Below are positions 1 through 64,000 of a stretch of 64,000 bases of DNA, piece by piece. The notes beneath the pieces were generated by a model. That model had not been told where the DNA came from and searched no databases. It worked only from the letters and a program-made list of their open reading frames with translations. This DNA is from a bacterium (GTDB lineage Bacteria; Planctomycetota; JAFGQW01), in NCBI GenBank assembly GCA_030426805.1, contig JAUHXU010000001.1, positions 1,204,861 to 1,268,860 of the forward strand. The letters are read 5' to 3'. The translations under genes were made by a program, and so were the position numbers. The stretch's first letter is position 1. Each line of letters starts with the position of its first letter.

Positions 1-342
1 GCCGTCGCGCTCGCGCAGGACCATCGTGCCGACGATGTCGGCCGGCATCAGGTCCGGCGTGAACTGGATGCGGGCGAAGTCGAGGTCGAGTGCGTCGGCG
101 AGCGTGCGGACGAGCAGCGTCTTCGCGAGGCCCGGCACGCCCTCGAGCAGCGCGTGTCCGTCGCACACGAGCGCGGCGATCACCCCGTCGACGACCGCGT
201 CCTGCCCGACGACGACGCGGTGCACCTCGTCGCGCAGGCGCTGGATCGTCTCGCGGAATCGGTCCGCCTCGTCGTGGGCGCCCGCGGCCCCGGTCGGTTG
301 CGGCCCCGTTGGTTGCGGCCCCGTTGGTTGCAACTGGTTCAT
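1..342 (-). CDS. MoxR-family AAA+ ATPase, N-terminal part (cut by window edge)
   Basis: The first 114 residues are visible. They begin MNQL, carry three QPTGP-type pentapeptides, then a helical stretch leading into VVVGQDAVVDGVIAAL and the Walker A loop GVPGLAKT, followed by FTPDLMPADIVG. This is the characteristic start of MoxR ATPases, which act as chaperone-like ATPases, usually beside von Willebrand-domain or membrane proteins. The ATG at 342 lies 4 nt after the stop of the upstream gene, so the genes are probably co-transcribed. The Walker B, sensor and arginine-finger parts lie outside the window. Family assignment is secure; the client protein is unknown. Confidence 0.93.
   Translation of the reverse strand, partial: MNQLQPTGPQPTGPQPTGAAGAHDEADRFRETIQRLRDEVHRVVVGQDAVVDGVIAALVCDGHALLEGVPGLAKTLLVRTLADALDLDFARIQFTPDLMPADIVGTMVLRERDG
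286..330 (-). repeat. 15-bp tandem repeat, three units, inside the MoxR gene
   Basis: Three consecutive 15-bp units encode QPTGP, QPTGP and QPTGA at residues 5-19 of the MoxR protein. The first two units are identical and the third differs at two synonymous or near-synonymous positions. The repeat sits in the unstructured N-terminal tail before the AAA+ core, where copy-number slippage would be tolerated in frame. Confidence 0.85.
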
Positions 343-346
343 CGGA

Positions 347-1876
347 TCAACTCCCTTCGTCGCCCGCGCCGCGTTCGCGACGCGCGCGCTCCACCTCGTG
401 GTGGAAACGGCTCAAGAATGTCTGGATCGTGCGGCGCACCGACGGGTCGACGCGCACCGGTGCGACCGGCGGCTCCGGCCGCGTTCGCGGCGCCACGGCC
501 GCCGCCGTGCGCGCCGCACCCGGCGACGCGACCGGTTCGACGCGCTCGTGCGTCACCTTCGTCGTGCCGGGGTTCAGCAACCCGCGCACGAAGTCCGGCA
601 CCGGCACACCGAGCACGAGCGATGCGGTGCCACGCGACTTCTTCTGCGGACTGGGTCCGCCGCGGCCGTCGCCCCCTTCGCCCGGTCCGCCGATCGAGAG
701 GTCGCGCGACGTCGCCGAACGGCGATCGCGAAGCTTCGGCTGCGTGCCGCTGCGCGCTTCCTCCTCTTCGATCTCCTCGTCGATGTCCTCTTCGGAGTCG
801 TTCTCGGGGAGCGGTTCGGTGTCGCCGCGATCGCGCTGCGACCACGGGCTGTCGATCGGGCTCATCGTGCCGCCCCCGGAGCCGGCTTGGCCGACCGTCG
901 CACCGGAGCGCTGCTGTTCGGGGCGCTTGCGCGGCAGCACCTTCGCATCGGCCGGGTCGCGCTTCGGCTTCTTCGGCGGCCGCGGCGGACGCTTCGGTTC
1001 GGGCTGGCCCTTGCCGGTATCGCCGGCGCTCGGGGTCCCCCGCGCCGACGACGCGCGACGCGCACGCCGGGCGCGACCGCTCTTGCCCTGCCCCATGCGG
1101 CCCGACGCCTTCTGCAGGTCGCCGCTCGACGACGGCGACGGCCGACGCACGCCACCGGTCCGCTCGGCGCGACGACTCAGCGGCGCCGCAGTCGGCTCGG
1201 GTCGGCGCGGCGCCGGACGTTGCGCCCGCGCACTCGCCGGCTCGGGCTCGTCGGCGCGCGGGGCGACCGGTGTCGCCGCGCCCGTCGCGACCCGCACCGG
1301 CGGGTTCGGTTCGGTCGCGCCGCTCGCGATCGGCAGATAGGTCGCGAGCACGAGCGCGAGTGCACCGACGTAGGCGCCGGCGTATTCCGCGATCGACGGC
1401 AGTCGACGGACCGGCGCTTCGGGTTCGAGGTCGCGCGCACGCTCGAGCGCGGCCGCACCGTCGGCGATCGCGGCGGCCTCGAACGCGCCGGCCGGACGCG
1501 CGGACAGATCGAGTGCGGCGGCGATGCGCCCGCGACTGCCGGCCGCGCGGTCGAGTCGCTCGGCCGCGTCGCGCACCGGGACGTCGCGCGCTCGTTCGTC
1601 GAGGATCGCCCGCACGAACGGCACCGCGGCGATCACGAGGACCAGGCCGAACACGACCCAACCGCCGAGCCACGGCTCGAGCCCGATCAGGCCGCACGCG
1701 ACGCGCCACACGAAGTAGGCGATTCCGAGAGTGAACAGCACGTGCAACCCGCGGGCGAGTCCGCGATCGATCGCCGCGACCATCCGCTGCTCGCAGTGGC
1801 GGTCGTGCGCACGACGCAATCCGTCGAGCAACGCGCGCCGCGCCTCGGCGACGTCGTACGGCGTGGAGTCGGCCAC
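347..1876 (-). CDS. Two-TM membrane protein with long charged tail, MoxR operon
   Basis: 509 residues from a GTG start, one nucleotide after the stop of the upstream gene. The N-terminal half has two hydrophobic segments (about residues 45-90), then an amphipathic region with the pattern AAERLDRAAGSRGRIAAALD, another hydrophobic segment near 160-185, and then a long Pro/Arg/Lys/Glu-rich low-complexity stretch (about 190-400). This resembles the large membrane proteins with helical tails (DUF4175-like) found next to MoxR ATPases in planctomycete and proteobacterial operons, but the family call is tentative. It is probably a membrane partner or client of the MoxR ATPase. A catalytic function is not evident. 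Confidence 0.8.
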   Translation of the reverse strand: MADSTPYDVAEARRALLDGLRRAHDRHCEQRMVAAIDRGLARGLHVLFTLGIAYFVWRVACGLIGLEPWLGGWVVFGLVLVIAAVPFVRAILDERARDVPVRDAAERLDRAAGSRGRIAAALDLSARPAGAFEAAAIADGAAALERARDLEPEAPVRRLPSIAEYAGAYVGALALVLATYLPIASGATEPNPPVRVATGAATPVAPRADEPEPASARAQRPAPRRPEPTAAPLSRRAERTGGVRRPSPSSSGDLQKASGRMGQGKSGRARRARRASSARGTPSAGDTGKGQPEPKRPPRPPKKPKRDPADAKVLPRKRPEQQRSGATVGQAGSGGGTMSPIDSPWSQRDRGDTEPLPENDSEEDIDEEIEEEEARSGTQPKLRDRRSATSRDLSIGGPGEGGDGRGGPSPQKKSRGTASLVLGVPVPDFVRGLLNPGTTKVTHERVEPVASPGAARTAAAVAPRTRPEPPVAPVRVDPSVRRTIQTFLSRFHHEVERARRERGAGDEGS

Positions 1877-1877
1877 G

Positions 1878-4274
1878 CTACTCGTCCTCTCGCGGCGCGC
1901 ACTCCCAGCGCGCGGCCTGCACGACCCGACCCGACGCGTCCTCGAGGAACGCGATCACCGCGAGTTGGCGTTCGGCGACCCGATCGGGGCGCATCGCAAA
2001 CGGCTGGTTCGTCCGGTCCTCGACGCCGTCGAGGTGCTCGTCGACGATATCGAGGATGTCGTCGAGCGAGACCGACCGCTCGATCGTGCGCGCGCCGTCG
2101 GTGGCGGCGACCGCGACGCCCCCGTCGCTGAGGTCGTGACGCGTCACCCAGCGATGCAGGACGATCCCGTTGCCGCCGGGAAAGAGCATCGTCCGCTCGG
2201 CGACGTAGGCGCGGAGCGTGACCGTTCGATCGGCCGGGCCCTCGATCGTCGCGGTCATTCGCACGACGCCCTTGTCCAGCGTGCCGTCGACACCGAGGCG
2301 CCACGGAGTCGACGACTCGAGGCGACGCTCGAGCACCATCCGCAACGTGGCGAAGCGCTCGGCCGCCTTGCTCGCCTGTCCGCCGAGGCGGTTCACCCGT
2401 TCGAATCCGTCGACGACGACGCTCGGCGTGCCGCGGATCTTCAGCGCCCGTGCGCGCGTGATCGCGGCGGGCACGACGAGCGGCTCGACCGCCGGCACCG
2501 GCAGGTGGTGCTGCAGCACGACGACCTCGGCGTCGCGGAAGTGTGCGTCGATGCCCTCGAACGCGAGGTCCGCCGCGGCGCACGGCTTGCAGTGCGCGCC
2601 GGTGAACAACTCGGCGAGCACCGTGCGCGTCGGGCGCTTTCCGTCGGGCGCCCGATACGTGCTCGCCGGGCCGAAGCCGGGGATGCGTCCCTCGAGCAAC
2701 CGCTCCATCGCCTCGGCGTCGTACGGCGAACGGTCGCCGGTCTCCTCGGCGAGGCGCTTGAGTCCGTCCATGCCCTCGGCGCCGGCCTCGGGCGTGATCG
2801 CCGCCATCAGGTAGCGCGACCACGCGCGCTTGAACGAGCGCTTGCGCTCCCAGAATCGGCCGAGGCGGAGGTTGATCATGCCGTCTCGCGGCAAGCCGAA
2901 CGCGGCCGACAGCAGGTGGCGGTGCGCTTCCTTGAGCTTGCCGTCTTCGAGGAATCGCGCGCCGAGTTCGCTGCGCGTCTTGTGGATCACGTCGGGATCC
3001 TCGTCGAAGCGCGCGTTCTGCACCGCGAGTTCGATCGCCTTCGAGCGGCTGATCGCGTAGACGTCGTCCCGCTCGGCCGCCATCTTCTGCAGGAACTCGA
3101 GCAGCATTCGCGTGCGGCGCTTCGCCGGCGTCGTCGCCGCGTAGACCGAGAGCGCCTTCTCGACGCGTTCCTTATCGAGCGGCGCCTCGTGAATGCGCAG
3201 CGACAACAGCGTGCGGCCGGCCTCCATCGCGAGGCGATGCGCCTTGTGCTTGTCGAGCCACTTCTCGATCGCCGCACCGTCGCGTTTCGCCAGCGCCGCG
3301 AAGATCGCGCGCTCGACGACCGGCTTCTTCGCCGGGCGTACGCGCTCGAGTTCGAGCACCGAGCGGAACGGATCGAACGTCGCGACAAAGTGGTCGAGGA
3401 AGTTCGCGCCGACGAGCGCGGCGGGTCGCCCCGGGAACTCGCCGGGCGCATCGCCCGGGCGCAGCGCGACGTGTCCGGCGACGTCGATCGTCGCACCCTC
3501 GGCGCCGATCGCCGCCTTCGCGACGTCGCCCGACGGATGACCGAGTCGTTCGGCCACCGCGCGGTCGATCCACGTGTCGGCCTCCATCGTCGAGACCGCG
3601 GCGAGGATCGGCGCGTCGTTGCCGACGTCCATCGCGACCGTCCAGGCGCCGTTGCGGACGTTGCACGGCACGGTCACGTAGGGCGTGGGCGCGGCGGGCT
3701 GGGCATCCGCGTTCGGCGCGCCTTCGGTGGCCGGCTCGTCGACGCGGCGCTCGAGCAGGGTCAGGCGACGCCCGGCCAGGTCGAGCCGCAGGCGGTGCTT
3801 GCCGAACGCACGCGACCCGGCGATGCCGACGACCGGGATCTCGCTCAGTTCGGTCGCGTACTCGCCGGTCAGGTAGCTGATGTCACCGTCTCCGCCGAAA
3901 TCCGGCGCGAGGTCGCGCGCGGTCCAGTCGCCGAACGCGACGTCGACCGTGGACTCGCGGTTCATCCCGAGCAGCCGCGCGGTCCGCGGGTGCAGGGTCA
4001 TCTCGATCGGGCGGCCGATGTCGAGGCGCAGGTGCGCCGGGATCTTCGTCTCGCCGTGCACGAGCGTCACGCGCACGAACGGTCGGCCGGCGATGATCGT
4101 CAGCGCGATCGACGGCGCCTCCGGCCCCGGGACGACGGCGTCCGGAGGCGACGGCTCCGCCTCGGGGGCCGGATCGGGGACGGGCGGGCGATCGGGACGC
4201 TGCGCGACGGCCATACCGACGAACAGCGTCAGGAACGCGATGAGAGCGACTCCACGGAACGGCGCGCGATACAC
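1878..4274 (-). CDS. Secreted retropepsin-like / TPR-like / thioredoxin-fold fusion protein
   Basis: 798 residues with the GTG at 4274, chosen because it gives a clean signal peptide (hydrophobic VALIAFLTLFVGMAVA) and has GAAAGGG-like SD sequence about 10 nt upstream; an ATG at 4328 would add 18 residues ahead of it. Two aspartyl-protease-like halves follow. Each keeps the Asp-x-Gly of the retropepsin motif (D85-I-G and D216-V-G, with the usual Thr/Ser replaced) and ends in a VGANFLDHF-type strand. The middle is helical and repeat-like. Near residue 550 a thioredoxin fold starts, with CKPC at 562-565. It is the first gene of the MoxR operon. Thiol redox activity is plausible; peptidase activity is uncertain because of the Thr replacements. 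Confidence 0.85.
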   Translation of the reverse strand: MYRAPFRGVALIAFLTLFVGMAVAQRPDRPPVPDPAPEAEPSPPDAVVPGPEAPSIALTIIAGRPFVRVTLVHGETKIPAHLRLDIGRPIEMTLHPRTARLLGMNRESTVDVAFGDWTARDLAPDFGGDGDISYLTGEYATELSEIPVVGIAGSRAFGKHRLRLDLAGRRLTLLERRVDEPATEGAPNADAQPAAPTPYVTVPCNVRNGAWTVAMDVGNDAPILAAVSTMEADTWIDRAVAERLGHPSGDVAKAAIGAEGATIDVAGHVALRPGDAPGEFPGRPAALVGANFLDHFVATFDPFRSVLELERVRPAKKPVVERAIFAALAKRDGAAIEKWLDKHKAHRLAMEAGRTLLSLRIHEAPLDKERVEKALSVYAATTPAKRRTRMLLEFLQKMAAERDDVYAISRSKAIELAVQNARFDEDPDVIHKTRSELGARFLEDGKLKEAHRHLLSAAFGLPRDGMINLRLGRFWERKRSFKRAWSRYLMAAITPEAGAEGMDGLKRLAEETGDRSPYDAEAMERLLEGRIPGFGPASTYRAPDGKRPTRTVLAELFTGAHCKPCAAADLAFEGIDAHFRDAEVVVLQHHLPVPAVEPLVVPAAITRARALKIRGTPSVVVDGFERVNRLGGQASKAAERFATLRMVLERRLESSTPWRLGVDGTLDKGVVRMTATIEGPADRTVTLRAYVAERTMLFPGGNGIVLHRWVTRHDLSDGGVAVAATDGARTIERSVSLDDILDIVDEHLDGVEDRTNQPFAMRPDRVAERQLAVIAFLEDASGRVVQAARWECAPREDE

Positions 4275-4459
4275 GGTGTGCGGGCCCTTTCGGCGCAGGC
4301 GTCGATGAATCTCCCCGGCGGCGATCATACGCGAGGGCCGCGATGGTGACAACGCCGCCCGGCCTGGACAGCCGCCGACGCGTATGTGACGATTGCCCGC
4401 CGTTCCCGACCGATCCCCGCGGCGACCGCGCGCCGCGTCCTCCGAGAGACCGCGCCACG

Positions 4460-5740
4460 ATGAATCCGCTCCGCTCCCATCGCCTCGCCGCGCTCGCGCT
4501 CCTCGTCGCCGTGTGCACGATCGGCTCGCCCGGCGTGCAATCCACCGGTGCGCAGTCGTTCGGCGACCTCCTCGTCGCCGACGGCAGCACGATCAGCCAG
4601 GGTGTCGTGCTCCGGCGCGACGCCGGCGGCACGGTCACGACGTGGTTCCGCGGCCTGTCCGGCTACTTTCCGAACTGGATCACGATGGCCGGCGACAACG
4701 AACGCGTCACCGTCGCGCTCGCCGACAGCACCCAGTTCATCACCGGCGCGCACACGCTCGTCACGCCCGCCGGCGTCGTGTCGACCGTCCAGTTCTATTC
4801 GTCCTCGCTCGGGTTCCCGAACGGCCAGGCGCGCGACGGCGACGGTTCGACCTACAGTGCCCACCAGTCCGGCCTGTTGACGCGATACGACCCGCTGCTG
4901 CAGTCGTTCGGGACCGTCGGGATCGCCGGCCCCGCGCTCAACGCGATCGCGATCGACCGCGAGCGCGCGCGCGTCCTCGGCGTGGTCTTTCCGTCATCGA
5001 CACCGTTTCCCGGCTCGATCGTCCGCTATTCGCCGGCCAACGGCTCGATGACGACGCTGCTCTCCCAGAGCACCCTGATTTCGCAACCGACCGGCATCGC
5101 GGTCGATCCGAAGTCCGGCGACCTCGTCGTGGCACGGCTCGACGCGCCGGGGCTCCTGCGCTTCGATCCGATCCGCCGCACGCTCCAGACCCTCAACACG
5201 ATGGCCGGCCTCAACGGCCTCGTCGTGTCGACACGCAACACGTTTCTCGTGCCGGCGGGGCCGAGTGTGATCGAGTTCGCGACCGACGGAACCGTGCTCA
5301 ACACGTTCGCGTTCCCCGGCAAGGCGATCTCGAGCGTGCTCGAATACGGCAGCCGGCGGATCGCGCCATCGGGCACGGGGCTCCCGGGCACCGTGCACAC
5401 GATCGCGGTGACGGCGCCGGCGACCGACGCGAATCGCTCCTACTACCTCGGCGCGAGCCTCGGCGTGCGCCCCCCGATCGCGACGTTCGGTGGTGAACCG
5501 CTGAACCTCGCGGCCGACACGCTGCTCGCACTGTCGATCGGCGGAGGGCTGCCGGGCGTGTTCCAGCGGTTCGCCGGCGTCCTCGACGCCAGCGGGCACG
5601 CGACCGCCGCGATCGCGATCCCCGCGTCGCTGCCCGCCGGCCTCGACCTGCCGATCCACGTCGGCGGCATCGTCGCCGACCCGGCCGCGCCCAACGGCGT
5701 GAGCACCGTGCTCACGTCGTCGACGTTCGCGATCCGCTGA
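4460..5740 (+). CDS. Secreted beta-propeller protein with shared C-terminal module
   Basis: 426 residues from the ATG at 4460, which begins a good signal peptide (LAALALLVAVCTIGSPGVQSTGAQ). The body is built of repeated strand-rich units resembling NHL/YncE-type propeller blades, with phrases such as GIAVDPKSGDLVVARL and YSPANGSMTTLL. From about residue 305 the ~110-residue C-terminal module shared with eight other proteins here begins (ASLGVRPPI, LNLAADTLLALSIGGGLPGV, FAGVLDASGHATAAIAIP). No catalytic motif is visible. It is divergent from the MoxR operon, with 185 bp between the two starts. Ligand and role are unknown; extracellular or cell-surface location is inferred. Confidence 0.88.
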   Translation: MNPLRSHRLAALALLVAVCTIGSPGVQSTGAQSFGDLLVADGSTISQGVVLRRDAGGTVTTWFRGLSGYFPNWITMAGDNERVTVALADSTQFITGAHTLVTPAGVVSTVQFYSSSLGFPNGQARDGDGSTYSAHQSGLLTRYDPLLQSFGTVGIAGPALNAIAIDRERARVLGVVFPSSTPFPGSIVRYSPANGSMTTLLSQSTLISQPTGIAVDPKSGDLVVARLDAPGLLRFDPIRRTLQTLNTMAGLNGLVVSTRNTFLVPAGPSVIEFATDGTVLNTFAFPGKAISSVLEYGSRRIAPSGTGLPGTVHTIAVTAPATDANRSYYLGASLGVRPPIATFGGEPLNLAADTLLALSIGGGLPGVFQRFAGVLDASGHATAAIAIPASLPAGLDLPIHVGGIVADPAAPNGVSTVLTSSTFAIR

Positions 5741-5760
5741 CGCGGACGCGCGCCGCCGCG

Positions 5761-8205
5761 ATGCGATCGCTCCTCGCGCTCGTCCTGCTCGTCGCCACGC
5801 CGGGCGTCCTGCTCGACGGCGTGTGGCTGCGCGGCGAGACGCCGTATGCGGTGGGCGCGCTCGAGACGACGCTGCCGTGGAATCGGATCGGTGACGACGA
5901 CGTGCGCGTCGTCAATCCACTGACGAGCGACGCGATCCTGCAGTTCCTCCCGTGGGACATCACGCTGCGCCGCGAGTGGCGCGGCGTCGCGCCGCCGGCG
6001 TGGAACCCGTATGAATCGACCGGCGCGCCGTTGGCGGCCAACCCGCAGGCGCGCACGCTCGATCCGATCCGCCTCGCATCGCTGCCGTGGGATGCGCGAC
6101 GAGCACCCGGGATCCGGATCTGGATCGCGCTCGTGATCGCCGGCTGGTCGATGTACGGCCTCGGTCGCCATCTCGGCGCCGGGATCGCCGCGTCGCTGCT
6201 CGGCGGGCTCGCGTGGCAACTCGGCGGCTACGTCGTGCCGTGGTTCGAGCACCCGACCGGCACGGTCGCGGCCTACCTGCCCGCGATCGTGTGGGCCGGT
6301 GCCGCGTGGCTCCGCGGCGGGCGTGCACGCGCGTTCGCGGGACTCGCGGTGCTCTACGCGCTGCAGTTCTACGCCGGCCACCCCGAGACGACGCTGCACC
6401 TGACGACCGTCGCGGGCCTCTTCTGGCTCGTGCGCGGCGTGCGCGCGGGCGTTCGCCGCTGGGCGGGACTCGCCGGCGGGCTCGTCACCGGCGGTCTGCT
6501 CGCCGCGCCGGTGCTCGTGCCGTTTCTCGAATACCTGGTTCGCAGCGACGCGCTCGCGTCGCGCGCCGGACACGCGCTGATCCCGCTCAACGAGCCGGCC
6601 GCGGCCGCGACGTTCCTCGTGCCGGGTCTGTTCGGTTCGCCGATCGACCGCACGTGGTCGCTCGACGTCGACGCGATCACGACGCTCGCCTACATCGGCC
6701 TCGTGCCGTGGCTGCTCGCACCGCTGGCGTTCGTCCGGGGCCACCGCGCGAGCGCGTTCGGCGCGGTCGTCGTCGGGCTCGTGTGCGGCGCGATCGCCTA
6801 CGGCGCGCCCGGTGCCGCGTGGCTGATGGAGCGCCTCCCCGGCTTCTCGGTCGCGCCGAACGCGCGGCTCGTGCTCGGGGTCGCGTTCGGCGGCGCGGTG
6901 CTCGGCACGCTAGGCCTCGATGCGCTCGGCCGCATGCGGGTCGCGGCCCGGTGGCAGCGACAGTCGATTCGGCTCGGGCGATGGGCGCTCGTCGCGCTCC
7001 TCGTGCTCGACCTCCGGATCGCGTGGGGCGACTTCCACCCGACCGCCCCCCCGTCGCGCGTGCTGCCGCCGACCGAACTGACCGACACGCTGTTCGACCA
7101 CACGCCGACCGGCGGTCGCGTGCTGTCGATCGCCCCGCCGGGCGACGTCGTGGTGCTGCCGCCGAACGTGTCGCAGGCCTTCGGCTTCGGCGACGTGAAG
7201 CACTACGACGCGCTCGGCATCCCCGCGGTCGAACGCGCGGTGCTCGGCGCGCTCTACAGTGCACGGGCCGCCGGCCTCGCCAGCGACTTCCTCGGCATCT
7301 TCGGCGCGGCGTGGACCGCGTTGCCGGTCCCGCCGTCGCGCTTCGCGACCGCGGCGGTGGTCGCGCCCGACGCGCCCCACATCGTGTTCTTCCCGGACGC
7401 GCCGATGCCGGTCGCGATCGACGTGCTGTCGGCGACGCTCGCGAATGCCCCCCTCGACGACGGCGCGATCGTCGGCGAAGTCGCGGTGCTCGACGAGAAC
7501 GAACGGCCGCACCGCTTCCCGCTACGGCTCGGGATCGAGAGCGGCCGCGCCGACGAACCGACGTCGCCGCGCGCCGCGGAGACGATTCGCGGACGGAAAC
7601 GCGGCACCGTGCAGCGTCGGGCGATCTACAGCGCGCGCTTCGCGTGGGACTCGACGTGGGGTCGGCCGCGTGCCGCGCGCGTCACCGCGAACGGGCACCC
7701 CCTGCGGATCGACGGGGTCGGCTTCGTCGACGCGACCGGCCGGAGCACGCTCCAGCCGGGTCCCGACGCGCGCGAGATCGACGGGGTGTGGATCGCTCGA
7801 CACCGAAGCGCGTGGCCGCGTGCGTTCACGCTCCCGAGTGCCCCCCCGGCGACGATCGACGGCGCCCGCGGCCTCCGGCCGCAGGTGCGGGCCGCGACGA
7901 TCGAGCACTACGGCACCGACGAGGTCCGGATGCGCGTCGACGCCCGCGACGGCGACTGGCTCGTGCTGACCGACACGCACTACCCCGGGTGGCAGGCCAC
8001 GCTCGTACGCGACGGGGTCGAGTCGACGGTGCCGATCGAGCCGGCGTTCGGGATCTTCCGCGGCGTCGCGCTCGGCGCGCCGGGACCGGTCACGGTGCGG
8101 ATGACCTACCGGCCGTGGTCCGTGCGAATCGGCTGGGCACTCGCGCTCGTCGGCATCGCGGTGCTCGCGTTCACCGGGATCCGCGCGCGATCCGGCGGCG
8201 GATGA
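5761..8205 (+). CDS. YfhO-family polytopic membrane protein
   Basis: 814 residues. An N-terminal hydrophobic segment is followed by an extracytoplasmic loop with WNPYESTGAPLAANPQ (about residues 80-97), close to the first-loop motif of YfhO proteins and GT-C glycosyltransferases. About ten membrane spans follow up to about residue 435, then a large extracytoplasmic domain containing DTHYPGWQATL near 737, which is the typical YfhO C-terminal signature, and a last membrane span near 788-806. YfhO proteins are implicated in glycosylating cell-wall polymers or proteins. The gene starts 20 nt after the propeller gene, so co-expression is possible. Its 3' end overlaps the convergent gene by 35 bp. 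Confidence 0.9.
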   Translation: MRSLLALVLLVATPGVLLDGVWLRGETPYAVGALETTLPWNRIGDDDVRVVNPLTSDAILQFLPWDITLRREWRGVAPPAWNPYESTGAPLAANPQARTLDPIRLASLPWDARRAPGIRIWIALVIAGWSMYGLGRHLGAGIAASLLGGLAWQLGGYVVPWFEHPTGTVAAYLPAIVWAGAAWLRGGRARAFAGLAVLYALQFYAGHPETTLHLTTVAGLFWLVRGVRAGVRRWAGLAGGLVTGGLLAAPVLVPFLEYLVRSDALASRAGHALIPLNEPAAAATFLVPGLFGSPIDRTWSLDVDAITTLAYIGLVPWLLAPLAFVRGHRASAFGAVVVGLVCGAIAYGAPGAAWLMERLPGFSVAPNARLVLGVAFGGAVLGTLGLDALGRMRVAARWQRQSIRLGRWALVALLVLDLRIAWGDFHPTAPPSRVLPPTELTDTLFDHTPTGGRVLSIAPPGDVVVLPPNVSQAFGFGDVKHYDALGIPAVERAVLGALYSARAAGLASDFLGIFGAAWTALPVPPSRFATAAVVAPDAPHIVFFPDAPMPVAIDVLSATLANAPLDDGAIVGEVAVLDENERPHRFPLRLGIESGRADEPTSPRAAETIRGRKRGTVQRRAIYSARFAWDSTWGRPRAARVTANGHPLRIDGVGFVDATGRSTLQPGPDAREIDGVWIARHRSAWPRAFTLPSAPPATIDGARGLRPQVRAATIEHYGTDEVRMRVDARDGDWLVLTDTHYPGWQATLVRDGVESTVPIEPAFGIFRGVALGAPGPVTVRMTYRPWSVRIGWALALVGIAVLAFTGIRARSGGG

Positions 8206-8761
8206 TCCACGCGGTCGCGAGGACCGCGACGCCGCCGGCCCCGACGAGCCACGGCACCGCCACCCGGAGCGGATCGACGACGATCGACGCGCGGTCGAGG
8301 GCGCCGTCGACCGACTCGCCGTCGAGGCCGACCGACGACGAGCCACTCGGCGTGCCCTGCGGCCCGTCGTAGCGCGGGATCGCGACGCGCCCCCCGTCGG
8401 CGCGCACGTCGACGGTCAGGTGGACGAACCACGGCCGCTCGCGCAGCGCATCGGCGATCCGTGCGCCGACGATCGTGCCCCGCGGCGATCGGTCGCGCTG
8501 CTTCGCGACGAGCGTGCGCACCGGGCGCTCGCCGTTGATCGTCAGCGTCTCGAGCGCGAGCGCCTGCGCGTCGGGATCCCCGTCGAATACGAACAGGACG
8601 GTCGCCGGCGCGACGGACGCGTGCACGCCGTCGGGCGGCGCGAGGTCGAGCCACGCCTCGACCCGGTACCGGCCGTCACCGTGGGCACGGACGTCGACCT
8701 CGCGGCGCACGAGGCGCCATTTCGGTTCCGCCGGCGGGTCGGTCTGAGTAAGATCGGTCAC
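8171..8761 (-). CDS. C-terminally membrane-anchored protein of unknown function
   Basis: 196 residues from a GTG at 8761. This start avoids overlapping the divergent gene at 8812; an upstream start at 8824 would overlap it. There is no N-terminal signal. The central part is strand-rich (VDVRAHGDGRYRVEAWLDLA, TVLFVFDGDPDAQALALETL), and a single hydrophobic segment near residues 167-187 is followed by a basic tail, so it is probably tail-anchored. I do not recognise a family. The last 35 bp overlap the 3' end of the YfhO gene convergently. Confidence 0.7.
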   Translation of the reverse strand: MTDLTQTDPPAEPKWRLVRREVDVRAHGDGRYRVEAWLDLAPPDGVHASVAPATVLFVFDGDPDAQALALETLTINGERPVRTLVAKQRDRSPRGTIVGARIADALRERPWFVHLTVDVRADGGRVAIPRYDGPQGTPSGSSSVGLDGESVDGALDRASIVVDPLRVAVPWLVGAGGVAVLATAWIIRRRIARGSR

Positions 8762-8811
8762 GCCACGGAGTCTACCAGGGAACGGAACCCGCAGCAGCGG
8801 AAGCGCGACGC

Positions 8812-9795
8812 ATGCGATGGACATCGATCGGCGCGGGTGTGGTGCTCGCGTGCGCGGCGGCGGGCGCGGGCGCTCAGGCCGAACCGGCCGGGCGCGCGTG
8901 GACGATCGGCGTGCTCTTCTGGCACGACTCGCCGAACGACCGCCGGGCGTTCGCCGGCTTCAAGCGCGGACTCGGGATCGCGGGACGTGAGGCGCGGCTC
9001 CTCGAACGGAGCGCGGAACGCGATCCGGCGCGGGCCGTGAAGCACCTCGACGCGTTCCGCGCGGCCCGCGTGGACTGCATCCTCGCGCTCGGGACGCGTG
9101 CGGCACGCGCCGCCGCCGAGCGCGTCACCGACATCCCGGTCGTCTTCACCGCGGTCACCGATCCGGTGTCGAGCGGCGTCGTCGGTTCGTGGCGTGGCTC
9201 GGGGCGCAACCTCGCCGGCAACTCCAACCACCTGTCGCCGGACCGGGTCGTCACCGACATCAAGCGCACCCTCCCGCGGTTGCGGACGATCGCGGTGCTG
9301 CACGAGGCGGGCAACCCGGTCAGCGAGGCCGAGATCGCCGGCGTCGAGGGTGCGCTCGTTCGGCGCGCGAGTGTCGGCATCCGGCTCGTCCGCCGCGCGA
9401 TCGCGCCGGACGGGGACGTGGAGGCGACGATCCGCGAACTCGCCGGCACCGTCCAGGCGATCTGGGTGCCGATCGACTTCGCCGTCTACTCGCGCATCGA
9501 CGCGGTCGCCGCCGCGGCGGCGAAGACGCGCACGCCGCTGATCACGACCGCGCCGCGCGCGCGCGCCCATGCGGTGCTGAGCATCCTGCCGCACTACGGG
9601 ACGCTCGGGATGCACGCGGTCGACATCGTCGATCGGATCGTGCGACGCGGGATCGAGCCGGGCGCGATTCCGGTCGGGACGCTGCGCGGGCGGTTGCTCG
9701 TGATCGACCTCGACCGGGCAGCGGCGGTCGGACTCGAGATCCCGATCGGCGCGCTCGCGGCGGCGGATCAGATCGTGCGGAGGCGGGCACGGTGA
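8812..9795 (+). CDS. ABC-type substrate-binding protein (DUF534/TrpX-like family)
   Basis: 327 residues with a signal peptide (IGAGVVLACAAAGAGAQA). The body has the two-lobe pattern of the ABC_sub_bind family: IGVLFWHDSPNDRRAFAGFKRGL at the start, VDCILALGTRAARAA, DIPVVFTAVTDPVSSGVV and a final GAIPVGTL stretch. No ABC permease or ATPase follows; the next gene is a histidine kinase that overlaps it by 4 nt (GTGA). The binding protein therefore probably works as the periplasmic sensor of that kinase rather than in transport. The ligand is unknown; family relatives bind amino acids or small organic ligands. Confidence 0.9.
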   Translation: MRWTSIGAGVVLACAAAGAGAQAEPAGRAWTIGVLFWHDSPNDRRAFAGFKRGLGIAGREARLLERSAERDPARAVKHLDAFRAARVDCILALGTRAARAAAERVTDIPVVFTAVTDPVSSGVVGSWRGSGRNLAGNSNHLSPDRVVTDIKRTLPRLRTIAVLHEAGNPVSEAEIAGVEGALVRRASVGIRLVRRAIAPDGDVEATIRELAGTVQAIWVPIDFAVYSRIDAVAAAAAKTRTPLITTAPRARAHAVLSILPHYGTLGMHAVDIVDRIVRRGIEPGAIPVGTLRGRLLVIDLDRAAAVGLEIPIGALAAADQIVRRRAR

Positions 9796-11230
9796 TCGGG
9801 CGGCGCGCGTCGCTCGTCGTCCGCCTGACGCTCGTCGTCGGCGCGCTCGGTGCCTTGCTCGGCGGTGCCTACCTGTGGTACGACATCCAGCGCGAGCGGG
9901 AGGAGTTCGAGCGCCACGCGTCGCGCGTGCTCGAGGCGACGTCCACCGAGTTCCGCGCGGTCACGGATCGGCAGATCGACACCGACGAGACCTACCGCGA
10001 GACGCTGATCGACAGCCTGATCGAGGCCGGCGCGGCGCAGTTGGAAGACACGCCGCTCGGACTCTACCGCGACGAGGCGCAGCTGAAGAAGGCGCTGCTC
10101 GATCAGTGGCGCGCGCGTGCGGACTCCAAGCGCGCCGCCGCGCAGGCGGTCGGATTCGAGATCCGACGCCGCGTCGGCGACGAGGTCGACCGACGACTCG
10201 CGACGCTCGCGCGCACGAGTCGCGACGAGGGGTCGCGCGTGCTCGAAGCGTCGTCGCGCCGCGCGTGGTGGTCGGCGGGCGGCGCGGCGGTCGCACTGAT
10301 CGTCGCGATCGGCCTCGGGCTCTACGTCACCGTGATCCGGCCGGCGCGGCGGCTCACGCAGTCGGCCGAGCGGATCGCGTCGGGTGACCTGGAACACCGC
10401 GCCGCGGTCGAGCGTGACGACGAGTTCGGTCGGCTCGCCGGCTCGTTCAACGCGATGGTCGAGTCGCTGAACAGCGCGATCGCCGAGGTCGAATCGCTCA
10501 ACGTCGATCTCGAACGGCGCGTGGCCGAGAAGTCGGCGCAGCTCGCGCACGCGAGCAAGATGTCGGCGATCGGCACGCTGTCCGGCGGCGTCGCGCACGA
10601 GTTCAACAACCTGCTCGGCGGCATCCTCGGCTCGGCCGAGGCCGCGCTCGAAGAGGAGGACCTCGGGCCCGAGGCGCGGCGTGCGGTCGAGATGATCCAG
10701 CGCACCGCGACACGTGCGACCGACATCACGAAGAACCTGCTGCGCTTCTCGCGCTCCGAGGAAGACGAGACGCGCGCGGTCGCGCTCGACGCGGTATTGG
10801 ACGACGCGATCGCGCTCGCGAGCCCGACCGCGCGGGCGCGCAAGGTCGCGGTCGTCCGCACGGGCGAGGCGCCGGCCCCCGCAGCACGCGTCGCGGGTGC
10901 GCTGCAGACCGTCCTCGTCAACCTGCTCGTGAACGCGATCCACGCAAGCGACGCGGAGCAGCGCGTCGAGATCTCGGCCCGCATCGCCGCGGACGCGGAC
11001 GACGTCGAGATCCGGGTGCGCGACCGCGGCCCCGGGATTCCGGTCGACGATCGCGACCGCGTGTTCGAACCGTTCTTCACGACGAAGGCCCCGGACCAGG
11101 GGACCGGACTCGGGCTGAGCGTGTCCTACGGGATCGTCGAACGCCTCGGTGGCTCGCTCGCGTTCACCTGCCCCGACGACGGCGGCACCGAGTTCGTCGT
11201 CCGCCTGCCACGCCTCGACCGGAGACCGAC

Positions 11231-11234
<4 letters not shown>
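9792..11234 (+). CDS. Membrane sensor histidine kinase (HAMP, HisKA, HATPase)
   Basis: 480 residues from GTG at 9792. TM1 lies at about residues 8-30, a helical extracytoplasmic domain at 31-158, TM2 at 159-181 and HAMP at about 181-233. The H-box GGVAHEFNNLLGG has the phospho-accepting His at 269. The N-box is LVNLLVNAIHAS, followed by VRDRGPGIP, FEPFFTTKAPDQGTGLGLS and a C-terminal GGTEFVVRLP. It overlaps the binding-protein gene by 4 nt and the response-regulator gene by 4 nt (ATGA), so the three genes should be translationally coupled. It presumably autophosphorylates and passes phosphate to the NtrC-type regulator encoded next. Confidence 0.96.
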
Positions 11235-12538
<1,304 letters not shown>

Positions 12539-12541
<3 letters not shown>

Positions 12542-12632
12542 CTCGCAGATTTGTCCCCCAACGCTGCCATATTCCCGTTTGAAGCGCTTCAAACGCAGAT
12601 ATGGCAGCGTTGAGGGACAGAATCGCGGGTGA
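12539..12632. repeat. 94-bp palindromic repeat, copy 1
   Basis: The element is an imperfect inverted repeat over its full length: 38-nt arms flank a perfect 18-bp palindrome (GTTTGAAGCGCTTCAAAC, 12577-12594). The right end, read on the reverse strand, begins TCACCCGCGATTCTGTCCC; the left arm matches it with a few mismatches. The left end coincides with the TGA stop of the response-regulator gene. In RNA it would fold into one long hairpin and could act as a terminator. Confidence 0.92.
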
Positions 12633-12684
12633 GGCCGCGAGTCCGTGGTAGCCTGCACGGGAACGAGTCGAAAGGAGGTCGCAA

Positions 12685-15111
12685 ATGCGAGCTTGCTGCG
12701 CGTGGGTTGCGCTGGTGCTGGCAGCACTGCTTGTCGACGCGGCAACCGGTCAATCGACGCGCGCGGCGTCTCCGGTCTTCTTCGTGGAGAACCGCGATCG
12801 ATTTGAGTCAGCCGTGCGCTACTACGTCGAGGAGGTCGACGGGGCGATTTGCCTCGAAGATCGGTCGATCGTCTTTCGTCGGCACAGCCAGGCGGACTGG
12901 CGGCTCGAGTTCCCGAACGCGCGAGCAGGCGTCCGGCCTCGAGGCGAGGCCCCGCTTGAAACGCGACTGCACTACTTGATCGGCGCCGACCCCTCGAAGT
13001 GGCGCACGGATGTGCCGACGTTCGCCCAAGTCCGGTTTCGCGCCCTTTGGCACGGCATCGACCTCGTGATTCAAGCGACGGAGCGCGGACTGAAGTACGA
13101 GTTCCACGTCGCACCGGGAGCGGATCCCGGCGTGATCGCCATGCGCTACGTCGGTGCCAGGACGACGATTCGCGAGGACGGAGCGCTCGAGATCGACTGC
13201 GCCTCACGGCACGTCGATCCCGCTCCGGTGTCGTTTCAGCGCAAGTGTAACGGCACCCGAACCACCGTAGCGACGTCCTTCGCGCTCGATCCCGACTCGC
13301 CCGGCACGGTCGGATTCACGGTCGCCGACTACGACCGATCGAAGCCGCTCGTGATCGACCCAGTGTTCGTCGTTCACAGCGGCTACCTCGTCCCCGGGAT
13401 GATCACGGTCGGCAAGCCGGTATTCGATTCACAGGGGCGCATGTTCGTGGGCGGCATGGTCACGTCCCAGGACCGGCAAGGCGACGCAGCGTTCGCGCGC
13501 ATCAGAGCCGACGCATCGGGCTTCGACTTCATCACCGTATTCGGCGGTCCGAATGCGCCAGACACGGCGGACGTCGCACGAGTTGACGCGACCGGCATCT
13601 ACGTCGGCGGCGGAACCTACAGTAATGAGAGCGCGTTCCCTGTCGTGGTCGGTCCTGACCTGACGCACAATGGCAACTGCGACGGGTACGTTGCAAAGTT
13701 CGCGCTCGACGGAAAGACCATTCTGTTCTGCGGCTATGTCGGAGGCAGTGCCTACGACAGTGGTCAACTCGTGGTCGATTCGGCCGGCGCGATCTGGCTC
13801 GCAGGGAGCACCGAGAGCGCAGATTTTCCGGTCGTCGGCGGCCCGCAGACCACGTTGCCGAGTGGCGAGTCAGGGTTCGTGACCAAGGTCGCGCCCGACG
13901 GCCGCTCGCTCCTTGTGTCAGGCTACATCGGCGGCGCAAGCGGGTTCTATCAGCGGGTATTCAGCCTCGACCTCGACTCGAACGACGATGTGTACCTCCT
14001 CGGGTGGACCGCCGCGGACGAAACGACGTTCCCCGTGAAGATCGGGCCGCAAACCAAAGCCCCCGGTGACTGGAGTTGCTTCGTAGCGAAGATTGCGGGC
14101 CAGACCGGAGCGGTCGTCTATTCCGGCTTCGTGGGCGGAGCGCGCTTCGATCAGCCGTTTGATATCGCGGTCGACGCGCAAGGGGCGGCCTACGTCACCG
14201 GCATCACGTTCAGCGACGAGACGAGTTTCCCCGTGATCGCGGGGCCGCGTCTCACCGCACGTCCAACGCTCGTGGGCACGGAGTTCTTCGTCTCCAAGAT
14301 TCACCCGACCGGCGCCGGCTTCGGCTACTCCGGTTTCCTCGGGGGTATGCGCCCCGATGCCGTCGCAGTCGACCGCCAGGGACGTTGCTACCTCGCCGGC
14401 ACGTCCCTCTACGGTATCTCGTATCCCTTCCCGTCGCCGTTTCCCCTCGGCGGTGCGCTCTCAAGCATCAACGCCGGCGGCGCGGACGGCACCGTGTGCC
14501 GGCTGGCCGTCGACGGCCGGTCGTTCGACTACGGTGGCCACTTCGGGGGAACGGGAACCGACCGCGTCGTGACGATCGCGCTCGGCCCGACAGGTGCCTT
14601 GTATCTCACCGGGATCACCGACAGCCGAGGTACGTTTCCGACGCGCATCGGCCCGAGTCTCGTCGACAACAACATCAACAACCCACTCGGCCCGAACCTG
14701 CCCGGGACGTTCCTGACGCGGATCGGCCAAACGGTGGCGGCTGTGCCGCAAACAGCGCGCCCAGGTACGGTTGTCCCGGTCGACTGCGTCGCCTCTGAGG
14801 ACGTCGGCTTTCCGTTCCAGGTTGCCACTGCGCTCGGAGTCGGACCGATCCCGTTGCCGGGGGGGCGCCGGCTCGCTCTCGGGCCGGACGCACTCTTCCA
14901 GGCGAGCGTTCTCGGCGCATGGCCCGGCGTGTTCCAGAACTACGCCGGTGTCGTTCCACCGACAGGCGAGTGGCGCTCGGTGATTCGTCTGCCCGCGTCG
15001 ACCGCGCTCGTCGGGCTTCAACCACGCACTGCGTTCGCGACGTTTGCGGCAAGTGCTCCCGGCGGCATCAACTCGGTATCGAATGCAGCCGTCGTGCGGA
15101 TTGTGCCGTGA
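12685..15111 (+). CDS. Secreted SBBP-repeat beta-propeller protein with shared C-terminal module
   Basis: 808 residues. The start is set by a strong SD (AAAGGAGG at 12671-12678, 6 nt before ATG) and a signal peptide (WVALVLAALLVDAATGQ). Residues about 28-230 form the N-terminal domain typical of SBBP proteins (FFVENRDRF, HGIDLVIQATERGLKYEFHV, PLVIDPVFV). Then follow about seven SBBP blades with the pattern YVGGGTYSNESAFPVVVGPD, DGYVAKFALDGKTILFCGYV. From about residue 690 comes the shared C-terminal module (FQVATALGVGPIPL, LALGPDALFQASV, GVFQNYAGVV). Function is unknown; cell-surface or extracellular location is inferred. Base composition is a little lower in GC than in the flanking operons. 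Confidence 0.93.
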   Translation: MRACCAWVALVLAALLVDAATGQSTRAASPVFFVENRDRFESAVRYYVEEVDGAICLEDRSIVFRRHSQADWRLEFPNARAGVRPRGEAPLETRLHYLIGADPSKWRTDVPTFAQVRFRALWHGIDLVIQATERGLKYEFHVAPGADPGVIAMRYVGARTTIREDGALEIDCASRHVDPAPVSFQRKCNGTRTTVATSFALDPDSPGTVGFTVADYDRSKPLVIDPVFVVHSGYLVPGMITVGKPVFDSQGRMFVGGMVTSQDRQGDAAFARIRADASGFDFITVFGGPNAPDTADVARVDATGIYVGGGTYSNESAFPVVVGPDLTHNGNCDGYVAKFALDGKTILFCGYVGGSAYDSGQLVVDSAGAIWLAGSTESADFPVVGGPQTTLPSGESGFVTKVAPDGRSLLVSGYIGGASGFYQRVFSLDLDSNDDVYLLGWTAADETTFPVKIGPQTKAPGDWSCFVAKIAGQTGAVVYSGFVGGARFDQPFDIAVDAQGAAYVTGITFSDETSFPVIAGPRLTARPTLVGTEFFVSKIHPTGAGFGYSGFLGGMRPDAVAVDRQGRCYLAGTSLYGISYPFPSPFPLGGALSSINAGGADGTVCRLAVDGRSFDYGGHFGGTGTDRVVTIALGPTGALYLTGITDSRGTFPTRIGPSLVDNNINNPLGPNLPGTFLTRIGQTVAAVPQTARPGTVVPVDCVASEDVGFPFQVATALGVGPIPLPGGRRLALGPDALFQASVLGAWPGVFQNYAGVVPPTGEWRSVIRLPASTALVGLQPRTAFATFAASAPGGINSVSNAAVVRIVP

Positions 15112-15128
15112 CCAGGGAAGAAGTGGCG

Positions 15129-16403
15129 ATGCTCATCCAACGACCCGCTATCTTCGTGGTTCTCGCGCTTCTCTTGCCCGCAGCAGGGGTGCGTGCGCAA
15201 GTATGGACTCGGGTGTCGCCGTCGGGGCCGCCACGCGCCACGCTCCCGACAGCCGCATACGATGCAGCGCGACAACGAGTCGTCTGGTTCGACGGTGCCA
15301 ACTCTACCGCCAACACGTGGGAGTGGGACGGCGCGACGTGGACGATGCGCAACCCTGCGACCTCGCCGACGGCGCCGGGGATCCACACGATGGCATACGA
15401 TGCCGCACGCGAACGGATCGTCCTTCTCGAAGCGTCAGCTAGGACGACTTGGGAGTGGGACGGCGTCACCTGGACGCAGCGTGCCGCAGGCCCCGCGCCG
15501 GGGCTCAACGCGATTCCGCAACCGTTCATGACCTACGACGCCGCGCGGCAGCGCGTCGTTGCGATCGGAAACGGCAGCGCGCTGGGCGAGACATGGGAGT
15601 GGGACGGCTCCACCTGGACCTTCGGGGGGAACCTGCCGATTCTCGGCCCGATCGCATATGACGCAGCGCGTCAGCGAACGGTCGTGCAGGGCTCTGGCCT
15701 CACGTTCGAGTGGGACGGGAACACGTGGACGCAGGCGCCGGTGCTCGGCCCACAGATTCCCCCGTACGTCGGGGAACTGCCGCAGATGACGTACGACGCC
15801 GCGCGCGGGCGCCTCGTGCTGGCCGGTCGAGACCTCCGGTCGCCGCCTCGCAACACCGAGGTTTGGGAGTGGAACGGCTCGGCGTGGGTGCTCCAGCCGC
15901 TGTTGACGAAACCCGGTGTGCAACCGTTTCGCATCGCGTATGACGAGAGTCGCCGGACGGTCGTGCTCGCCGGGGCCGGAGAGACCTGGGAGTACGGCTT
16001 CACGCCACAGCAGCCGCCGGCGACCCCGTGGCTCGAGGTGCAGGGCGCCCCGCGCGTCGGTTCGACGGTGACGTTGCGATTGACGGCCGCGATGGACGTT
16101 GGGCGCGCCTTCCAGGTCGCGTCGTCGCTCGGGAGCGGGACGATTCTCGTCGGCACGCGGCGGATCGGGCTCGCAGCGGACGGCCTGTTCCAGGTGTCGG
16201 TCGGTGGCGCCCTGCCAGGGATCTTCGGCAACTACCGCGGTGTCGTGCCCGCGTCCGGCGTCGCGTCGGCCTCCGTCGCGATCCCCAACGTCCAGGTCCT
16301 CGTCGGCGTGACGGTGTTCTCCGCGTTCGTCACACTCGACCCGGCGGCGTCCTTCGGCATCCGTGGCATCGCGTTGTCCAAGCCGTTCACGATCTCACCG
16401 TGA
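15129..16403 (+). CDS. Secreted kelch-like six-bladed propeller with shared C-terminal module
   Basis: 424 residues from the ATG at 15129, preceded by AGGGAAG at 15114-15120; the alternative GTG at 15123 adds two residues. Signal peptide: IFVVLALLLPAAGVRAQ. Six repeats of the form MTYDAARQRVV...TWEWDGSTW run from about residue 37 to 300, the pattern of a six-bladed kelch/galactose-oxidase-like propeller. The shared C-terminal module starts near residue 308 (AFQVASSLGSGTILV, LAADGLFQVSVGGALPGIF). The gene starts 18 nt after the preceding SBBP gene, so they are probably one transcript. No copper-radical Cys/Tyr signature of galactose oxidase was identified. Confidence 0.92.
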   Translation: MLIQRPAIFVVLALLLPAAGVRAQVWTRVSPSGPPRATLPTAAYDAARQRVVWFDGANSTANTWEWDGATWTMRNPATSPTAPGIHTMAYDAARERIVLLEASARTTWEWDGVTWTQRAAGPAPGLNAIPQPFMTYDAARQRVVAIGNGSALGETWEWDGSTWTFGGNLPILGPIAYDAARQRTVVQGSGLTFEWDGNTWTQAPVLGPQIPPYVGELPQMTYDAARGRLVLAGRDLRSPPRNTEVWEWNGSAWVLQPLLTKPGVQPFRIAYDESRRTVVLAGAGETWEYGFTPQQPPATPWLEVQGAPRVGSTVTLRLTAAMDVGRAFQVASSLGSGTILVGTRRIGLAADGLFQVSVGGALPGIFGNYRGVVPASGVASASVAIPNVQVLVGVTVFSAFVTLDPAASFGIRGIALSKPFTISP

Positions 16404-16418
16404 TCGCTCGAAGCGTCT

Positions 16419-16512
16419 TCAGACACGATTCTGTCCCCCAACGCTGCCATACCTGCGTTTGAAGCGCTTCAAACGGGAATCTGTCAGCGTTGAGGGACAG
16501 AATCGCGGGTGA
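16419..16512. repeat. 94-bp palindromic repeat, copy 2
   Basis: Same length and symmetry as copy 1, with the 18-bp central palindrome at 16457-16474. The left arm starts TCAGACACGATTCTGTCCC and the right end is the reverse complement of TCACCCGCGATTCTGTCCC. It begins 15 nt after the stop of the kelch gene. The inner arms are less well paired than in copy 1 (GCTGCCATACC against GGGAATCTGTCAGC). Confidence 0.92.
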
Positions 16513-16552
16513 AGGGTATGCTCGCGGGATCGGGGCACTGCAGGAGAACGTG

Positions 16553-17188
16553 ATGAGCTCGACCGACTTCGCACACCGCCTCGATCGACTGGAGCGGGAG
16601 AACCGTCTCTGGAGGCGTGGCGTCGCGCTGAGCGCCGTGCTGACGGGCGTGGTCGTCCTCGCCGCGTCGACGTCTGATCACGCGCCGAAGGTGCTGGAGG
16701 GCGAGAAGCTCGTCCTCACGGACAGCGCGGGAAAGACGCGGCTTCGCTTCGAGGTCGAGGACGGCATCGCGCGACTCGACCTGCTCGGCACCGACGGCAA
16801 GCCGCACGCGCGCCTCGCGATGGAGGAGGACATCGACGCGCATCTCTCGTTCTTCCACCCGGAGAGCCACGAGGAGTTGCTGCGCCTCGGAGTGAAACCG
16901 AACACCTACCAGAAGGCGCCGTACGTCGAGATGACCGGCGAGGCGAAGAGCGGCCTCACGGTCGCGGCCGCCGGCCAGAACGGTCCGCACCTCGTGCTCA
17001 AGGACATGAAGGGGAACGACGTCTTCATGCTCGGCCTTCCCGCCGACGAACCCGGTCGAGATCGGCCGTACGCGATGTTCCTCGGCGGCGCGGGCAAGCC
17101 GCTGCACATCGGATACGGCAAGGACGGGCACCTCTCGATGTCTCGCATCGGCGGCAAGGAAGAGCTCGCGCTACCGCCGAGGGACTGA
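16553..17188 (+). CDS. Membrane-anchored beta-solenoid-like protein
   Basis: 211 residues from ATG 16553 with the SD CAGGAGAA about 6 nt upstream. A short N-terminal coiled coil (FAHRLDRLERENRLWRRG) precedes one hydrophobic segment (about 23-42). The rest is a string of short strand-turn units such as KLVLTDSAGKTRLRFEVEDG, ARLDLLGTDGKPHARLAM and HLVLKDMKGNDVFMLGLP, a pattern seen in small planctomycete and cyanobacterial proteins predicted to form beta-solenoids. No catalytic residues are evident. Its stop overlaps the most likely start region of the next gene. Confidence 0.82.
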   Translation: MSSTDFAHRLDRLERENRLWRRGVALSAVLTGVVVLAASTSDHAPKVLEGEKLVLTDSAGKTRLRFEVEDGIARLDLLGTDGKPHARLAMEEDIDAHLSFFHPESHEELLRLGVKPNTYQKAPYVEMTGEAKSGLTVAAAGQNGPHLVLKDMKGNDVFMLGLPADEPGRDRPYAMFLGGAGKPLHIGYGKDGHLSMSRIGGKEELALPPRD

Positions 17189-17250
17189 CCATCGCAAGCA
17201 CAGGCGCGACAACCCCGTTCGCCCGGACGGTCGTCCTCACGGCGGCCGCC

Positions 17251-18075
17251 ATGATCGCGTTCGCCGCGAACTCGCTGCTCTGCCGGCTCGCACTGCGCAG
17301 CGAGTTGATCGACGCCGCGAGTTTCGCGACCGTGCGCGTGGTCGCCGGGGCCGTCGCGCTCGGTGTCGTCCTCCTTCCCCGCTGGCGCGCGCGCGGTCGC
17401 CCGCGGGCGAACTGGCCGTCTGCGGCGATGCTCTTCACCTACTTGGTGTTCTTCTCGTTCGCCTACCTGTCGTTGTCGGCCGGCACCGGTGCGCTGATCC
17501 TGTTCGGCGCCGTGCAACTGACGATGTTCGCCGCCGCGCTCCGGGCGGGCGAGCGCCTCGCACCGTCGGCATGGCTCGGCTTGCTCATGGCCGTGGCCGG
17601 CCTCGTCTACCTCGTCGCGCCGGGCGTCACGGCACCCGATCCACAAGGTGCGGCCCTGATGGCGATCGCCGGCGTCGCATGGGGCCTCTACTCGCTGCGG
17701 GGTCGAGGAACGACCGCGCCGCTCGAGTCGACGGCGAGCAACTTCCTCCATGCGGTGCCATTCGTGCTCGTGGTCAGTCTGCTGTTTGCGAACCGTCTGT
17801 CGCTCTCACCGATGGGCATCGTCTTCGCGATCGCGTCCGGTGCAATCGCCTCGGGCGCCGGCTACGCGGTTTGGTATGCCGCGTTGCGTGGACTCACCGC
17901 AGGACGCGCAGCCACGGTGCAGCTCTCCGTTCCGGTACTCGCGGCGCTCGGCGGCGCCGTGTTCCTGTCCGAGCGCGTGACGCTCCGCCTCGTGGTCGCC
18001 TCCGCCGTGACGCTCGGTGGTGTCGCGATCGTGATCGCCCGACGCGAGCCCTCCAGGCGCGCCCGGCAACGCTGA
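17251..18075 (+). CDS. EamA/DMT-family membrane transporter
   Basis: 274 residues from the first ATG. About nine to ten hydrophobic segments in two EamA-like halves, ending with VVASAVTLGGVAIVIARR, fit the drug/metabolite exporter superfamily. The ATG at 17251 falls inside the first membrane helix: the reading frame is open upstream back to 17185, and FARTVVLTAAAMIAFAANSL reads as a complete TM1. The true start is probably a rare codon upstream (for example CTG at 17185, overlapping the preceding TGA, or ATC at 17191). The substrate cannot be predicted. Confidence 0.88.
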   Translation: MIAFAANSLLCRLALRSELIDAASFATVRVVAGAVALGVVLLPRWRARGRPRANWPSAAMLFTYLVFFSFAYLSLSAGTGALILFGAVQLTMFAAALRAGERLAPSAWLGLLMAVAGLVYLVAPGVTAPDPQGAALMAIAGVAWGLYSLRGRGTTAPLESTASNFLHAVPFVLVVSLLFANRLSLSPMGIVFAIASGAIASGAGYAVWYAALRGLTAGRAATVQLSVPVLAALGGAVFLSERVTLRLVVASAVTLGGVAIVIARREPSRRARQR

Positions 18076-18123
18076 CCTTGTTGCCGCATGCCGGCCTTGG
18101 ACGGCAGAAAGGACCCGTGTTCG

Positions 18124-19053
18124 GTGGACAAAGCACTCAACGTCACGATCGCGTCGGGTGTCTGCATCGGTGCGGTGATCCTGGCGTTCGGTTACCTGTA
18201 TTCGACGTGCCTGTTCTTCGCCAGAGATGCGTCGGATCGCCCTGAGCGTCGGGCGGCACTGGATGGTTACTTCGAGGGGCACGAGCTCTACGAACGTGGC
18301 GAGTGGGACGCCGCAATCGCCAAGTACGAGACCTACCGCGCCTGCGTTGCGGAGGACCAGGAAGACACGAGCGAAGTCGAGGGCCTCATCGCTGAATGCC
18401 ACGACCTGGCGGGCCGACCCGATCAGGCGCTCGCGCTGTTCGACAAGTCCCTCGCGACGAACCCGCTCCCACACATTCGCCTGGCGAAGGCCAATTGCTT
18501 GCGACGACACCGAGGCTTCGACGTCGCGATCGAGTGGCTTCGGGACCAATCGATGAAAGACGACGAGCGCTGCCAGGTCATGGGGGAATTCCATCGGGAC
18601 AGCGGCGCCCACGCGGAGGCAATCGTCTGGTTCAATCGACTGCTCGTGGAGCGTGGCTGGCCGTCGTTCGCCTACGATCGAGACCGTGGCTTCACCGCGT
18701 TGCCGGAGACGCTCGACACCTCCACACGCAATCGTCTGGCGAGCTGCAGCTACGTGTTCATCGATCTCGCTCGCTGCCACTACGCGCTGACGCGGTTCGA
18801 CGAAGCGTTCGCATTCGCGTCGATGGGGATCGCTGCGGGCCACGTGCTGACTTGCGGGGACGTCGAGTGCAGGATCCTCCGCGCAGCGGTGTTCGCGAAG
18901 CGAGGCGATCTCGCCGCGGCCCGTGCCGACATCGATTCCGCTTCCGCACTCGCGGCAGCCGGAAGCTACACGCGACACAAGCGTCGGGTTCGAGCGGCCT
19001 ACCGATGGCTCGAGAAACTCGAAGCCAAAGCGCGCGTCGAAGAAACGAAGTGA
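18124..19053 (+). CDS. Membrane-anchored TPR-like protein
   Basis: 309 residues from the GTG at 18124, which has AGAAAGGA about 9 nt upstream; an ATG at 18088 without SD would add 12 residues. One N-terminal hydrophobic segment (IASGVCIGAVILAFGYLYS) anchors the protein. The rest is alpha-helical with TPR-like units such as YFEGHELYERGEWDAAIAKY, GRPDQALALFDKSLATNP and AHAEAIVWFNRLL. No enzyme motif is visible. It is probably a scaffold or assembly protein facing the periplasm. Its partner is unknown. Confidence 0.83.
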   Translation: MDKALNVTIASGVCIGAVILAFGYLYSTCLFFARDASDRPERRAALDGYFEGHELYERGEWDAAIAKYETYRACVAEDQEDTSEVEGLIAECHDLAGRPDQALALFDKSLATNPLPHIRLAKANCLRRHRGFDVAIEWLRDQSMKDDERCQVMGEFHRDSGAHAEAIVWFNRLLVERGWPSFAYDRDRGFTALPETLDTSTRNRLASCSYVFIDLARCHYALTRFDEAFAFASMGIAAGHVLTCGDVECRILRAAVFAKRGDLAAARADIDSASALAAAGSYTRHKRRVRAAYRWLEKLEAKARVEETK

Positions 19054-19080
19054 GGCGATCACGCGAAGCGCCGTCGTGGG

Positions 19081-20835
19081 CTACGGGATGATCGCCAGCT
19101 CGACAGGGTTGCTCACGTAGTCGACCGTGGGGCTGACGATGCCGAACGCGTGCGCGAACCGCAGACCGGCGAGCGAACCGGGCAGGCCAGGCGGCAAGGT
19201 GAATCGAGCAACGGCACGACCGCTGGTGTCGAGCATGCCGCGTGATCCGGAAAGCGGCGCCGCGTTGGGGTTTTGCAACGTGTACACGAGGTACGGATCG
19301 AGGTTCAACGGCGCGGTGAGCGGGCCAAGGGCGATGCCCGGCCACGTGCCCGCCAGCGAACCGAGCAGCACATAGGACGCGCCGGAGTGCCGCAGCCCGG
19401 CATCGATGGCGAGGGTCTGCACGCCCCCCGCGGAGCGCGACAGCGTGGCCGGAACGCCGCGCAAGCTCGGCACGGCGTCGAATGCGCCTGCGTCGAGCGG
19501 CAGCGATCGCGCCGCGCCAATGAGGTCGAACGAAACGCGATGCGCGACGTCGGCGCGCCCGTTGATCGGTCCGCCCGCAATCGGGCGTGCGTCGAGACCG
19601 GCAGCATCCCACGCAACGCCGACGAAATCGCCGAGTCCGGTGCCGGTCGTGTATCCGCCCGCGCTTCCGGTCACGGCACCGAGCACGACGTTGCCCGCGA
19701 CGACGTTGCCGCTGGAACCGCCCCGGAAGCGAATCGCCTCCTGATCCCGGCTGTAGACCACGTTGTTCGCGAACGTCATCGCCGCACGGTTGTTCCAGTT
19801 CGACAGGTTCGCCCCACGCCCGCGGTTCACGAACGTGTTGTGCACGACGGTCAAGTTCGTCGACTGCCCCTGGTGGTCGCGGCTGTGGAACGCGTCGAAC
19901 GCCGCATTCACGACGAGGTTGTTCCGCACGAGCGCTTCGCCCTGCACCTGCATTCCGTTGTCGAGGGAGTTGTAGACGACGTTGCGCTCCACGACGTTCT
20001 CTCCGACACCGCCCGTCCCATAGACGAGGATGCCGGGGTAGCGCGTATCGTGCACGATGTTGCCCACGATCCAGTTGTGGTGCGACCCCTGCTTGAGCTC
20101 GATTCCGTCCCCCTGCGTCCCGCCAGCCGTGTGGTGGACGTAGTTCAACGCGATCACGGAGTCGCGCATGATCTTCGCGCCGTTGTTCGCGCCGAGGTAC
20201 ATGCCCTCGCCGGTATCGCCCGCGTTACCCGGGTGGTGAATCTCGTTTCGCGTGATGTAGATCCGCTCGGTGTCCCTCGAGTTGGTCGCGATCCCGACGC
20301 CGTCGCCGTGGTGAATGTGGCATTGATCGATCCACACGTCGCGGCAGTCGTAGAGCTTGATCAGATCGTCACCCCCGGTGAACTCCAGGTGGCGAAAGCA
20401 GACGAACCGCGTCGGTGCGCTCTCGCCGACATTCATCAGGTTCTGTCGAGTATCGCTCCGGGTCAGCACGGGCTTGCGATTCGGGTCCGCGCCCATGATC
20501 CAGATCGGAGCGGATGCCGTGCCCTGGACCGTGACGTCCCATTTGACGGGGACCGACACGACCGAGTATGTGCCCGGGCCGATCAGCAGTGCGTCGCCGG
20601 GCTGAAGCCCTTGCACCGCGGCCGCCAGGTTGAGGCCGTTCTGCGTCGAGGTCAGGTTGCCGTCATACGTGAACGGAATCACGCGCAGCGGCACGACGGT
20701 TTGCCAGGCGGGAAAGAACGATGTCGGCAACCACGCCGGGCTCTGCGATTGTGCGCCACCCATCCCCACGGCGGCGCCGACCGCGAATACGGTGAGCAAG
20801 GCCCGTCGGAGCGGATGCAGAGAACACGTTTTCAC
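19081..20835 (-). CDS. Secreted right-handed beta-helix protein with shared C-terminal module
   Basis: 584 residues; the SD GGAGGTG precedes the ATG at 20835. The signal peptide ends near VGMGGAQ. After GDALLIGPGTYSVVSV, the chain shows repeated short coils with Asn/His-rich turns (WIDQCHIHHGDGVGIATNS, RNEIHHPGNAGDTGEGMYLG, NWIVGNIVHDTRYPGILVYG, VVERNVVYNSLDNGMQVQG), the pattern of pectate-lyase-like or polysaccharide-lyase beta-helices. The shared C-terminal module occupies about the last 115 residues, in a divergent form (YVLLGSLAGTWPGI, LNLDPYLVYTL, RGMLDTSGRAVARFTLPPGL). Polysaccharide binding or cleavage is likely but no catalytic set can be named. Confidence 0.9.
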   Translation of the reverse strand: MKTCSLHPLRRALLTVFAVGAAVGMGGAQSQSPAWLPTSFFPAWQTVVPLRVIPFTYDGNLTSTQNGLNLAAAVQGLQPGDALLIGPGTYSVVSVPVKWDVTVQGTASAPIWIMGADPNRKPVLTRSDTRQNLMNVGESAPTRFVCFRHLEFTGGDDLIKLYDCRDVWIDQCHIHHGDGVGIATNSRDTERIYITRNEIHHPGNAGDTGEGMYLGANNGAKIMRDSVIALNYVHHTAGGTQGDGIELKQGSHHNWIVGNIVHDTRYPGILVYGTGGVGENVVERNVVYNSLDNGMQVQGEALVRNNLVVNAAFDAFHSRDHQGQSTNLTVVHNTFVNRGRGANLSNWNNRAAMTFANNVVYSRDQEAIRFRGGSSGNVVAGNVVLGAVTGSAGGYTTGTGLGDFVGVAWDAAGLDARPIAGGPINGRADVAHRVSFDLIGAARSLPLDAGAFDAVPSLRGVPATLSRSAGGVQTLAIDAGLRHSGASYVLLGSLAGTWPGIALGPLTAPLNLDPYLVYTLQNPNAAPLSGSRGMLDTSGRAVARFTLPPGLPGSLAGLRFAHAFGIVSPTVDYVSNPVELAIIP

Positions 20836-20889
20836 TCGTGCACCTCCCGCGCCGATCCTACGTCGTCGCCGACAACCGCGTCAACGACG

Positions 20890-21783
20890 CTACGGGAGGC
20901 GTGCGAGGGCGGCGAGTTCGGCGGTCGTGTACTTGGGGATCCCGGCGCCCCACTTGCGGTTCATCTCGTCGATGATGACGTTGGCGAGAATCGCGTTGGC
21001 GACCGCGTTGGGGTGGATGTCGTCGGCGAAGAGGTGATCGTATTGGCCGTATGCGGGCGCGCCGACGAGCGCGCGGGTGCCGATCACCGGCGGAGTCACC
21101 GCGAGCGTCTGGATGATCGTCTCCGTGTCGAGCACGATGACCTGCGGGATCGCGTTGAGCGAGCGGATCACGGTGTTCACCCGCGCGATGTGCGCGCGCA
21201 CGTTGGCGCCGGCGGTCGTATTGCGGCTCGCCCACTCCTTGGGCGTGTAGGTGACGTCCGGAACGGTCCACACGAGGAACTTCGCGGTCGGGTGGAACAC
21301 GTAGAGCGTGTAGAGCTGGTTGACGACGTTCGTCAGCAGCGTGTCGATCACGCGATCCGCGTTCGCATCGAAGCCGGGTGCGGCGCGTGACAGCACGCCG
21401 AAGTTGTTCAGCACGTCGTTGCCGCCGATCTCGTACGAGATGAACGACGCGAGTCTCTGCGTGTTGTTCGCGATGCGCCCCGCGTAGAGCGCGAACTGCG
21501 TCGGCACCCACGCACTCGTCGATCCAGCGATCGCGTAGTTCCGAAGATCGTCGCCGGACCGCCGGCCCTTCTTGAACGCAGCCTGCGCGGGGTCGTCTCC
21601 GTAGAGCGCGATCCGAAACGGAAACCCGATCAACTCGTTGTGGGTCAGGCTGTCGCCGAAACTCACCGACGCCGAGAGATCGACCTGGGCCGGTGCGGGC
21701 CCGACAGCCAGCCCGACAGTCAGCCCGACGCACAGCGCGATGGCAAGCGTGGCGACGAGCGCCGACAGGATCCTGCGGGGCAC
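20890..21783 (-). CDS. Secreted GDSL/SGNH-family esterase or lipase
   Basis: 297 residues from a GTG at 21783 with an AAAGGAGG SD. The signal peptide is LVATLAIALCVGLTVGLAVGPAPAQ. Block I is SFGDSLTHNE with nucleophile S45; block III is IGGNDVLNN (GGND at 120-123); block V is ADDIHPNAVA with D254 and H257 completing the triad. Length and blocks match secreted SGNH hydrolases, which cleave esters of lipids or polysaccharide acetyl groups. Next to a beta-helix protein on the same strand, deacetylation of a polysaccharide is a reasonable inference. It lacks the shared C-terminal module. Confidence 0.93.
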   Translation of the reverse strand: MPRRILSALVATLAIALCVGLTVGLAVGPAPAQVDLSASVSFGDSLTHNELIGFPFRIALYGDDPAQAAFKKGRRSGDDLRNYAIAGSTSAWVPTQFALYAGRIANNTQRLASFISYEIGGNDVLNNFGVLSRAAPGFDANADRVIDTLLTNVVNQLYTLYVFHPTAKFLVWTVPDVTYTPKEWASRNTTAGANVRAHIARVNTVIRSLNAIPQVIVLDTETIIQTLAVTPPVIGTRALVGAPAYGQYDHLFADDIHPNAVANAILANVIIDEMNRKWGAGIPKYTTAELAALARLP

Positions 21784-21981
21784 GAGAGCCTCCTTTCACG
21801 AGGAGGCCTCGTTCTACCGGAGGCCGCGCGCAGTGTCGAGGCAGTAGTGCTTCGCGATCCGAGTCGCGTGCTGCCATGCTCGTGATGTTCGCACGGATCT
21901 TCCGTTGCGGGCGGCGTGATCCGCGGGTACTCTCCGTGCAGGTAGATCCAGGGTGCTTCCAGGTCACTGGGAGAGAGAATC

Positions 21982-23223
21982 ATGAGATCGTATCCGGATC
22001 GTGCTGCCATTGCGCTCGTGCTCGTCTGGGCGTTCTGCTCGTTGACGTCAGCCGTGGCACAGGTCCATCACGGGCATGTGATCCTCGGCGTTTCGAGCGC
22101 CTCGCGTAACCAAGCACACGTCCTGAGCATCGACCCGACCAGCGGGAGGCAAGCGACGATTCTCACGACGATGGTCGGCGTGAATTGCATCCGCATGTCG
22201 CCGGACAACGACTCGCTGACCGTCGCGTTCTACAGCGGCGGCGGGCCGGGCACGATCGCACGCGTCTTCCCCAACGGGACGACCGTGCCGCTCAACTGGG
22301 TCGGCGCGGTGGTCTCCGACATGGAACTCGATGGCGACAACGAGTGGTATTGCGCCGGCCTGCTCGCCGGTCACCGACTGTTCACGGTCCACGACCCGTC
22401 CGGCATTCCGACGACCATCTCGAAGCAACGGGCGCTGTCGATGGCGGTCGTCGAGGAGCAGGGGCTGCGGTATGCGGGCGCGGCCCGCTACGTCGTGCCC
22501 CAGCTGTTCTTCACCGATCGGCAAGGGCGCATCACGACGATGATCCGGTCGACGCCCCAACTCGAACTGACCGACGTCGAACTGCGACCGCGCACCGGCG
22601 AACTGGTGCTCGGTGGGGTGACGGCACCGGAACTGCGTACCCTGACGCAGTCGGGGTTGGTCCTGCCACTCGGTACGTTCCCGCAAGTACAGGCGATCCG
22701 CGTCGGCGCAGACGACACGATGTGGGTCTCGGGATTTCCGACGACCGGCAACCCCGCGGTCATGCGGTTCGACCTCCAGACGCAGACCGTGTTGACCGTG
22801 CATTCCGTCGCGGCAGCGCCCGGCGCGCTCCTGACCGGCCTGGAGATTTACGGGCGCCGACTGCTGCGGTGCGAGAAGCGATCGGTCAACACCATCGACG
22901 TCGTCTTGGCGGCCAACACGTCGTTCTGGGGCCGGCAGTATCAACTCGCGGCGAGTCTCGGGCGCCGCCCGGGTGTTCGGCTTCCCGCCGGCGAGTTCCT
23001 GTCCCTCGATGTCACGGATGGTCTGTTCGCACTCTCGGCGCGGAACTTGGCCCCCACGATCTTCTCCAACTTCAGCGGCCGCGTGCCTCGGATCGGCGTG
23101 CGCGCGACGATCAACTTGCCGCCGGGCACCCCACGGCTCGGCATTCCCGTGTTCGTCAGCGGCGTGATCCATGGGCTGAGCAGGCCCGCGACTGCGCTGA
23201 ACACGCACTGGTTCCGGCTCTGA
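21982..23223 (+). CDS. Secreted beta-propeller-like protein with shared C-terminal module
   Basis: 413 residues; GGGAGAGAG lies about 6 nt upstream of the ATG. The signal peptide is ALVLVWAFCSLTSAVAQ. The body resembles the propeller at 4460-5740 (VLSIDPTSGRQATILTTMVG, IRMSPDNDSLTVAFYSGGG, ELDGDNEWYCAGL, VELRPRTGELVLGGV). The C-terminal module begins near residue 300 (YQLAASLGRRPGVRLPAGEF, LDVTDGLFALSARNLAPTIF, INLPPGTPRLGIPVFVSGV). Divergent from the GDSL gene, with 198 bp between starts. No enzymatic motif is seen. Confidence 0.88.
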   Translation: MRSYPDRAAIALVLVWAFCSLTSAVAQVHHGHVILGVSSASRNQAHVLSIDPTSGRQATILTTMVGVNCIRMSPDNDSLTVAFYSGGGPGTIARVFPNGTTVPLNWVGAVVSDMELDGDNEWYCAGLLAGHRLFTVHDPSGIPTTISKQRALSMAVVEEQGLRYAGAARYVVPQLFFTDRQGRITTMIRSTPQLELTDVELRPRTGELVLGGVTAPELRTLTQSGLVLPLGTFPQVQAIRVGADDTMWVSGFPTTGNPAVMRFDLQTQTVLTVHSVAAAPGALLTGLEIYGRRLLRCEKRSVNTIDVVLAANTSFWGRQYQLAASLGRRPGVRLPAGEFLSLDVTDGLFALSARNLAPTIFSNFSGRVPRIGVRATINLPPGTPRLGIPVFVSGVIHGLSRPATALNTHWFRL

Positions 23224-23673
23224 TTGCGGTCACTTCGATTGCGGCAGGCGAGAGCCGATCGTCTGCCGCACGATCGCCTCGGAACGCGCCGACGTACAGC
23301 GATTCCAGCACTCGTGTCACGCGCTGTTACACGCTCGCGACTCGGGGGCGACAATCGTTTCGTGCGGCGCGTCGCTCATCTTCGTCACCCGTGTTGACGG
23401 CGTGCGTGCGGACCGGTACGATCCGGGCATGATCACCCGCGGAACCTCCTACCTCTTCAAGGTTCCCTTCGGCTGAACGCTCTTCCTGAGCGATCAACGG
23501 GCTTGATCCATTCGTAAGCTGGCCGCGCGCCGCACGTCTCTCCCTCGCGTTCCCCGCAGGCGCAGCTCTACGCCCGTCCTCGCGCAACTCGTCCGCTAGT
23601 CGCCGCCTCGACCGAGGCCGGCGTTTCATTCGAGGGGTTTGGATTCTCCGATTCCATTTCTTTGGAGCCTGTC
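23224..23673. other. 450-bp intergenic region without a convincing gene
   Basis: This is the only gap longer than 300 bp. It is less GC-rich than the surroundings. One tiny open frame (23429-23476, 15 codons, MITRGTSYLFKVPFG) lies in it but has no clear SD and no support as a gene. A short imperfect hairpin (CGCTCTTCCTGAGCG, near 23478) follows it. A promoter for the downstream gene is expected here but no confident -35/-10 pair was found. Confidence 0.5.
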
Positions 23674-24456
23674 ATGAAGCGCATCGTACCGATTCTTGGC
23701 GTCGTGCTGGCCGCCGTGGCCGCGGACACCGACGCACAGTGCAAGGGCTGTGGCGGCGGCCGCAGCCAGGCCGCGATCTCCCGACTCGACCCCGCGTTCG
23801 AGAAACCGAAGTTCCCGTCGACGGGCGAGTCGGTCGCCCACGCCGATCCGTTCCAGTCGATCGAGCAAATCCGCGAGGCAGCGAAGAAGGGGCACGCGTC
23901 GCTCCTCTACGTCTACGACTCCCGCAACCGCACGGATCTGGCGAAGTTCGAGAACGCCCTGTTCAAGAAGGACGAGAAGCTCGCGATCGCCATGAAGCCG
24001 TTCCGACGGTTGAAGCTCGACCTGGCGAAGGACCCGGTGGCCGAAGCACGGTACGCAAAGAAGGCGCCCGTGTTCATCGCCTACGGCGCGAAGGGCGAGA
24101 TCGTCCGCGAGGTCGCCTTCCCGCGCTATCGCACGAAGAGCACCGCGCTCTTCCGCGCCCTCGCCCACGCCTCGAAAGCAAAGGGCGTGATGCCGCTGAG
24201 CCGTTTCGTGAAGGAGTATCGTGACTTCCTCAACGACCTCGATGGCATCGAGCAACAGAAGGTCGTCCTCGTCGGTCAGCGGGCGCGACTCGGCGAGAAC
24301 CCGCGCGCGTCGAAGGAACGCAAGATCCAGCGCGAAGAGGCCGAGCTGAAGAAGGCCGAGTCGGCCCTGATCGCTCGCGAGCGCAAGCTCCTCGAGGCGG
24401 TCCACACCGCGCCCGCCACGGCGCGCGGCTGCACCGCTTCGTCCTGCGGAAGCTAG
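23674..24456 (+). CDS. Secreted thioredoxin-fold-like protein with coiled-coil C terminus
   Basis: 260 residues from the ATG at 23674 (TTTGGAG upstream). The signal peptide ends near VAADTDAQ, and the mature end carries CKGCGGG. Residues about 60-175 look like a degenerate thioredoxin fold of the kind that handles a stressed or incoming protein (KKGHASLLYVYDSRNRTDL, KKAPVFIAYGAKGEIVREV), with no CxxC at the canonical position. A charged coiled coil follows (KIQREEAELKKAESALIARE), and the tail ends GCTASSCGS. The neighbouring gene is also thioredoxin-like. Twin hairpins follow the stop. Confidence 0.82.
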   Translation: MKRIVPILGVVLAAVAADTDAQCKGCGGGRSQAAISRLDPAFEKPKFPSTGESVAHADPFQSIEQIREAAKKGHASLLYVYDSRNRTDLAKFENALFKKDEKLAIAMKPFRRLKLDLAKDPVAEARYAKKAPVFIAYGAKGEIVREVAFPRYRTKSTALFRALAHASKAKGVMPLSRFVKEYRDFLNDLDGIEQQKVVLVGQRARLGENPRASKERKIQREEAELKKAESALIARERKLLEAVHTAPATARGCTASSCGS

Positions 24457-24463
24457 TAGTGCT

Positions 24464-24495
24464 GGGCGTCGCACGTCGGTCGGCGTGCGACGCCC
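24464..24495 (+). terminator. Hairpin 1 of a tandem pair after the secreted Trx-like gene
   Basis: A perfect 12-bp stem (GGGCGTCGCACG with CGTGCGACGCCC) closes the 8-nt loop TCGGTCGG. It begins 7 nt after the stop of the preceding gene. It lacks a U tract of its own but stands directly in front of the second hairpin. Confidence 0.75.
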
Positions 24496-24503
24496 GGACA
24501 GGT

Positions 24504-24536
24504 CGAGCCCGTGTCGGTCGGCACGGGCTCGCTTTT
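24504..24536 (+). terminator. Rho-independent terminator, hairpin 2 of the pair
   Basis: A 10-bp stem (CGAGCCCGTG with CACGGGCTCG) closes a loop identical to that of hairpin 1 (TCGGTCGG) and is followed by CTTTT, a short U tract. This is the clearest intrinsic terminator in the window and separates the two thioredoxin-like genes. Confidence 0.85.
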
Positions 24537-24606
24537 GCCTCCCCATTCCCGTCCCGTTCGAGATCGGACACACGCGCGCGCGGTGTCCTTGCAAGGAGCT
24601 GAGTTC

Positions 24607-25668
24607 ATGCGCACCCCCCTATCGATCCTCTTGCTGTTGGTGACGTTCTCCGCGCCCGCGATCCGGGCGCAGGACCGAGCCGAGCCCTCCGCCGAGTCGT
24701 CCGGCATCGCGGATGCGGTGGCCGCGCTGCAGAAGCAGGCGAAGTTCCCGCGCTACGATCGCGCGAAGAGCCGCGACGCCGAATACCGCGCCGAGTTCAT
24801 GAAGTCGCGCGCCGCCGCGATGGAGCGTTACAAGACCGCCGCGAAGGCGTTCCTGGCCTCGCACGCCGCCGAACTCGGCGAGGGCGAGGGGCTCTACTAT
24901 CGCGGCATGCTGCAGGGCGTCGTCGGCGATGCGAAGGCATCCACGGCGTCGTACAGCGCGTTCCGGAGCACCGTCGCGGAGCATCCGATGCGCGCGACCG
25001 CCGGCTTGGCGCTCCTCCGGGCGCACATGTACGCCACGAAGGACGTCGAGGCATTCCGCGCACTGGCGAAGGAACTCGAGGACGAAGACCTCGACAATCG
25101 CGCGCGCCGGCAATTCGAGCAGTTGAAGTCCGGCGAGGCAGCATTCGCGAAGCGCAGCGCTCTCGTGGGCAAACCGCTTCCGACGATCCCGGTGAAGGAC
25201 GTCGTCGGCGCCGAGTCGTTCGCCTTCCCGGTAGAGGGCAAGGTGACGGTGATCGACTTCTGGGCCACCTGGTGCCCCCCGTGTCGCAAGATCATCCCCG
25301 ACCTTGCCCGCTTGCAGGAGCAGTACGGCGACAAGCTCCAGATCGTCGGGCTCACGCGCTACTACGGCTACGGGTGGGAATACACCGGGCGCGAGGGTGA
25401 CGAGCTGATGGGCAAGCGCGTCGGCAGTCGGGACGAGCCACTGACGCCCGAGCGCGAACTCGAGATCAACCGGATCTTCCACAAGGGCGTGCTCAATTAC
25501 CCGATCGTGTTCACCGGCAAGAAGGTCGCCGGCGACGTGTTCGGCGTCCGCGGAATCCCGACCGTGTTCGTCGTGGACCGCGAGGGGATCGTCCGCTGGT
25601 ACAAGGTGGGCGCGGGCGACGAAAAGGAGTTGCACGAGGTCATCGCCAAGCTCGTCGCGCAGCCGTAG
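24607..25668 (+). CDS. Secreted TlpA/ResA-like thioredoxin-domain protein
   Basis: 353 residues; SD AAGGAG lies 7 nt before the ATG. The signal peptide is SILLLLVTFSAPAIRAQ. Residues about 30-185 are helical (TPR-like); the TlpA-type domain follows (GKVTVIDFWATWCPPCRKII with CPPC at 223-226, LQIVGLTRYYGYGWEYTG, VFGVRGIPTVFVVDREGI with the cis-Pro loop). Such proteins reduce or resolve disulfides in the periplasm, for instance in cytochrome maturation or as antioxidants. An insert around residues 250-300 (YGYGWEYTGREGDELMGKRV) is longer than in plain TlpA. It ends 3 nt before repeat copy 3. Confidence 0.92.
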   Translation: MRTPLSILLLLVTFSAPAIRAQDRAEPSAESSGIADAVAALQKQAKFPRYDRAKSRDAEYRAEFMKSRAAAMERYKTAAKAFLASHAAELGEGEGLYYRGMLQGVVGDAKASTASYSAFRSTVAEHPMRATAGLALLRAHMYATKDVEAFRALAKELEDEDLDNRARRQFEQLKSGEAAFAKRSALVGKPLPTIPVKDVVGAESFAFPVEGKVTVIDFWATWCPPCRKIIPDLARLQEQYGDKLQIVGLTRYYGYGWEYTGREGDELMGKRVGSRDEPLTPERELEINRIFHKGVLNYPIVFTGKKVAGDVFGVRGIPTVFVVDREGIVRWYKVGAGDEKELHEVIAKLVAQP

Positions 25669-25670
25669 CT

Positions 25671-25764
25671 TCACCCGGAGAATTGTCCCTCAACGCTGAC
25701 AAATACCGGTTTGAAGCGCTTCAAACGCGAATCTGTCCCCGTTGAGGGACAGATTCGCGTCTGA
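25671..25764. repeat. 94-bp palindromic repeat, copy 3
   Basis: Same length and symmetry as copies 1 and 2, with the 18-bp centre at 25709-25726. The left arm starts TCACCCGGAGAATTGTCCC; the right end is the reverse complement of TCAGACGCGAATCTGTCCC. It starts 3 nt after the stop of the TlpA-like gene and ends 10 nt before the end of the convergent beta-helix gene, so it could terminate both transcripts. Confidence 0.92.
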
Positions 25765-25773
25765 ACACCGCGG

Positions 25774-27423
25774 CTACTGGATGCGGAACGACGCGGTGTG
25801 GCTGATCGTGCGGATCACTTGCGTCGCGCTCGTGTCGATCGTCACGAACGCGCTGTGGATCTGGATGCCGATCAGGGCGGGGACGTTGGGGACGTTGAAG
25901 CGCGCGAAGCCGTTTCCGCTCGCGTCGAGCGCGCGCGCGTAGCGCTCGAACACCGTCGGGAGCAGCCCCGTGATGGACAGCGACATCACGGCGTCAAAGC
26001 TCAACCGAAGCACGCGATCGTCGACCGTGATCGGGCCGGTGCCGAGCGACGACGCCAGTTGATACGGCAAGCCGGCGTCGAGCGGCGCCGAGAGATCGTA
26101 TCGGACCGTGGTGCCGATCTGTCCGCTCCCCGTGGTCGTGAGCGACACGTGAGCCTCGTCCGCGCCGATGTCGACCGGCGCCGAGCGCGGCTCGCCCTCG
26201 AAGTCGTTCGTGACGAACGTCGCCGGGCCGGGCATGTACGTGGGGACGATCTCGGTCGTGCCGGCATCGATCAGCGGCGAATCGGGAAGCAACCGCACGT
26301 CGATGGGCGCCGTGAGGCTCACGAGCCGCGGGTCGCCCTCGATGCTGTTCGCGTCGTAGGCGGTCGCGCCGCCGGGGATGATCGCGGTCGGATTCCCCTG
26401 CTGCCACAGGCGAAACTGCGCGAGGGACCCGCCGAACACGGGGTTCGACACCGACCCGACGACCAGTGTGACCGGACAGTTCGGCGCCCAGAAGGCGTTG
26501 TGATCCGTCACGAGCGGATCGAGCCAGCCGTCGCCCTGGTCCCATGAATACCGAATCGCGGGCGCGGGTCCGAAGTTCACGACGATGTTGTTGCGGAACG
26601 ACATCGCGTCTCGCCACTGCCCTTGGCCGCCGATCGTGATCTTCACCGCCGTCACCTCGGTGCTAACGATCACGGTGTTGTGTGCGAAGACGAGACCGTC
26701 GACGTTCCCCTGGACCAGGAACGCCTCTCCATCCGAGGCGCATCCGTGCAGCAGGCAGTTCCGAATGATCGACCGCGGCAGGGACGCGTTCGGATAGTCG
26801 ATGTGGAAACAGCGGAACGACGTACCCTTTCCGTCGAACTCGCACCCGTCGTAGATCGCGCCGAGCGCGTCGTAGTGGATCGCCGGCCAGCCGTTCGCGC
26901 GAAAGATGCAATTCCGAAACAGCAGATTCTCGTTCACGTCGCGAATTTCCACTCCGTTCGCATTCGGCCAAAACGAGGTCCCGTTGTCGACCTCGCACGA
27001 CTCGAACGTGCAACCGGACACGCCGGGCCCCCCGCCTTCGATGAGAATCCCGGTGTCGATGAACCCCGTCACGAAGACGTTCTTCACCGACACGCTCCGA
27101 GCGCCGGGACGAATGTGGATGCCGTAGCGCTGATTCGTCACTGGCGGACTGATCGTCGCCCGCCCGCGCGTCGCCTCGAACGTCAGCGAGTAGGCGGTCG
27201 ACGTCGTGCCCGGCCCGCTGAGGAGCAGCGTCTCGTTGAACGTCGTCGGCGCGAGGTCGAACACGACGTCGCCGTTGATCCCGCTCGCGAGCGCCTGCGT
27301 CGCGGCACCGATCGTTTGGTAGTTTCGCCCGCCCGCCGGCAGCGTCGGGTCGATCGTGTAGGTTCCGCTGAGCTGAGCCGTGAGTGGCGTCATCGTCAGC
27401 AGCAACAGGGTGATCCAGCGCAT
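25774..27423 (-). CDS. Secreted parallel beta-helix protein with shared C-terminal module
   Basis: 549 residues from the ATG at 27423, chosen because GGAGAG stands just upstream and a short signal peptide (WITLLLLTMTPLTAQ) follows. The chain has repeated beta-helix coils (FVTGFIDTGILIEGGG, GCTFESCEVDNGTSFWPN, LLFRNCIFRANGWPAIHYD, IRNCLLHGCASDGEAFLV) and a closing stretch DFEGEPRSAPVDIGADE, which is common at the end of the helix in many right-handed beta-helix proteins. The C-terminal module follows (YQLASSLGTGPITV, LRLSFDAVMSLSITGLLPTV, YARALDASGNGFARFNVP). Function unknown; surface or secreted. Confidence 0.9.
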   Translation of the reverse strand: MRWITLLLLTMTPLTAQLSGTYTIDPTLPAGGRNYQTIGAATQALASGINGDVVFDLAPTTFNETLLLSGPGTTSTAYSLTFEATRGRATISPPVTNQRYGIHIRPGARSVSVKNVFVTGFIDTGILIEGGGPGVSGCTFESCEVDNGTSFWPNANGVEIRDVNENLLFRNCIFRANGWPAIHYDALGAIYDGCEFDGKGTSFRCFHIDYPNASLPRSIIRNCLLHGCASDGEAFLVQGNVDGLVFAHNTVIVSTEVTAVKITIGGQGQWRDAMSFRNNIVVNFGPAPAIRYSWDQGDGWLDPLVTDHNAFWAPNCPVTLVVGSVSNPVFGGSLAQFRLWQQGNPTAIIPGGATAYDANSIEGDPRLVSLTAPIDVRLLPDSPLIDAGTTEIVPTYMPGPATFVTNDFEGEPRSAPVDIGADEAHVSLTTTGSGQIGTTVRYDLSAPLDAGLPYQLASSLGTGPITVDDRVLRLSFDAVMSLSITGLLPTVFERYARALDASGNGFARFNVPNVPALIGIQIHSAFVTIDTSATQVIRTISHTASFRIQ

Positions 27424-27591
27424 GGGTCTCTCCGATTCTCCATGGGTGCTTTTCTTCGCGAATCGCCGCGATCGTAGCACGGTTTTCCACGGAGGAGGAA
27501 CGCCATGCCGATGCCGACGGCCGGGACATCCGGTATGCTCCCAGCGGGTGATTCAAAACGGGGTCATGCGCCGAATTGCCGGAGGGTGATC

Positions 27592-30027
27592 ATGACACGG
27601 GTCGTACGGTTTTCGTGGGTGGTCCTGATCGCGTCGGCCTGCTTTGCGCAGTCACCGACGTTCGGACGGCTGCCGGTCTACTTCACGCAGAACGACGGAG
27701 TGCACCCGGACGACGTGCGCTTCTTCGTGCACGGTGCCGACAAATCGCTCTACTTCACGCGCACGGGCGTCACGTTCGCGCTCCGTTCGGCCGACACGAA
27801 CGACGCGTGGGCGCTGAAGCTCGACTTCGTCACGGAGCACGCGGGCGTCGACCCGATCGCACACGGCCGAGTGCAAGCGGTGCACAGCCACTTCGTCGGC
27901 CCCCAAGCGTCCTGGAAGCGCGGACTCCCCTGCTACGGCGGGCTCGTCTACCGCGACGTGTGGCCGGGAATCGACATCCAGTACGGCGGCACGGTCGATC
28001 GCCTGAAGTACGCGTTCCTCGTCCAGCCCGGCGCCGACCCGTCGCAGATTCGGCTGCGCTATCGGGGGGCGACCGCGCTGACCGTCACGCCACACCGAAC
28101 GCTGCGAATCGAGACGCCGGTGCTCACGTTCGAGGATGCAGCCCCGGTCGCCTATCAAACGCACGACGGCCGACGGGTCACGGTCCGGATGGACTACGTC
28201 ATCGCGCCCGACGGCTCGGTCGGGTTCGAACTCGGCGACTACGACCCGGCGGTGCCGTTGGTCCTCGATCCGGCGATCCTCCTCTACTGCGGCCTGATCG
28301 GTGGCGGGGCGAGTGACCGGGCCCAGAGCGTTGCCGTCGACGACCACGGAAACGTCTACCTCGCGGGCACCGTCTACAGCGCGGGCGCGACGTTCCCCAC
28401 CCGAGTCGGTCCGTTCCTGACAAAGGCGACGACCGGCCCGACGTCGTTCGTCGCGAAGGTCGACCCGACCGGAAGGGCGCTCGTCTACGCCGGCTTCATC
28501 GGTGGCGTGAACGGCGCAAACGGATACGGCGTCGCCGTCGACCGTGCGGGCGCTGCCTACGTCTGTGGACTGACGCAGAGCGACGAGCAGTCGTTTCCGG
28601 TCAAGGTCGGACCGTCGCTGACGATCGGCGCCGTCTCGACGGCCGGTTTCATCGCGAAGGTCGCGCCGTCCGGACGCGATCTCGTCTACTGCGGCTACAT
28701 CGGGTCTGCCTCGATTCCATACGACGTCGCCGTCGACGCAGCCGGGGCCGCCTACCTCACCGGTCGAGCGGTGCCCGGCCAATGGGCGCCGAATCTGCCG
28801 GGGCCGGATCCGACCTTCAACGGCGGGATCCTGGATGCATTCGTCGCGAAGGTCCACCCGTCCGGCTCGAAGCTCGACTACGGCGGCTACATCGGCGGGA
28901 CCGGCACCGAGGAAGGGCTCTCGATCGCCGTCGACTCTTCGGGCGCCGCCTACGTCATCGGGTCGACCGGCAGCGATGAAACGAGCTTCCCGGTCGCCGG
29001 TGGCCCCGACCTCACCTTCAACGGCCTGCGCGACGCCTTCGTCGCCAAGGTCCGCCCCGACGGGACGGCCCTCGTCTACTGCGGCTACCTCGGCGGCGCA
29101 CTGGACGACCAGGGCAGGGAGATCGCCGTCGGACCGGGTGGCGAGGCCTATCTGGCGGGGTCGGCCTACTCCGACGAGACGACCTTCCCGGTCACGGTCG
29201 GTCCCGACCTGACGCACAACGGCGTGGCGGACGCCTTCGTCGCGAAGCTCGACGCGACCGGCCGAACGCTCGTCTACTGCGGCTTCGTGGGCGGCAGCCA
29301 GGGCGACATCGCGGACGGGCTCGCAATCGACTCGATCGGACGCGCCTACATCACGGGCAACACCGTGAGTCCGGACCTTCCACTTCGCAGCGGCCCCTCG
29401 AGCACGCACTCGGGCAACGTCGACGCGCTCGTCGCGCGCATCGCGGCCAGCGGACTCAGCATCGAGTTCTGCGGCTACATCGGTGGCGTCGGCCGCGACC
29501 TCGGTATGGACATCGCGGTGGGGCCGACCGACGCGGCCTACGTGGCCGGCGAGGCGAGCGCGCTCGCGCAGGAGGGCTTCCCGCTGAAGACGGGGCCGGG
29601 CCTCACCTACAGCGAGACCGCCGACGCGTTCGTCGCGAAGGTGGGCTGCACGCACCTCCTGGACTCGGGAACGCCCTCGCTCGGCGCCACGGTGACCTTC
29701 GACCTCACCGCGCTCGACAGCCCGGGCCTCACGGTTCAGTTCGGCTCGTCGCTCGGCAACGGGCCGCTGCCGATCGGACGACGCAAGCTCGGGCTCGCGA
29801 TCGACCCGATGCTGCAAGCCAGCGTCGGCGGTGCGCTGCCGACGGTGTTCCGGGGCTACGCCGGAACGGTCGGATCCAGTGGTTTCGCCCGCGCATCGGT
29901 CGCGATCCCGCCCATCCGCGCACTCGTCGGCGTGACGTTCCACACCGCGGCGGTCACGCTTCACGCGACCTCGCCCCAGGGGATCCGCGCGATCGCCAAC
30001 ACCGTCGCGCTGACGATCGTCCCGTAG
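27592..30027 (+). CDS. Secreted SBBP-repeat beta-propeller protein with shared C-terminal module
   Basis: 811 residues from the ATG at 27592, preceded by GGAGGGTGATC. The signal peptide is VVLIASACFAQ. The N-terminal SBBP-associated domain (VYFTQNDGVHPDDVRFFVHG, WPGIDIQYGGTVDRLKYAFL) is followed by about eight SBBP blades (YLAGTVYSAGATFPTRVGPF, FVAKVDPTGRALVYAGFIGG, repeated about every 50 residues). The C-terminal module starts near residue 688 (TVQFGSSLGNGPLPIGRRKL, LAIDPMLQASVGGALPTVF). It is a paralogue of the protein encoded at 12685-15111. Function unknown. Confidence 0.94.
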   Translation: MTRVVRFSWVVLIASACFAQSPTFGRLPVYFTQNDGVHPDDVRFFVHGADKSLYFTRTGVTFALRSADTNDAWALKLDFVTEHAGVDPIAHGRVQAVHSHFVGPQASWKRGLPCYGGLVYRDVWPGIDIQYGGTVDRLKYAFLVQPGADPSQIRLRYRGATALTVTPHRTLRIETPVLTFEDAAPVAYQTHDGRRVTVRMDYVIAPDGSVGFELGDYDPAVPLVLDPAILLYCGLIGGGASDRAQSVAVDDHGNVYLAGTVYSAGATFPTRVGPFLTKATTGPTSFVAKVDPTGRALVYAGFIGGVNGANGYGVAVDRAGAAYVCGLTQSDEQSFPVKVGPSLTIGAVSTAGFIAKVAPSGRDLVYCGYIGSASIPYDVAVDAAGAAYLTGRAVPGQWAPNLPGPDPTFNGGILDAFVAKVHPSGSKLDYGGYIGGTGTEEGLSIAVDSSGAAYVIGSTGSDETSFPVAGGPDLTFNGLRDAFVAKVRPDGTALVYCGYLGGALDDQGREIAVGPGGEAYLAGSAYSDETTFPVTVGPDLTHNGVADAFVAKLDATGRTLVYCGFVGGSQGDIADGLAIDSIGRAYITGNTVSPDLPLRSGPSSTHSGNVDALVARIAASGLSIEFCGYIGGVGRDLGMDIAVGPTDAAYVAGEASALAQEGFPLKTGPGLTYSETADAFVAKVGCTHLLDSGTPSLGATVTFDLTALDSPGLTVQFGSSLGNGPLPIGRRKLGLAIDPMLQASVGGALPTVFRGYAGTVGSSGFARASVAIPPIRALVGVTFHTAAVTLHATSPQGIRAIANTVALTIVP

Positions 30028-30038
30028 GGCGCGTCGCT

Positions 30039-30082
30039 TCGCACGCGAATCTGTCCCTGTCGAGGGACAGATTTGCGGGTGA
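30039..30082. repeat. 44-bp short form of the palindromic repeat, copy 4
   Basis: This copy keeps only the outer arms: left TCGCACGCGAATCTGTCCC and right AGGGACAGATTTGCGGGTGA. The 50 central bases present in the 94-bp copies, including the 18-bp palindrome, are missing. It starts 11 nt after the stop of the SBBP gene and would still form a stable hairpin. Confidence 0.85.
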
Positions 30083-30154
30083 GCCCTTGGCGGTCGTCGC
30101 GGGGCGCTCGTATTCTCGGGCGATTCCCGGAGCCCGAATCACACGGAGGCACTG

Positions 30155-30811
30155 ATGCGCACCCCCCTTCTCGGCACGGCGTTCATGGTCGTGATCACGG
30201 CCGCTGCGGTCGCGCAGCCGAAGACCTACGACTTCCGCGATCCCAAGCGCGTGAACACGGTGTCGTTCATCGCCGACTCGGCGCTCGAGCCGATCGTCGG
30301 CATCGCCGGCGACGTGCGCGGCACCCTGACGTTCGACCCCGAAGCGCCGATGAAGACGACCGGCACGATCACGGTCAAGGCGCGCAGCGTCCACGTCGCG
30401 AACAAGCTGATGAAGGAGAAGCTGCACGGCGCCGAGTGGCTCGGCGTCGAGGAGCACCGCAACATCAAGCTGACGATCAAATCGATCAAGTCGGCGCGCC
30501 GCCCGGCGAGCGCCAAGGAAGGCGTCGCGCCGCGGCCCCGCTTCCCGTTCATCGCGGTCGGCACGTTCTCGCTCAAGGGCGTCGAGAAGCCGATCGAAGT
30601 CCCGATCCGCTTCACGCACCTCCCGGGGAAACTCGCCGAGCGCTCGCACTACCTCGTCGGCGACCTGCTCGTCGTGCGCGCCGAGTTCGCGGTGGACCGA
30701 CTCGTGTTCGGCGTCGGCAAGCCCTATCCGGTCGTCGCGCCCCAGGTGCTCGTGCGCGTCGCGATCGTCGGCTACCACGGCAAGCCGGCGCCACAGAAGG
30801 AAGGCCGTTGA
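30155..30811 (+). CDS. YceI-family secreted protein
   Basis: 218 residues; GGAGG lies just before the ATG and the signal peptide is FMVVITAAAVAQ. The lipocalin-like YceI fold is recognised from YDFRDPKRVNTVSFIADSAL, the strand pair TGTITVKARSVHVANKLM and GTFSLKGVEKPIEVPIRF. YceI proteins bind isoprenoid-type lipids in the periplasm. The downstream PH-domain gene starts inside its stop codon (TTGA), so the two are translationally coupled. Confidence 0.93.
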   Translation: MRTPLLGTAFMVVITAAAVAQPKTYDFRDPKRVNTVSFIADSALEPIVGIAGDVRGTLTFDPEAPMKTTGTITVKARSVHVANKLMKEKLHGAEWLGVEEHRNIKLTIKSIKSARRPASAKEGVAPRPRFPFIAVGTFSLKGVEKPIEVPIRFTHLPGKLAERSHYLVGDLLVVRAEFAVDRLVFGVGKPYPVVAPQVLVRVAIVGYHGKPAPQKEGR

Positions 30812-31359
30812 TCGACGTCCCCGACGGCGTCGTCGCCGACAACCGACTGCGCGAGGTCGACCCCGCGTTCGTCGATGCGGAACGCATGCGCGGCTGGATC
30901 GCGTTCGGCGTGATCGTCGGCGGCTCGCTCGTCAGCATCGCGATCGGATGGGTCGCGTCGCTCACGACCGCGACCGCCTTGTGGCTGCTCAGCGCATGGG
31001 CCGCGATCGCGGGCTTCCTCGCGTGGTTCACGATGCGCTACGCCGAGTGGGCGTACGCGCGCATGCGCTACCGCGTGTCCCCCGAGGGCATCGAGATTCG
31101 CTACGGCATCCTCTTTCGCCACGTGACCGCGGTGGCGCGCTCGCGGGTGCAACACATCGACGTCGCCGAGGGCCCGGTGCTCCGCCGCTTCGGCCTCGCG
31201 AAGCTCGTCCTGCACACCGCGGGAACGAGCCACGCGACCGTCGAGTTGGACGGCCTCCCGCGCGACACCGCGTTCGCACTGCGCGACTTCCTGATCGACG
31301 ATGACGACACCGACACCGACACCCACACCCACACCGCACCCGACGGCGCCGACGCCTGA
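30808..31359 (+). CDS. Bacterial PH-domain (bPH2) membrane protein, single domain
   Basis: 183 residues from the TTG at 30808, which overlaps the YceI stop and has AGAAGGAAGG upstream. Two membrane spans (about 32-78) precede a bPH2 domain (YRVSPEGIEIRYGILFRHV, ARSRVQHIDVAEGPVLRRFG). The tail is an acidic/Thr/His low-complexity run (DDDDTDTDTHTHTAPDG). The next gene starts inside that tail, 59 bp before this stop. This arrangement, a short PH protein followed by a three-domain partner, matches YdbS/YdbT-type pairs. Confidence 0.9.
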   Translation: MIDVPDGVVADNRLREVDPAFVDAERMRGWIAFGVIVGGSLVSIAIGWVASLTTATALWLLSAWAAIAGFLAWFTMRYAEWAYARMRYRVSPEGIEIRYGILFRHVTAVARSRVQHIDVAEGPVLRRFGLAKLVLHTAGTSHATVELDGLPRDTAFALRDFLIDDDDTDTDTHTHTAPDGADA

Positions 31360-32851
31360 CGCGGAGCAGTGGCACCGGTTGCATCCGGCGACGCTGCCGC
31401 TGCGCATCCTGTCCGACGCGAAGAAGCTGCTGCTCCCCGGCCTCGTCGTGCTCTGGTTCGCGCGCGGCGGCAAGTGGGAGCTGTGGCTGATGCTCCTGTT
31501 CGTGCCGAGCGCGGTGATCGAAGTCGTTCGCTACCTCGCGCTCCGGTACCGGTTCACCGCCGACGAGTTGATCGTTCGCCACCAACTCGTCTTCACACGC
31601 GAGCGGCACATCCCCTACCGCCGCATCCACAACATCGACCTCGTGCAGGGACCGCTGCAGCGCGCCTTCGGCGTGGCGGACGTGCAGGTGCAGACGGCGA
31701 GCGGCTCGAAGCCGGAAGCGGAGTTCCGGATGCTCGCGACGGACGCCGCGGCGAAGCTCCGACAGCGCACGGGTGCCGGCGAGACCGCGCAACCCGACAG
31801 TGCGATCGATGACCCGCCAGACGTCCCGGCCGACGACGTCCTCGTGCACCTCGACCCGCGCGAGCTCGTCCGCCTCGGCCTGATCGTCAACCAGGGCGCC
31901 GCGCTCGTCGCGGTCGCACTCGGCGCGCTGTGGCAGCTCGACGTCTTCGAGGACATCGACTGGCCCGAGCACTGGCCGACGCTCGCCGGCGCCGCCGACG
32001 TCCCGTGGTCGCTGCTGATCGCCGGCGGCCTCGCGATCGCCGTCGTCGTGACGCTGCTGCTCGCCGCGCTGTCGATCGCGTGGACGATCGGCCGCTTCCA
32101 CGACTTCCGCCTCGTCCGCGACGACGACGACCTGCGCATCACGTGCGGCCTCTTCACGCGTCGCACGTCGACGATCCCACGGCAGCGGATCCAGTTCCTG
32201 ACGTTGCACCGCTCGCCGCTGCACCGCCTGTTCGGCCGGACGTCGATCCGCGTCGAGACGGCCGGCGGTTCGGGCGCCGAGGATCCGGGCCATGACCACG
32301 CGACGACGTTCGGGCGGCGCTGGTTCGTGCCGTTGTGGCCCACCGACCGGATCGGCGAGTTGCTCGACGCGCTGGATCACCCGCCGGCGCGCGGGCTGGA
32401 CGACGTCGAATGGACGCCCCTCGGGCGACGCGCGCTCGCTCGGATCCGCCGCAAGTCCGTCGTCGTCTCGCTCGTGCCGAGCGCAATCGTCGGCGTCGCG
32501 GCGTTTCCGTGGGGGCTCGCCGCCACGCCGCTGCTCGTCGGCGCCGCGCTATGGCACGCGCATGCGGAGTGGCGGCGGCTCGGTTACGCGATCACGCCCG
32601 ACACCGTCTTCTTCCGCAGCGGCGCGCTCACGCACCGCACGAGTGCGGTCGGGCTCGACGCGATGCAAGTCGTCGGGCTCACACAGAATCCGTTCGACCG
32701 TCGGCACCACATGTCGACGCTCCGCATCGACACGGCCGGCGCCGGCCCCGCGGGCCATCGCGTGAGCATCCCCTACCTCGCCGAGGACGTCGCATTCGGC
32801 CTCGAGGCCGAACTCTTCGTGCGCTCCGCACGCACGCCCTTCCGCTGGTGA
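31301..32851 (+). CDS. YdbT-like membrane protein with three bacterial PH domains
   Basis: 516 residues. After a Thr/Pro-rich start (TPTPTPTPHPTAPTP) it has two membrane spans, then bPH2 domain 1 (YRFTADELIVRHQLVFTRE, RIHNIDLVQGPLQRAFG), two more spans, domain 2 (LRITCGLFTRRTSTIPRQR), two spans and domain 3 (GYAITPDTVFFRSGALTHR, MQVVGLTQNPFDRR). This is the standard YdbT architecture; the biological role of the family is not settled. Its first 59 bp are shared with the preceding gene in another frame, and its last 79 bp overlap the convergent gene. Confidence 0.92.
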   Translation: MTTPTPTPTPTPHPTAPTPDAEQWHRLHPATLPLRILSDAKKLLLPGLVVLWFARGGKWELWLMLLFVPSAVIEVVRYLALRYRFTADELIVRHQLVFTRERHIPYRRIHNIDLVQGPLQRAFGVADVQVQTASGSKPEAEFRMLATDAAAKLRQRTGAGETAQPDSAIDDPPDVPADDVLVHLDPRELVRLGLIVNQGAALVAVALGALWQLDVFEDIDWPEHWPTLAGAADVPWSLLIAGGLAIAVVVTLLLAALSIAWTIGRFHDFRLVRDDDDLRITCGLFTRRTSTIPRQRIQFLTLHRSPLHRLFGRTSIRVETAGGSGAEDPGHDHATTFGRRWFVPLWPTDRIGELLDALDHPPARGLDDVEWTPLGRRALARIRRKSVVVSLVPSAIVGVAAFPWGLAATPLLVGAALWHAHAEWRRLGYAITPDTVFFRSGALTHRTSAVGLDAMQVVGLTQNPFDRRHHMSTLRIDTAGAGPAGHRVSIPYLAEDVAFGLEAELFVRSARTPFRW

Positions 32852-33543
32852 GCCGGAGCGCGCTCGACGAAGCGCACGAATGCGACCGTCGACGCCGCGC
32901 GGCCGTGCGTGTTGTTCGTGTCGCACTTGAGCAGCAGCCCCACGATCGCCGGGACGCGCCGGTCGGCTTCGGGGAACACGCGCCGGTAGTCGGCGATCAC
33001 GTCGCGCTCGATCGTGATCCAGCGCGGCACGCCGTTGTCGTCACGCGGAATGCCCTTGCCGACGCTCAAGTAGCGAAGCTGATCGAAGTGCGCACTCTGG
33101 ACGATCCGCTCCCGGGCGAGTGACTCGGTCCACGCGTAGGCGATCGTGTGCGGCGGGTGGAACCAGCCGTCGTCGCGATTGAACGCGACGTAGAGCCGGA
33201 ACGCGGCATCGTCGCCTGACTTGCGTGCGAGCGCGGTGCCGGTCGGCAGCCGGTCGATCCGAACGCGCACCTGCAGGCGCGACCACGTGTTCGGATCGAT
33301 CGGGAATCCGCGGCGCAACCCGATCGCGACCGAGTCGTCGCGGCTGACCATCGCGAGCCCCGCAGGGCCGACCCGAAACCGGCGCGGATCGCCGCGCTGC
33401 GTCTCCCACCCGTGCGTCTTCATCCAGTGCGCGATCGGCGTGTCCGCACGCGGCAGGTGGAGGAAGTTCCACACGCGGGGCTTCGGCGCGTCCTGCGCAC
33501 ACGCGCTCCCGGCAACCGCCAGCATCGCGAGGACGCGGATCAT
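32773..33543 (-). CDS. Secreted DUF3047-like protein
   Basis: 256 residues with a short signal peptide (VLAMLAVAGSACAQ). The chain contains WNFLHLPRADTP, WSRLQVRVRIDRLPTGTAL, SGDDAAFRLYVAFN and RRVPAIVGLLLKCDTNNTHG, which resemble DUF3047 proteins (jelly-roll-like strands with an Asn/Thr-containing ligand edge). The last ~27 residues (after FVRFVERAP) are Arg/Lys/Ser-rich and overlap the 3' end of the PH-domain gene antisense, suggesting a run-on tail after loss of an earlier stop codon. It ends close to the next gene upstream on the same strand. Confidence 0.8.
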   Translation of the reverse strand: MIRVLAMLAVAGSACAQDAPKPRVWNFLHLPRADTPIAHWMKTHGWETQRGDPRRFRVGPAGLAMVSRDDSVAIGLRRGFPIDPNTWSRLQVRVRIDRLPTGTALARKSGDDAAFRLYVAFNRDDGWFHPPHTIAYAWTESLARERIVQSAHFDQLRYLSVGKGIPRDDNGVPRWITIERDVIADYRRVFPEADRRVPAIVGLLLKCDTNNTHGRAASTVAFVRFVERAPAHQRKGVRAERTKSSASRPNATSSAR

Positions 33544-35117
33544 CGAATCGACTTCGGCAGCCGGAACGTGCTCGGCGCCATGACCCGGTTCGGCCGCACA
33601 CGCGCGAACGTCACGACCCGTCCGCCCGTCTCGACTCGACGTGGGAGCAGGTCACGCATTCCGATCGCGTAGCGCGAGATCGTGCCGTTGCGATCCGCGC
33701 GCACGATCCGGCAACGAACCCCGTCGTACGTAGCCCATCCCTCCGCGGTGAGTCGGGCGCGCGCCGCCACGTCGCCGAGCCGCTCCGGATCGGTGTAGGG
33801 CGTGTCGACGAGTACGCCCGCCGGCCCCATCACGGCGATCGCTTTCTGCCATCGTACGTCGAGATCGACCGTCACGACGCGCTCGACGAGACGGAAGTCG
33901 CCGGGCCCGCGGCGCACGGCGGTCGTGCCGTCGAACGCGGCGTCGAAGCGCCGGGGCTCGCCGTCACCCTCGACGAACCCGCGCACGCGAACACTCGCGG
34001 AACGATCACCCCACCGGCTGAACCCGATCTGCACGTCGGCGCGAACGACCGACGCGGCCGGGTCCGACCACTCGGCACGCGCGACGTACGCGACGCCGTA
34101 CAGCGCGTCGCACGCGGCAGCCGCCGCGGGGAGCAGCGTGCGCGGGTCGTCCGGATCGACCGCGTCGGCCGTCGGGCGCCCTTCGATCATGCGCAGACGA
34201 GCGCGCAACCATGAGGCGACCGGGATGCGTTTCCCGCCGGGCGATTCGCACAGAATCCCGCCCAGCGCCCCGGTCGACGCCCGCGCGAGAAACGAGTCGG
34301 CCGTCTCGGCCGGCGCGTCCGTACGAATCGCCCTGAACGCCTCGAGCACGTCGAGCCGAGCGACGCGCGCACCGCCGCGGCGGAACACGAGTTGCGCGTC
34401 GGCGAGGCACGCCTCCAGCGTGTCGATCGTCGCGTCGTGCGTCCGCGGCGCCGGAAAGAGCGTGAACACTGCGAAGTCGTCGCCGATCAAGTAGTTCACG
34501 AGCATCACGAGCGTGAGTCGGTAGGCGGTGCCGGCGAGGTCGACCGGCATCCACTCCCCCTCGTGCATCGGAATCGACGGGCTCGCGTTGCCTCCCACGC
34601 GCAACGACACCGGCACGAAACCGCCCGTCACATCGCCGCACCGGACGCGTATGGAGCCGGTCGTGACGTCGATGCGCGCCGCGTCGCGCTGACGAATCTT
34701 GACGATCGCTCCAGCCGACACGCCTCGGCGCGTGCGCGTGTCGACCGCCTTGCGGAAGCGAAAGCGAATCGGCACGCTGCTCGCAATGCGACCGTCGGGC
34801 GCCTCGGCGAAGACACGCAGCGCGCCGTCCCGCCCGCGGCTCGTCGCCAGAGCGGCGATCGGCGCCGCGCCGAGGTCGAACCGATACGCGCCGGAGCGGT
34901 CGGGCCGCAGCGTGTATTCCAGGCCGTCGGTCGCGGTGGCCAGCCACACGCGATCGACGCTGCCGACGACGGTCACGGTCACCGTGGCGTGGGCGCCGTC
35001 CGGAAGCGGCATCGTCAGCGGCTGGGGCACGCCCGAGACGGCGACCGAAAGCGATTGGGCGGAGACACTCGTCGCGGTGAGCGAGGCGAGCACGAGGAGG
35101 AGCACGCGTGCGACCAT
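33540..35117 (-). CDS. Secreted protein of unknown function
   Basis: 525 residues, signal peptide LLLVLASLTATSVSAQ. The first third is strand-rich (VGSVDRVWLATATDGLEYTL). Around residues 210-270 is TIDTLEACLADAQLVFRRGG followed by ETADSFLARASTGALGG, weakly reminiscent of DUF5329 proteins. The C-terminal half (RADVQIGFSRWGDRSASVRV, VTVDLDVRWQKAIAVMGPAG) is again strand-rich. Its stop overlaps the start of the DUF3047-like gene (positions 33540-33543), so the two are co-translated. I cannot assign a function. Confidence 0.78.
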   Translation of the reverse strand: MVARVLLLVLASLTATSVSAQSLSVAVSGVPQPLTMPLPDGAHATVTVTVVGSVDRVWLATATDGLEYTLRPDRSGAYRFDLGAAPIAALATSRGRDGALRVFAEAPDGRIASSVPIRFRFRKAVDTRTRRGVSAGAIVKIRQRDAARIDVTTGSIRVRCGDVTGGFVPVSLRVGGNASPSIPMHEGEWMPVDLAGTAYRLTLVMLVNYLIGDDFAVFTLFPAPRTHDATIDTLEACLADAQLVFRRGGARVARLDVLEAFRAIRTDAPAETADSFLARASTGALGGILCESPGGKRIPVASWLRARLRMIEGRPTADAVDPDDPRTLLPAAAAACDALYGVAYVARAEWSDPAASVVRADVQIGFSRWGDRSASVRVRGFVEGDGEPRRFDAAFDGTTAVRRGPGDFRLVERVVTVDLDVRWQKAIAVMGPAGVLVDTPYTDPERLGDVAARARLTAEGWATYDGVRCRIVRADRNGTISRYAIGMRDLLPRRVETGGRVVTFARVRPNRVMAPSTFRLPKSIR

Positions 35118-35165
35118 GCACCCGAGTCTATCCCCGGATGCACGGACCGCAACGCGCGATCGGCG

Positions 35166-36962
35166 TCAGCGCTCGATGACGCCCCAGTTGTCGCCGAACG
35201 TGTAGCGCACACGGAGATCGACCGGGATTCCGGCGCCGTCGATCGTCGCGAGCGCATCGGTGAGCGCCTGGCGCGGCTTGCCGACCGTGTCGAGCAGCCG
35301 CTTCGCGTCGTCGGCGGTGCCGACCGCTTGCAGGTGCATGATCTCCATCGCGAGCTTCTCGACCGCGGTCTCGAACGTCGCGTGGTCCACGCCGAAGCGG
35401 CCGTTGTCGACCGTGATGCCGCCGTTCTCGACCAGGCGGTTGAACTCGAAGACCTTGCCTCGTGCGTGGTCCGACGTCGCGCCGAAGCGAACGGTGCGGA
35501 ACGTCGACGCGGCGTAGGTCGTCGCCATCTTGCGGACGAACGCCTCGTCGAGCAGCCCCTTGTTCCGCAGGTGGTAGCCGAACAAGAGGCTCACGATCTC
35601 CGCCTTCGCCTCCTCGAACGGGCTGTAGTACTTCTGGTGCCGCTCGCGCACGGTCGTCTTCTCACCGCCCACGACGATGCCCGACGGGCCGATCCCGTGC
35701 GCGACCTCGTGGCGAACGGTGTTGTCGGAGAACAGCTCCTGGTCGACGTCCTTGCGCGCGTCGGCGGTCATCACCGCGTCGGCGATCGGCGCGAGGATGT
35801 GACGGAACTTGCCGTCGAGCATGTTCATCATCATCACCTTCTTCGTGCCGAACTTCTCCTGCCACGCAGCGACGTTCGGAAGGTTGAAGGCGAGCGTCTG
35901 ATACTGCTCGTTCGCGTAGCCGGCCGAATACGCGAGATCGATCGCGACGAGCGTCACCTTCGCACCCGGCTTGCTCCAACGGGTCGGCGTGCCGCCCAGT
36001 CGCTTGCCGGGCGCGACCTCGCGCTTCTCGGCGCAGTAGGTGCTGTAGAGCTCCCAGAGCCGATCGTCCATCTCGTGGACCTCGGCGTTGTAGAACGCGA
36101 GCTGTTTCGTCTTGCTCGGGCGCAGCACGCCGACGTAGAGCTGGAACGCCGCCTTGCGCTTCATCAGTTCGTCGGCGTAGTTCTCGTACGGGCCGATCGT
36201 GATGTCGAGGTTGCCCGAGGCCTTGTCGTCGACCCCGTTCAGGTCGATCCACATGCCTTCACTCGCCTCGTAGTCGCTCGTGTTCGCGATCGCGTCGCCG
36301 CGCGCGTTCAGGAAGCGACCGAGCGACGTGTCGCCGACGGCAGCCGCCGCCCGCGCGAGCACGCGGCCGAGCGCCGCTGCGTCGTCGCCCAGCGCCTCGT
36401 GGTACGGCAAGGCGACGAGGTCGCCGTCGGGATTGCGGCGGATCGCCGAGAAGTCGCTCTTCGCGAGCGCGGCGGCATCCGCGTCGAGGCCGTCGGCCCA
36501 CGCGTTGAACGCTTCCTTCGTGAGCCCCGCCGGGTAGAAGTTGCGCCCCTCGTACATCGGCGACGGCACCGCGCCGGCGCCGGTCATCCACGGACGGAAC
36601 TCGTCGAAGACGTCGTACGGCCCCTTGTTGATCCAGAAGAACTCGACGAGCCGGCGGTTCGCGTCGCTCGGGTCGGCGTCGTACTGTGCCCGCAGGCCGT
36701 CGAACATCCGCAGGTTGTCGGCGTAGTTCTGTTGCAGGTAGAGCCGGTCGACGAGCCGCCCGGCCTCGACCATCTCCGCGAGCACCGCGCGCTCGCCGGG
36801 CGTGAGCACTGAGCGATCGTACTCGAGCGTGAACGGCACCAGCGTCGCGAGCGTGCGGTCGACCTTCGCTGGATCGGCCGCGCGGTAGCTCGTGTCGTCG
36901 CCGCCACAGCCCGTGGCGGTCAGCGCCGCGACCAACGCGGCGCCCTTCGCGAATCGATGCAT
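35166..36962 (-). CDS. Dipeptidyl-peptidase III-like (M49) lipoprotein
   Basis: 598 residues. The N terminus is a lipoprotein signal (VAALTATGC, Cys at 19). The zinc signature is HEVAHG (first His at 418), a five-residue HExxH rather than the canonical HExxGH of DPP III, followed by EEAKAE (450-455), the second M49 motif that supplies the third ligand. The same pentapeptide type is known in the DPP III of Caldithrix abyssi (HEISH). The family cleaves dipeptides from peptide N termini. Lipid anchoring suggests action outside the cytoplasm. Confidence 0.85.
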   Translation of the reverse strand: MHRFAKGAALVAALTATGCGGDDTSYRAADPAKVDRTLATLVPFTLEYDRSVLTPGERAVLAEMVEAGRLVDRLYLQQNYADNLRMFDGLRAQYDADPSDANRRLVEFFWINKGPYDVFDEFRPWMTGAGAVPSPMYEGRNFYPAGLTKEAFNAWADGLDADAAALAKSDFSAIRRNPDGDLVALPYHEALGDDAAALGRVLARAAAAVGDTSLGRFLNARGDAIANTSDYEASEGMWIDLNGVDDKASGNLDITIGPYENYADELMKRKAAFQLYVGVLRPSKTKQLAFYNAEVHEMDDRLWELYSTYCAEKREVAPGKRLGGTPTRWSKPGAKVTLVAIDLAYSAGYANEQYQTLAFNLPNVAAWQEKFGTKKVMMMNMLDGKFRHILAPIADAVMTADARKDVDQELFSDNTVRHEVAHGIGPSGIVVGGEKTTVRERHQKYYSPFEEAKAEIVSLLFGYHLRNKGLLDEAFVRKMATTYAASTFRTVRFGATSDHARGKVFEFNRLVENGGITVDNGRFGVDHATFETAVEKLAMEIMHLQAVGTADDAKRLLDTVGKPRQALTDALATIDGAGIPVDLRVRYTFGDNWGVIER

Positions 36963-36978
36963 CGTGTCGGTCCTTCCA

Positions 36979-37746
36979 TCACACCGTCGCGTGGATCACG
37001 ACGGTCGGGTCGACGTGGTCTCCGTGTCGGCTGACCAGCTCGAAGTCGTCGTGGCGACGGACGTCCTTGAAGCCCGCGCACCGCATCATTTCCATCAGGC
37101 ACGCGATCGACGGCTTCCACCACGCCGCACCGTTCCACACGCCGATGAAGCGCATGTCGGTCGCGTCGCCGAGCGCGGGTTCATGCACGGTCGCGACGAT
37201 GCAGCGCTCCTTCGTCACGGTGCGCAGCCGCATCAGCGCGCGCAGCGGGTCCGTGAGGTGGATCAGCAGGCTGCCGCAGAACACGACGTCGTAGCGTCCG
37301 CCGACCTTGTCCGGCCCGAGATCGTAGATGTTGCACCCGACGTGCTCGACCTTCGACTCGAAGAGCTCCTTCAGCAGAAAGAAGCCGCCGTGCAGATCGC
37401 TCTCGTCGTTGCGGGCGAGGTCCTCGTCGCTCAGCGTCGCATCGCGTTCGGCGCGCAGCGCTGGCGACGAGTCGTGCGCCTCGAAGGTCGGCAGGTCCAC
37501 CGCGACGACGCGATCCGCGCCGCGCCGCTCGAACTCGAACGAGAAGAAGCCGTTGGACGCGCCGACGTCGAGCACGGTCTTGCCGGCGAGATCGTCGGGC
37601 AAGCCGTATCGGGGCACCATCGGCGTGAGGTCGAACTGGCCCTCGATCTCGACGCCGTGGTCGAGGTGGAACGTGTGGTACCAGTTGATCCGCCGGGCCC
37701 GCTCGACGAGTTCGCGGGGGTAGAACCGTTCGGGATCCGTCGTCAT
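36979..37746 (-). CDS. CmoB-like SAM-dependent methyltransferase
   Basis: 255 residues from the ATG at 37746, preceded by a GGGGCGAG-like SD; a longer frame upstream has no coding character. The chain begins PRELVERARRINWYHTFHLD, then GKTVLDVGASNGFFSFEFER (SAM motif I), VVAVDLPTFEA and YDVVFCGSLLIHLTDPLRAL. This is the pattern of CmoB/DUF1698 methyltransferases. True CmoB carboxymethylates tRNA uridine-34, but such short relatives methylate various small molecules. The substrate is unknown. It lies 16 nt downstream of the M49 gene on the same strand in reverse order. Confidence 0.85.
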   Translation of the reverse strand: MTTDPERFYPRELVERARRINWYHTFHLDHGVEIEGQFDLTPMVPRYGLPDDLAGKTVLDVGASNGFFSFEFERRGADRVVAVDLPTFEAHDSSPALRAERDATLSDEDLARNDESDLHGGFFLLKELFESKVEHVGCNIYDLGPDKVGGRYDVVFCGSLLIHLTDPLRALMRLRTVTKERCIVATVHEPALGDATDMRFIGVWNGAAWWKPSIACLMEMMRCAGFKDVRRHDDFELVSRHGDHVDPTVVIHATV

Positions 37747-37848
37747 CGCTGTCTCGCCCCACTGATGGTCTCTTGCGGGCGCACGCACCCGCGCTCGCCC
37801 GGCTCGAATCCTACTACCGCCGCCGGGTCGAGCACCCCGGAATCGACG

Positions 37849-37877
37849 TTGTTTGTTTAAGCACAGTAAGTTACAAT
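37849..37877 (+). promoter_or_regulatory. Candidate sigma70-type promoter for the TPR protein gene
   Basis: In a short AT-rich island the sequence TTGTTT (37849-37854) and TACAAT (37872-37877) stand 17 nt apart, the optimum for sigma70 promoters; the -10 matches the consensus at five of six positions, the -35 at three. It lies 116 nt upstream of the GTG at 37993. This is a pattern match only. Confidence 0.55.
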
Positions 37878-37992
37878 CGCTGCAGATGGAACCCGGGTCG
37901 GTCGACACGGCGATCGAGTCCCCCGATGAGACGGGGCGTTCGCCGCGCATCGCGAGCCTGACCCGGGCGTGCGAACAGGGGATTTCGGGACC

Positions 37993-38598
37993 GTGAGCAA
38001 GCCGCTATCCGTGCCGATCGGGCCGATCCGGGTCAACAGCGACCTGTATCAACTCGTGCTCTTCCGCGCGCAGCGCTGCGCCTGCGGGGCGTCGCTGAAG
38101 CGTCGTGAAGAGACGGTCCTCACCCGCAACCACACGACGATCCGGCGGGTCAAAGCGGTCTGCGCGCAGTGCCGCTCCCCGTTCGTGCTCGAGTTCGACA
38201 TCACCGGCTGCACCAGTGAGCCGCGCGACCGCGCCCGGTTCCTCGAGACGATCACCCGTTTCCTCGACGGGATCTCGGCCTACAAGCGAGGCGAGCTCGA
38301 AGTCGCCGGCCAGCACCTCGTCGGCGCCCTCGCCAACGAGCCGAACTTCACGGTCGGCCACTTCTACCTCGGCAAGGTCCGCCTCGCCGAGGGCCGTACG
38401 GACTCGGCCATCCGCGCGTTCCGCCACGCGGTGAAGATGCAGCCGATGGAGCTGTCGTACCAGGAGGCGCTCTACCGCGCCTACGTCACCGCCGGCGAGG
38501 ACGACCAGGCGCTCGCAGCACTCGCGACCGTCGAGGACGTCCGCCTGCGGGTCGACCAGGGCGGCTTTCAGCCCCGCGACGACGAATCCGGCAGCTGA
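37993..38598 (+). CDS. Zinc-ribbon plus TPR protein
   Basis: 201 residues from the GTG at 37993 (AGGGGA about 13 nt upstream; an alternative GTG at 37969 has no SD). The N-terminal part has two cysteine pairs, RCACGAS and VCAQCRSPF, spaced like a small zinc ribbon. The C-terminal part has two to three TPR units (ISAYKRGELEVAGQHLVGAL, FYLGKVRLAEGRTDSAIRAF, YVTAGEDDQALAAL). Cytoplasmic; no signal or membrane segment. Function not recognised. Confidence 0.8.
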   Translation: MSKPLSVPIGPIRVNSDLYQLVLFRAQRCACGASLKRREETVLTRNHTTIRRVKAVCAQCRSPFVLEFDITGCTSEPRDRARFLETITRFLDGISAYKRGELEVAGQHLVGALANEPNFTVGHFYLGKVRLAEGRTDSAIRAFRHAVKMQPMELSYQEALYRAYVTAGEDDQALAALATVEDVRLRVDQGGFQPRDDESGS

Positions 38599-38633
38599 TC
38601 GCGCCTGCCGACGCGCGCCGGTAGACTGACCGG

Positions 38634-38882
38634 ATGCGCGATGCGTCGACCGCCCTCCCCTGGCTCGCCGTGCCCGTCGGCGCCCTCGCCGGCGCGGCCC
38701 TCGGCGCGATCCTCGGCTCGCTGATCGGCGGCCTGTTCGGCCCTGCCGAGGGCGAGGGGTTCGTCGGCTTCCTCTACGGCCTCCGCATCGGCGCGTTCGG
38801 CGGCGCGATCGCGGGGTGTCTCGTCGCGACACGCCTCGGCATAATGGGCTCTCGCGCGCGCCGGGCCGAAAAAGGTCGGTAA
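38634..38882 (+). CDS. Small glycine-zipper membrane protein
   Basis: 82 residues. Two hydrophobic stretches with GxxxG/A spacing (PVGALAGAALGAILGSLIGG and GLRIGAFGGAIAGCLVATRL) make a glycine-zipper hairpin, and the tail is basic (SRARRAEKGR). Such proteins are small membrane components; the specific role is unknown. No SD is evident, so the call rests on composition and hydrophobic pattern. Confidence 0.6.
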   Translation: MRDASTALPWLAVPVGALAGAALGAILGSLIGGLFGPAEGEGFVGFLYGLRIGAFGGAIAGCLVATRLGIMGSRARRAEKGR

Positions 38883-39027
38883 CGAGAACCGCAACGCGTT
38901 CGTTGTCGTCCATGGGCGCTGTCGTCATTGGGCGCCGTCGCCCGTTGGGGTCGATCGTCCCGCGCCTGCCGCGCGCCCGGCCACGCCCTCGGTGCTCCGA
39001 TCCATCGCGATCCGAAAGGACTCCCGC

Positions 39028-42000
39028 ATGCTCCGCCGACCCGTCTTCGTGCTGCTGCTCGCCGTGTTCGCCGTCGTCGGGACGGCCCCGCTGTTCGCAC
39101 GCGACGACGCCTCCGACCTGCTCGACAAGGGCCGCGAACTCCTCGCGGGGCGCGACTACCGGAGGGCGGCCACGGTGCTCGAAGACGTCGTCGCCCGCTA
39201 CCCGTCGTCCGACGCCGCGCCCGAGGCGCTGCTGCTCGCGGGCAAGGCCCACCTGTTCGCGAACCGACCCGACGCGGCGATCGGGGTCCTCGAACGGCTG
39301 CTGGAGCGCGGACCGAAGGTCGCCCCGGTCGAGAAGGTGCGGCTGCTGATCGCCGACGCGCACACGATGGCCGGCAGACACGGCGCGGCGGCGGACCTGC
39401 TCGCACGGCGACTCGCGTCGATCGAGAGCGTCGAATACCGACGCGCGCTCGCCGAGCACTACCTCGTCGTCGCACGCACCGCCGACGAGGGGCACGAGGC
39501 CGACGAGACCCTCCGTCACGGGCTGCGCGTTCGCGACTTCGACCGCGCGCTCGACTACTATCGCCGCGCGCGCGCGCTGCTCGTCGGCACGCCGGACGAA
39601 GCGCGACTCACCCACACGATCGCACGCATCGCGCTCGACAAGGGCGACCTCGGGGCGACGACGAGCGAACTGGCCGACTTCTTCAAGCGCTTCCCCGGCT
39701 ACGAGGATCGCGCCGGGGTCCGGCTGATCCGCGCCCGCGCCGAATTGAAGTCGAACCGACCGGCCGACGCGCGCAAAACGCTGCGCCCGTTCGTCGCCGA
39801 CGGCGGCGCGCTGCGCGGGCACGCCTCGCGGCCGCAGGCCCTCGACGTCATCGCACGCGCGTGGTTCGCCGAAGGTGGCGAGGCCGCGGCCCACCGGGGC
39901 GCGACGATCGCACGGCAGGCGATCGCCGAGAAACTCGACGCGGACGACGCGGCAACGCTCGCGTTCGCGATCGGCGACGCGCTGCTCGGCGCCGGGCTCA
40001 CGACGGAAGCCCTCGACGCATTCCGCAGCGTTCTCGCGAACTACGAAGCGCACCCGCTCGCCCCGCGCGCGCAGTCGAAGATCGCGTCCACGCTGGAGGC
40101 GACCGGCCGCTGGGAACCGGCGCGCGAAGCGTGGCGTACGTTCGTGCAGAAGTACACGACCGACGCCGACTGGTCGACCGCACAACGTCGGATCGTCGAG
40201 ATCCCGTACGCACGCGCGCTCGACCTCGAGAACAACGACCGCCCCGACGACGCGATCGCCGCGTATCGCGCGTTCCTCGCCGAATACCCGGCGGAGAAGC
40301 AGAGCCCCGCGGCGCACTTTCGCATCGGCCACATCGAGGAGAAGGCGAAGCGCTTCGACAAGGCGCTAACCGCGTACGACGTCGTCGCGACCCGTTATGC
40401 GGTGATCGCGCGCCCGCTCGCCGCGACGGCGCTGTTCCGCCGCGCCGAGATCCTGCGCGAGCAGAAGGTCGACCTGACGGCTGCGATGGCCGCCTATCGC
40501 GACCTGCTGTCCCGGTTCGCCGGCTTCCCGGAGGCCCGCCGCGCCCAGGCGATCGTCACGCGCCTCTCCGCACGCGAACTGCGCGTCGAGACCGAGCGGG
40601 TCTTCCGCACCGCGGAGGCCGGCGCCCTACGCCTCCAGACGCGCAACCTCGGGACACTGACGATCCAGGCGTATCCGATCGACCTCGCCGAGTATGCGCG
40701 CCTCAAGCATGCGGTCGGGCGCATCGAGTCGGTCGAAGTTCGGATCATCAAGCCGGCGGTGACCTGGACACACGCGGTCGCCGACTACGAGAAGTATCGC
40801 GACCACACGTTCACGGTGACGCTCGACAAGCTGCGCACGCTGGCACCCCGAGGCGGCGCGTTCATCGTCGCGGTGCGCGGCGACGATCTCCAGGCCCGTA
40901 CGCTCGTCGTGCGCTCGGACCTGACCGTCGTGCTGAAGAGTGCGCCGCGACAAGCGCTCGCGTTCGTCGTCGACCGGGCGCGCGACGCGCCTGCCAAGGG
41001 CGTCGCGGTCACGTTCACGGCCGGCGGCAAGGTCGTCGGTCGCGCGACGACCGGGGACGACGGCGTCGCGATCGCGACGTTCGATCATGCCGTCGGCCGC
41101 GTCGACGCGTTCGCCGAACGCGAGAAGCACGTCGCGTTCACGGGCGCCCCTGCCGGCAAGGCGACCTCGTTCGGCTACCGGAGCAAGGCATACGTCTACA
41201 CCGATCGGCCGCGCTACCGGCCCGGCCACGCGGTCAAGTTCAAGGCGATCGCTCGCCGCGTCGTCGACGGTGTCTACCGCTCGGCCGCGCGCCGACGGGT
41301 CGACGTGCGCGTGACCGACAGCCGCGGCGCGGCGGTCTACACCGAGCGGACGCGCGCCAACGAGCACGGCTCGGTCAGCGGCGAACTGCGCCTCGACCGC
41401 GACGCCCCGCTCGGGACCTACACGGTGCGCGCCACGTTCGACGGCAACGCGTTCGACGCGACATTCGAGGTCGCCGAGTACAAGAAGCCGGACATGTACG
41501 CACGCGTCACACCGAAGGTGGCCGACCCGCTCGTCGGCGAGCGCGTGGACGCGACGGTCGACGTCGGCTACTTCGCCGGCGGGCCCGCCAAGAACGCGGC
41601 GGTCCGCTGGCGCGCCTATCGCACGCCGTTCTCGTTCGATCGGAGCGCCTACCAAGACTACGCGTGGTTCTTCGAGGATCGGACGCCGAAGGCCGACGGC
41701 GACGCCGGCGAACTGGTCGCCCAGGGCAGCGCGACGACCGACGACGAGGGGCGCTGCACGATCGGCTTCGACACCGAGCAGGACGATCGGAGCTGGCGCT
41801 ACGTCGTGACGGTCGAGGCGAAGGGTCGCGGGCGGTCCGTCGCCGGCGGGTCCGCCGCGCTGTTCGTCACGACGCACGCCTACTACGCGATCGTCCGCGC
41901 GGACAAGAACGCCTATCAACCCGAGGAGACGATCCGCGCGACCGTGACGACCGTCACCGCGCGTCACGAGCCGGTCTCGCGAACCGGCCGGGTCGAGCTC

Positions 42001-45000
42001 GTGCGCGAGGCGGGTGCGAAGGACGTCGTCGCGACGATGCCGGTCACGACCGGCAGCGACGGCCGCGCCGAGGTCGAGCTGCGCGCACCGCGCGGCGGGC
42101 GCTACCACGTCCGCTTCGTCGGCGACGATCGCCGTCAAGGACGCGTGACCGGTTCGGCGACCGTCGCCGTCGCCGGGGACACCGAAGACCTGAACAAGCA
42201 GGCGCGGATCCTCGCCGAGCGCGAGACGTATCACATCGGCGATACGGCAAAGCTGATGATCAACTCGCCGACGGCGCCGGCGTGGGCGCTGCTCACGTTC
42301 GAGGGCGAGCGCGTCTTCCGTCACCGCGTGATCCGCCTCGAGCGGCGCTCGACCGTCATCGACGCCGCGATCCACGGCGACGATGCACCGAACGTCTTCG
42401 CACGCGTCGCGATCCCGTCCGCCCGCGAGTTGTTCGAGGCTGAAGACGAGTTGCTCGTGTTCAAATTCCTCCGCGTGACCGTGAAGGCGGACCGAGCCGA
42501 CTACCGCCCCGGCGACGAGGCGCGCTACACGATCCGCGCGACCGATCCGAGCGGCAATCCGGTCGCCGCCGAGTTCAGCCTCGCCCTGGTCGACCGAAGT
42601 CTGCTCGCGATCAGCAACGAGACGACACCGGCGATCAAGCCGTTCTTCTACGACCAGAAGCGCACGCGCAGCGTCAACACCGCGTCGTCGCTCGCGTTCC
42701 GCTACCGCGCGAAGACCGAGAAGATCGACCCCGACCTGCTCGGCATCGAGGCGCGCGAGCGACTCGAGGAACTCCGCAAGCAGACGCGCGAGTTCGCGCG
42801 GTCAGAGACGGCCAAGGGCGCGGTCGCCTACTCCGGCCCGGCCGGCCGGGTGCCGCCGAACAACCAACCGGGCGGCTCGCCGAATGCGCCGCCATCGCCC
42901 AAGCCCGCGCGAGCGATGGCGGTCGGCGGCGGTGCCGGCGGCAAGTTCGGCGGACGTGCCGGCAGCAGTCGAAAGGACCGCCGAGCGCTCGGGCGCTTCG
43001 CGGCGGACGAAGAAGCGGAGGAGTCGCTGGACGCGGACTCGTTCGTCGACGGGCACGCCGACAAGAAGGTGCTCGACGCGCTCGATCCGGCGCTGCGCAC
43101 GGCGCTCGCCGAGAAGCAGGTGATCGAGGCCGACCCGGCGGTCGAAGCCGCGCTGGCTGCGGTCGAAGTACGCCGTCGCTTCGTCGACACCGCGGCGTGG
43201 CTCCCGCACGTCGTCACCGGCACCGACGGTTCCGCGACGGTGACCGTGACGCTGCCCGACAACCTCACCGCGTGGCGCGCGCAGGCGATCGGCGCCGGCG
43301 GTGACGCGCTGGTGGGCGCGGGCGAGACGGTTTCGCGCGTATCGAAGCCGCTCGGCGCGCGCCTCGACCTCCCGCGCTTCCTGACGCACGGCGACCATGC
43401 TCGCGTCTCGGCGGTCGTCAACAACAACACCGCGACCGAAGCACAGTGTGCGACCCGCCTCGACGTCACCGGCGCGACCGCACACGGCGGCGCGCGCCGC
43501 GACACGACCGTGGGTGCCCACGACGCGGCGCGTCTCGACTGGGATCTCGACGCGTCGCACGTCGGCGCCGCGGTGTTCGACGTGAAGGCGACGACGCCCG
43601 CCGACGGCGCGGCCGACGGCATGCGCGCGGCGATTCCGTGCCACGCGTTCGGCATCCGGCACCGCGTGGCACGCGCCGCGACGACGACCGAGAGCGCGCG
43701 GCTCGAGATCCGGCTGCCCGACGCGATCGTCGCCGACGCGAATCGATTCGCGCTCCGGGTCAGCCCGGGCTACGACACGGTGCTGCTCGACGGCCTCGAC
43801 TACCTCGCCTATTTCCCCTACGACTGCGTCGAACAGACGGTCAACCGCTTCCTGCCGGCGGTCGCCGCCGCGGCGGGGCTGCGCGAGTTGCACGCGGCCG
43901 ACGCGGCACGGCGCGACCGCCTCGACGAGCAGGTGCGCGCGGGCCTCGCGCGGCTCTACCACATGCAGCGGCCCGACGGCGGTTGGGGCTGGTGGTACTC
44001 GCCGCGGCGGGGTGTCGGGCCGCGCGGCCAGTCGAACGCCGTGCTGACGGCCTACGCGCTGCTCGGCCTCGAGACCGCTCGCCGCGCCGGCTTCGCCGTC
44101 GACTCCGGCGTCCTGTCCCGTGCCCGCGCCCACGCCAAGAGCATCGCGACCCGCGCATCGGGCTACGACGTGCGCGCGTTCGCGCTGCACGCGCTCGCCG
44201 TCGGCAAGCAGGTGGACGGCCGCGACCTCGCGCGCGCCTACCGTTTCCGCGAGCGACTCGGTTCGGCCGGCCTCGCGCGCCTCGCGCTCGCCTACCACGC
44301 GATCGGCGCACCGCGCCAGGCGGAAGCGCTGCGCGACGCGCTCGTGTCGCGCGCGACCGAGAAGGACGGCCGCGCGTGGTGGTCCGTCGGCAGCGTCCCG
44401 TGCGGTGCGCTGACCGGATCCGACGTCGAGACGACGGCGTGGGCGCTGAATGCGCTGATCGCCGGCGCACCGAAACACCGCCTGGTCGAGCCGGCACTCG
44501 CCTACCTGCTCGCGAACCGTCGCGGCGCGGTGTTCCACACGACGAAGGACACCGGCGCCGCACTGCTCGCGCTGACGCGCTACATCGCCGATCGCGGAAA
44601 CGGCTCGGCCGACTACTCGGTCGTCGTGCGCGTGAACGGCAACGACGCCGCGACGCTCGCGATCACGGGCGGGCGCGTCACGACCGGTGACCGGACGCTC
44701 CGTCTCGACGAAGCGCTCTTCCGTCCGGGCGACAACGTCGTCGAACTCGTCAAGCACGGTCCCGGGCGCCTGCACTACGCGTTCACCGCGGACACGGTCT
44801 CCCCGGCGGACGCGGTCGACGCGAAGGGTTCGCTGCTCGCGATCGCACGCGGCTACCGTCGCTACCTCGATCCGTCGCTCGAGCATGGCGTCCAGCCGGG
44901 CTACAGCGTCGTCGAGCCCGCGTTCCGCCCGAAGCAGGACACCCGCGAAGACGTGCGCGCGGTCGTCGCCGGCGAGACGATTCAGGTCGACCTCGCGCTG

Positions 45001-46854
45001 TCGGCCCGCGAGACCGCGCGCTTCGTGATGCTCGAGGATCCGATTCCGGCGGGCTTCGAGGTCGTCGACGATTCGCCGGCCGGCCCGTTCGACCGGTTCG
45101 AACGGCGCGACGACCGGGCCGTGTTCTTCTTCTCCGAGGTGGCGGGTACGACCCGCGTCACCTACCGGTTGCGAGCGACCCACCCCGGCCGCTACCGTGC
45201 GCGGGCGGCGTTCGCCGCACCGATGTACGAGCCCGGCATCTGGGCGCGCAGCGCGAGCGGGGCGATCGCGATCCACGACGACGCGTCGACGATCGATCGG
45301 CCCGAGCGCGAGCCGACACCGGACGAACTCTACCACGGGGGCGTCGCGGCGCTCGCGCGCGGCGACCGAGCGACGGCCCGCACGCAGCTCACCCGCGCGC
45401 TCACGTTCCGCCTGAAGGACGACGTGCACGACGACGTGCTCGCGAAGCTCGTCCCGCTGACGCTCGACGTCGAGCCGAAGCGAGCGGTGTCGCACTTCGA
45501 GGCGCTGCAGGATCGCAACCCGCGGCGCGCTCAATTCGCGCGCGCGACGCGCATCCGACTCGCCCATGCCTACCGCACGCTCGCCGAACACGAGCGCGCG
45601 GCGGCCGCCTACCGCGACCTGCTGCGCGAGTCGTTCGAGCACGAGCGCGCGATCGCAAAGAGCTACATCGACCTCGGTCGACCGGTCGACGCGCAGAACA
45701 CGCTCGAGGCGATCCTCGACCGCTACCCCGACGCGAACACGGTCGTGCAGGCGTGGTATCAGCGGAGCCTCGACTTCGCGTCGATCGCCCGGCCGACACC
45801 GGCCGGCGAGACGGGCCCCGCCGTCGTCGGTGCGCCGACGATGAAGGTGCGCGCGATTCGCGAGTTGAAGCGGTTCACGACCTACTACCCGGAGAGCCCG
45901 CTCGCCGACGACGCACACCACGAGGTGGTCAAGCTCGCGGCATCGCTCGAGGTGCACGAGCGCGCGGTCGACGAGTCGCACCGGTTCCTCTCGCGCTTCC
46001 CGAAGAGCAAGTGGGCCGACGACGTCACCTACCTCGCGGTCGCCTCGCTCTACGCGCTCGGCCGCTACGACGACGCGCTCGCGACCGGCCGTCCGCTCGT
46101 GGACGAGCAGATCCCGCGCGAGGACGGCAAGCGCGGCACGATGTGGAGCCCGTGGCGCGACGACACGACGTATCTGTTCGCGAAGATCCACCACATCCGC
46201 GGCGACCTCGGGCGCGCGGTCGAGGCCTATCGGCGCGTCAGCAGGAAGTTCCCGGACGCGGCCGACGCGCTGCGCTTCTTCACGCGCACGGAGTTCGAGG
46301 CCCCGAAGACGGTGGCGTTCCGGATCGGCGAGACGACCCGCGTCGAGCTGGCGTTGAAGAACGTCGAGCGCGTCCGCGCCCAGGTCTACCCGGTCGACCT
46401 CGGAACGCTGTTCGCGTTGCGCAAGAGCCTCGTCGCCGTGAACGACGTCGATCTGACCGGGCTCCCCCCGGTCGCATCACTCGACCGCTCGTTCGAGTCG
46501 CTCAAGCGCTACACGCGCGAGACGCGGGCGCTCGACCTCGGCGTCGAGGCGGCGGGCGTCTACCTCGTCGTGATGCAGGCGGGCCGGGAGTCGGCATCGA
46601 CGGTCGTGCTCGTCAGCGACCTCGCGGTCGAGGTGCAGCGCACGAACCAGCGGATCCGGATCTACGTCACCGACCGAACCACCGGCGCCGCGGTGCCCGG
46701 CGCGCTCGTCCGCGTCGGTGACGGACGGCGCATCGTGCTCGAGGGGCGGACCGACCCGCGCGGCGTGTTCGACGGTGCAGCGCCGCGGGCCAACGCGGCC
46801 GTGCTCGTCGAGCGCGAGGGGCACTTCGCGTTTCACCAGGAGACGACCCGATAG
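39028..46854 (+). CDS. Giant TPR/alpha-2-macroglobulin protein with thioester
   Basis: 2,608 residues from the ATG at 39028 (SD GAAAGGA, 7 nt). After the signal peptide (VFVLLLAVFAVVGTAPLFA) come TPR repeats (to about 520), then macroglobulin domains (LTIQAYPIDLAEY near 535, YVYTDRPRYRPGHAVKFKA near 722), a Gly/Pro/Ala-rich bait-like region (about 1270-1340), the A2M domain (TVTLPDNLTAWRAQAIG near 1400) and the thioester motif YDCVEQT with Cys at about 1600, followed by RPDGGWGWW of the thioester domain. A C-terminal domain near 2005 (DPIPAGFEVVDD) completes the A2M. Then a second TPR block (about 2100-2405) and a second MG-like pair end the protein. Bacterial A2Ms trap proteases covalently in the periplasm. 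Confidence 0.95.
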   Translation: MLRRPVFVLLLAVFAVVGTAPLFARDDASDLLDKGRELLAGRDYRRAATVLEDVVARYPSSDAAPEALLLAGKAHLFANRPDAAIGVLERLLERGPKVAPVEKVRLLIADAHTMAGRHGAAADLLARRLASIESVEYRRALAEHYLVVARTADEGHEADETLRHGLRVRDFDRALDYYRRARALLVGTPDEARLTHTIARIALDKGDLGATTSELADFFKRFPGYEDRAGVRLIRARAELKSNRPADARKTLRPFVADGGALRGHASRPQALDVIARAWFAEGGEAAAHRGATIARQAIAEKLDADDAATLAFAIGDALLGAGLTTEALDAFRSVLANYEAHPLAPRAQSKIASTLEATGRWEPAREAWRTFVQKYTTDADWSTAQRRIVEIPYARALDLENNDRPDDAIAAYRAFLAEYPAEKQSPAAHFRIGHIEEKAKRFDKALTAYDVVATRYAVIARPLAATALFRRAEILREQKVDLTAAMAAYRDLLSRFAGFPEARRAQAIVTRLSARELRVETERVFRTAEAGALRLQTRNLGTLTIQAYPIDLAEYARLKHAVGRIESVEVRIIKPAVTWTHAVADYEKYRDHTFTVTLDKLRTLAPRGGAFIVAVRGDDLQARTLVVRSDLTVVLKSAPRQALAFVVDRARDAPAKGVAVTFTAGGKVVGRATTGDDGVAIATFDHAVGRVDAFAEREKHVAFTGAPAGKATSFGYRSKAYVYTDRPRYRPGHAVKFKAIARRVVDGVYRSAARRRVDVRVTDSRGAAVYTERTRANEHGSVSGELRLDRDAPLGTYTVRATFDGNAFDATFEVAEYKKPDMYARVTPKVADPLVGERVDATVDVGYFAGGPAKNAAVRWRAYRTPFSFDRSAYQDYAWFFEDRTPKADGDAGELVAQGSATTDDEGRCTIGFDTEQDDRSWRYVVTVEAKGRGRSVAGGSAALFVTTHAYYAIVRADKNAYQPEETIRATVTTVTARHEPVSRTGRVELVREAGAKDVVATMPVTTGSDGRAEVELRAPRGGRYHVRFVGDDRRQGRVTGSATVAVAGDTEDLNKQARILAERETYHIGDTAKLMINSPTAPAWALLTFEGERVFRHRVIRLERRSTVIDAAIHGDDAPNVFARVAIPSARELFEAEDELLVFKFLRVTVKADRADYRPGDEARYTIRATDPSGNPVAAEFSLALVDRSLLAISNETTPAIKPFFYDQKRTRSVNTASSLAFRYRAKTEKIDPDLLGIEARERLEELRKQTREFARSETAKGAVAYSGPAGRVPPNNQPGGSPNAPPSPKPARAMAVGGGAGGKFGGRAGSSRKDRRALGRFAADEEAEESLDADSFVDGHADKKVLDALDPALRTALAEKQVIEADPAVEAALAAVEVRRRFVDTAAWLPHVVTGTDGSATVTVTLPDNLTAWRAQAIGAGGDALVGAGETVSRVSKPLGARLDLPRFLTHGDHARVSAVVNNNTATEAQCATRLDVTGATAHGGARRDTTVGAHDAARLDWDLDASHVGAAVFDVKATTPADGAADGMRAAIPCHAFGIRHRVARAATTTESARLEIRLPDAIVADANRFALRVSPGYDTVLLDGLDYLAYFPYDCVEQTVNRFLPAVAAAAGLRELHAADAARRDRLDEQVRAGLARLYHMQRPDGGWGWWYSPRRGVGPRGQSNAVLTAYALLGLETARRAGFAVDSGVLSRARAHAKSIATRASGYDVRAFALHALAVGKQVDGRDLARAYRFRERLGSAGLARLALAYHAIGAPRQAEALRDALVSRATEKDGRAWWSVGSVPCGALTGSDVETTAWALNALIAGAPKHRLVEPALAYLLANRRGAVFHTTKDTGAALLALTRYIADRGNGSADYSVVVRVNGNDAATLAITGGRVTTGDRTLRLDEALFRPGDNVVELVKHGPGRLHYAFTADTVSPADAVDAKGSLLAIARGYRRYLDPSLEHGVQPGYSVVEPAFRPKQDTREDVRAVVAGETIQVDLALSARETARFVMLEDPIPAGFEVVDDSPAGPFDRFERRDDRAVFFFSEVAGTTRVTYRLRATHPGRYRARAAFAAPMYEPGIWARSASGAIAIHDDASTIDRPEREPTPDELYHGGVAALARGDRATARTQLTRALTFRLKDDVHDDVLAKLVPLTLDVEPKRAVSHFEALQDRNPRRAQFARATRIRLAHAYRTLAEHERAAAAYRDLLRESFEHERAIAKSYIDLGRPVDAQNTLEAILDRYPDANTVVQAWYQRSLDFASIARPTPAGETGPAVVGAPTMKVRAIRELKRFTTYYPESPLADDAHHEVVKLAASLEVHERAVDESHRFLSRFPKSKWADDVTYLAVASLYALGRYDDALATGRPLVDEQIPREDGKRGTMWSPWRDDTTYLFAKIHHIRGDLGRAVEAYRRVSRKFPDAADALRFFTRTEFEAPKTVAFRIGETTRVELALKNVERVRAQVYPVDLGTLFALRKSLVAVNDVDLTGLPPVASLDRSFESLKRYTRETRALDLGVEAAGVYLVVMQAGRESASTVVLVSDLAVEVQRTNQRIRIYVTDRTTGAAVPGALVRVGDGRRIVLEGRTDPRGVFDGAAPRANAAVLVEREGHFAFHQETTR

Positions 46855-46862
46855 ACCGAGCC

Positions 46863-46886
46863 GGGGCGTCCCCACGGGGGCGCCCC
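46863..46886 (+). terminator. Possible terminator hairpin after the A2M gene
   Basis: GGGGCGTCCCC pairs with GGGGGCGCCCC around the two-base AC, with one mismatch, 9 nt after the A2M stop. No U tract follows, so it may be only a stabilising hairpin. Confidence 0.45.
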
Positions 46887-46932
46887 CTCGCATCGGTGGT
46901 CACGACTCCGGCGATCTGCGATACTCGATATC

Positions 46933-54390: not shown

Positions 54391-57054
54391 ATGGGCGTGC
54401 GTGCCGCCGCGGGCCTCGTCACCGCCATTGCCCTCGCCGCCGTCGCGTGGTTGGCGCTGCGCGACGATCCCACCGCACCCACGCTCCCGGACGCGACCAC
54501 GACGTCGAGCGCACCGTCGGCCGGCCCGTCGGCATCGCGATCGACCGCGGCGCTGCCCGCCCCCCGAGCCCGCCCGCCCGCGAAGCCCGACGGGCCCGAG
54601 ACGATGCCGGTCGCGATCGTCGGCGGCACCGTGCGCGACCCGGCCGGCGCACCGATCGTCGGCGCGACGGTCCGCCTGCTCGCCGTCACACTGCTCGTCG
54701 AGCCGCTGCGCCTGTCGGTCGTCGACCGCGCGACGACGGCGACGGACACCGACGGGCGCTACGCGTTCTCGACACGCCCCGACGGCGCGAACACGATCGA
54801 GGCACACGCGACCGGGACGTGCCGCCGGCGCGCGACGATCCCCGAGGGCGACCGGCCGCGAGTGGACGTCACGCTCGGACCGCCGACGGTGCTGCACGGC
54901 ACCGTGCGAACCGATCGCCCCGATGCCCCGTGCACCGGGGTGATGGGCGTGACCCCGACCGGCGGCGGCCCGCCCTACTACGCCGTGCCGATCGCCGACG
55001 ACGGAGCCTACCGCTTCGACGCGCTGCCCGCTGGCGTGCACGACCTGCTCGCACTCCCCGACGCACGCCGGCCGGTTCCGCTTGCCGGCGTTCGCACACG
55101 GCCGTCCGAGCCGTCGCGCCACGACTTCGTCGTCTACGGCGGCTTGCACATCGGCGGCCAGGTCGTCGATCGCGCGACCGGACTCGGCATCCCGAACGCG
55201 ACCGTCACCGCGAACCACCGCACGGCATCGAGTCGCAAGGCGTCGACCGGCACCGGCGGCAACTACCGGCTGACCGAGATCGGTCCCGATCACGATCAGC
55301 TCAACGCGGCCGCGCCCGGCTACGAGGGTGCCCGGCGAACGATCAAGATCGACCCGGCGGATCGGCGCGACCGCACCGAGTCGTTCACGCTGACGAAGGT
55401 CGCCTGGTTGCGGGGCCGCGTGATCGACGACGTCGGCCGCCCGATCGCACGCGCGACCGTCGGCCGGCAGGTCATCCACGGCATCGTGCGGGGCGCACTG
55501 ACGACGACCGCTGAAGACGGCACGTTCAAGCTTCGCGTGCGGCCCTACGTGTCGACCAAAGCCAGCCGGATCTTCGCGACGCGGCGCGGTCACGCCGTCG
55601 GGGCGTCGATGCCGTTCGCCGAGAATCCGGGCGAGTCGGTGGCGGGCATCGACATCCGGTTGCTCGCCTCCGGCCGCGTCGAGGGAACCGTCCTGTGGGC
55701 CGACGGCACACCGGTCCACGGCGCACCGGTCACCGCCAGGCGAGACGGCGACACCGACGCGCTGCCGCCGACGATGCGCGCGGCGTTCGGGACGAGCGAC
55801 GCGCAGGGACGCTTCGCGTTCCGCGACCTCCGCCCCGGCCTGTGGCGCGTCGAAGCACGCCACACCGAAGCGTCCGCGCCGCCGAAGTCGCTGACCGTGG
55901 TCGCCGGCGAGACGTGCGCGGCGGGCGAGTTCCGGCTCACCGGGGGGCGCATCGCCGGACGCGTCGTCGACGAGGCCGGCGAGCCGCGGATCGAGACGGT
56001 GCTGCTCCGCCGACCGGACGGGCGCCGCAACATCACACTGCAGCGCTCCGGCACGGACGGGTCGTTCGAGTTCGTCGGCCTGATCCACACCGAGTACGAC
56101 CTGCTGCTGTCGTCTCGACTCTTCGGCGTCGGCAAGGCCAAACGCGTCCAGGTCGGCGCGGTCGGCGTCGAACTCGTGCGCCCGAAGGCGCGACGCGCGA
56201 TCGGTCGGGTGACGCTGGCGGACGGCTCACCGGTCAAGCGCTTCGAGGTGGTCTTCTACCGCATCGAACGGCGGGGCCTCGGGATGCGGGAACGCGGGAT
56301 TCCGATCACCGACGAAGACGGTCGATTCGACGTGCCGGTGCCGCCGTTGCTCGGTCCCGGCGTGGCCATGCTCGTGCGGGCGGACGAGGGCGTCGCGACA
56401 CGCCCGGTCGGCAACGAGTCGATGCTCGTCGTACTCCGCCCGCGCGTCCGGCTCACCGGGACGGTCGAGGACGACCTCGACCAGCCGGTGATGAACGCGA
56501 GCGTACGCGCGCGCCGCGACGACGGCTTGATCACGTCGGTTCGATCGTCATCGACGGGCGCATTCTCGTTCGACGAACTCCTGCCGGGGCACTACTGGAT
56601 CACCGCGTCGCTCGACAGCTACGTGCCGGACACCACCGAGGTCGTCCTCGAGCGCGGTCGCGACACGACGCTCAACCTCGTGCTCGGGCAACGCGGCGGC
56701 AGCCTCGTCGTGCACGTCGCCGACGCGCGCGGCAAGCCGATCGCGGGTGCGCGCGTGTCGCTCGGCAGCAATACGCTCCAAAGGCAGGCAGAGACCGAGG
56801 CGAAGGAGCGATTCGACGCGATCGCCGCGCGCGATCTCCGACTGATCGCACTTCGCGCGAGCGATCCCCTCGAGTACGGCGAGCGCCGATACCGCTGGCT
56901 CCGCGAGACCGACGCGAAGGGCGACTGGTCGCGAAACCGGCTCGGCGCGGGCGCCTTTCGCGTCGCGGTCACGGTCGGACGCGCCCAGCCGATCGTCCGG
57001 ATGGCCGACGTCGCGATCGGCGAGACGACGAAAGTCGTGATTCGGGTCGAGTAG
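54391..57054 (+). CDS. Membrane-anchored protein with nine carboxypeptidase-regulatory-like repeats
   Basis: 887 residues. One N-terminal membrane segment (AAGLVTAIALAAVAWLAL) is followed by an Ala/Pro/Ser-rich linker and about nine CarboxypepD_reg/CNA-B-type beta-sandwich repeats, marked by sequences such as GGTVRDPAGAPIVGATVR, GGQVVDRATGLGIPNATV, GRVIDDVGRPIARATV, GTVEDDLDQPVMNASV and HVADARGKPIAGARV. It ends GETTKVVIRVE. The ectodomain is paralogous to that of the convergent sigma-fusion gene at 57074-60358. No enzyme is visible. It is likely a surface-exposed adhesion or sensing stalk. Confidence 0.9.
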   Translation: MGVRAAAGLVTAIALAAVAWLALRDDPTAPTLPDATTTSSAPSAGPSASRSTAALPAPRARPPAKPDGPETMPVAIVGGTVRDPAGAPIVGATVRLLAVTLLVEPLRLSVVDRATTATDTDGRYAFSTRPDGANTIEAHATGTCRRRATIPEGDRPRVDVTLGPPTVLHGTVRTDRPDAPCTGVMGVTPTGGGPPYYAVPIADDGAYRFDALPAGVHDLLALPDARRPVPLAGVRTRPSEPSRHDFVVYGGLHIGGQVVDRATGLGIPNATVTANHRTASSRKASTGTGGNYRLTEIGPDHDQLNAAAPGYEGARRTIKIDPADRRDRTESFTLTKVAWLRGRVIDDVGRPIARATVGRQVIHGIVRGALTTTAEDGTFKLRVRPYVSTKASRIFATRRGHAVGASMPFAENPGESVAGIDIRLLASGRVEGTVLWADGTPVHGAPVTARRDGDTDALPPTMRAAFGTSDAQGRFAFRDLRPGLWRVEARHTEASAPPKSLTVVAGETCAAGEFRLTGGRIAGRVVDEAGEPRIETVLLRRPDGRRNITLQRSGTDGSFEFVGLIHTEYDLLLSSRLFGVGKAKRVQVGAVGVELVRPKARRAIGRVTLADGSPVKRFEVVFYRIERRGLGMRERGIPITDEDGRFDVPVPPLLGPGVAMLVRADEGVATRPVGNESMLVVLRPRVRLTGTVEDDLDQPVMNASVRARRDDGLITSVRSSSTGAFSFDELLPGHYWITASLDSYVPDTTEVVLERGRDTTLNLVLGQRGGSLVVHVADARGKPIAGARVSLGSNTLQRQAETEAKERFDAIAARDLRLIALRASDPLEYGERRYRWLRETDAKGDWSRNRLGAGAFRVAVTVGRAQPIVRMADVAIGETTKVVIRVE
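57017..57054 (+). repeat. 38-bp direct repeat, copy A (3' end of the CarboxypepD_reg gene)
   Basis: The last 38 bp of the gene at 54391-57054, encoding GETTKVVIRVE and its stop, recur at 60434-60471 with a single C-to-G difference. The two copies flank the sigma-fusion gene. Confidence 0.95.
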
Positions 57055-57073
57055 CCGGCCGCCCCGGCGTCGG

Positions 57074-60000
57074 CTACCGGGTCTTCGAGACGCGCCGCAC
57101 CCTGCCGACCGTCTCGCGGTTCTCCTGAACGACGACGTCGGTGCGGCCGATCGTCGCCCCGTCCTTCTCGACCTCCACCGAGTAGCGGCCGGGGAGCAGG
57201 TAGCGCGGCGCGGTGCTCCCGCGGCCGTCGGTGAACGTCAGCGCGCGCGGGCTCAACCGCCGCTCGCGAATCGCGATCTCGTGCCGTTGTACGAGGACCG
57301 GCACGCGCGTGCCGTCTGCGCGTTTCACGCGGATCCGTGCATTGGCCACGGGTTCATTCGCCTCGTCGGTCACGAACACCTTCAACGTACCGCCGACGCG
57401 CATGTGGAGTTGCACGCCGGCCGATCCACCGCGGTCCACCGCGCACTCCGCCCATGCTTCCCAGCGCTCGTGATTCGGGTCGAACGCGCGCAGCGTATAG
57501 GTGCCGCTCTCGAGCGCACGGATCGAGAACCGTCCCCGATCGTCGAGCGCGACCGAACGGCGGCGACTCCGGGCGTGATCGCCCGCCGGACTCAGGTGGA
57601 CGCGACCGCCGTCTACCGGCGCGCCGTGGGGCGAGACGACCCGGCCGTCGATGCGCGCGCCGGCGTCGAGCACGAGCGTCAGCGGTGCCGGATCCACCCC
57701 GGGTTCGATCGAGATCCGCACCGAAGCGGAGCGCTCACCCGCCGCGGTGCCGGCGAAGATGTCGTAGGTGCCTTCCCGCAGCGGCCGACGGAACTGCCCG
57801 TCGAGATCGACGACGTGGCGCTTCGGAGGTATCCACGCCTGCTCCGGCCCGGCGCGTCGGCCGTCGATCATCTCGACCTGGACCCAGAACTCGGCGGCCG
57901 GAACGCGGGTGTCGCGATGCACGACGCGCCCCGAGACGACCGCGAGCCTCCGCAGGGTCAGCGTGTGCCGCCCGCGATCCGCGGTCAGTCCGCCGATGCG
58001 GTCGGCATCGTAGCCGGCCTTGTGCGCGCCCACCCGCAGGCAGCCCTCCTCGCGGAACAGCCCCTCGATTCGGAACCGGCCGTCGGCATCCGTGATCGCC
58101 CGACGAGTGTCCGCGAGGCTGAAGCGCGTCGGTCCGGCGCTCACGTTCGCGCCCTCGACCGGCTGTCCATGATCGTCGACGACGCGCCCGGTGAGTATGC
58201 CTCCGCGCCGCAGCGTGAAGTCGGCGGACGTGCGGCGTCCGCTCGTGACACGAACGACAGACCGCGTGTCTCGGAGCAGCGGGGAGCGATACAGCAGCTG
58301 CGCATCTCTCGCGAGCGCCGTGACGTCGTGCACGCCGGGAAGCACGTCGAGTTCGTAGCGACCGTCCGTATCCGTACGGGTCGCCCATCGGCCGTTCTCG
58401 CTCCAGACACGCACACACGCTTCCGCGATCCCGACGCCATTTGCATCGGTGACCCGTCCGTGGAGGGTCCCGCCCCGGCGCAATTGGACGACGACGCCCT
58501 TGCGCTGCTCGCCGGGCTTGCCGGGGGGCAGTTGCACCCGCGTCGCCGGAAAGCCCACGGCGCGCACACGCAGGATCTGGTAGTTCGCGTATGCGGGATC
58601 GAGCCCGGGAAGGCGAAATCGGCCCTCCCCGTCCGTCGACACGCCGCTGTCGCGACTCAGCGAGCGATCGAACGTCACGAACGCGTCGACGACGGGGCGG
58701 CGGTCGCTGTCGAGGACCACGCCCTCGACGACGCCCGTTCGATCGACGTAGACGTCGGCCACACGGCGAATCGGCCCGGATTGCTCCGGATGGTCGCCCA
58801 CCGAGTTGTAGTTGAACTTGCTGAACGCCCAACCCTCCGCACGAATCGCGAAGGCGGTCGCGGAACGGACCGACGGATCGACGCCACGCATGCGGAACAA
58901 GCCGCTCTCGTCGGTCATCGCGCGTGCGGCCTTGTTGCTCGCCGCGATCACTTCGACCCCCGCGACCGGACGGTTCGTCGCCTTGTCGACGACCCGCCCG
59001 ACGACCGTCACGCCATCGCCGACGACGAAGTCGTGGCGGGTCTCACGATCCGCCCGGATCGGAAGCTCGAGGTCCCGTGTGATCGGGCTCGGCCTGTCGG
59101 TGGGAACCACGATCGCGCCATACTCGCCCGGCTGCAGTTCGTCGAACGCATAGCGCCCGTCACGCCCCGTCGTGACGCCGCCGATCGGTACCCGCCGGTT
59201 CACCCCGCCGTAGGGGTCGTTCCGGCGGTGCAGGACGACGTGCGTGTCGGGGCACGGTTCGCCGCGTGGATCCACGACGCGGCCGACCAACCGACCACCC
59301 CTGCCCAGTCGAAAGTCCTGGGTCGTCCCCACGTGCGCGGGGCGGTGAGCGGTGAAGTAGCCGGGCGCCGACGCTTCGAGGATGACCGCGCGGGTGCTCG
59401 ACTCCGGGGCGATCGGCCCGACGCGATAGGCGCCCTCGGCATCCGCGCGACACGATGCGAGGGTCGTGTCGACGTCGCTCGCGTAGCCGGCGCGCGCACG
59501 ACGAACGACCCGAACGAGACTGCCCGCGATCGGTTCGCCGTGCCGGTTGCGCACGTGCCCCCAGATCGACTCGAGCCTCCGAAGCGGCGGCGGCACGTCG
59601 ACGACTCGCTCCCCGGCTTCGCTCGGCGGCGCCTCCGCGGTCGGTTCCGGCGAGGGCCCGAGCGGCGACGACTCCACCCGGGCGGACGCAGCCGGTCGCT
59701 CCGACGACGTCGGCTCGACGGTCACGCCGTCGTCGCCACCGATCTGCAGGACGACCAACGCGATCCCGGCAGCGATGCCGATCGCGATCGTCGCTTTCAG
59801 CTTCACGGACATGCCGATCGCTCCCTTCACGAGGCCGGCACCGTGGAGACCCGCCATGGCGGCGAGGGTGCGCCGGTCGGTGTTTTGCGCCGCGAGTTGC
59901 TCGCCCAAGATCCGCAGCGCACGCTTCAGACGCGTGCGCACGGTCTCGACAGGGACGGACAGTCGCTCGGCCACCTGGCTCGGGCGAAGTCCCTCGTAGA

Positions 60001-60358
60001 ATCGCAGGACCACCACGTCGCGGTAGTGGTCCGGGAGCGTGAGGACCGCGCGGACGACGACGCGGCGCATCTGCTCGCGAGCGACGATGTCGTCGACCGA
60101 CGGGAGGTGCTCCGGTGTCGCGACTTGCTCCTCCCGCCGACGGATGCGCCGTTCGCGCGTGCGCGCCCGGACACTGACGTTGCGCACGACTCGCCGCAGC
60201 CACGCCCTCGCGTTGCTGGGCGGCCGCTCGAGCATCGCGACCCACGTATCCTGCACGGCGTCGTCGACCGCATGCTCGTCCGCGAGCAATCGGCCGGCGA
60301 GCGCGCGGACCCAGTCTTCGTGGGCGAGCAGCGTTTCGGCGGAGACGGGTTTTCTCAT
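57074..60358 (-). CDS. ECF sigma factor fused to a membrane anchor and carboxypeptidase-regulatory-like ectodomain
   Basis: 1,094 residues from the ATG at 60358; the frame upstream lacks coding character. Residues 12-72 are sigma region 2 (HAVDDAVQDTWVAMLERPPS, ARAWLRRVVRNVSVRARTR), 97-155 are region 4 (LTLPDHYRDVVVLRFYEGL, PSQVAERLSVPVETVRTRL). A membrane segment lies near 188-206 (IAIGIAAGIALVVLQIG). After an acidic Pro/Ser/Glu linker come about nine carboxypeptidase-regulatory-like repeats (GRVVDPRGEPCPDTHVV, GRVTDANGVGIAEACVRV, GRVVDDHGQPVEGANV, VFVTDEANEPVANARIRV). The sigma part would face the cytoplasm and the repeats the outside. No anti-sigma gene is adjacent. Confidence 0.94.
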   Translation of the reverse strand: MRKPVSAETLLAHEDWVRALAGRLLADEHAVDDAVQDTWVAMLERPPSNARAWLRRVVRNVSVRARTRERRIRRREEQVATPEHLPSVDDIVAREQMRRVVVRAVLTLPDHYRDVVVLRFYEGLRPSQVAERLSVPVETVRTRLKRALRILGEQLAAQNTDRRTLAAMAGLHGAGLVKGAIGMSVKLKATIAIGIAAGIALVVLQIGGDDGVTVEPTSSERPAASARVESSPLGPSPEPTAEAPPSEAGERVVDVPPPLRRLESIWGHVRNRHGEPIAGSLVRVVRRARAGYASDVDTTLASCRADAEGAYRVGPIAPESSTRAVILEASAPGYFTAHRPAHVGTTQDFRLGRGGRLVGRVVDPRGEPCPDTHVVLHRRNDPYGGVNRRVPIGGVTTGRDGRYAFDELQPGEYGAIVVPTDRPSPITRDLELPIRADRETRHDFVVGDGVTVVGRVVDKATNRPVAGVEVIAASNKAARAMTDESGLFRMRGVDPSVRSATAFAIRAEGWAFSKFNYNSVGDHPEQSGPIRRVADVYVDRTGVVEGVVLDSDRRPVVDAFVTFDRSLSRDSGVSTDGEGRFRLPGLDPAYANYQILRVRAVGFPATRVQLPPGKPGEQRKGVVVQLRRGGTLHGRVTDANGVGIAEACVRVWSENGRWATRTDTDGRYELDVLPGVHDVTALARDAQLLYRSPLLRDTRSVVRVTSGRRTSADFTLRRGGILTGRVVDDHGQPVEGANVSAGPTRFSLADTRRAITDADGRFRIEGLFREEGCLRVGAHKAGYDADRIGGLTADRGRHTLTLRRLAVVSGRVVHRDTRVPAAEFWVQVEMIDGRRAGPEQAWIPPKRHVVDLDGQFRRPLREGTYDIFAGTAAGERSASVRISIEPGVDPAPLTLVLDAGARIDGRVVSPHGAPVDGGRVHLSPAGDHARSRRRSVALDDRGRFSIRALESGTYTLRAFDPNHERWEAWAECAVDRGGSAGVQLHMRVGGTLKVFVTDEANEPVANARIRVKRADGTRVPVLVQRHEIAIRERRLSPRALTFTDGRGSTAPRYLLPGRYSVEVEKDGATIGRTDVVVQENRETVGRVRRVSKTR

Positions 60359-60433
60359 GGCGAGGACTACAGTACTCACCGCCGGCCCGATCGGTTCACC
60401 GTCCTCGAAAAGACGCCGGACGGCTCCACGGAC

Positions 60434-60471
60434 TCGGCGAGACGACGAAAGTGGTGATTCGGGTCGAGTAG
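60434..60471 (+). repeat. 38-bp direct repeat, copy B (orphan gene end)
   Basis: Identical to 57017-57054 except for one base (60453). It still reads GETTKVVIRVE-stop in one frame, but no gene leads into it: the preceding bases carry no continuing coding frame of that family. It lies upstream of the sigma-fusion start and 39 nt before the next plus-strand gene. Confidence 0.95.
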
Positions 60472-60509
60472 ACCGCAACGCGGCGTAGAATCGGCCGTCG
60501 AGGACTGCC

Positions 60510-61862
60510 GTGCACCGGATCGCCCGACTCCCCGCCCTGCTGATCGCCGTCGCGCTCGTCGCGTCGACGGTCGCGGCCCAGTACCATCCGCCCCACTACC
60601 TCGTCGCGGGCGCGCCGCGCATCGCGTCGCAACCGTCGCCGTCGGGCGTCTATCACGTCGACGCGAGCGGCTCGAGGGTCGCGGTCACGACGCTGTTCCA
60701 ACCGCGCGGCTACGTGCGCGCGATCATGGACGGCGACAACCGGTCGGTGCTCGTCGCGGTGCAAGGCAGCTCGGTGCCGAACTCACTGACGCAGAACCGA
60801 CCGAACATGGGCCTCTACCGCGTCGACCCGGCGAACAACGCCGTGACGACGCTGTTCTCGCTCTACAACGCCGGCACGCGATACATCTCGCTCTACGACA
60901 CCGTGCTCGACTACCACGGCGACTACGTCTCGGCGTCCTACAACTTCGACACGCAGCAGCCCTCGCAGACCGCGTGGGGCCTCGTGCGCATCACGCCGAC
61001 CGGCACGCTCAGCACGCTGCTGAGCACGATCAACGTCCGAGGGTATCTACCGTCCGAGATGACGCGCGACATGCGCACAGGCCGCCTCCTGCTCACGAAC
61101 TACCTGGGGCCGGCCGGCGTCATGGCCTACGACATCGACACCGGGACGATCTCGACGTTCTCGCCGGCATCGCTCGGCGTCCTCGCCACGCAATACTCGA
61201 TGCCGCAAGACCACGCGACCGGCGCGATCGAATTGGCGAGCCTGAGCTGGATGCTCCGACTGATGCCCGGCGCGTCGACCTACTCGACCCTCGCGACGCT
61301 CTCCGTGCCCGCACGCGGCGGTGGCGAGATCGACTTGCAGACCGCGCGCAGCCGGCGCTGGATCTACGCGACGCACGACGGGACCGGCAACAACGCGGCG
61401 CTGATGACGATCGCCGACGGCACGTATGCGGTGTCGACGCAGCCGATCGGCCTCGCCGACGCGTCCGACGACGTCGAGTTCTACCGAGGCCGACACACGC
61501 AGACCGTGCGGAGCGCCCCGCGGCAATGGTCGATTCTGCTCAGCGCGCCGATGTTCCCCGGCCGCGCCTACGCGGTCGCGCTCGGGCTCTCGGGCACGAC
61601 GCCGGCGACGCCGCTGCCCGGCGGGCGGCAGCTGAACCTGCGCATCGATGCACTGAGCGCGCTCACGATCGCCGACGCGGTGCGCCCGCGCTTTCACCCG
61701 GGGTCCGGGGTCCTCGCCGCCAACGGCGCGGCGACGGCCCGACTCGACATGCGCGGCACACCGCTGCTGGGCATTCCGTTGTGGATCGCCTGGATGGTGT
61801 TCGACCCCGCTGCACCGGGCGGCATCGCGTTCGTGCCCGATACCTACGTGATGCGGATCTGA
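60510..61862 (+). CDS. Secreted beta-propeller-like protein with shared C-terminal module
   Basis: 450 residues from a GTG with GAGGA upstream. The signal peptide is ALLIAVALVASTVAAQ. The body has propeller-like units (GLYRVDPANNAVTTLFSL, DMRTGRLLLTNYLGPAG, DHATGAIELASLSWML). The C-terminal module starts near 330 (YAVALGLSGTTPATPLPGG, LNLRIDALSALTIAD, GVLAANGAATARLDMRGTPL, GIPLWIAWMVFDPAAPGGI). It is close in sequence style to the protein at 4460-5740. No catalytic motif. Confidence 0.88.
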   Translation: MHRIARLPALLIAVALVASTVAAQYHPPHYLVAGAPRIASQPSPSGVYHVDASGSRVAVTTLFQPRGYVRAIMDGDNRSVLVAVQGSSVPNSLTQNRPNMGLYRVDPANNAVTTLFSLYNAGTRYISLYDTVLDYHGDYVSASYNFDTQQPSQTAWGLVRITPTGTLSTLLSTINVRGYLPSEMTRDMRTGRLLLTNYLGPAGVMAYDIDTGTISTFSPASLGVLATQYSMPQDHATGAIELASLSWMLRLMPGASTYSTLATLSVPARGGGEIDLQTARSRRWIYATHDGTGNNAALMTIADGTYAVSTQPIGLADASDDVEFYRGRHTQTVRSAPRQWSILLSAPMFPGRAYAVALGLSGTTPATPLPGGRQLNLRIDALSALTIADAVRPRFHPGSGVLAANGAATARLDMRGTPLLGIPLWIAWMVFDPAAPGGIAFVPDTYVMRI

Positions 61863-61869
61863 CCGACGG

Positions 61870-62370
61870 TTACGAGAGCGCTCGCCAAAACTTCGGCGCG
61901 AACACCCAGCGACCGCCGACGTGCACGAAGCCGTCGAACCGCATTCCGGCGACCTGCCCCGGCTTGACGTATCGGATCAGCCAGACGCGCACGTCGTCGC
62001 GCAGCTTCGCCGCGACCTTCGCGTAGCCGCCGGGCAGATCGCCCCCCTTGCCGGCCTTCAGGTCCGCGACGGTCGCCGACCCGACGACGATGTCCGTCTG
62101 GCCTTCCTTTGCACCGATCCCGCTGTCGCCGACCCCCGCGTACAAGTTGTTCGCGTGCGCGAACAGCTTCTGCGCATCCGCGTCCGACGCGGCGATCGCC
62201 TTGCAATCGTCGAGTGTCGGCTGGAGCGTCATCAACACGGTGCGGTTGCCGTCGAGCGCCTTCGCGAGCGCCTTCAGGCCCTCCGCGTCTGCGGCATACT
62301 CGGACCCGCCGCCGCAGCCGACGAGAAACAACGTGGTGGCGACAACGGCCGAACAGATCGACAAACGCAT
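61870..62370 (-). CDS. Small lipoprotein of unknown function
   Basis: 166 residues from the ATG at 62370 (AAGGACG SD); an upstream ATG at 62397 has none. The lipobox is LFLVGC. The mature part (EGLKALAKALDGNRTVLMTL, DGFVHVGGRWVFAPKFWRAL) contains two Cys and resembles small periplasmic assembly lipoproteins, but no family is recognised. Convergent with the propeller gene just upstream on the plus strand. Confidence 0.8.
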   Translation of the reverse strand: MRLSICSAVVATTLFLVGCGGGSEYAADAEGLKALAKALDGNRTVLMTLQPTLDDCKAIAASDADAQKLFAHANNLYAGVGDSGIGAKEGQTDIVVGSATVADLKAGKGGDLPGGYAKVAAKLRDDVRVWLIRYVKPGQVAGMRFDGFVHVGGRWVFAPKFWRALS

Positions 62371-62451
62371 CGGGGACGTCCTTGCGAGTGGTGTCATGCG
62401 CGAGCCGAGAGGTGCCCGAAGCGAGCGCCTCTCGGCATCACGGTCGTGGTG

Positions 62452-63600
62452 CTACGGCGTGATCTGGGTCTTCGCCGGGCCGGAGATCGCGCGAATCCCC
62501 TGCGGCGCGGAGCCGTCGATCGTCACGAATGCGAGCGAGAACGGGATGCCCGCGAGCACCGGAATCGCCGGCACGTTGACCTGGCCGGTCGCATTGCCGC
62601 TTCCGTCGAGCACGCCGGACATGCCCTGGAAGACGCTCGGCGCCGCCAGGCTCAACGTGAACAGCGAATCCAGCGACAGCGGGACGTAGCGCGTGCCGAC
62701 CGGAATGCCGCCCTCGAGGAACGAGGCCGCGGCCTGGTAGGGCAGGTTCGCCGAGGACCCGGCGACCCACTGGATCGGCAGCGCCGTGCCGACCTGCACC
62801 GTGCTCGCGGCGACGACGCGCGGCAACCCCATGTCGAAGTCCTCGAGGCGCGAGCCGCTGTAGTGCGACGACCACGTCGTCTGCGCGCGATACGGGATCG
62901 CCGACCCGCGCGCACTGATCGTCGTCGAGAACGAGAACGCGCCGACGAAGGTCGGCGGGTTGCCGGCGCGGTACAGGAACATCTGGTTCTTGTCGCGGCC
63001 GACGATCGCCAGTATGTCGTTGATCCAGCTGTAGCCGACGTCTGCGGAACGGGTGCAACCCGACGCGGACAGCGAGAAGCTCGGCTGCAGCGTGTTGCCG
63101 GTCGAGGCATCCATCAGGTGCAGCAGGTTCGCCGACCAATCCGGCACCCAGTACGCGTCGCGGTTCGGATCGTAGGCCACGCCGATCGGGCGGGTCGACG
63201 GCGCGGGGAAGACCGTCGTGACGTTGCCGGTCAGATCGACGCGGGCGACGTCTCCGGAGCTGGCGCTGCACAGCACGTACTCGTTTCGCCGGCTGTCGTA
63301 GCCCATGCCGTACGGCGACGCGTAGTTGTGCTGCAACGACGACACGAGCGTGCCGCTCGGCGTGTATTCGTAGATCACCGACGGACTCGACGTGTAGAGT
63401 CCGGCGACGTTGCCGTTGACCGGCGCGGTGCCGACGACGCGGACCGGCGTCGCGATCGACGTGAGCGACGTGCCCGCGGGCCCGTCGACCGAGATGACCG
63501 GGAACGACCCGACGGGGTCGCCGTTGACGTCGAATTGCTGTGCCAGGGCGCTCCCGGAGAGCGCGGCAACCGCGGCAACCGATGCGAGGACCTTCTTCAT
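62452..63600 (-). CDS. Secreted beta-propeller-like protein with shared C-terminal module
   Basis: 382 residues from the ATG at 63600 (GGAG 5 nt upstream); an ATG at 63618 would add 6 residues but has no SD. The signal peptide is VLASVAAVAALSGSALAQ. The body shows propeller strands with Asp/Asn turns (GYDSRRNEYVLCSASSGD, GVAYDPNRDAYWVPDWSAN, YSWINDILAIVGRDKN). The C-terminal module begins near 270 (YQAAASFLEGGIPVGTRY, LSLDSLFTLSLAAPSVFQ, GVLDGSGNATGQVNVP, LAGIPFSLAFVTIDGSAPQG). Function unknown. Confidence 0.9.
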   Translation of the reverse strand: MKKVLASVAAVAALSGSALAQQFDVNGDPVGSFPVISVDGPAGTSLTSIATPVRVVGTAPVNGNVAGLYTSSPSVIYEYTPSGTLVSSLQHNYASPYGMGYDSRRNEYVLCSASSGDVARVDLTGNVTTVFPAPSTRPIGVAYDPNRDAYWVPDWSANLLHLMDASTGNTLQPSFSLSASGCTRSADVGYSWINDILAIVGRDKNQMFLYRAGNPPTFVGAFSFSTTISARGSAIPYRAQTTWSSHYSGSRLEDFDMGLPRVVAASTVQVGTALPIQWVAGSSANLPYQAAASFLEGGIPVGTRYVPLSLDSLFTLSLAAPSVFQGMSGVLDGSGNATGQVNVPAIPVLAGIPFSLAFVTIDGSAPQGIRAISGPAKTQITP

Positions 63601-63698
63601 CATTGCTCCAAACTTCATCTGAGGGGCGGGGCCGGTCGATTCACCGGCGCGCCGTCCCAGCGTATCAGTCCCCCGGACGGCGAAGCAAGGCGGCGCGG

Positions 63699-64000
63699 CT
63701 ATTCGGCGAAGTCGTCGAAGACCGAGCCGGGGAGCTTTTCGCGCAGGCGGGCGAGCGCGCGGTGGTAGCGGACGGCGACCGTGCCGGGCTTGGCGTCCAC
63801 CAGGGTGCCGACCAGTTGGTTCGACTGCTGCTCGATCCCGCGGAGAATGACGAGTTCCCGATCCGCCTCCCCGAGCGCGTCGATCGCCGCGAGCACCGCT
63901 TCCCCCTGCTCCTCGCGGACGACGCGGGTCACGACCCCGGTGACGTCGGCAGCCAGGTGGTCGAATCCCGAGTCGGGAAACCCCGGCTCGTCGTGGCTCG
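63699..64000 (-). CDS. ECF-type sigma factor, C-terminal part (cut by window edge)
   Basis: The visible frame, open to the window edge, ends with a sigma region 4: AVLAAIDALGEADRELVILR, GIEQQSNQLVGTLVDAKPGT, VAVRYHRALARLREKLPGSV. The pattern LILR...I...L...VAVRYHRAL is that of planctomycete ECF sigmas (the ECF01 or Gob-type groups). The start and region 2 lie outside the window. The tail ends GSVFDDFAE, without the membrane fusion seen in the neighbour at 57074-60358. Confidence 0.85.
   Translation of the reverse strand, partial: SHDEPGFPDSGFDHLAADVTGVVTRVVREEQGEAVLAAIDALGEADRELVILRGIEQQSNQLVGTLVDAKPGTVAVRYHRALARLREKLPGSVFDDFAE

What the first reader, a model, noticed from the sequence alone, without database searches (positions are those of the whole stretch)
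4460..63600. Nine secreted proteins share one C-terminal module
The proteins at 4460, 12685, 15129, 19081, 21982, 25774, 27592, 60510 and 62452 have unrelated bodies (propellers, kelch, SBBP, beta-helix) but end in the same kind of ~110-residue domain. Consensus features: an aromatic plus xLxxSLGxGP turn, LxLxxDxLxxLSxxGxxP, then GxLDxSGxAxA, IP, an LxGI stretch, DPxAPxGI and a final strand. Positions in bases: about 5375-5737, 14755-15108, 16045-16400, 19084-19430, 22875-23220, 25777-26130, 29655-30024, 61490-61859 and 62455-62800. No PEP-CTERM, LPXTG or hydrophobic tail is present. The most economical reading is a targeting or surface-anchoring domain for a dedicated secretion or display system, as the type IX C-terminal domain is in Bacteroidota. 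I do not know a described name for it.
Basis: partly seen in the sequence, partly recalled or inferred. Interest (0 to 1): 0.8.

Follow-up and report, generated by a model that had tools for sequence, protein, structure and literature searches.

The report
Shared C-terminal tag on planctomycete exoproteins
Nine exported proteins in this planctomycete window end in the same undescribed immunoglobulin-like domain, which caps well over a hundred exported proteins in the genome and probably acts as an export or surface-display tag, though the machinery that would read it has not been found.

Summary
All nine proteins end in one homologous ~120-residue domain: each is found by a profile of the other eight at 24-119 bits, bodies and shuffles giving about 3 at most. 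The genome has at least 187 copies. In own-genome stretches 95 of 95 copies with a stop in view end within 13 residues of it, one per protein, on 85 bodies forming 25-26 clusters (18 at a looser threshold), mostly behind a signal peptide. AlphaFold gives a confident V-type Ig-like sandwich. No Pfam or NCBIfam model covers it.

It occurs in 70 of 392 Planctomycetota genomes; a homologous QA-type occurs in 79, including those 70. A sorting or display tag fits best and resembles the type IX C-terminal domain, but SprA passes its cut-off in 0 of 392 genomes, exosortase is not associated, and type II genes do not discriminate. No partner was found; function is inferred. Against: one internal SLG-type and two N-terminal QA-type copies, and untailed DUF7948 proteins. 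Verdict: large unnamed family; tag most likely (0.5).

The parts
4460..5740 (+). exported propeller-like protein, 426 aa
   Evidence: signal-peptide-like N-terminus; SGL and NHL below cut-off
5345..5737 (+). C-terminal domain copy 1 (SLG-type)
   Evidence: 99.3 bits leave-one-out
12685..15111 (+). exported DUF7948 + SBBP-like protein
   Evidence: PF25778 E 6e-45; SBBP below Pfam's cut-off
14719..15108 (+). C-terminal domain copy 2
   Evidence: 95.8 bits leave-one-out
   Evidence: signal-peptide-like N-terminus; no Pfam match over cut-off
16011..16400 (+). C-terminal domain copy 3; the copy whose structure was predicted (from 16008)
   Evidence: 118.7 bits leave-one-out; AF2 pLDDT 97.1
19081..20835 (-). 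exported right-handed beta-helix protein
   Evidence: PF13229 E 3.9e-16
19084..19476 (-). C-terminal domain copy 4 (most divergent of the nine)
   Evidence: 24.0 bits leave-one-out
21982..23223 (+). exported propeller-like protein
   Evidence: signal-peptide-like N-terminus; body clusters with that of 60510; no Pfam match
22843..23220 (+). C-terminal domain copy 5
   Evidence: 47.3 bits leave-one-out
25774..27480 (-). exported right-handed beta-helix protein
   Evidence: PF13229 E 6.8e-9
25777..26163 (-). C-terminal domain copy 6
   Evidence: 116.7 bits leave-one-out
27592..30027 (+). exported DUF7948 + SBBP protein
   Evidence: PF25778 E 4.8e-47, SBBP E 3.4e-14
29635..30024 (+). C-terminal domain copy 7
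   Evidence: 109.2 bits leave-one-out
60510..61862 (+). exported propeller-like protein
   Evidence: signal-peptide-like N-terminus; SGL below cut-off
61470..61859 (+). C-terminal domain copy 8
   Evidence: 61.1 bits leave-one-out
62452..63618 (-). exported propeller-like protein
   Evidence: signal-peptide-like N-terminus; ScyD/ScyE family stretch below cut-off
62455..62838 (-). C-terminal domain copy 9
   Evidence: 89.8 bits leave-one-out

Best explanation
The domain is a C-terminal export or display tag. The protein is made with an N-terminal Sec signal peptide, crosses the inner membrane and folds in the periplasm. The Ig-like sandwich at its extreme C-terminus, whose last strand ends within a few residues of the carboxyl end, is then recognised by an envelope machine that moves the protein through the outer membrane or holds it at the surface. 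Shown here: one domain family, near-strict C-terminal single-copy position of the SLG-type, signal-peptide enrichment by a simple rule, body diversity, a predicted fold, occurrence in at least two classes of Planctomycetota, and a type II secretion operon in the same genome. Inferred: recognition, translocation, display and the identity of the machine. Type II, or an undescribed outer-membrane device, is likelier than type IX.
For: Own genome: at least 187 distinct places. In own stretches 95 of 95 copies with a stop codon in view end within 13 residues of it and 0 proteins have two. In other genomes 27 of 28 first-round copies and 20 of 20 chosen later (L185 repeats L038, so 19 new; for L189 the profile match ends 20 residues before the stop) are C-terminal. 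Signal-peptide rule: 82 of 85 testable tagged proteins against 70 of 117 untagged neighbours, Fisher p 2e-10. 85 bodies form 26 or 25 clusters, 18 at E<1e-3; 52 pairs share tails of at least 45% identity with no body similarity, so tail and body appear to reassort. Bodies include DUF7948/SBBP, beta-helix, Vgb-lyase and SGL propellers, M14 peptidase, PD40, FG-GAP, arylsulfotransferase and trypsin. Fold: pLDDT 97.1, V-type Ig, best PDB Z 9.4 over 107 residues at rmsd 3.0; the type IX CTD of RgpB is also Ig-like and its signal lies in the last 22 residues (PMC4804311, passages). 18 of 18 DUF7948 proteins of the own genome end in the family (17 SLG, 1 QA; coordinates compared by eye); 0 of 11 fetched from two untagged genomes do. 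Type II operon F-G-H-I-J-K-L-(M)-C-D in the own genome.
Against: No partner gene was found. GspD-type secretins are in 60 of 60 genomes, tagged or not, GspK in 14 of 30 tagged against 19 of 30 untagged, exosortase in 14 of 30 against 11 of 30. No secretion gene was recognised beside the tagged genes in the window (30 of 33 other called genes scanned), and no recurring neighbour suggests one in 60 fetched stretches. One SLG-type copy (L022) lies 253 residues from the end. The related QA-type is sometimes near the N-terminus (1 of 20 sampled, L180; L053 in the own genome). In other positive genomes 11 of 29 DUF7948 proteins with a closed 3' end have neither tail by the profiles. Strongly conserved positions look structural, and the last two strands are not more conserved than the rest. 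With codon-called starts the signal-peptide contrast is weaker, 61 of 85 against 60 of 117. No localisation data exist.
Confidence: 0.5

Rival explanations
1. A passive extracellular accessory domain: an Ig-like module that binds matrix glycan, other proteins or itself, or caps open-ended beta bodies, and has no role in crossing the outer membrane.
For: Ig-like folds are common in adhesins and in binding modules (general knowledge), so the fold alone is not diagnostic. The QA subtype can sit near the N-terminus and one SLG-type copy is internal. Many bodies are open beta structures that a cap could stabilise. Conservation looks structural.
Against: Adhesive and binding Ig modules often occur in tandem and internally (general knowledge); here 0 proteins carry two and SLG-type copies are terminal in 95 of 95 own, 27 of 28 and 20 of 20 other cases. 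Peptidase and arylsulfotransferase bodies also carry it.
Confidence: 0.33
2. A type II secretion recognition module: the domain is what the genome's T2SS reads on its substrates. This is a special case of the best explanation, not an addition to it.
For: Own genome has a T2SS operon with GspD 502 bits, GspG over cut-off, and GspF, GspH, GspI, GspJ, GspK, a PilM-like and a GspC-like protein below cut-offs; substrates are Sec-exported proteins without visible membrane tails.
Against: Secretins and GspK do not discriminate tagged from untagged genomes; T2SS substrates elsewhere are not known to share one domain (general knowledge).
Confidence: 0.25
3. A type IX secretion C-terminal domain, taking the reader's analogy literally.
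For: Ig-like C-terminal sandwich behind Sec-exported proteins.
Against: SprA TIGR04189: 0 of 392 genomes over the cut-off (4 weak matches at E 0.01 or better), none in the own genome; that search rang in 0 of 14 control genomes, so its sensitivity is unproven here. Por_Secre_tail PF18962 has no match in the own genome and matches in 2 of 60 genomes. No T9SS model is among the matches of 117 domains.
Confidence: 0.02
4. A neutral hitch-hiker: one propeller-tail gene was duplicated many times and the bodies diverged, the tail having no common function.
For: The largest body cluster holds 40 of 85 bodies at E<1e-5 and 48 at 1e-3, and tails group by genome (10 label changes on the tree against 24.4 in shuffles), so duplication within lineages is strong.
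Against: 18 to 26 body clusters depending on threshold, several with unrelated Pfam folds; the tail is kept in 16 families of the phylum sample.
Confidence: 0.1

Closest known systems
Type IX secretion C-terminal domains (Por_Secre_tail PF18962 and others; types A and B), Bacteroidota
   Same: C-terminal Ig-like sandwich on many different Sec-exported proteins; the two subtypes here recall types A and B (analogy only)
   Different: no match to T9SS tail models, a V-type rather than seven-strand sandwich, and no SprA over the cut-off in 392 planctomycete genomes
PEP-CTERM / exosortase sorting
   Same: large family of C-terminal tags on diverse exported proteins (general knowledge)
   Different: no such motif or hydrophobic tail; no exosortase match in the own genome and no association
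Ig V-set domains (antibody VH, nanobodies)
   Same: fold, Z up to 9.4
   Different: sequence identity 6-13% in the listed rows; no evidence of homology
DUF7948 (PF25778) and SBBP proteins
   Same: frequent bodies in front of the domain; 18 of 18 in the own genome
   Different: that is the body, found also without the tail

Membership tests
Type IX secretion substrates | SprA translocon in the genome | tested here: not met
   TIGR04189: 0 of 392 over cut-off, no match in the own genome; the control genomes also gave 0 of 14
Type IX secretion substrates | C-terminal sequence matches a T9SS CTD model | tested here: not met
   none among the matches of 117 domains in Pfam and NCBIfam at E 0.1; PF18962 no match in the own genome
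Type IX secretion substrates | Ig-like C-terminal sandwich on Sec-exported proteins | tested here: met
   predicted model and VIA; signal-peptide rule; the RgpB CTD compared by text only
Type IX secretion substrates | outer-membrane translocation depends on the domain | not testable with these tools
   needs mutants
PEP-CTERM / exosortase | PEP motif, hydrophobic segment and basic tail at the C-terminus | tested here: not met
   nine C-termini read directly
PEP-CTERM / exosortase | exosortase co-occurs | tested here: not met
   own genome 0; 14 of 30 tagged against 11 of 30 untagged genomes, p 0.6
Type II secretion substrate module | type II system in the genome | tested here: met
   operon in L204, GspG and GspD over cut-offs; GspE not in the fetched stretch
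Type II secretion substrate module | domain distribution follows the type II system | tested here: not met
   GspD-type secretin 60 of 60; GspK 14 of 30 against 19 of 30
Ig V-set fold | V-type sandwich topology | tested here: met
   Z 9.4, 107 residues, rmsd 3.0 on a predicted model
Any family in Pfam-A or NCBIfam | match to a curated model | tested here: not met
   no family matched by more than 1 of 117 SLG-type members, best E 0.02; 0 of 19 QA-type at E 0.01

The most novel reading that the evidence does not exclude
At least two classes of Planctomycetota run an undescribed protein export and surface-display pathway. Its substrates carry one of two homologous Ig-like C-terminal tags (SLG-type and QA-type, analogous to type IX types A and B), it serves around two hundred exported proteins in the window's genome, and it uses an outer-membrane machine that is neither type IX nor exosortase.
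Probability: 0.33. Interest if true: 0.87.

Novelty: new variant of a known kind. Interest (0 to 1): 0.64.

Why it matters
How planctomycetes put proteins on or outside the cell is, as far as I know, poorly understood. A single profile now marks well over a hundred candidate substrates per genome in the window's class and points to carriers across the phylum sample. That makes the question directly testable: delete the domain, or pull down what binds it. If the function holds, it is a further, apparently independent case of an Ig-like sandwich serving as a C-terminal tag. It also gives annotators a large family that no Pfam or NCBIfam model covered here.

Tried and rejected
Type IX: rejected as membership. 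Exosortase: no association. Type II as a discriminating partner: secretin in all 60 test genomes, GspK not associated; kept only as a plausible general exporter. Search for a conserved neighbour of tagged genes in 60 own-genome stretches plus the window: the families of three or more untagged proteins are two-component proteins, sigma/carboxypeptidase-regulatory fusions, a membrane protein, ABC-type ATPases and a group joining GDSL- and CotH-like proteins (labels mine). Window neighbours: no secretion gene recognised in 30 of 33 other called genes. DUF7948 looked like a co-occurring partner (21 of 30 against 2 of 30) but is a body in front of the tail. PDB profile search: best E 0.13, an antibody VHH. 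Type IX CTD chains did not appear among the listed fold matches; this excludes nothing. The QA-type model has no PDB match at E 0.001 or better; best VIA Z 8.6, A2ML1. Plasmids and phages: no match for the three queries tried. Six literature searches listed no paper that describes this domain; I saw only titles and abstract beginnings, except passages of PMC4804311. Occurrence outside Planctomycetota was not tested, apart from one narrow genome contigs pattern scan whose single confirmed locus was a planctomycete.

Limits: phylum scans score only 10-11 candidates per genome, so copy counts there are floors. The signal-peptide test is a home-made hydropathy rule; with starts allowed 60 residues upstream it gave 82 of 85 against 70 of 117, with codon-called starts 61 of 85 against 60 of 117 (61 of 86 and 63 of 133). 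15 of the 18 tailed DUF7948 proteins seeded the QA profile, so that count is not independent. Domain copies were called distinct by sequence. In one search a 26-residue fragment match in another frame of L170 (16.5 bits), and four further frames with matches (L181, L183, L193, L197), are outside the counts of 20. The 20 QA-type copies were picked from the top of the list, the 20 later SLG-type ones. The 30 tagged and 30 untagged test genomes were picked by me from the handles; 16 of the 30 untagged ones were only counted there as unmatched, not listed. None of the 30 untagged is among the nine extra QA-type genomes.
Full report
Observation. The nine segments are real and homologous. They align over 140 columns with 28-34% identity to the first. 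A profile built from eight finds the ninth every time (24-119 bits); the bodies and shuffled versions that scored at all stay at or below 3.1 bits, and the best of 4535 reversed ORFs reaches 6.8 bits with the nine-row profile. The bodies are less unrelated than stated: at BLAST E<1e-3 the nine make five groups, four propeller-like proteins together and the two DUF7948 proteins together; at 1e-5 they make seven. Two beta-helices are confirmed by Pfam; the kelch label is not.

Scale. Searching the genome that holds the window (5.58 Mb, 6 contigs) with one domain gave 150 matches, the scoring cap. A 117-row profile again gave 150 of 150 scored, the weakest at 100 bits, from 455 candidates. The union of both lists is 185 distinct places; two copies seen only in fetched stretches make 187, a lower bound. 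It corresponds to a Planctomycetota MAG, isolate Zod_Metabat.792: the copy in L010 matches a contig of that record over its whole length at 100%, and the contig lengths agree.

Anatomy. In own-genome loci and the window I found 96 copies distinct by sequence; all 95 with a stop in view end 0-13 residues before it. No protein carries two. In other genomes 27 of 28 first-round copies are terminal; the exception, L022, has 253 residues after the domain. Of 20 SLG-type copies fetched later, 20 are terminal; L185 repeats L038, and for L189 the profile match stops 20 residues short of the stop. With starts allowed up to 60 residues upstream of the codon-called one, 82 of 85 testable tagged proteins pass a signal-peptide rule against 70 of 117 untagged neighbours (Fisher p 2e-10); with codon-called starts only, 61 of 85 against 60 of 117. 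Lipobox-like motifs appear in 3 of 86 tagged proteins. Body sequences fall into 26 or 25 clusters of 85 at E<1e-5, and 18 at 1e-3. Scanning 84 full-length tagged proteins against Pfam finds DUF7948 (10), SBBP (9), beta-helix (3), Vgb lyase (3), SGL (3), zinc carboxypeptidase M14 (2), PD40 (2), NosD (2), and single FG-GAP, arylsulfotransferase and trypsin bodies among others. 52 protein pairs have tails at least 45% identical and no detectable body similarity, so tails and bodies appear to recombine. Tails also group by genome (10 label changes on the tree; 200 shuffles averaged 24.4, minimum 20), which points to expansion within lineages.

Fold. AlphaFold2 on the 15129 gene's domain with 117 rows gives pLDDT 97.1 and pTM 0.89. 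Foldseek and VIA-align place it with V-type immunoglobulin domains, Z up to 9.4 over 107 residues at rmsd 3.0; nearly all listed matches are antibody chains, so this speaks of fold, not of ancestry. Strongly conserved positions include D58 (97%), G84 (95%), G100 (94%), G78 (89%), P45 (88%), L55 and G117 (82%), P115 (80%), Y35 (78%) and S40 (76%). D58 directly precedes the only helix of four or more residues, G84 and G100 sit in turns and Y35 in a strand, which suggests structure rather than a catalytic site. The last two strands are not more conserved than average.

Known families. None of 117 domains gives a credible Pfam or NCBIfam match (each listed family matches one member only, best E 0.02), nor does the PDB by profile (best E 0.13). 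Six literature searches listed nothing on it (listings only).

Distribution. In 392 Planctomycetota genomes drawn evenly, the domain profile finds 69 (A1) or 70 (A2) positives, the 70 in 16 families. The almost unchanged number with a much broader profile suggests a sharp boundary. The own class is represented by two held genomes, both positive, so the other 68 lie in at least one other class.

A second subtype. Checking what DUF7948 proteins end in elsewhere showed a second terminal domain with ...YxQAxxxDxxxPxGxxASNGL.... Profile-profile comparison with the first gives probability 96.9 and E 1.8e-10 over 110 columns, and iterated searches from this subtype recover the SLG-type. I call them SLG-type and QA-type. 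QA-type matches occur in 79 of 392 genomes, which include all 70 SLG-positive ones plus G107, G179, G243, G274, G302, G324, G358, G366 and G371; the QA profile may pick up SLG-type copies, so the overlap may be partly built in. It also occurs in the own genome, for example on two proteins that I read as CotH-like and one as GDSL-like. Its AlphaFold model (pLDDT 96.2) is again a beta sandwich whose best VIA matches are Ig-like and macroglobulin domains (Z 8.6), with no PDB match at E 0.001. It is terminal in 19 of 20 sampled copies; L180 has it near the N-terminus before a body that I read as metallo-beta-lactamase-like, and L053 of the own genome carries a QA-like domain right after the signal peptide. 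No Pfam or NCBIfam match for 19 members.

The body-versus-tail test. 18 of 18 DUF7948 proteins of the own genome have a family tail at the expected place (17 SLG-type, 1 QA-type, by matching coordinates by eye). In two untagged genomes with DUF7948 proteins (G020, G027), 0 of 11 carry either tail; in other positive genomes 18 of 29 with a closed 3' end do, two more being cut off (15 of the 18 seeded the QA profile). So the same body is often tagged where the tag exists and untagged where it does not, but tagging is not obligatory.

Which machine? SprA, the type IX translocon, reaches its cut-off in 0 of 392 genomes, though the same search also rang in 0 of 14 control genomes. The type IX tail family PF18962 has no match in the own genome and matches in 2 of 60. 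Exosortase has no match in the own genome and is not associated (14 of 30 tagged, 11 of 30 untagged). Type II: the own genome has an operon in the order F, G, H, I, J, K, L, an unmatched gene at the M position, C and D (GspG and GspD over their cut-offs, the other assignments below; GspE not in the fetched stretch, which ends within F). Secretins occur in 60 of 60 test genomes and GspK in 14 of 30 tagged against 19 of 30 untagged. So type II is available but does not explain the distribution. No gene family that suggests a partner recurs beside tagged genes.

How it most likely works. By the pattern of known tags (many different exported bodies, one copy, almost always last, unlinked genes, lineage-specific expansion, two subtypes), I read it as an export or display signal acting after Sec. 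The nearest functional parallel is the type IX CTD, an Ig-like sandwich whose last 22 residues carry the signal (PMC4804311, passages seen). Membership in type IX fails on the tests made; working like it remains likely. The main rival, a passive extracellular accessory domain, is not excluded, and the internal and N-terminal cases and the untailed DUF7948 proteins speak for keeping it.

Novelty. A large, apparently unnamed domain family with a probable but untested sorting role: a new variant of a known kind of thing (C-terminal sandwich tags), not a member of a described system.

Noticed in passing
window 57074-60358 (-): ECF-type sigma factor (regions 2 and 4) fused to CarboxypepD_reg domains (8 stretches) in one 1094-aa frame; a related protein lies in L040:691-3948.
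   Followed up: no
window 38992-46854 (+): 2620-aa bacterial alpha-2-macroglobulin (MG2, bait region, A2M, TED, MG10) with tetratricopeptide repeats at both ends.
   Followed up: no
L180 and L053 (+ strand frame from 2820): QA-type domain near the N-terminus, in L053 right after the signal peptide, followed by a metallo-beta-lactamase-like body (L180) or a propeller-like body (L053), both by my reading.
   Followed up: partly
L204 (own genome C1:398500-415500): Type II secretion operon GspF to GspD with a PilM-like protein at the GspL position and a GspC-like gene.
   Followed up: yes
window 20890-21783 (-): GDSL-like lipase between two tagged genes, itself not among the nine tagged proteins.
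   Followed up: no
G012 and G312 (family f13), L101, L102: Faint SprA matches (12-15 bits) in frames of 1677-2004 aa in planctomycete genomes.
   Followed up: no
L122 (G020): Two DUF7948 proteins of an untagged genome end in another shared tail...DIKPD...N.I..GS.GV.PVAILSS..., not examined further.
   Followed up: no
L022 (G019): An SLG-type copy followed by 253 further residues, the only clearly internal SLG-type copy seen.
   Followed up: no
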